Program-made: the position numbers and the translations under genes
In this document: in pieces, positions 1 to 22,836 of the stretch
Layout: every line of letters starts with the position of its first letter
Position numbering within the stretch: the stretch's first letter is position 1
Notes under the pieces: generated by a model
Database searches by the model: none
What the model saw: the letters and a program-made list of their open reading frames with translations, nothing else
What the model was told of the DNA's origin: nothing
Virus record (IMG/VR): IMGVR_UViG_3300020400_000847
Coordinates: 1 to 22,836 of that record
DNA: 22,836 bases
Direction: 5' to 3' (one strand)
Origin: a virus

Positions 1-319
1 TGACGTAAAAGGTATTAGAGCGGCTTGTAAAGTAATGAAAACAAGATTTAACAAACCTTTTGAAGGTGTGCAAGTGAAGATTCCATATGAAACTGGCATG
101 AATCCTTACTCAGGACTTGTCGACTTGTTCGAGAAAAAAGGTATATTAAGTAAAGATGGTAACAGACTTAAATATGTGGACTCAAAAGGAACAGAAGTGA
201 AAGAATATAGAAGAGTCTGGGAACAAGGTGGTGAATTACTGGACAAAGTGATGGCAGATTTCAACAACTTGGTCGAAAAAGAAACAAATATAGAAGATAC
301 AGAGGAGACTGTTGAATGA
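1..319 (+). CDS. uvsX: UvsX recombinase (RecA-like), C-terminal fragment
   Basis: The frame is already open at base 2, so this is the 3' end of a gene that starts before the window. About 105 residues are visible. They match the C-terminal part of T4-type UvsX: KPFEGVQVKIPYETGMNPYS followed by SGLVDLFEKKGIL is the conserved stretch after the RecA core, and the protein ends in an acidic tail (ETNIEDTEETVE). UvsX is the phage strand-exchange protein that coats ssDNA and drives recombination-dependent replication together with UvsY. The Walker motifs lie upstream and are not visible. An internal ATG at 35 is not the real start, because the homologous sequence continues upstream of it. The stop codon overlaps the next gene's ATG (ATGA). 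Confidence 0.93.
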   Translation, partial: DVKGIRAACKVMKTRFNKPFEGVQVKIPYETGMNPYSGLVDLFEKKGILSKDGNRLKYVDSKGTEVKEYRRVWEQGGELLDKVMADFNNLVEKETNIEDTEETVE

Positions 320-531
320 TCGATGGAAGATTGTTGACAGAACTTTGGGAGTTTTTTAAAGCACACGCAGACAAGAAACAAATCGATGTAATGGCGGAAA
401 AATATGTCGATATTATGGCAGACTATGGTGTTGAAGATGATGCTTTTAAAGAAGCCCTTGGTTCAGATGAAGATTTAGATAGTGCAATCAACTACTATTT
501 AGATTTAGACGAACAAGACGAGGATTACTAA
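316..531 (+). CDS. small acidic protein of unknown function between uvsX and uvsY
   Basis: A 71-residue, strongly acidic protein with no motif I recognise; the last 25 residues are mostly D, E and Y (ends DEQDEDY). The ATG overlaps the uvsX stop by four bases, and the stop is followed after three bases by the uvsY start. It is therefore translated between the recombinase and its loader. Composition and predicted helical character (LTELWEFFKAHADKK, DVMAEKYVDIMADYG) suggest a small soluble helical protein. The acidic tail could mimic DNA or bind a basic partner, but that is only a guess. Its tight placement in the operon argues that it is a real gene and possibly a recombination accessory factor. 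Confidence 0.75.
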   Translation: MIDGRLLTELWEFFKAHADKKQIDVMAEKYVDIMADYGVEDDAFKEALGSDEDLDSAINYYLDLDEQDEDY

Positions 532-534
532 TAC

Positions 535-993
535 ATGAGTGGCTGGTATCAAAAAATTGCCAAAGATATTGGACAAATTCCTAATGCAGTTTCATATTAT
601 GAACAAGAATTAGACCAAGCAAAGTATGAAGTAAAAATAAAAGGCAATTTAGAGAAAAATTCAGCCGCAATGCCTGGAATAGTTGAACAACGGTTCAACC
701 AATTACAAGAAATAGAAGCAATTCTTCAATATTTGAACATCGAATTGCGTAGATTAAGAAGTAAACATTTCAAAAAATATCTTGAAAACTATCAACGTGC
801 ATTGTCAAGCCGAGATGTAGAAAAATATGTCGACGGTGAGTCAGATGTTGTTGATTATGAAAAAATTATTAATGAATTTGCACTTTTAAGAAACAAATGG
901 CTTGGCATCACTAAAGCCCTCGACCAAAAACAATGGCAGATAACTAATATTACAAAGTTAAGAGTCGCGGGAATGGAAGATGCAACAATATGA
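535..993 (+). CDS. uvsY: UvsY-like recombination mediator
   Basis: A 152-residue, mostly helical, charged protein. The central and C-terminal part fits the UvsY family: helical IEAILQYLNIELRRLRSKHF, then a YVDGESDVVDYEKII segment, then LLRNKWLGITKALDQKQWQI leading to a terminal ITNITKLRVAG helix. This parallels T4 UvsY's pattern (a short acidic 'xYLDxD' segment, then a helix ending in a Q-I-x-N-x-I motif). UvsY displaces gp32 and loads UvsX on ssDNA. Position right after uvsX supports the call. The start has a good GAGGA ribosome site at 520-524, ten bases before the ATG. The length is close to T4 UvsY (137 aa). The match is by pattern, not alignment. Confidence 0.8.
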   Translation: MSGWYQKIAKDIGQIPNAVSYYEQELDQAKYEVKIKGNLEKNSAAMPGIVEQRFNQLQEIEAILQYLNIELRRLRSKHFKKYLENYQRALSSRDVEKYVDGESDVVDYEKIINEFALLRNKWLGITKALDQKQWQITNITKLRVAGMEDATI

Positions 994-1690
994 TCATAAA
1001 GCATTTGTAATCACAATGAAAGGCAGGTCCTTTTCGGAGGAACTGGCTGAAGATTGTGTTCAATCAGGTAAAAAATTTAATCTTAACATAAAAAAATTTG
1101 ATGCAGTGCAACTTGATGACGTTGCTCCCACTTACAAAAAGTTTGGTTTGCGTCCTTTTCCAAAATTAAAATTTACTAGAGACACCAAAGGAGTAAGAGG
1201 GTGTTTTTGTTCGCATTATTCACTATGGTTGAAGTGTTTAGAACTTAATGAACCTATCATGATATTGGAACATGATGCTTTAGTTATGAGACCTATACCC
1301 AAAGACATACTTGGAAAATTTGCAGAGTTGTGTAATTTAGATGCATACAGCAGAACTTCTACAGTATATGAAGAACATTTAGAAAAATTTGAAAACTATG
1401 ATGTAATACCTCATCAACCTAAAAAAACCTCCTCATCTTCAAAAAATGCTTTTCAATTTTATGACAAAGAGTGCATAAAAGGACTTCATGCTTACATAAT
1501 TAAACCACAAGGTGCAAAGTCTTTAATAGAATTTACAAAAAACAAAGGAATGCTACCAGCAGACGTTCACGTAAATGCACAATCAGTTGCACTTACGAAA
1601 ACCAAATACAGTTTGTGTAGAATCAACCCGAAATATTGGTTAGATAAAAGTAAAAAAAGTAAAAACAGTTACACAAGGACAGACATATGA
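980..1690 (+). CDS. glycosyltransferase, family 25-like (LPS-type)
   Basis: A 236-residue protein resembling family GT25 (LPS biosynthesis glycosyltransferases). The N-terminus HKAFVITMKGRSFSEELAED matches the GT25 opening, in which a strand is followed by an R-S/x-x-R helix. Residues 71-100 contain GVRGCFCSHYSLWLKC followed by MILEHDA; GC-x-SHY/xLW and the E-H/D-D-A acidic motif are the family hallmarks. Near residue 170, GLHAYIIKPQGAKSLIEF corresponds to the conserved 'G-x-x-Y-x-I-x-x-x-x-A' stretch. It likely transfers a hexose to a glycan on the cell surface, on virions or on DNA; the acceptor cannot be told. It is the first gene of the sugar island and overlaps uvsY by 14 bases. Confidence 0.8.
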   Translation: MQQYDHKAFVITMKGRSFSEELAEDCVQSGKKFNLNIKKFDAVQLDDVAPTYKKFGLRPFPKLKFTRDTKGVRGCFCSHYSLWLKCLELNEPIMILEHDALVMRPIPKDILGKFAELCNLDAYSRTSTVYEEHLEKFENYDVIPHQPKKTSSSSKNAFQFYDKECIKGLHAYIIKPQGAKSLIEFTKNKGMLPADVHVNAQSVALTKTKYSLCRINPKYWLDKSKKSKNSYTRTDI

Positions 1691-2313
1691 GAATAATCAT
1701 AATGGCTGGCGGAACAGCAAAGACATTTAATAGACATTCTATCACTGTGCAGGGCGAAAAATTAGTTGATAGAACTGTACGACTACTAAAGGAAAACGGA
1801 CAAAGTGATATTTGGGTAACTGTGGCTCAAAAAGGAATGTATCCTCAATATAATGAATTTGTTAACAACATGAAAGGCAATGATTTAGGTTGTTTGTTAG
1901 GTTGTGAAGAACTTAAAGGTAATGTTTGGTTGTACGGTGATGTATACTATTCTGAAAATGCAATTAAAACAATTCTCAATGGCACAACAAACTATTATGG
2001 ACGTGCTAAAGGAAATGCATTGAAAAAATATGGAGAATTTTGGGCGTTCAAAAGCGATGACACGTTTTGGCATTGGTTAAAATTAGTTTGCAAAGCCTTT
2101 TGGGATAAAAAAATAAATCGTTGTTGGTCTTGGGATTTATATGCATACCATTCAGGAAAATGGAATTTAAATTCGCCGCCACAACGCAAGACTGTCAAAA
2201 GAACTCAATACATCTGCAACACAAATTGGACAAATATTGATGACGAAACGGACGATTTCGACAAAGCAGATGAAGTGCAAAGATGGAAAACTTATTGGAA
2301 GAAAAATGATTAA
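1687..2313 (+). CDS. nucleotidyltransferase-like protein (GT-A/NTP-transferase fold)
   Basis: 208 residues. The N-terminus MRIIIMAGGTAKTFN looks like the nucleotide-binding loop of sugar-phosphate nucleotidyltransferases and MobA-like enzymes (I-x-MAGG). A WLYGDVYYS segment at residues 81-89 fits the metal-binding aspartate position (D85; usually G-D in the family). The normal G-x-G-x-R loop arginine is not obvious, and the C-terminal half is rich in W, Y and K and unusual for the family, so this could be a divergent or inactive member. It would activate a sugar or alditol with an NTP. A clear AAGGA ribosome site lies at 1675-1679; the ATG overlaps the previous stop (ATGA). It sits just before a cytidylyltransferase fusion, which suggests a shared pathway. 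Confidence 0.62.
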   Translation: MRIIIMAGGTAKTFNRHSITVQGEKLVDRTVRLLKENGQSDIWVTVAQKGMYPQYNEFVNNMKGNDLGCLLGCEELKGNVWLYGDVYYSENAIKTILNGTTNYYGRAKGNALKKYGEFWAFKSDDTFWHWLKLVCKAFWDKKINRCWSWDLYAYHSGKWNLNSPPQRKTVKRTQYICNTNWTNIDDETDDFDKADEVQRWKTYWKKND

Positions 2314-3295
2314 AGTAATGACATCAGGAGTTTTTGATACACTCCACCTAGGACACATAAACATTTTGACCCGTGCAAAACAACAGGGTGATTACTTAAT
2401 TGTTGGCATACAAGACGATGAATCTGCTAAAAAATCTAAAGGAAAATATCCTACACTTAATTTCGAAGAAAGAGAAAAACAAGTAAAAGCACTGCCTTTT
2501 GTCGATGAAATAGTAAAGTACAGTGATGTTGATCAGAGAGAGTTATGGTCAAAAATTAAGCCAAACATAGTTGTACAAGGAGACGATTATGTACACAGTG
2601 GAGATCGTACAAACGCCCTATTATATCTGAAAGAACAAAATATAAGACTGATGTTATTTCCTAGAACTGAAGGCATTTCAAGCACTGAAATAAAACAAAG
2701 GATCATTTATGATGATAGAAAAGATGTAGAACACATTAATAACTTAAAAATATTGCCAATAGAAAAACTAAAAATTTATGAAGATTACGATGATAAAAAA
2801 GTAAAAATACTTAAGGAAAAAATAGAAAAAGAAAAAATATTTTTCAATCCTATCACAGTAGGTGTGCATGAAGATTTACAAATTGTTGTAGACGGTAATA
2901 ATAGATTACAAGCAATGAAAGAATTAGAATTCGAATGTATTCCTTGTTTGTGTATACCGTACAAAGACATATGGCTAACAAATAATGTGCATTTTAAAAA
3001 AAATAATCAAATAACACGTTTAAGTGAATTTTCGATTCCTGATGGGGAACGTATAGAATTTAAAAAATATACTCATGCAGATATTATCAATGCTGTAAAA
3101 AATAACACAAAAATACCAAATGGAGAAACTTGGCATAAACCTCCATATTATATCGTAAACTTACCTATACCAACAAAAGATATTAATAAAAACTTTGACT
3201 TGCAAGGTTTTATAAAAAAATTAGTGGACAAAAATAATATTAGGTTCTATCCTAATTCGGTTTACAGTTGTAACGAATGGAACCCTAATGATTAA
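2306..3295 (+). CDS. cytidylyltransferase (TagD-like) fused to ParB/SerK-like kinase domain
   Basis: 329 residues when started at the ATG at 2306. A longer upstream reading exists, but the domain begins exactly here and a GGAAG site precedes it. Residues 1-133 are a glycerol-3-phosphate cytidylyltransferase-type domain: GVFDTLHLGH with HLGH at 14-17, and RTEGISSTEI near 120-129. Residues 147-330 resemble the ParB/SbnI/SerK fold: LPIEKLKIYE (E159), a basic helix, VDGNNRLQAM at 195-204, and PNGETWH at 271-277, matching the position of the T-x-H phosphate motif of ADP-dependent serine kinases. Inference: one domain phosphorylates a small hydroxyl compound such as L-serine and the other attaches CMP, giving a CDP-activated donor. 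The start overlaps the previous stop (ATGATTAA). Confidence 0.75.
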   Translation: MIKVMTSGVFDTLHLGHINILTRAKQQGDYLIVGIQDDESAKKSKGKYPTLNFEEREKQVKALPFVDEIVKYSDVDQRELWSKIKPNIVVQGDDYVHSGDRTNALLYLKEQNIRLMLFPRTEGISSTEIKQRIIYDDRKDVEHINNLKILPIEKLKIYEDYDDKKVKILKEKIEKEKIFFNPITVGVHEDLQIVVDGNNRLQAMKELEFECIPCLCIPYKDIWLTNNVHFKKNNQITRLSEFSIPDGERIEFKKYTHADIINAVKNNTKIPNGETWHKPPYYIVNLPIPTKDINKNFDLQGFIKKLVDKNNIRFYPNSVYSCNEWNPND

Positions 3296-3935
3296 TTTTG
3301 TATGTGTGTATCAACGAAACAGAAGAACGCCATACTCACACGATTACGTGTTAAAATTAAAAAATATGATTGCAAGAAACTACAAAAAGCCGCATCAGTT
3401 TCATTGCTTATCAAATGTTAAACTTCCTATTGCAACAGTTCCATTAAAACATAATTGGATAGGGTGGTGGAGTAAAGTTGAATTATTCAGACCTAATTTG
3501 TTTAACGGTCCTGTATTTTATTTGGATTTAGATATTATTATCTGTAATAATTTCGAACATATTGTAGACAGATTAGATTACAAAAACTTTTATATGATAA
3601 AAAGTGTTAAACCAACAAGCGGAAATGCAAATAGCAGTATAATGAGTTGGCAAGGTGATTATTCTTTTATCTACGAAAATTTTCTACGTAATACTCAAGC
3701 AATAATGTCTAAATATCACAAAGGAAATTTAATAGGAGACCAAGCATACACACAGGCCTCTTTAACAAATATGAAGTTTATGGACGATGAAGTAGGACAA
3801 TTTATAAATTGGCAACATCACATGATTGAACAAAAAGATCCTCTGCCTTCACCTGTGTTTACAATATACGCAGGCAGATATAAGAAACCTCACTTACAAA
3901 AAGATAACCCATTGGTTAAAAAATATTGGATATGA
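3288..3935 (+). CDS. GT-A glycosyltransferase with DLD motif
   Basis: 215 residues. The opening INFVCVYQRNRR, the segment GWWSKVELFRP (59-69) and VFYLDLDIII with a D80-x-D82 motif are typical of a GT-A family of phage and capsule glycosyltransferases related to GT8, in which the D-x-D binds the metal and nucleotide-sugar phosphates. Later, GDQAYTQASL matches the conserved 'GDQ' acceptor-side loop. The protein ends with basic residues. The substrate sugar cannot be predicted. It overlaps the fusion gene upstream by eight bases (ATGATTAA) and the methyltransferase downstream by four, so all three are likely coupled. Confidence 0.78.
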   Translation: MINFVCVYQRNRRTPYSHDYVLKLKNMIARNYKKPHQFHCLSNVKLPIATVPLKHNWIGWWSKVELFRPNLFNGPVFYLDLDIIICNNFEHIVDRLDYKNFYMIKSVKPTSGNANSSIMSWQGDYSFIYENFLRNTQAIMSKYHKGNLIGDQAYTQASLTNMKFMDDEVGQFINWQHHMIEQKDPLPSPVFTIYAGRYKKPHLQKDNPLVKKYWI

Positions 3936-4519
3936 CAGTAATAAACAAACATCTCAAAAATTACGAAAAATATAGAGCATATTACAAAAGTCCTTTTTTA
4001 ATGTTAGGAAATCAAGCAACCAATATGACAATAAGTCCTAAAGAATATTTTAGAGTTGATGATTACAAAACTATTGATCCAGATGGTGGAGATTATTCAG
4101 ATTTGACTGGAGACTTGACTAACTTACATCAACAGTTTGAAACTGTTTTTAATTTAGGAACAATAGAACATATTTGGGACGCTCACACGGCATGGAGTAA
4201 CGCATTAAAACTTGTAAAAGTTGGAGGATATTTTGTAGGCGTAAGTCCTGTGCATGGTTATTGGCGACATGGTATTCACGTAACAGATCCTGTTGCTATT
4301 ACAACTTTTATTAAGAAAAATGGTTTTGAATTATTGGATTCATATCTAAGTCATAAAAAAGGTTGGTCCATAAATAATATTGCAGATGCAAACAAAGGAA
4401 AATGGGCAACAAATGATGTTTTACTTTGGTACGCGGCTAAAAAAATAGAACACAAAGATAAAATTGAGCCAGTGACACAAATTTGGGACGCAGGAACTAA
4501 TACAATAGATTCAAAATGA
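3932..4519 (+). CDS. SAM-dependent methyltransferase-like protein
   Basis: 195 residues from the ATG at 3932, which overlaps the previous stop as ATGA; a TTG at 3926 also opens the frame but is less likely. Residues 72-104 (TVFNLGTIEHIWD, then LKLVKVGGYFVGVSP) match the second half of a class I methyltransferase, where an 'N-x-G-T/V-x-E-H' strand is followed by 'L-K-x-G-G'. The usual glycine-rich motif I (DxGxGxG) is not evident in the first 60 residues, so SAM binding is uncertain and the protein may be divergent. HGYWRHGIHVTDP is reminiscent of the sugar-modifying, type-11 group. Probably modifies a sugar or lipid intermediate of the island pathway. Confidence 0.62.
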   Translation: MTVINKHLKNYEKYRAYYKSPFLMLGNQATNMTISPKEYFRVDDYKTIDPDGGDYSDLTGDLTNLHQQFETVFNLGTIEHIWDAHTAWSNALKLVKVGGYFVGVSPVHGYWRHGIHVTDPVAITTFIKKNGFELLDSYLSHKKGWSINNIADANKGKWATNDVLLWYAAKKIEHKDKIEPVTQIWDAGTNTIDSK

Positions 4520-5274
4520 AAAATAAATTTATATATCCGGTAGATTCTACAAAACGCACAAACGAATTTTTAAACGCAAATAATTTAGAATATAGATCAG
4601 GACCTTATATGCAAGGTGAATGGTTATGGCCCAGAGAGGATATTTTAACTTGGGAATTTTTCCACAAAAATGAAAGAGCGGCTTGGAGTGATGGCACAAC
4701 AAATATAGTACATTTTCCTAATGAAATAATAAAACTTTTGCCACAAAACAAAAGAAAACTTATTATTCAAGCAGGCGGAAATGCAGGATTATATCCAAAA
4801 CTTTACAGCAATATGTTTGAAAAAGTGATTACCTTCGAACCTGATCATCGATGGTTTGTTTGTTTAATCCATAATTGTCCAGAAACAAACGTGTTCAAAC
4901 TTCAGACTGCTTTAGGAAACGATAATGATCCGGTAAAAATGGTTGCTCCGGATTTTAAGGGACGGAAAAACTTAGGTGCCAACTACATAGAACCAAACGG
5001 AGATATACCTAAGATAAAATTAGATTCTTTAGGTGTAAATCCTGATTGTATGCATTTAGATATAGAAGGTTCAGAATGGGAAACAATCGTTGGTGCTACT
5101 GAAACAATAAAAAGAGCCAAACCTTTAATAGTTGTGGAGTGGAATCAGTCGGGTGCAAAGTACGGTTGGACAGATGATAAAATTGCAACGCTGATGACAA
5201 ATTTAGGCTATGAAGTCTATAAAGAATGGCATAGAGATAGAGCATATAAACACAAGGACGTGTCTTATGAGTAA
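4516..5274 (+). CDS. FkbM family methyltransferase
   Basis: 252 residues with the FkbM pattern: LIIQAGGNAGLYP at 82-94 (motif I, with AGGNAG where G-x-N-x-G is usual), VITFEPD at 104-110, TALGNDN near 131, IPKIKLDSLG at 164-173 and MHLDIEGSEWETIVGA at 179-194 (the D-I-E-G-x-E hallmark). FkbM enzymes O-methylate sugars and other small metabolites with SAM, and are common in O-antigen and capsule clusters. The first 75 residues are an extra N-terminal segment rich in aromatic residues, perhaps a substrate or acceptor region. The ATG overlaps the previous stop (ATGA), and the stop overlaps the next gene by eight bases. Confidence 0.85.
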   Translation: MKNKFIYPVDSTKRTNEFLNANNLEYRSGPYMQGEWLWPREDILTWEFFHKNERAAWSDGTTNIVHFPNEIIKLLPQNKRKLIIQAGGNAGLYPKLYSNMFEKVITFEPDHRWFVCLIHNCPETNVFKLQTALGNDNDPVKMVAPDFKGRKNLGANYIEPNGDIPKIKLDSLGVNPDCMHLDIEGSEWETIVGATETIKRAKPLIVVEWNQSGAKYGWTDDKIATLMTNLGYEVYKEWHRDRAYKHKDVSYE

Positions 5275-5881
5275 AATTGTTGCTAAAGAATTCTGGACAT
5301 CACAAACAGAGTATCCTGAATACGGCACTATAAAACAAAGACGCTTACATGAATTACAATACATAGTGCCTAAGTTGTCAGGTGAAACTTTACTTGATTT
5401 AGGATGTGGCGATGGCGCTTTGTTAAATTGCTTGGTGGAACTAACAGATTTCAAAGAATATCATGGTTATGATTTTGCTGTTCATCTTATAAAAAATTTA
5501 AACAGTAAAGTAAAGGCCCGTGATTTCAATGTGTATGAAGATGATTTAAGTACACTGCCAAAGGTTGACAATATAATTTGTGCAGGAATGTTGCCCTTTA
5601 TTTTTGAAGAGGAAGTAATTGATAAGATTTATTCGAGTCTACAAACAAAAAAATTTTTTTTAAGGACTCCTTGTACTTTAAAAAAAGAAGATGAATACGT
5701 AAATGTTTATTCAGATAAACTAAAATCTAATTATAGTTCAAAATATAGGACAGTATCAAATGTTTTAAAAACATTAGAAAAATATTTTGTGGTTGAATCA
5801 ATTGATAGGGTTTATCCAGATAATATTGAAAGTGAATATGACACAAAACAATTTTATTTTTGTGCAAGGAGTAAGATATGA
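5267..5881 (+). CDS. class I SAM-dependent methyltransferase
   Basis: 204 residues from ATG 5267. That start is preferred over a longer in-frame opening because an AAGGA site lies at 5254-5258. Motif I is intact: LLDLGCGDGALL at 42-53. It is followed by YHGYDFA (strand 2 with the ribose-binding aspartate) and NIICAGMLPFIFEEE (motif IV region). The C-terminal part (VESIDRVYPDNIE) fits a Rossmann methyltransferase lid. Target unknown; context suggests a carbohydrate intermediate. The stop overlaps the cupin gene's ATG. This is the third methyltransferase in 2 kb, which implies heavy modification of one product rather than of many. Confidence 0.8.
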   Translation: MSKIVAKEFWTSQTEYPEYGTIKQRRLHELQYIVPKLSGETLLDLGCGDGALLNCLVELTDFKEYHGYDFAVHLIKNLNSKVKARDFNVYEDDLSTLPKVDNIICAGMLPFIFEEEVIDKIYSSLQTKKFFLRTPCTLKKEDEYVNVYSDKLKSNYSSKYRTVSNVLKTLEKYFVVESIDRVYPDNIESEYDTKQFYFCARSKI

Positions 5882-6228
5882 AAGCAGGAAAAATTTGGGG
5901 AAAGACGGAATTAATCCATGCCAATGGCGTGTTAGAATTCCACAGAATTGAATTTAAAGCAGGATACAAATGCTCAGAACACAAACACAAATACAAATGG
6001 AATGGCTTTTTTGTAGAGTCAGGCAAAATGATAGTAAGAGTTTGGCAAGATGCAGATCAGCAAGGACTTGTCGATGAAACTATTTTAAATGCAGGAGAAT
6101 ATACCACAGTAAAGCCTGGCAAGTATCATCAATTTGAGGGTGTTGAAGACGGTATTGCTTTTGAATTATATTGGGCAGAGTTCAATCATGACGACATTGA
6201 ACGAAGAACAGTAGGAACCAAATCCTAA
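5878..6228 (+). CDS. cupin-domain protein
   Basis: 116 residues, the size of a single cupin barrel. The first metal-binding motif is visible around CSEHKHKYKWNGFFVESGKM (32-51), with H35 and H37 and E47, then AGEYTTVKPGKYHQFEG (72-88) with H84 as the second-motif histidine. This fits small sugar-processing cupins such as mannose-6-phosphate isomerase-type and dTDP-sugar isomerase-type proteins, but does not identify the reaction. A strong AAGGAG site sits at 5866-5871, six bases before the ATG. It ends a run of coupled genes; the 40-base gap after it carries the promoter of the next operon. Confidence 0.78.
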   Translation: MKAGKIWGKTELIHANGVLEFHRIEFKAGYKCSEHKHKYKWNGFFVESGKMIVRVWQDADQQGLVDETILNAGEYTTVKPGKYHQFEGVEDGIAFELYWAEFNHDDIERRTVGTKS

Positions 6229-6233
6229 TCTCA

Positions 6234-6262
6234 TTGACAAAAGTAATTGTGTAAGTTATAAT
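6234..6262 (+). promoter_or_regulatory. perfect sigma70-type promoter (TTGACA-17-TATAAT)
   Basis: TTGACA at 6234-6239 and TATAAT at 6257-6262 are both exact consensus, with the ideal 17-base spacer. The ATG of the epimerase begins six bases after the -10, exactly where transcription would be expected to start, so the mRNA is predicted to be leaderless. It lies in the only real gap (40 bases) within the sugar island. Confidence 0.85.
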
Positions 6263-6268
6263 AAAGCA

Positions 6269-6985
6269 ATGAAAATTTTGCTAACAGGACATAAAGGATT
6301 TATAGGACAACACCTACACAAACGACTTACAAACACACACCAAATTATTGGCATAGATATTAAAGATAACGGAAACATTTTATCTGCACAACTGCCAGAA
6401 GTAGATTTAGTAATACATTTAGCAGGAGTAGGTGGTGTAAGACAATCATTAGATAATCCTAAACATTATTGGGATAACAATGTGGTTGCAACAAATAGAA
6501 TTTTAAAACATTACAATAACACCAGAGTTTTATTTGCAAGTTCAAGCAGTCAATACGAGCCTTGGTTGAACCCTTATGCGGCTTCTAAACACATAATAGA
6601 AAATATACCTCATAATAACAAAGTAGCAATGAGATTTCATACAGTTTACGGAGCAACAAACAGGCAAGGAATGTTTTTCGACAAACTACTAATGGGTACA
6701 TTAAAATATGTTACAGAACATAGTAGAGATTTTGTTCATATTGATGACGTGTGTGATGCTATTGAAATTTTGATGAAAAGCGATTTTACAGGAGCGATTG
6801 ATATCGGTACAGGACAATCTATATTTGTAAAACATATTGCACCTAATTTAGAGGTGCAACCAGGAAGTATTTTAGAAAGAAAAACGTCAAAGGCAGACCC
6901 TAGTGCAATGAAAAAGTTAGGCTGGGCGCCTAAATGGACGGTCCAGAAGTTCCTTGACAAGAATGGATTTGAGGTTAAATTATAG
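6269..6985 (+). CDS. NAD(P)-dependent epimerase/dehydratase (extended SDR)
   Basis: 238 residues. N-terminal Rossmann motif GHKGFIG at 7-13 (G-x-x-G-F-I-G), the DLVIHLAGVGGV segment at 46-57, a serine-rich strand SSSSQYE at 91-97, and the catalytic Y-x-x-x-K as NPYAASKH (Y103, K107). RDFVHIDDV is the standard later motif of UDP/GDP-sugar epimerases and dehydratases. At 238 residues it is shorter than typical members (about 310), with the C-terminal substrate domain reduced; it ends at a W-x-P-KW-x-V region normally found near the C-terminus. It likely interconverts or dehydrates an NDP-sugar for the surrounding glycosyltransferases. It is first in its transcription unit. Confidence 0.85.
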   Translation: MKILLTGHKGFIGQHLHKRLTNTHQIIGIDIKDNGNILSAQLPEVDLVIHLAGVGGVRQSLDNPKHYWDNNVVATNRILKHYNNTRVLFASSSSQYEPWLNPYAASKHIIENIPHNNKVAMRFHTVYGATNRQGMFFDKLLMGTLKYVTEHSRDFVHIDDVCDAIEILMKSDFTGAIDIGTGQSIFVKHIAPNLEVQPGSILERKTSKADPSAMKKLGWAPKWTVQKFLDKNGFEVKL

Positions 6986-6986
6986 T

Positions 6987-7676
6987 ATGAAAGTTTTTGT
7001 TGGATATGATACTAGAGAAGATATTGCCTATCAAGTATGTGAATATTCTATATACAAACACAGCACATCTGCACAGGTAATACCATTAAATCAAAACACA
7101 TTAAGACAAGATAAATGGTATTGGAGAGGCGAAGATAAATTAGCGTCAACAGAATTTACATTTACAAGATTCTTGGTTCCTGCTCTAGCAAATTATAATG
7201 GCTGGGCGTTGTTTTGTGATTCAGATATTGTTTTTCTTAGAGACGTAAAAGAATTATTTGAACAAGCCGATCCTAAATATGCTGTGATGTGTGTACAACA
7301 TGATTACACTCCTAAGCCTGGAATAAAAATGGATGGACAAAAACAAACATTATATCCAAGAAAAAACTGGAGTTCAATGGTTTTATATAATTGTGGTCAT
7401 CCTTCAAATGAAAAGTTATCCGTAGATTTAGTAAACAATCCTAACTATGACGGTGCATATTTTCATAGATTTTCATGGTTAAAGGATGACGAAGTTGGAG
7501 CATTAAGCAATGAATGGAATTGGTTAGTAGGATGGTACAAAGAACCACAAGATGGAAAACCTAAAGCCATACACTACACAGAAGGAGGTCCTTGGTTTAA
7601 AAATTATAGGAACTGCGAATATGGAGATGTTTGGAAAGAATATTTAACACAAATGATGAACACACAAGGAGTATAA
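6987..7676 (+). CDS. GT-A glycosyltransferase with DSD motif (GT8-like)
   Basis: 229 residues from ATG 6987, one base after the epimerase stop. A TTG-initiated longer frame exists, but the family start (KVFVGYDTREDIAYQVCEYS) is at the ATG. The YDTRED opening, the TRFLVPAL helix (60-67), ALFCDSDIVFL with D78-S-D80, and a C-terminal HYTEGGPWF segment are the marks of a GT-A family found in phage and bacterial surface-glycan clusters. The D-x-D binds metal and nucleotide-sugar, and the late H usually completes the metal site. Sugar and acceptor are unknown. Ribosome site before the ATG is weak, so translation may depend on re-initiation from the epimerase. Confidence 0.82.
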   Translation: MKVFVGYDTREDIAYQVCEYSIYKHSTSAQVIPLNQNTLRQDKWYWRGEDKLASTEFTFTRFLVPALANYNGWALFCDSDIVFLRDVKELFEQADPKYAVMCVQHDYTPKPGIKMDGQKQTLYPRKNWSSMVLYNCGHPSNEKLSVDLVNNPNYDGAYFHRFSWLKDDEVGALSNEWNWLVGWYKEPQDGKPKAIHYTEGGPWFKNYRNCEYGDVWKEYLTQMMNTQGV

Positions 7677-7913
7677 ATGCCAAGACATATGGGAATAAAT
7701 CGCGCCTATGTTTCAGGAGAAATTGAAAAAACCCCTGAAGAAAAACAAAAGGAACTTGATGAAAAAATGAAAAAGTTTCTTGAAAAAGGTGGCAAAGTTG
7801 AAAAACTTGCACCCGGAGCCGCATACAACTTAGGATCGATGGAAAAGTCGGGAAAGCCTCACTGGACAGATAGAGAACTGAAAGACCAAGCGAAGAAAAA
7901 AACAGCAGAATGA
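7677..7913 (+). CDS. small highly charged protein of unknown function
   Basis: 78 residues, rich in K and E, starting directly after the preceding stop and preceded by GGAG. A central helix-like TPEEKQKELDEKMKKFLEKG is followed by GGKVEKLAPG. Similar short 'K-F/Y-L-x-K-G-G-K-V-x-x-L-x-P-G' sequences recur in small phage proteins of unknown role. There is no signal peptide or membrane segment. The stop overlaps the next ATG (ATGA), so it is embedded in the glycosyltransferase operon, but nothing in its sequence shows sugar activity. Confidence 0.7.
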   Translation: MPRHMGINRAYVSGEIEKTPEEKQKELDEKMKKFLEKGGKVEKLAPGAAYNLGSMEKSGKPHWTDRELKDQAKKKTAE

Positions 7914-8704
7914 TTTACGCATTTGATCACGAAGATGCCATCATAAAAGATTTTATGCTTGGCACCACAGCAGAGTATAGCACTTGGGATAAAGTTCAGC
8001 AAATGGATCCAAGTCATTCTGTGGTACTACGTGGCATGACAAAAGGTAAAATTATTCATCAATGTTGGAAAACTGGAAGAGAATTTTATTACATTGATAC
8101 AGGATACATAGGAAATTTAACAAAAAGAAAACATTATCATAGAGTTGTAAAAAATAATGTACAAAACACTCAAGTTCGTGATGTACCAGATGATAGATAC
8201 AGAAGATTTAGTCAAAGACATCCAGAAACTGTTTTCAATGGATGGAAGCCTCAAGGTCGCAGTATATTACTTGTGACACCTAGCGAGAAACCATGTAAAT
8301 TTTATGGCATTACTAGACAACAATGGATAGATGAAACAACTGCAACACTAAAAAAATTTACAGATAGACCAATCATTATAAGAGATAAAGGATTGCGTAG
8401 AGAAAGAGTTGGATCAGGTAGTTTATTCTCACAACTAGATGCAGACAATGTGTATGCTGTTGTAACATATCAATCAATTGCGGCTATTGAATCTGTTTGT
8501 CACGGCGTGCCTGCATTTGCAACTGCTCCTACTGCCGCAGATTATGTTACTCTAAAAGATTTGTCAAGAATAGAACAAGCATACCGACCTAATCCAGATC
8601 AAGTAAGGCATTGGTTAAAGTGGTTGTCATACTGCCAATATACAGTTGACGAACTTAACAATGGCTCTGCACTTAAAATTATTCAGGAATATAATTTAAA
8701 ATGA
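7910..8704 (+). CDS. GT-B-like glycan protein, paralog group member 1
   Basis: 264 residues without a D-x-D motif. The second half has a Rossmann-like pattern of GT-B glycosyltransferases and capsule/CDP-glycerol-type transferases: SILLVTPSEKP, then RPIIIRDKG, then NVYAVVTYQSIAAIESVCHG and VPAFATAP, where a buried strand ends in a small-residue loop and an 'E-S-x-x-x-G-x-P' helix, as used for nucleotide-sugar binding. It ends with TVDELNNG, a terminal signature shared with the genes at 8701 and 10491. The three look like paralogs (compare ILICCQ-x-D, then I(I/L)-x-R, then HxxxxYSS/HNSS). Function is inferred from fold pattern only. Confidence 0.62.
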   Translation: MIYAFDHEDAIIKDFMLGTTAEYSTWDKVQQMDPSHSVVLRGMTKGKIIHQCWKTGREFYYIDTGYIGNLTKRKHYHRVVKNNVQNTQVRDVPDDRYRRFSQRHPETVFNGWKPQGRSILLVTPSEKPCKFYGITRQQWIDETTATLKKFTDRPIIIRDKGLRRERVGSGSLFSQLDADNVYAVVTYQSIAAIESVCHGVPAFATAPTAADYVTLKDLSRIEQAYRPNPDQVRHWLKWLSYCQYTVDELNNGSALKIIQEYNLK

Positions 8705-9681
8705 TTACAGTAATTTCATACATGAAAGTTATTCCGCCAGGGAATAAAAATCCACAAAAGCCAATGATCATTAGAAACTTTATTGAGGGCGTGAATAGAT
8801 GTGGAGACAAAGGACTAGTCACTAGTTCAAGACAAATTATAGAAGCCGACGTGGCAGTAATACAAGGATTTGTACATAAGGATAGTAAAAATACTCCTCA
8901 TCTAAATTTAAGAAAAGGTATATATGAAAACCAAATCAACAGAGGAAAAAGATGTGTAATTGTAGACAGCAGTCTATTTTTATGGAAAGATCCAACACAA
9001 ACACGTGGGTATTTAAGATATGGCTATGATGGAATATTTCCTAATACAGCAGAATACTGTGATGTAAATCCTAATCCAGAAAGATGGAAAAAAATTAGTC
9101 AAGATTTAAACATCGAACTTAAACCTTGGAGATTAAATCAAAAAGAAGGACACATATTAATATGTTGTCAACGAGATGGTGGTTGGAGCATGGACGGTAG
9201 AGGTGTGCAGGAATGGCTGAAAGAAGTTATTACTGCAATAAGAATGCGTACAAAAAGATCAATACTAGTTAGGTTCCATCCTGGTGATAAAAATGTTAAA
9301 GTACACAGAAACACTCTAGCCAACTGGATGCAAAGTGACAAGACTGTTTTTAAAGATGTTTATGTAAGTGCAACGAAAAGTTTACAAGAAGATTTTTATA
9401 CAGCACACTCTTTAGTTGGACATAACAGTAGTCCTACGTGTGCAAGTGTGATAGAAGGTATTCCTACGTTTGTAACTGATCCTGTTAGAGCTCAGGCTAA
9501 TACAGTTTCTCATCATAGTTTTGATAATATAGAAGACCACAAAAATTTTGATAGACAATTATTTGTTGAAAGACTAGCACAAATGCATTGGACTTTGGAT
9601 GAAGTAAAAAATGGACAATGCTGGTTACATATGAGAAAGTGGGCTACGAAACCGTCTTCCAGTACGGCTCAACCCGCTTAA
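8701..9681 (+). CDS. GT-B-like glycan protein, paralog group member 2
   Basis: 326 residues. Shares with the gene at 10491 the block HILICCQRDGG, then the helix VITAIRMRTKRS, then ILVRFHPGD, then a HSLVGHNSSPTCASVIEGIP loop and TFVTDP. The 'R-x-H-P' strand end and 'N-S-S-x-x-x-x-x-x-x-G-x-P' loop resemble the donor-binding domain of capsule/CDP-polyol-type GT-B enzymes. It ends with WTLDEVKNGQCWLH and a serine-rich tail. The ATG overlaps the previous stop (ATGA). Its last 38 bases overlap, tail to tail, the 3' end of the minus-strand glycosyltransferase, so the final ~12 residues may be recently acquired. Confidence 0.65.
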   Translation: MITVISYMKVIPPGNKNPQKPMIIRNFIEGVNRCGDKGLVTSSRQIIEADVAVIQGFVHKDSKNTPHLNLRKGIYENQINRGKRCVIVDSSLFLWKDPTQTRGYLRYGYDGIFPNTAEYCDVNPNPERWKKISQDLNIELKPWRLNQKEGHILICCQRDGGWSMDGRGVQEWLKEVITAIRMRTKRSILVRFHPGDKNVKVHRNTLANWMQSDKTVFKDVYVSATKSLQEDFYTAHSLVGHNSSPTCASVIEGIPTFVTDPVRAQANTVSHHSFDNIEDHKNFDRQLFVERLAQMHWTLDEVKNGQCWLHMRKWATKPSSSTAQPA

Positions 9682-10474
9682 CTTTCAAATCTTTTCCTAA
9701 ACTTTGACCTTTTGCCTTTCTGCTATCACCTTTTAAATGATCGAAGTAAGCACCAAGTTCACAATTAATTAAAGGATGACCTTCTCCACTAATTAGATGT
9801 CCACTAAAATCTTTAATAGGACTTTGCGGAAAAATTTGTTTATGTCTTTTTAAAACGACATCAAATACATAAGAGTCATGCCATTCTTCTAAAGTGAAAA
9901 TCCCTTTTTCTGCTTCATCGTACATACGTTCGAATTGCTGTAAAAAGTTTTGACATTCTGCAGTTTTTAAATTTAATCCATAAAATCCACACTCGGGCCA
10001 TTTTTTTCCTCTACCAAGATAGTGCAAAACATTAGTGTTAGGCAACAACCTTTCAAAGTCTTCCTGTGTAACAGTGCTATGGACTATGCTGTCAGCATCC
10101 ATCCAAATTAAAATATCGGCATCTGTTCTTTTTGCTTCATGAAATATAGCATACACTTTGTTTGCGAATCTTATTGCGTCCCATTTAAATTCTTTATGCC
10201 AGTCTCTTGGACGCTTTGCTTTTATTTCTGGAGGACATTTTCCATTTGCTTTTGGCACATTGCCCCACTTTGTTTTGAAATTATTGAGTTTTGTAAGTGT
10301 TTGTTTGGCGTCGAAAATCAACGTTCTACTGTCGCCTGTAGGTTTACAATCTTCAGCATACACGACAAGTGGTATTCTATTATCCACCTTGTCATTAAAA
10401 CTTTTGATAAATTTATTAGCATAGACATTATAACCATTTTGGTTAAATGTAGTAACAACGGAATATTTGGTCAT
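9644..10474 (-). CDS. GT-A-like glycosyltransferase with DAD motif (minus strand)
   Basis: 276 residues from the ATG at 10474; a longer frame reaches 10570, but the extra residues do not look like a domain and cross the divergent gene's start. The N-terminus TKYSVVTTFNQNGYNVYANK and DILIWMDADSIVH (D126-A-D128) give the GT-A nucleotide-sugar site. Downstream, ECGFYGLNLKTAECQNFLQQ and TLEEWHDSYVFDVVL are conserved-looking acceptor-side segments; the W-H-D-S motif is typical of this group. It is the only glycosyltransferase here on the minus strand, which sets it apart as an insertion or inversion. It must have its own promoter; TGTAAATA (minus strand, 10483-10490) is a weak late-like candidate. 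Confidence 0.78.
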   Translation of the reverse strand: MTKYSVVTTFNQNGYNVYANKFIKSFNDKVDNRIPLVVYAEDCKPTGDSRTLIFDAKQTLTKLNNFKTKWGNVPKANGKCPPEIKAKRPRDWHKEFKWDAIRFANKVYAIFHEAKRTDADILIWMDADSIVHSTVTQEDFERLLPNTNVLHYLGRGKKWPECGFYGLNLKTAECQNFLQQFERMYDEAEKGIFTLEEWHDSYVFDVVLKRHKQIFPQSPIKDFSGHLISGEGHPLINCELGAYFDHLKGDSRKAKGQSLGKDLKVKRVEPYWKTVS

Positions 10475-10490
10475 AATATAGGTATTTACA

Positions 10491-11327
10491 ATGAAATTTG
10501 GATTACAACGCAAACATGGATCTTTGAACAGTGTGCCTGTCTTTGACGCTGTTGCAAAAGGATTATCCAAACTAGGTCACACTGTTGTAAATGACACAAC
10601 TGAATGTGATATACCTGTTCTGTGGAGTATGCTGTGGCATGGAAGAATGAAGGATAATAAAAAAATTTATGAGTCAGCATTATCACAAAAGAAAAAAGTT
10701 TTATTTTTAGAAGTCGGCGGAATAAAAAGAAACACCACTTGGAAGGTTGCTTTAAATGGAATAAATCGATTAGGTTACTTTGGGCCGCTTAATAATGATG
10801 ACACACGAGCAAAACTATTGGGATTAGAATTAAAAGAAAATAAGAAAGGTGATGATATCTTAATTTGTTGTCAACATGATAAAAGCCATCAGTGGCGTAA
10901 TCAACCGCCAATGCAAATTTATATAGATAGACTTATACATGAATTAAGGATGTACACAGATAGAAAAATAATAATTAGACCTCACCCAAGATGCCCTGTG
11001 GATAATAAATTACAAAACTATAAAAATGTTGAGTTGCAAGTTCCTAAACAAATTGCAAATACATATGACGATTTTGATTTAGGCTTCAACAACATCCATG
11101 CTGTTATCAGTTATAGTAGCAATCCAGGAATTCATGCTGTACTAAATGGAACACACGCATTTGTTGGTCCGGAAAGTCTTGCATATCCAGTAGCAAATAA
11201 AGAACTAAAAAACATTGAAAATCCCCAAATATTTGAACGTAATCAGTGGTTGTATGATTACGCATACACAGAATGGACCATTGAAGAAATCGCACAAGGA
11301 CTGCCTTTTTCACGATTGACTTTTTAA
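10491..11327 (+). CDS. GT-B-like glycan protein, paralog group member 3
   Basis: 278 residues. Opens with KFGLQRKHGSLNSVPVF and then a first Rossmann-like half (CDIPVLWSMLWHGRM). The second half carries DILICCQHDKSHQW, RKIIIRPHPRC, then HAVISYSSNPGIHAVLNGTH and AFVGPES, the same order of blocks as the gene at 8701, and ends with YTEWTIEEIAQG, the shared terminal signature. The 'R-P-H-P-R' strand end is typical of capsule and CDP-polyol GT-B transferases. It starts 16 bases from the divergent minus-strand gene. The predicted -35 of the next promoter overlaps its last codons, so transcription is handed over at this point. Confidence 0.68.
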   Translation: MKFGLQRKHGSLNSVPVFDAVAKGLSKLGHTVVNDTTECDIPVLWSMLWHGRMKDNKKIYESALSQKKKVLFLEVGGIKRNTTWKVALNGINRLGYFGPLNNDDTRAKLLGLELKENKKGDDILICCQHDKSHQWRNQPPMQIYIDRLIHELRMYTDRKIIIRPHPRCPVDNKLQNYKNVELQVPKQIANTYDDFDLGFNNIHAVISYSSNPGIHAVLNGTHAFVGPESLAYPVANKELKNIENPQIFERNQWLYDYAYTEWTIEEIAQGLPFSRLTF

Positions 11328-11344
11328 CCAAAATCCCATATAAT
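11316..11344 (+). promoter_or_regulatory. near-perfect sigma70-type promoter (TTGACT-17-TATAAT)
   Basis: TTGACT at 11316-11321 and TATAAT at 11339-11344 with a 17-base spacer. The ATG of the 424-aa gene follows six bases after the -10, so a leaderless transcript is expected. The first 17 bases after the -35 (TTTTAACCAAAATCCCA) closely resemble those of the promoter at 19092 (TTTACCAAAATATAAAA). Confidence 0.85.
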
Positions 11345-11350
11345 GTTGAA

Positions 11351-12625
11351 ATGCGTATCATCAACATCGAAGATTGTTTAGAACTTATGTGCGGACTGCT
11401 CATAGAGGAGGAGTTTACGCCTGCGATCGAAATCGCTGAAAAAGATAAAAAATTACTATTGAGCATATCACAATCCACTTTCAAAGGTAAAGCATTGTCT
11501 GATAGACAGTATGAAGTTTGTAAAAAAATATTAACAAACGGATATCAAAAAGACTTCTTAGATAGAAATGTAGACCTGCCATCTAGTTTAAACAATATAA
11601 GAAAACCATTACGTAAAATTGACAGGAGTGAATATATTGCTATTGAAAACTACCAAGATAATTTAGGCAATGCAGGTTGGCAATTTCATAATTATAATGG
11701 TAAATGTCTAGTTGTTAGATTTCCTTTTAATATGAAATATTCAAAATTGATTGGAGAGATTAAAAAATTTATTTTGTATCCATCTGAAGGATACAAGTCA
11801 GATAATTATAAAAATATTTTACCATTTAACGAAACTATTGTATACAAAACAATAAGTTTGTTTAAAGGATTGATAAAAGACATTGATCCAGTGTTACTAA
11901 AAATGCATGAAGAAATTGACGAATGGGTAAAGCATAGAGAAAAATATGTGCCAGGAATTTATGGGCTACAAATAAAAAATACACCTTTAGATATTGTACA
12001 ACCTTTAATAGATAAAATAGGAAAACCATCAATTGAAAATTTATTCTTATACAAAGATAAAAGAGAACAAGCAGGTTTAGTACACTTTGATGAAGGCGAT
12101 TTAAATGACTCTATAAAGAATGTAAAGCCACTTACAAAAAAAATCTTAAGTAGGAACCATTCTCTCATACAGATTAACAAGAAGCAACATCCTATCAATG
12201 AAGTTTTAGATACTTTATTAGAACTAAAACGATTTCCATTGTTAGTCATTTTAGACGAAAAGGATCCATTGGACCAATTGGTACAGTTCCATAACTTAAC
12301 CAAAAACATTATACCAATAGAAGAAATTTCGGTTTTATTCAGAAAAGAAAATAGAAAAGAAGGTAGACACTTTAATGATTATCTAAAAACACAAAAGATT
12401 AACAATAAACTTGATATTAATACAAAAATAGTGTATATTAATAATAAGAAAATCCCAAAAGACTTATTGAAAGGAGTTTGGGAGCCAGAATGTGTTATCA
12501 GTCTTGGATCGGTTAGGCACTATAATAAAATTGACAAACTGATTCATCAATATGATCTCACTATACACTATGACCGTGAAGACGGATATTGGAATGATAT
12601 GATTTGGAGTATTGAAAAATTATGA
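11351..12625 (+). CDS. large protein of unknown function, first gene of the uvsW operon
   Basis: 424 residues that I do not recognise. The N-terminus is acidic (MRIINIEDCLELMCGLLIEE). A segment at about 45-62, FKGKALSDRQYEVCKKILTN, looks like the short 'L-T/S-x-K/R-Q-x-x-x-x-x-x-I' helix seen near the N-terminus of some phage DNA-processing proteins. The rest is a mix of charged and hydrophobic segments with no Walker A, H-D or metal motif visible. A strand RFPLLVILDEKDPLDQLVQF around residues 294-313 and GVWEPECVISLGSVRHYN near the C-terminus suggest an alpha/beta domain. It stops with an ATGA overlap onto uvsW, so co-translation with the UvsW helicase and a joint role are plausible. It has its own consensus promoter. 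Confidence 0.8.
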   Translation: MRIINIEDCLELMCGLLIEEEFTPAIEIAEKDKKLLLSISQSTFKGKALSDRQYEVCKKILTNGYQKDFLDRNVDLPSSLNNIRKPLRKIDRSEYIAIENYQDNLGNAGWQFHNYNGKCLVVRFPFNMKYSKLIGEIKKFILYPSEGYKSDNYKNILPFNETIVYKTISLFKGLIKDIDPVLLKMHEEIDEWVKHREKYVPGIYGLQIKNTPLDIVQPLIDKIGKPSIENLFLYKDKREQAGLVHFDEGDLNDSIKNVKPLTKKILSRNHSLIQINKKQHPINEVLDTLLELKRFPLLVILDEKDPLDQLVQFHNLTKNIIPIEEISVLFRKENRKEGRHFNDYLKTQKINNKLDINTKIVYINNKKIPKDLLKGVWEPECVISLGSVRHYNKIDKLIHQYDLTIHYDREDGYWNDMIWSIEKL

Positions 12626-14079
12626 GATGTAAAATAACTATTGCAGATGAAGTAAATGTTAAAATACACAATCTTCCAGTAGATGTTAGAAGAAAAATAG
12701 CAAACAAATTAAAATTTCAAGTGCCATATGCAAGATATTTGCCTCAATACAAATTAGGAAGATGGGATGGTAAAATTGGTTTCTTTGGTTTAGGAGGTAA
12801 TGGCTTTGTTAATCATTTGGATGTAATAATAAATTTACTTCATCAAAATGGTGTAGAAATAGATGAGATAGAAGACCAAAGAGAAAAAGTAGATTTAGCA
12901 TTTACAGAAATAGATAAAAATTATCTACATGATAAAATTTGGCCTAAAGGTCACGTTGCTGAAGGACAAAATATTGAACTACGTGATTATCAGGTAGAAG
13001 TTATAAACAATTTTTTAAAAAATCCACAAAGTTTACAAGAAGTTGCCACTGGTGCTGGTAAAACAATCATTACTGCTTGTTTATCTAAACTCTGTGAACC
13101 TTTAGGCAGAACACTAGTTGTAGTACCAAACAAAAGTCTTGTTACACAAACAGAAGATGATTATAAAATTGTAGGACTGGACGTAGGAGTTTATTTTGGA
13201 GATAGAAAAGAGTTGAATAAAACACATACAATTTGTACTTGGCAAAGTTTGAATGTTTTAGATAAAAAAACTAAAGATGGTGAAGCAAAAGTAACTTTAA
13301 CTGATTTTTTACAAGGTGTAAAAACAGTAATCATAGATGAAGTACACCAAGCCAAAGCAGAAGTGCTAAAAAAATTATTAACGCAACATCTTAATCATGC
13401 TCCTATAAGATGGGGTTTGACAGGAACTGTTCCTAAAGAACAGTTTGAATTCCAGGCAATATTGGCAGGTATAGGTCCAGTAATCAATCAAATAAGTGCT
13501 AAGGAGTTGCAAGAAAAAGGAGTATTAAGTAATTGTCATGTTAATATTGTACAAATGATTGATACATTAGTTCACAAAAATTATCAAGAAGAATTAAAAT
13601 TTTTAGTAACAAACACAATAAGGGTGAATTATATTGCAAAATTGATAGATAAAATTTCCCAATCAGGCAACACACTTGTTTTAGTAGATAGAATTACAGC
13701 AGGCGAAAAATTACAAGAACTAATTCCAAATAGTACATTTATAAGAGGCGAAACAAAACTTCAAGACAGAAAAGATCAATATGATGAAATAAGTGATTCT
13801 GACAACAAAGTTTTAATTGCAACATATGGAGTAGCAAGTGTTGGAATTAATATTCCAAGAATTTTTAATCTAATATTAATCGAACCAGGCAAATCATTTA
13901 TAAGAGTAATACAATCTATTGGAAGAGGCATACGTAAGGCAAAGGACAAAGACTTTGTGCAAATTTGGGATATTACTTCAACTTGTAAATTTGCGAAAAG
14001 ACATTTAACACAAAGGAAAAAGTTTTACAAAGAAGCAAACTATCCTTTTACAGTAGAAAAGGTTGATTATACAAAATGA
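12622..14079 (+). CDS. uvsW: UvsW-like DNA/RNA helicase
   Basis: 485 residues, close to T4 UvsW (about 500). The N-terminal domain ends with the RYLPQYKLGRWDGKIGFF sequence typical of UvsW. Then come the SF2 motifs: RDYQ at 121-124, ATGAGKT Walker A at 142-148, IIDEVHQAK with D-E-V-H at 239-242, LTGT at 266-269, the VASVGINIPR region at 404-413, and QSIGRGIR (motif VI) at 431-438. T4 UvsW unwinds branched DNA and R-loops, and takes part in the switch from origin-dependent to recombination-dependent replication and in stalled-fork rescue. Coupled by ATGA overlaps to the genes on both sides. Confidence 0.95.
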   Translation: MRCKITIADEVNVKIHNLPVDVRRKIANKLKFQVPYARYLPQYKLGRWDGKIGFFGLGGNGFVNHLDVIINLLHQNGVEIDEIEDQREKVDLAFTEIDKNYLHDKIWPKGHVAEGQNIELRDYQVEVINNFLKNPQSLQEVATGAGKTIITACLSKLCEPLGRTLVVVPNKSLVTQTEDDYKIVGLDVGVYFGDRKELNKTHTICTWQSLNVLDKKTKDGEAKVTLTDFLQGVKTVIIDEVHQAKAEVLKKLLTQHLNHAPIRWGLTGTVPKEQFEFQAILAGIGPVINQISAKELQEKGVLSNCHVNIVQMIDTLVHKNYQEELKFLVTNTIRVNYIAKLIDKISQSGNTLVLVDRITAGEKLQELIPNSTFIRGETKLQDRKDQYDEISDSDNKVLIATYGVASVGINIPRIFNLILIEPGKSFIRVIQSIGRGIRKAKDKDFVQIWDITSTCKFAKRHLTQRKKFYKEANYPFTVEKVDYTK

Positions 14080-14582
14080 GAATATTAACATTAGACAACA
14101 CAGCATATGAAATGAATAAATTGCCTGAACACGTCAACGACGATATGCGTTTTTCGGTCCTTGACAATAGCAATCCAAAGGAACCAGATTTTTTCTTTTT
14201 GCCAATGATATATGTTGAATCTTTCAGTTGCCCTGCCATAGTTTTAGAAATAAATGGCAACGAATTAACAATGCCATTAGATTGGAACATAGCAGTAGGA
14301 GATCAAGAAAACAGTGCAAGTGTAGATGTAGTTCCACTTACTAGTTTAGGTGAAAGAGGTTTTGAAGCATTTCTATTCAATCCATTGTCAGGATTCAAAG
14401 CAGACTTTGGTACAATAAAAGTTACTAATTTTTTTAATGATGTGAAGTGGTATTTTCCTAAGGTAAAGAACAATCAATTATTGAGTGTGCCTATTACAGA
14501 AGGAAAAGAGCCACATTGTGCATTTTTTGTTAAAGATATAAGTCGACAGTGCGAAACAATAGATTACACTGAACTATTATAG
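14076..14582 (+). CDS. conserved T4-like phage protein of unknown function
   Basis: 168 residues. The segment DFFFLPMIYVESFSCPAIVL, followed by NELTMPLDWNIAVGD, then VVPLTSLGERGFEAFLFNPL and DVKWYFPKVKNNQLLSVPI, matches my memory of an unnamed protein found near uvsW in marine T4-like phages. It looks like a soluble beta-rich protein with no catalytic motif that I can name. The start overlaps the uvsW stop (ATGA). Because it is kept next to uvsW, a role in late regulation or replication is possible but unproven. Confidence 0.8.
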   Translation: MRILTLDNTAYEMNKLPEHVNDDMRFSVLDNSNPKEPDFFFLPMIYVESFSCPAIVLEINGNELTMPLDWNIAVGDQENSASVDVVPLTSLGERGFEAFLFNPLSGFKADFGTIKVTNFFNDVKWYFPKVKNNQLLSVPITEGKEPHCAFFVKDISRQCETIDYTELL

Positions 14583-14833
14583 TGCCTAAAAAGAAAAAAG
14601 AACAAGCAATGATTTATACAAGTCCTGATGGAGGAGCCACAGTGTACGCACAACCAATTAATGGCAAAGGCGAAAGAGTTTTGATTGAATCTCCAAATTA
14701 TCCTGATTGGTATCTATCAGAACTAGAAATTAGCGAAATCGTTGATTACGCAAATGAAGGAAATAAGTCTTTACAAATCCAATTAAAGAAACTAAAGTTA
14801 ACATACGAATTAGTAAAAGAGGACACATGGTAA
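14582..14833 (+). CDS. small protein of unknown function (GTG start)
   Basis: 83 residues with a GTG start overlapping the last base of the previous stop (TAGTG). An internal ATG at 14609 (MIYTSPDGGATVYAQPINGK) is a possible alternative start; the ribosome site is weak for both. Sequence features: a basic N-terminus PKKKKEQ, a central PDGGATVYAQP turn region, PDWYLSELEISEIVDYA and a lysine-rich terminal helix. Similar short 'IY-S-P-D-G-G-x-T-V-Y' proteins appear in marine phages, as I recall. Function unknown. Its end overlaps the next gene by seven bases. Confidence 0.75.
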   Translation: MPKKKKEQAMIYTSPDGGATVYAQPINGKGERVLIESPNYPDWYLSELEISEIVDYANEGNKSLQIQLKKLKLTYELVKEDTW

Positions 14834-15306
14834 GCAAAACGAAAAAACTTCCTATCAAAGATATTCTAGCGGCAATTGATATGAAAGCCACTAACGTTTG
14901 GGACGACTTGTCAGATGAAGAACGCAAACAGGTTAGTTTTTATCTACTAAACAGGTATGCAAGTGCTATAAAAGGATCAAAAGAAAAACAAGAACTTACT
15001 ATATTAAAAACAAATGAATACTACAACAAAAACTTTTTTACATTAAGCAAACATAAAAAATTACTTTGGCTATTACTGTGTGCCACAGCAGATGAAGACA
15101 AAACTATAAAATGGCATGAATGGATTGGATACAAGTTCAAAGATGGAGCAGGAAAAAATAAAACTGCTAAATTCTTAAAAGAAGTTTTTACAAATTTAAA
15201 AGAAGACGAAATTGAACTACTATCAAAAATTAATTCAGCAAAAGAAATTAAAGCCTATGCAGAAGAAATGGGCATGACGAAGGAAGTGATTAAGAAAATA
15301 CTATGA
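14827..15306 (+). CDS. conserved T4-like phage protein of unknown function (helical)
   Basis: 159 residues, helical and charged. LPIKDILAAIDMKATNVWDD, LSDEERKQVSFYLLNRYASA and NFFTLSKHKKLLWLLLCATA, followed by KWHEWIGYKF, form a pattern I recall from an unnamed gene that accompanies the zinc-finger protein that follows it in marine T4-like phages. GAGGA at 14819-14823 precedes the ATG. No catalytic motif is visible; a DNA or protein binding role is a guess. The stop overlaps the next ATG (ATGA). Confidence 0.8.
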   Translation: MVSKTKKLPIKDILAAIDMKATNVWDDLSDEERKQVSFYLLNRYASAIKGSKEKQELTILKTNEYYNKNFFTLSKHKKLLWLLLCATADEDKTIKWHEWIGYKFKDGAGKNKTAKFLKEVFTNLKEDEIELLSKINSAKEIKAYAEEMGMTKEVIKKIL

Positions 15307-15983
15307 GTGAGGAATATATTTGCCAACACTGTGGAGCAAAATTTACACGTGAAAAGACTTTAGCAGTGCATATGTGTGAACAAAAAAGAAGATTTACACA
15401 AAAAGATGAACGTAGAGTACAACTAGGATATCAAACATATATGAGATTTTATGAACTGTGTCAGAATCAACATGAGCCTAAAACATATTTGCAATTTTGC
15501 AAAAGTCCATACTACACAGCATTTGTAAAATTCGGAAGTTTTCTTAGTAACGTAAAGCCTTTATATCCGGAAAAATTTATCGATTATGTGGTAACATCGG
15601 GTGTTAAATTAGATCATTGGTGTCGTGAAGAACTGTATCAACAATATGCTTTAGATATTATTCTTAAAGAAAGAGTTGAAGATGCAATGAAAAGATCTAT
15701 TAAAAATATGATGGAATGGTCTGATGAAAAAGGTGCTCCTTGGAATCATTATTTTAAATATGCAAGTCTAAACAGAGCAACACAAGAAATAAAAGACGGA
15801 AAAATTTCTCCATGGCTTGTTTTAAACTGCACATCAGGAAAAGAAATGCTTAAAAATTTAAATGAAGAACAATTACAAATTGTCAGTTACGTATTGAATC
15901 CGCAACATTGGTCACTTAGGTTCAAAAGAGCGCCTGCTGATGTTGAAATGGTTAAGGAGATTGTCAAACAATCAGGATTATGA
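15303..15983 (+). CDS. zinc-finger phage protein of unknown function
   Basis: 226 residues. The first 30 hold a C2H2-like or C2HC zinc finger: C7-x2-C10-x12-H23-x-C25, with the classical hydrophobic spacing (CQHCGAKFTREKTLAVHMC). The rest is a single larger domain with PKTYLQFCKSPYYTAFVKFG, EKFIDYVVTSGVKLDHW and RSIKNMMEWSDEKG, which I recall from unnamed proteins of marine T4-like phages. Zinc fingers of this type usually bind nucleic acid, so it could be a transcription or replication factor, but nothing proves it. ATGA overlap on both sides. Confidence 0.82.
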   Translation: MSEEYICQHCGAKFTREKTLAVHMCEQKRRFTQKDERRVQLGYQTYMRFYELCQNQHEPKTYLQFCKSPYYTAFVKFGSFLSNVKPLYPEKFIDYVVTSGVKLDHWCREELYQQYALDIILKERVEDAMKRSIKNMMEWSDEKGAPWNHYFKYASLNRATQEIKDGKISPWLVLNCTSGKEMLKNLNEEQLQIVSYVLNPQHWSLRFKRAPADVEMVKEIVKQSGL

Positions 15984-16447
15984 TAGACTTAATAATAGGA
16001 TCGGACCATAGAGGATTTGAATTAAAGGAAGAACTGTCAAAATGGTTATGCCCCCTTGACATGGAATCAGACACAAAGTTTGATATAGCAGTCTTTCAAG
16101 ACGCTGGTGTGCATAAGCCAAAAAGAACAGACTATAACGATATTGCAATTAAAGTTGCTGAAAAAATGGACATTTGTGATAGAGGCATTTTAATATGCGG
16201 CAGTGGTTTTGGCATGGCGATTCAGGCAAATCGATATCCAAAAGTCAGGGCAGTGGTGTGTAATGATATATTTGATGTAGAACAGGCTAGACAACATAAC
16301 GATATGAATGTATTATGTATAGGAGCAGATATAGTAGATTTTGATACTGCGAAGTATATGTGTGAAGCATTCTTCACAACAAAGTTTTTAAAAGGAAGGC
16401 ACACAAGGCGAGTAAAAAAATTAAATGAAAACAGAAACACAAATTGA
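15980..16447 (+). CDS. rpiB: RpiB/LacA-type sugar-phosphate isomerase
   Basis: 155 residues, close to E. coli RpiB (149). Conserved features: IIGSDHRGFELKE at 5-17 (D9, H10), DICDRGILICGSGFGMAIQA at 64-83 with C73 as the expected catalytic cysteine, NRYPKVRAVVC, ARQHNDMNVLCIGA at 103-116 with H106 as the expected ring-opening histidine, and a terminal RHTRRVKKL. RpiB interconverts ribose 5-phosphate and ribulose 5-phosphate, but LacA/B-type isomerases act on other sugars, so the substrate is open. As phage cargo it could boost pentose phosphate supply for nucleotides or feed the sugar island. It overlaps the endonuclease III gene by 23 bases. Confidence 0.88.
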   Translation: MIDLIIGSDHRGFELKEELSKWLCPLDMESDTKFDIAVFQDAGVHKPKRTDYNDIAIKVAEKMDICDRGILICGSGFGMAIQANRYPKVRAVVCNDIFDVEQARQHNDMNVLCIGADIVDFDTAKYMCEAFFTTKFLKGRHTRRVKKLNENRNTN

Positions 16448-17105
16448 ATACATTTACAAACAACTAGGAAATTATTGGCCCAAATATTCCAATCGAAAAC
16501 CTGCGGCAAAAATACACAAAGAAGCATACACCAGTTTGATTGGAGTAATGCTTTCAGCACAAAGTCAAGATAAAAGAACAGCAATCGCTTGTAAACAATT
16601 ATTTGCTTTAGCAGATACACCACAAGAAATGGTTAAATTAACGCAGGAAGAAATCATAGAAGCAATACGCCCTGCAGGATTACACAATGCTAAATCAAAA
16701 AATATACTTGCAACAAGTTATAAACTTCTTATGGAATATGGTGGCAAAGTTCCACAAACACAAAAACAACTAATGGACTTACCGGGTATAGGCAGAAAAA
16801 GTTCGGACATTATGATGAGATTTGTTTGGGGTGCGCCAAACATAGCAGTTGATACTCATGTGTTTAGATTGCTATGGAGATTAGGATGGACAGATTCTTT
16901 AGATGAAAGTAAAAGTGCAATCACAGTTAATAATAGTACTCCAGACAAATACAAATATGCCGCACATATGCAATTAATTACTCATGCAAAAAGAGTTTGT
17001 ACAAGTAAAAAGCCAAAGTGCCATATATGTGTAATTGATGAAGTATGCGATAAAAGACATATAAACGTGCCTAAATCAAAACTAAGAGAGGTTGTAAATG
17101 CCTGA
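16425..17105 (+). CDS. nth: endonuclease III-like DNA glycosylase/AP lyase with 4Fe-4S cluster
   Basis: 226 residues, close to E. coli Nth (211). The helix-hairpin-helix is LMDLPGIGRKSSDIMM with K125 (catalytic lysine) and AVDTHVFRLLWRLGW with D143 (catalytic aspartate); their distance of 18 residues equals that of E. coli K120/D138. The iron-sulfur motif is C192-x6-C199-x2-C202-x5-C208, exactly the canonical spacing. The N-terminal SLIGVMLSAQSQDKR is also typical. It removes oxidised pyrimidines or handles abasic sites in the phage or host DNA, a repair activity also seen in several phages (T4 uses an unrelated enzyme, DenV). The start lies inside the RpiB gene. Confidence 0.92.
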   Translation: MKTETQIEYIYKQLGNYWPKYSNRKPAAKIHKEAYTSLIGVMLSAQSQDKRTAIACKQLFALADTPQEMVKLTQEEIIEAIRPAGLHNAKSKNILATSYKLLMEYGGKVPQTQKQLMDLPGIGRKSSDIMMRFVWGAPNIAVDTHVFRLLWRLGWTDSLDESKSAITVNNSTPDKYKYAAHMQLITHAKRVCTSKKPKCHICVIDEVCDKRHINVPKSKLREVVNA

Positions 17106-17661
17106 TATAGATATAGACTTTGCTGACAGAAACATTGTGTTGGACAAATTAAAGCATAGAGTAGCAAAATTAGATACAGGAAAGAAACACAACACAGGAG
17201 TATATTTTACAGAAGTTCCACACAACCCATTAGACAAAGTTAGCACACTAGATTATAAACAAGCCGAAGACAGAGGATATTTCAAAGTAGATTTTTTGAA
17301 TGTTAGCATTTATGAAAAAGTAAAAAATGAAAAACATCTTGTTGAATTAATGACAAGAAAACCGATGTGGCAACTTTTAGAAGCAAAAGATTTTAGTGAC
17401 CAGGTATTTCATTTGAATGGACACAGTGCTATTTTACAAAAACTAAAGCCAACATCCATCTCCCAACTGGCGGCAGTGTTGGCGATTATAAGACCTAGCA
17501 AAAGATATCTAATAAACAAATCATGGGAAGATATAATGAAGGAAGTTTGGGTAAAACCAAAAGAAGGCTACTTTTTTAAAAAAAGTCATGCAACATCATA
17601 TGCTGTTGCAGTAGTGGTGCATATGAATCTAATTTGTGAGCAATTAAAAAATGAAAAGTAA
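17098..17661 (+). CDS. mini-DnaE: shrunken DNA polymerase III alpha-like protein
   Basis: 187 residues that read like short fragments of DnaE/PolC stitched together in order. PDIDIDFADR at 2-11 is the catalytic palm motif (DnaE PDxDxDF) with D3 and D5. HNTGVYFTEV follows the position of the 'H-A-S/T-G-V' motif. YFKVDFLNVSIY at 61-72 matches the third catalytic aspartate segment (K-x-D-F-L-G-L), with D65. ISQLAAVLAIIRPSKR at 121-136 corresponds to 'D-L-x-A-L-x-A-L-x-R-P-G', and YFFKKSHATSYAVAVV at 158-173 to 'F-N-K-S-H-A-x-A-Y-A'. The full enzyme is about 1,160 residues. Polymerase activity is doubtful; see findings. GAGAGG lies before the start. Confidence 0.8.
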   Translation: MPDIDIDFADRNIVLDKLKHRVAKLDTGKKHNTGVYFTEVPHNPLDKVSTLDYKQAEDRGYFKVDFLNVSIYEKVKNEKHLVELMTRKPMWQLLEAKDFSDQVFHLNGHSAILQKLKPTSISQLAAVLAIIRPSKRYLINKSWEDIMKEVWVKPKEGYFFKKSHATSYAVAVVVHMNLICEQLKNEK

Positions 17662-17890
17662 AGCAAGAAGAAGTTTAGCAAAAACATTAACTTGGCGTGT
17701 GTTAGCCACAACTGATACTTTTATCATATCGTGGTTTATTACAGGTACTTGGACTTTAGCAGGTGCCATTGCTGGCATAGAAGTTGTGACAAAAATGTTT
17801 TTGTACTATGGTCATGAAAGACTTTGGAACAGAGTAAGATGGGCCAAAGAAAAAGACGACCCACATACAACAATTTGGCCCTATCAATAA
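17651..17890 (+). CDS. DUF2061 family small membrane protein
   Basis: 79 residues. RSLAKTLTWRVLATTDTFII, then SWFITGTWTLAGAIAGIEVV and TKMFLYYGHERLWNRVRW is the hallmark sequence of DUF2061, a family of small proteins with two predicted membrane segments (about residues 17-34 and 37-56). The function is unknown. Phage copies are uncommon but known to exist in marine phages, as far as I recall. It overlaps the mini-DnaE gene by 11 bases. Its final ten codons contain one arm of an inverted repeat (17841-17881). Confidence 0.85.
   Translation: MKSKARRSLAKTLTWRVLATTDTFIISWFITGTWTLAGAIAGIEVVTKMFLYYGHERLWNRVRWAKEKDDPHTTIWPYQ
17841..17881. terminator. possible bidirectional terminator hairpin
   Basis: GGGCCAAA (17841-17848) and TTTGGCCC (17874-17881) form a perfect 8-bp inverted repeat with a 25-base loop, within the end of the DUF2061 gene and just before the tail-to-tail junction. 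No U tract follows, so termination is uncertain. The next ten bases, AATAATTATT (17886-17895), are a perfect palindrome spanning both stop codons. Confidence 0.35.
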
Positions 17891-18259
17891 TTATTTAGGT
17901 TTTCTAACTAACTGAACTGATTTACGTTTAGTGCGTTTCATAGCCAGACTGTTAAGATTTGTGCAAGGGCCTATCACTACCCTCACGTCTTTAGTTGCCA
18001 TGATCATTATGATATCTTTGAATTTAGACATTTCGTCACGCATGAAAATACTAATAGGGATCATTCGATTTGATTCCCACCACCACGTCTCACATACTTC
18101 AATGAAGTGCTTTTTTTGTTCATCTGAGTGTAAATCAGTGTAAACATACACACTTGTTACTGAATTATCTTGATTGTTTATGACCCCTACATACTCTTTT
18201 CCGCCGTATTCCACGACACTAATGTAGGGAAATTTACTTTCTATTTCGTCTCTTAACAT
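17891..18259 (-). CDS. conserved T4-like phage protein of unknown function
   Basis: 122 residues on the minus strand. The central VCETWWWESNRMIPISIFMR, followed by MIMATKDVRVVIGPCTNL and the basic C-terminus TKRKSVQLVRKPK, resembles a conserved unnamed protein of marine T4-like phages, as I recall. The TWWWESNR block is the diagnostic feature. It reads convergently with the DUF2061 gene with no base between the two stops, and divergently from the structural gene with 22 bases between. It must have its own promoter in or before the structural gene; I see no strong one. Confidence 0.8.
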   Translation of the reverse strand: MLRDEIESKFPYISVVEYGGKEYVGVINNQDNSVTSVYVYTDLHSDEQKKHFIEVCETWWWESNRMIPISIFMRDEMSKFKDIIMIMATKDVRVVIGPCTNLNSLAMKRTKRKSVQLVRKPK

Positions 18260-18261
18260 CT

Positions 18262-18269
18262 GATAAATA
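18262..18269 (+). promoter_or_regulatory. T4-late-like promoter box GATAAATA
   Basis: GATAAATA differs in one base from the T4 late promoter consensus TATAAATA. It lies 12 bases before the ATG of a structural protein gene, in the short divergent gap, where a late promoter read by a gp55-like sigma would be expected. No -35 is visible, which fits a late promoter. Reading the box is by motif only; AT-rich DNA can give it by chance. Confidence 0.5.
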
Positions 18270-18281
18270 TTTTACAAAGTT

Positions 18282-19091
18282 ATGCAATTAGTTCAAAGAT
18301 ATTTATTAAATAGTAATGTACTGCTTACCGCAGATGTGGCAGGAAACATAACGGAGTATAAAGCCTTGTATTCAAGACGATTAAACATTTACAGAGGAAT
18401 AGATAACAAAATTACCTTTCAGGTGTTGAACGCAGATCAGAAACCTGTGTCTATTCTAAACATTTACACTCCTAAGTTCATGATGTTTGATGAAAAAACA
18501 CGCCTTGTTGTTGAAAAAGACGCTACAATCATTGAAACAACAACTCCAAGCAACGTTGGAATGTTTACAGTAAGTTTAACTGAAAACGAACTATTAAATT
18601 TGCAATCACAGTTTTTAAACTATACTGTAGAACTTAAAAATGATTCAAGCAATGAAAGAATATTAACATACAGCAATTCACATTTTGAAAGCAAAGGCAC
18701 CGTATATCTAGATGCCAGTGAAATACCAGGTCCATTAAAGTCTTATAGTGTTACTTCATTAAGTCAAGAAAGTGGTGGAAGTGCAGTGTTTTTATCAGAA
18801 GCAATTACAGCCGAGCCGGCAATAAACGGAAATGAAGCACTACACACAGCGGCATTCTATCTGAATAGTGCAGATGGTGACGTTACTGTACAAGCAACAT
18901 TAGATTCGCAGATCAGCAGTTCAACTAATTGGTCAGATGTTGCAACTATTTCAGTAGACACTACTGACACATTGAGATATGTAAACTTCAATGGAGTATT
19001 CAGTTACTTGAGAATTAAACACACAACAGATAAAGCAGATCCAGATAACGATTACGACAACGACATTACCAAAATTTTAGTTCGAAATTAA
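18282..19091 (+). CDS. virion structural protein, baseplate/fibre-like
   Basis: 269 residues. The N-terminal half (RRLNIYRGIDNKITFQVLNA followed by DQKPVSIL) looks like the N-terminal domain of baseplate upper proteins such as BppU, with a 'Y-R-G-D-x-x-x-I/F-x-V-x-x-A/D-G-x-P-V' pattern. The second half is rich in S and T and has beta-sandwich type blocks (DVTVQATLDSQISSSTNWSDVA, then TDTLRYVNFNG and VFSYLRIKHTT), as in small carbohydrate-binding or discoidin-like virion domains. The C-terminus is acidic (DPDNDYDNDIT). No signal peptide. A virion role fits the late-type promoter. It stands alone between replication genes. Confidence 0.68.
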   Translation: MQLVQRYLLNSNVLLTADVAGNITEYKALYSRRLNIYRGIDNKITFQVLNADQKPVSILNIYTPKFMMFDEKTRLVVEKDATIIETTTPSNVGMFTVSLTENELLNLQSQFLNYTVELKNDSSNERILTYSNSHFESKGTVYLDASEIPGPLKSYSVTSLSQESGGSAVFLSEAITAEPAINGNEALHTAAFYLNSADGDVTVQATLDSQISSSTNWSDVATISVDTTDTLRYVNFNGVFSYLRIKHTTDKADPDNDYDNDITKILVRN

Positions 19092-19120
19092 TTGACTTTT
19101 ACCAAAATATAAAATATAAT
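19092..19120 (+). promoter_or_regulatory. near-perfect sigma70-type promoter (TTGACT-17-TATAAT)
   Basis: TTGACT at 19092-19097 overlaps the last bases of the structural gene's stop region, and TATAAT lies at 19115-19120 with a 17-base spacer. The primase ATG begins seven bases after the -10 (19128), so transcription starts at or one base before the ATG. Confidence 0.85.
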
Positions 19121-19127
19121 AACGTAA

Positions 19128-20132
19128 ATGAATTCTGTTTACGACACACTAATACAACACTTGCCTTTTAAAAGAAAGAAAACGCCTAGTGGCTGGATGG
19201 CTTTTAATGCACCGTGTTGTTCTCATCAAGGCACAACAGCAGATTCAAGACAAAGAGGTGGACTGATAGCAAATGCTGATGGTGGTATTAGTTATCATTG
19301 TTTCAATTGTGGATATACAGCAAGTTGGCAACCTGGCAGAAACTTATCCTATAAATTACGTAAACTTATGCGTTGGCTTAATACTCCAGATGATGTGATA
19401 ACAAAATTGGCGTTACACGTATTAAAACTAAAAGAAGAGACTACTGGTAAAACACCAATTATACAACTACCAAAATTTGCAAAAAAGGACTTGCCTGAAG
19501 GAGCAAAACGTTTACAAGAATGGACAAATTACAAAGCATTAGAACCAACAGGACTAGATGAAAACTATGTAAAGGTATTAGAATATTTAGAACAAAGACA
19601 ACTGGCAAATTTAGATTATAATTTTTATTGGACACCTAATCCAGCATATAGAGATAGATTAATCATTCCGTTCTATTATAGATCGGATATTGTAGGCTAC
19701 ACAGCAAGAAAAGTTGTAGATGGAAAAGTAAAATACATATCCGACCAACAGCCTGGATATGTTTTTAATATTGATAATCAGAATGATGAGAGAGAATTTG
19801 TTATCGCAGTAGAAGGCCCCATTGATGCTTTAAGTATCGATGGAGTAGCACTTTTAGGAAGTGAAGTAAAACAACAACAACAAATACTTTTGAACAGTTT
19901 AGGCAAACACGTTATTGTAATGCCTGATAGAGATGAAGCAGGAGTTAAATTAGTTGAACAAGCCATAGAGAGTGGCTGGAGTGTTAGTATGCCTAACTGG
20001 CATCCAGAAGTGAAGGATGTCAACGATGCGATAATTAAATACGGGAGACTGCACACTTTGTATTCAATAGTGAAATTTGCAGAACAGTCACAACTAAAAA
20101 TAAAACTGAGGATGAAAAAATGGTTTTCATAA
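19128..20132 (+). CDS. 61: DNA primase (gp61-like)
   Basis: 334 residues, close to T4 gp61 (342). A zinc ribbon lies at the N-terminus: PCCSH (C30, C31, H33) and CFNCGY (C58, C61). Then a TOPRIM domain: IAVEGPIDALS with E229, then VIVMPDRDEAG with D267 and D269. The linker WTPNPAYRDRLIIPFYY is typical of the phage primase group. In T4 it works in a complex with the gp41 helicase to prime the lagging strand; here the helicase gene lies about 1.4 kb downstream in the same operon. A 13-base overlap with the next small gene. Confidence 0.93.
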   Translation: MNSVYDTLIQHLPFKRKKTPSGWMAFNAPCCSHQGTTADSRQRGGLIANADGGISYHCFNCGYTASWQPGRNLSYKLRKLMRWLNTPDDVITKLALHVLKLKEETTGKTPIIQLPKFAKKDLPEGAKRLQEWTNYKALEPTGLDENYVKVLEYLEQRQLANLDYNFYWTPNPAYRDRLIIPFYYRSDIVGYTARKVVDGKVKYISDQQPGYVFNIDNQNDEREFVIAVEGPIDALSIDGVALLGSEVKQQQQILLNSLGKHVIVMPDRDEAGVKLVEQAIESGWSVSMPNWHPEVKDVNDAIIKYGRLHTLYSIVKFAEQSQLKIKLRMKKWFS

Positions 20133-20242
20133 AAAGGGTAATTCAAATTTTGTTATCGCCATTTAGAACAATAGTTCAAAAATACAAATACAGAAAGAAA
20201 ATTAAAGAATTACAAAAAAGAGATCCTTTTATATACAAATAG
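20120..20242 (+). CDS. 40-residue basic small protein with conserved-looking C-terminus
   Basis: A 40-residue frame starting inside the primase end (ATG 20120). GAGG at 20108-20111, eight bases before, makes it a well-placed ribosome site. The N-terminal 18 residues are hydrophobic (VFIKRVIQILLSPFRTIV) and might be a membrane segment or amphipathic helix; the C-terminal part is strongly basic and ends RDPFIYK. I recall small proteins ending in '-DPF-x-Y' near replication genes in T4-like marine phages. Too short for a length-based search but supported by ribosome site, overlap and composition. It ends six bases before the next gene. Confidence 0.65.
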   Translation: MVFIKRVIQILLSPFRTIVQKYKYRKKIKELQKRDPFIYK

Positions 20243-20248
20243 GAAAGA

Positions 20249-20548
20249 GTGAGTAGTCTAAAAGAAACATACATTGATGCACTTAAAACGCATGATTGGA
20301 ATTACGAAGTTCAACCTGATGAAAAATTTGACGTGGGAGTACAGCAAAAAACAAACATCAGATCAATAGTTGAACAAGTGTATGAACTGAAAAAGGATCC
20401 AGCAAAACTGTTTTACAAACATTGTCCCGAACATTTATACAAAAATTCAGCAGATTATGGAATACGTACGCCATGGCAGGAATTTAAAATGCATTTAGAA
20501 ATATTACAAGAAGAAAGACAGAATGAATACAATAAATTTATTATCTAG
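20249..20548 (+). CDS. unknown protein between primase and carbamoyltransferase (GTG start)
   Basis: 99 residues with a GTG start and AGGA at 20241-20244 (spacing four bases; tight but usable). No in-frame ATG occurs near the N-terminus, so GTG is needed. Mostly helical: SSLKETYIDALKTHDWNYEV, then NIRSIVEQVYELKKDPAKLF, then TPWQEFKMHLEIL. No motif I recognise. Small proteins at this place in the operon are common in T4-like marine phages. The following gene has AAGGA upstream. Confidence 0.72.
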   Translation: MSSLKETYIDALKTHDWNYEVQPDEKFDVGVQQKTNIRSIVEQVYELKKDPAKLFYKHCPEHLYKNSADYGIRTPWQEFKMHLEILQEERQNEYNKFII

Positions 20549-20563
20549 TAAAGGATCAATAAC

Positions 20564-21571
20564 ATGATAGTTTGGGGGATAACGGGAAACAACCATGATG
20601 CAAGTTTGGCAGTTATGGAATATCATGTAAAAGGTTTAACAGATAAATGGGGTTTGTATATTCATTGGGCAGGTAAAAGTTCAGATTTTAGTGGTGTGCC
20701 TGGTGATCCTAATTTATGTCCTGAGATGTTAGCACATATAAGATCAAATCCTCGATGGGCTCACCCAGCCAAAGTAATTTGGTATGAACGCCCAATTAAG
20801 AAAAGTTTGCGACAATTAATTGCAGGACAAGGATTAACATTCAAAGAAAACAATGTTAAAAAGTTTTTAGCAAGACAAGGAATACACGTTCCTATAGAGT
20901 ATGTTGATCATCATGAAAGTCATGCGGCTTATGGGTATTACACATCACCGTTCCGTAATGCGGCGGTTGTAGTATTAGACTCTATTGGTGAATTTGACAC
21001 ATTTACCATTTGGCATGGTCATGGTGATAAAATAGAAAAACGCCATGCAACTAGATATCCAAATAGTGTAGGACTTTTTTATTCTGCAATGACACAACGT
21101 TGCGGATTCAAAGCAAATGCTGAAGAATTTAAACTAGAACAATTAGCAACAAAAGGCAATTGGAGAAAACATCATAGAATAATGATGGAAGAAATTATAG
21201 ACAAAAGATTTCCATTTAAAACAAGAGAAAATTTACACAGAGGTTGTAACTGGTGGAGACCTGAATTGAATACTGAACAAGACCTTGCGGACTTGGCGGC
21301 TACAACGCAACACGTTTTTGAACAAGTGTTAATGTGTGCAAGTTCTTGGATACAAATGAATATACCAACTCAAAATATAGTTTTGGTGGGCGGATGTGCT
21401 TTGAATAAAACTGCACGTACCAAACTACAATCTGTGTGGGACGATATTTGGGTTCCAAAAAATCCTGGAGATCCAGGTTCCTGTATAGGTGCTGTGTGTG
21501 CCAAATTTAAGAAGCACATTGACAAATCAGATGAAAGGTGGTATAATAAGGAACATGGCAAAACAGAATAA
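20564..21571 (+). CDS. short NodU/CmcH-type carbamoyltransferase
   Basis: 335 residues, about 60% of a normal NodU/CmcH protein (about 550-600 aa). It covers the N-terminal TsaD/Kae1-like fold: GNNHDASLAV at 8-17, the DHHESHAAYGYY motif at 115-126 (family H-H-x-x-H-A), VVVLDSIGEFDTF at 135-147, and IVLVGGCALNKTA at 272-284, ending with PGDPGSCIGA at 301-310. The last stretch is the ATPase phosphate loop region. It does not have the C-terminal domain that makes the carbamoyl-adenylate in the long enzymes. It sits between primase and helicase. Marine T4-like phages carry similar genes here, as I recall. It may carbamoylate a hydroxyl on a sugar or a modified DNA base. Confidence 0.85.
   Translation: MIVWGITGNNHDASLAVMEYHVKGLTDKWGLYIHWAGKSSDFSGVPGDPNLCPEMLAHIRSNPRWAHPAKVIWYERPIKKSLRQLIAGQGLTFKENNVKKFLARQGIHVPIEYVDHHESHAAYGYYTSPFRNAAVVVLDSIGEFDTFTIWHGHGDKIEKRHATRYPNSVGLFYSAMTQRCGFKANAEEFKLEQLATKGNWRKHHRIMMEEIIDKRFPFKTRENLHRGCNWWRPELNTEQDLADLAATTQHVFEQVLMCASSWIQMNIPTQNIVLVGGCALNKTARTKLQSVWDDIWVPKNPGDPGSCIGAVCAKFKKHIDKSDERWYNKEHGKTE
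21519..21547 (+). promoter_or_regulatory. perfect sigma70-type promoter inside the carbamoyltransferase end
   Basis: TTGACA at 21519-21524 and TATAAT at 21542-21547, spacer 17 bases, exact consensus. The helicase ATG is seven bases further (21555). It lies in coding sequence, yet fits the same geometry as the other three promoters. AAGGA at 21548-21552 gives the upstream readthrough mRNA a close ribosome site. Confidence 0.8.
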
Positions 21572-22836
21572 AGAATATGGTTATGATATACAAAAAGTAT
21601 ATCTAGAGATGATGTTAAGTGACGCAGAAACTTTTGTGCGTTGCCAATCAATATTTGATCACACACTGTTTGATAGAAAACTTCAAGATGCGGCACAATT
21701 TGTAAATGAATATGTTGGTAAACACAATGCACTGCCAACTGAAGACATTGTGAATTCAAGTTGTAAGACAGACTTAAAAATTCCAACAGGATTAAATGAA
21801 CAGCATTTTGATTGGTTATTGAGCGACTTTGAAACGTTTGTAAGACACAAGAGTTTAGAAAGAGCAATTTTAAAAAGTGCTGATATGTTGGAAAAAGGTG
21901 AATATGGTCCAGTTGAAGTACTTGTAAAAGAAGCAGTACAAATAGGACTGCACAAAGATATAGGAACAGATTACTTTGAAGATCCAAAAGCAAGACTATT
22001 AGGATTAAAAAATCAGAATGGTCAGGTCAAAACTGGTTGGGACACACTTGACAAAAGATTGTTTGGAGGATTTAACAAAGGTGAATTGAATATATTTGCA
22101 GGTGGATCTGGTGCTGGTAAATCTTTATTTCTTGCAAACTTAGGTTGCAACTGGGCATTGGAAGGTCTGAACGTTGTGTATCTAACATTTGAGTTGAGTG
22201 AAGCATTGGTCAGTATGAGAATAGATTCTATGCTTACAGATATTCCAACAAAAGAAATATTTAAAGACCTAGATGGTGTTGAGATGAAAGTTAAACTGAT
22301 TGGTAAAAAAGCAGGTAAGTTTCAAATAAAATATATGCCAAGTGGGAAGAATACAAATGATATTAGATCATACATCAAAGAATATGAAATAAAAACAAAC
22401 AGCAAAGTTGATGTGTTGCTTGTGGATTATTTGGATCTTATGATGCCAAACAGTAGAAAAGTTTCTCCAAGTGACTTGTTTGTGAAAGACAAATTTGTTT
22501 CTGAAGAATTGCGTAATCTTGCAATGGAGATGAACATTGTTTTTGTAACAGCGGCACAATTAAACAGAGGTGCAGTTGAAGAAATAGAATTTGATCATTC
22601 GCACATAGCAGGTGGTTTGAGTAAGATACAAACTGCGGACAATGTGTTTGGTATCTTTACAAGTAGAGCAATGAGAGAACGTGGCAGATATCAGATACAA
22701 CTTATGAAGACAAGATCTTCTAGCGGTGTTGGTATGAAAATAGATTTAGAATTTGATATGGACAGTTTGCGTATTAGAGACCTTGCAGATGATTCTGAAT
22801 ATCAAGAATTTGATAAACGTAAGAGCACAATATACA
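21555..22836 (+). CDS. 41: replicative DnaB-family helicase (gp41-like), 5' part
   Basis: The frame is open to the window end (427 codons visible, about 470 in T4). The N-terminal domain is residues 1-150, as in DnaB/gp41. Then the RecA-like core: GWDTLDKRLFGGFNKGELNI at 161-180, Walker A GGSGAGKS at 183-190, YLTFELSE at 209-216 (the H1a position with E213), DVLLVDYLDLM at 286-296 with D291, and VTAAQLNRGA at 331-340 with Q335. It ends in MKTRSSSGVGMKIDLEFD, the usual arginine-finger area. Hexameric helicase that opens the fork and works with the gp61-like primase. It overlaps the carbamoyltransferase by 17 bases. Confidence 0.95.
   Translation, partial: MAKQNKEYGYDIQKVYLEMMLSDAETFVRCQSIFDHTLFDRKLQDAAQFVNEYVGKHNALPTEDIVNSSCKTDLKIPTGLNEQHFDWLLSDFETFVRHKSLERAILKSADMLEKGEYGPVEVLVKEAVQIGLHKDIGTDYFEDPKARLLGLKNQNGQVKTGWDTLDKRLFGGFNKGELNIFAGGSGAGKSLFLANLGCNWALEGLNVVYLTFELSEALVSMRIDSMLTDIPTKEIFKDLDGVEMKVKLIGKKAGKFQIKYMPSGKNTNDIRSYIKEYEIKTNSKVDVLLVDYLDLMMPNSRKVSPSDLFVKDKFVSEELRNLAMEMNIVFVTAAQLNRGAVEEIEFDHSHIAGGLSKIQTADNVFGIFTSRAMRERGRYQIQLMKTRSSSGVGMKIDLEFDMDSLRIRDLADDSEYQEFDKRKSTIY

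Follow-up and report, generated by a model that had tools for sequence, protein, structure and literature searches.

Our analysis suggests that four sites in the window (the whole stretch of DNA analysed, 22,836 nt; a 22.8-kb virus record that is probably a fragment) are host-type sigma70 promoters making leaderless mRNAs, and that this arrangement is a stable and gene-specific feature of replication genes in the clade concerned, which consists of marine jumbo phages of T4 type; we put the probability of this reading at about 0.84. In this clade the primase and a 424-aa gene at the head of the UvsW operon appear to be kept leaderless, as the replicative helicase often does. From the sequence and spacing of the elements, their conservation, the absence of Shine-Dalgarno (SD) motifs and the exclusive use of ATG we infer promoter activity, the position of the transcription start site (TSS), leaderless translation and timing. 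The features of the window are as follows, where N with a number gives the count of bases between elements, or between the −10 and the start codon:

6234–6268, + strand: predicted sigma70 promoter, TTGACA-N17-TATAAT-N6, with the predicted TSS at the A of the ATG at 6269
6269–6985, + strand: NAD-dependent nucleotide-sugar epimerase, 238 aa, predicted leaderless (phrog_540, E 1.7e-40)
11316–11350, + strand: predicted sigma70 promoter, TTGACT-N17-TATAAT-N6 (pattern search; conserved in homologues)
11351–12625, + strand: 424-aa orphan gene, first of the UvsW operon, predicted leaderless
12622–14079, + strand: UvsW-type DNA helicase (phrog_16, E 1.9e-80)
19092–19127, + strand: predicted sigma70 promoter, TTGACT-N17-TATAAT-N7 (pattern search; N6–8 in relatives)
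19128–20132, + strand: DNA primase gene, 334 aa, phrog_47 type (E 4.8e-41)
21519–21554, + strand: predicted sigma70 promoter, TTGACA-N17-TATAAT-N7 (pattern search; N5–7 in relatives)
21555–22836, + strand: DnaB-like replicative helicase, predicted leaderless, cut by the window end (phrog_19, E 5e-70)

Searching the window for TTGACW-N17-TATAAT-N6/7-ATG returned exactly four sites, at 6234, 11316, 19092 and 21519, and none on the opposite strand, which confirms the initial annotation's description of four promoters with a 17-base spacer placed 6–7 bases before an ATG. The spacer between −35 and −10 is exactly 17 in all four, and the distance from −10 to start codon is N6 for the ATGs at 6269 and 11351 and N7 for those at 19128 and 21555, which open the genes for the 238-aa epimerase, the 424-aa protein, the 334-aa primase and the DnaB-like helicase. 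When both strands were searched for any perfect promoter (TTGACW-N16..18-TATAAT), only these four were found, all on the + strand; that four out of four lie 6–7 bases ahead of an ATG has p ~1.5e-6, taking as background rate the 38/1087 at which an ATG stands at N6/7 after a TATAAT without a −35. The pattern is not equally frequent in shuffled sequence, dinucleotide shuffles of the window holding 0.01 sites on average and at most one, as compared with the four seen. Judged by sequence only, the predicted promoters agree with the host sigma70 pattern TTGACA/TATAAT with a spacer of 17 ± 1.

A scan of related genomes against controls, proposed in the initial annotation as a check, found 45 N6/7 sites in 909 kb of sequence from 17 contigs, the window among them, compared with 0.15 in simulated sequence. 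Across these contigs an ATG stands at N6/7 for 45 of 72 TATAAT boxes with a −35 and for 38 of 1087 without one (Fisher 4e-39), and when distinct perfect promoters are counted, the ATG is at N6 or N7 for 41 of 68, with every other distance accounting for 0–5. The same peak is seen in a gene-centred count (26 at N6 and 13 at N7, of 919 genes), and across 25 related records an ATG comes after TTGAC-N17/18-TATAAT 57 times at N5–7 as against 5 times at N16–18.

The primase promoter of the window begins one base past the stop codon ending the structural gene upstream, and the primase mRNA is predicted to be leaderless or to carry a 1-nt leader. Among 79 primase loci with 50 distinct upstream regions, the order TTGAC(A/T)-N17-(−10)-N6/7-ATG is present in 49, and the fiftieth (L052, with TAATAT as its −10) fits by eye; with more contigs, all 65 distinct upstreams have the promoter at N6–8 and none of the 65 has an SD motif. 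The homologues were a biased sample, the best 80 relatives per query, and because the loci are related, conservation counts such as these are not counts of independent events. The primase alignment begins at residue 1 in most relatives, the N-terminus being conserved, and the spacer sequence of the promoter has diverged while its order is kept. One sublineage has its −35 within the upstream gene (..LDKVLVRS*), the TAA stop of which is part of the −10 TAAAAT, and in other lineages the promoter follows the upstream stop codon. Because the upstream junction differs among lineages in this way, the promoter has shifted with respect to the neighbouring gene and stayed fixed with respect to the ATG, and this apparent anchoring to the primase start argues most strongly that spacing is under selection.

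The nearest named relatives of the primase are in T4-type jumbo phages (Phosso, Atu_ph07, PA5oct, RaK2 and GAP32), the best with ~36% identity, and closer relatives are in uncultured contigs of up to 330 kb. On the primase tree all 50 marine rows, all labelled leaderless, form one supported clade (97/96); PA5oct, with N6-GTG, lies outside it, its placement there not being fixed. The other ten named phages are labelled leadered, Phosso and SCTP-2 by default, because no promoter was identified there.

The promoter at 11316, whose −35 is within the final codons of the upstream gene (10491–11327), heads the 424-aa gene, the UvsW helicase and following genes with 1–4 nt overlaps; the UvsW gene shares a 4-nt overlap with the 424-aa gene and has no strong promoter of its own in 28 distinct upstreams. 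Spacing of N6–8 is kept in 23 of 29 distinct upstreams of 424-aa homologues, down to 24% identity, and in about 24 if L015, with an in-frame upstream ATG at N6, is included, while the leadered exceptions (G020, L058 and L071) all have an SD. The 424-aa protein belongs to no Pfam or PHROG family and has no homologue in named phages, good matches being found only among uncultured phage proteins. Its AF2 model has a pLDDT of 89, and comparison with the PDB by Foldseek gave weak matches (best E 0.01), several of them RecA2-like helicase domains.

At the helicase, the promoter has TGG ahead of the −10 (an extended −10) and lies wholly within the 3’ end of the upstream carbamoyltransferase gene (..HID.....WYNK..), which the helicase ATG overlaps by 17 nt. 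Since the promoter is embedded in this gene, coding accounts for part of its conservation: the Trp-Tyr-Asn (WYN) codons of the carbamoyltransferase double as the −10 in close kin. A strong promoter is present in 39 of 61 distinct helicase upstreams, at N5–7 in 33 of the 39, and an N6 promoter is also found in lineages with another upstream gene (L044, L078, L084 and L036). The promoter at 6234, which heads the epimerase and sugar genes, has counterparts in close kin only (N6 in G019, N10 in G018) and is otherwise not conserved. The initial annotation had taken the shared spacing of the four sites as a design, a view that holds for the primase and the 424-aa gene, largely for the helicase and less well for the epimerase.

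Other genes of these phages behave differently. Gene 14827, taken as a control, has conserved leadered promoters with leaders mostly of 28–34 nt, and the early small ORFs of one related genome (G007) retain leaders, which rules out N6/7 spacing as a general trait of all promoters in these phages; the leadered exceptions L130 and L137 also carry an SD. Further control genes (UvsW, structural, carbamoyltransferase and 14076) have essentially no promoter in the upstreams of relatives. Considering that other genes keep leadered promoters, often with an SD, the N6/7 spacing is gene-specific. Among the matches listed in IMG/VR, which give a tally and not a rate, primases, DNA polymerases, exonucleases and dCMP deaminases are found with N6 spacing; at N25 the most prominent families are those of late sigma factor, HNH endonuclease and ligase, and DNA polymerase occurs there as well.

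An SD 4-mer is found at none of 128 promoters at N5–8 and at 12 of 36 at N≥11, and an SD-like motif precedes 2% of N6 and 88% of N25 genes among the matches listed in the IMG/VR sample, a contrast that is partly forced because the −10 fills that space at N6/7. Contrasts at the start codon and at position −1 are less forced by geometry. At N6–7 the start codon is ATG in 82 of 82 cases, compared with 19 ATG, 6 GTG and 1 TTG for 26 genes with leaders of 20–36 nt, which agrees with a report that leaderless mRNA requires AUG, initiation at non-AUG codons being inefficient there (PMC3616915). A pyrimidine is at −1 in 80 of 93 N6 genes and in 53 of 81 N25 genes, an excess that is expected if the A of the ATG is +1 of a Y(−1)A(+1) start. 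The spacing, the absence of SD, the ATG-only starts, the −1 pyrimidine and the contrast with leadered genes thus lend strong support, at the level of DNA sequence, to the initial annotation's prediction of leaderless mRNAs.

Under this interpretation, the host sigma70 (housekeeping) polymerase would start at the A of the start codon, and the mRNA would therefore be leaderless with a 5’ UTR of 0–1 nt, since N7 sites may give a 1-nt leader. The primase and the other first cistrons would be translated from a 5’-terminal AUG, independently of SD pairing, and downstream cistrons of each unit would rely on overlap coupling or on sites of their own. The reasons why these genes are involved may be compaction, insulation from SD- or leader-directed control, or an infection stage that favours leaderless mRNA, as has been reported for Thermus phage phiYS40 (PMC3594737).

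It is possible, if on balance not probable, that compaction is all there is to explain, with promoters fitted into the least available space and leaderless starts tolerated without any special regulatory purpose. The genes of the window are packed end to end with 1–4 nt overlaps, and two of the promoters overlap or sit within upstream genes; however, other genes of the same phages retain leaders of 23–34 nt, often with an SD, and the 6–7 spacing is constant over deep divergence at particular genes. We think it quite unlikely that the promoters are real but minor, primase and helicase being made mostly from long read-through transcripts by coupled translation. Co-directional genes and the 17-nt overlap at the helicase ATG would suit such coupling, but near-consensus −35 and −10 elements are present in 65 of 65 primase upstreams despite the changed upstream junction, and there is no SD at the primase for read-through initiation.

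Very improbable, in our estimate, is that the junction of −10 and ATG is mainly a DNA-level operator over −10 and +1, with leaderlessness as a by-product. Inverted repeats centred just past the −10 do occur in some lineages (TGTTGTTA/TAACAACA in L084, ATAGTAT/ATACTAT and ATACTAT/ATAGTAT in L022 and L030, TAGCGT/ACGCTA in L021), but they are missing from the window and from most lineages, and the mean repeat length is 4.2 as against 3.5 in shuffles; present in sublineages only, they are ruled out as a universal operator. Chance is ruled out for the set by the shuffles and the 909-kb statistics (45 sites against 0.15, 45/72 against 38/1087, and four out of four in the window), and coding constraint alone, suggested by the Trp-Tyr-Asn reading of the helicase −10 in close relatives, does not explain the other three window promoters or the helicase promoters that remain where the upstream gene differs, so that the probability of either is negligible.

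Returning to leaderless promoters as the preferred reading, a more specific version, which we consider rather unlikely, is a replication regulon defined by translation mode, in which replisome genes across a large clade of marine jumbo phages would use an SD-independent 5’-AUG/70S route that would be selectively favoured at one stage of infection, and leadered SD genes (among them, in the wider sample, late sigma factor and ligase) would take the ordinary route. The initial annotation had proposed that leaderless mRNAs could serve a phage in a host whose ribosome state changes during infection; as a cause, phage-coded IF3 or bS21 offers nothing general, with no IF3-like gene found in 10 records and a bS21 gene in 1 of 25. 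SAR11 genomes give no support for inheritance from a SAR11 host (12 genomes, 12.7 Mb, contain just 8 perfect promoters, and the N6/7 site is absent).

In Proteobacteria and their phages, leaderless mRNA is usually regarded as exceptional; in these widely sampled marine phages, essential replication genes seem to have it as a conserved, gene-specific trait. Since leadered genes in the same genomes are internal controls, the purpose of leaderless mRNA becomes directly testable. Leaderless architecture is known in bacteria and in Thermus phages, and what seems to be new is that T4-type jumbo phages use it in a conserved manner on their replisome genes; the literature searched, with incomplete coverage, yielded no description of the same pattern in marine or jumbo phages.

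The leaderless gene of phage lambda is cI, which resembles the present case as a phage gene transcribed from its own AUG by host sigma70 polymerase (here predicted), but there only one regulatory gene is concerned, in a temperate phage, and not a conserved replisome gene set. Lambda was the first known leaderless case (PMC3160421). Another parallel is the lytic Thermus phage phiYS40, in which leaderless mRNAs form a class, as here predicted from sequence: a review describes leaderless middle and late transcripts, a rise of host IF2 and fall of IF3 during infection, and a host phylum itself rich in leaderless genes (PMC3594737). The phiYS40 genome has 0 matches to the perfect pattern.

The predicted promoters also resemble TA-led leaderless bacterial genes, in which the −10 is 6–7 bp before the start and there is no SD (Zheng et al. 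2011, PMC3160421): the −10 ends 6–7 nt before the start codon, which lies at the predicted TSS, there is no SD, and the start is AUG, with the GTG of PA5oct as exception. Unlike TA-led genes, they have a near-consensus −35 and an exact 17-bp spacer, and they occur in phages, at particular genes only, mixed with leadered genes. In Deinococcus-Thermus the −10 is adjacent to the ORF, and roughly one gene in three of D. radiodurans has the −10 motif, most often TACACT (PMC12340547).

The label T4-like, used in the initial annotation, holds in the broad sense of kinship with Phosso, Atu_ph07 and PA5oct, but T4, HTVC008M and P-SSM2 have no N6/7 peak in the gene-centred count, which rules out the spacing as a general T4-like property. 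T4 early and middle promoters share host sigma70 elements and the kinds of genes served (primase, helicase), while in T4 a perfect TTGACW-N16..18-TATAAT is absent, none of the first ATGs of genes has a TATAAT at N6/7, and the −10 to ATG distances are longer; the room for an SD leader seen at T4 early and middle promoters is absent at the predicted N6/7 promoters. PA5oct, RaK2, GAP32/CBB, SE_PL, Phosso and Atu_ph07 have a homologous primase, the preceding gene being annotated as structural in several, but in CBB, GAP32, SE_PL, UE-S1, XbC2 and Atu_ph07 a TATAAT stands at a greater distance upstream of the primase start, so that a leader remains. On the other hand, PA5oct, a cultured relative that infects P. 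aeruginosa, has the same primase arrangement, TTGACA-N17-TATAAT-N6-GTG, differing in that GTG is a poor leaderless start. The primase start annotated for PA5oct lies 6 nt upstream of the GTG predicted here (record position 145890), an example of how the N6/7 spacing offers a simple rule for correcting start-codon annotation.

In the window, the predicted leaderless promoter of the helicase gene shares bases with the sequence for the end of the carbamoyltransferase protein, and another such promoter precedes an orphan gene:

Window 21539-21547, given strand: -10 element of the helicase promoter; the overlapping carbamoyltransferase gene encodes Trp-Tyr-Asn here
Window 11351-12625, given strand: orphan 424-aa family, directly 5' of the UvsW helicase gene

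The AF2 model of the 424-aa protein is confident (pLDDT 89), and the protein has weak similarity to RecA2-like helicase domains, with no homologue in named phages.

In the cultured jumbo phage PA5oct, the annotated GTG start of the primase abuts TATAAT (primase locus L246, 1885-1893; PA5oct 145884-145892). The annotation is probably two codons too long, because a second, in-frame GTG 6 nt downstream fits a leaderless start. Six related primase promoters (loci L084, L022, L028, L030, L035 and L021) have 6-8 bp inverted repeats centred between the -10 and the ATG, with arms that vary in sequence (for example TGTTGTTA/TAACAACA and TAGCGT/ACGCTA), possibly a lineage-specific operator; the window's primase promoter has no such repeat.

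Other arrangements are seen outside the window. Loci with nine bases between the -10 and the start codon (L457, L461 and similar) have the variant TATAATGGAGTTATTATG, with GGAG immediately 3' of the -10, which would be absent from a transcript begun at +7 and usable on read-through RNA. Positions 600-5500 of the related contig G007 (locus L238) hold a series of short ORFs, most with a perfect promoter (TTGACW-N16..18-TATAAT) upstream, a 25-35 nt leader and a GAGGG-type Shine-Dalgarno sequence; the stretch appears to be an early region where leaders are of the classical type. One relative also encodes a ribosomal protein:

G002 (330-kb relative) 266996-267151, locus L305: phage-encoded bS21 gene

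Across 12 SAR11 genomes (G026-G037), the perfect promoter was less frequent than its backwards control, with eight occurrences in 12.7 Mb, compared with four in the 22.8 kb of this phage.
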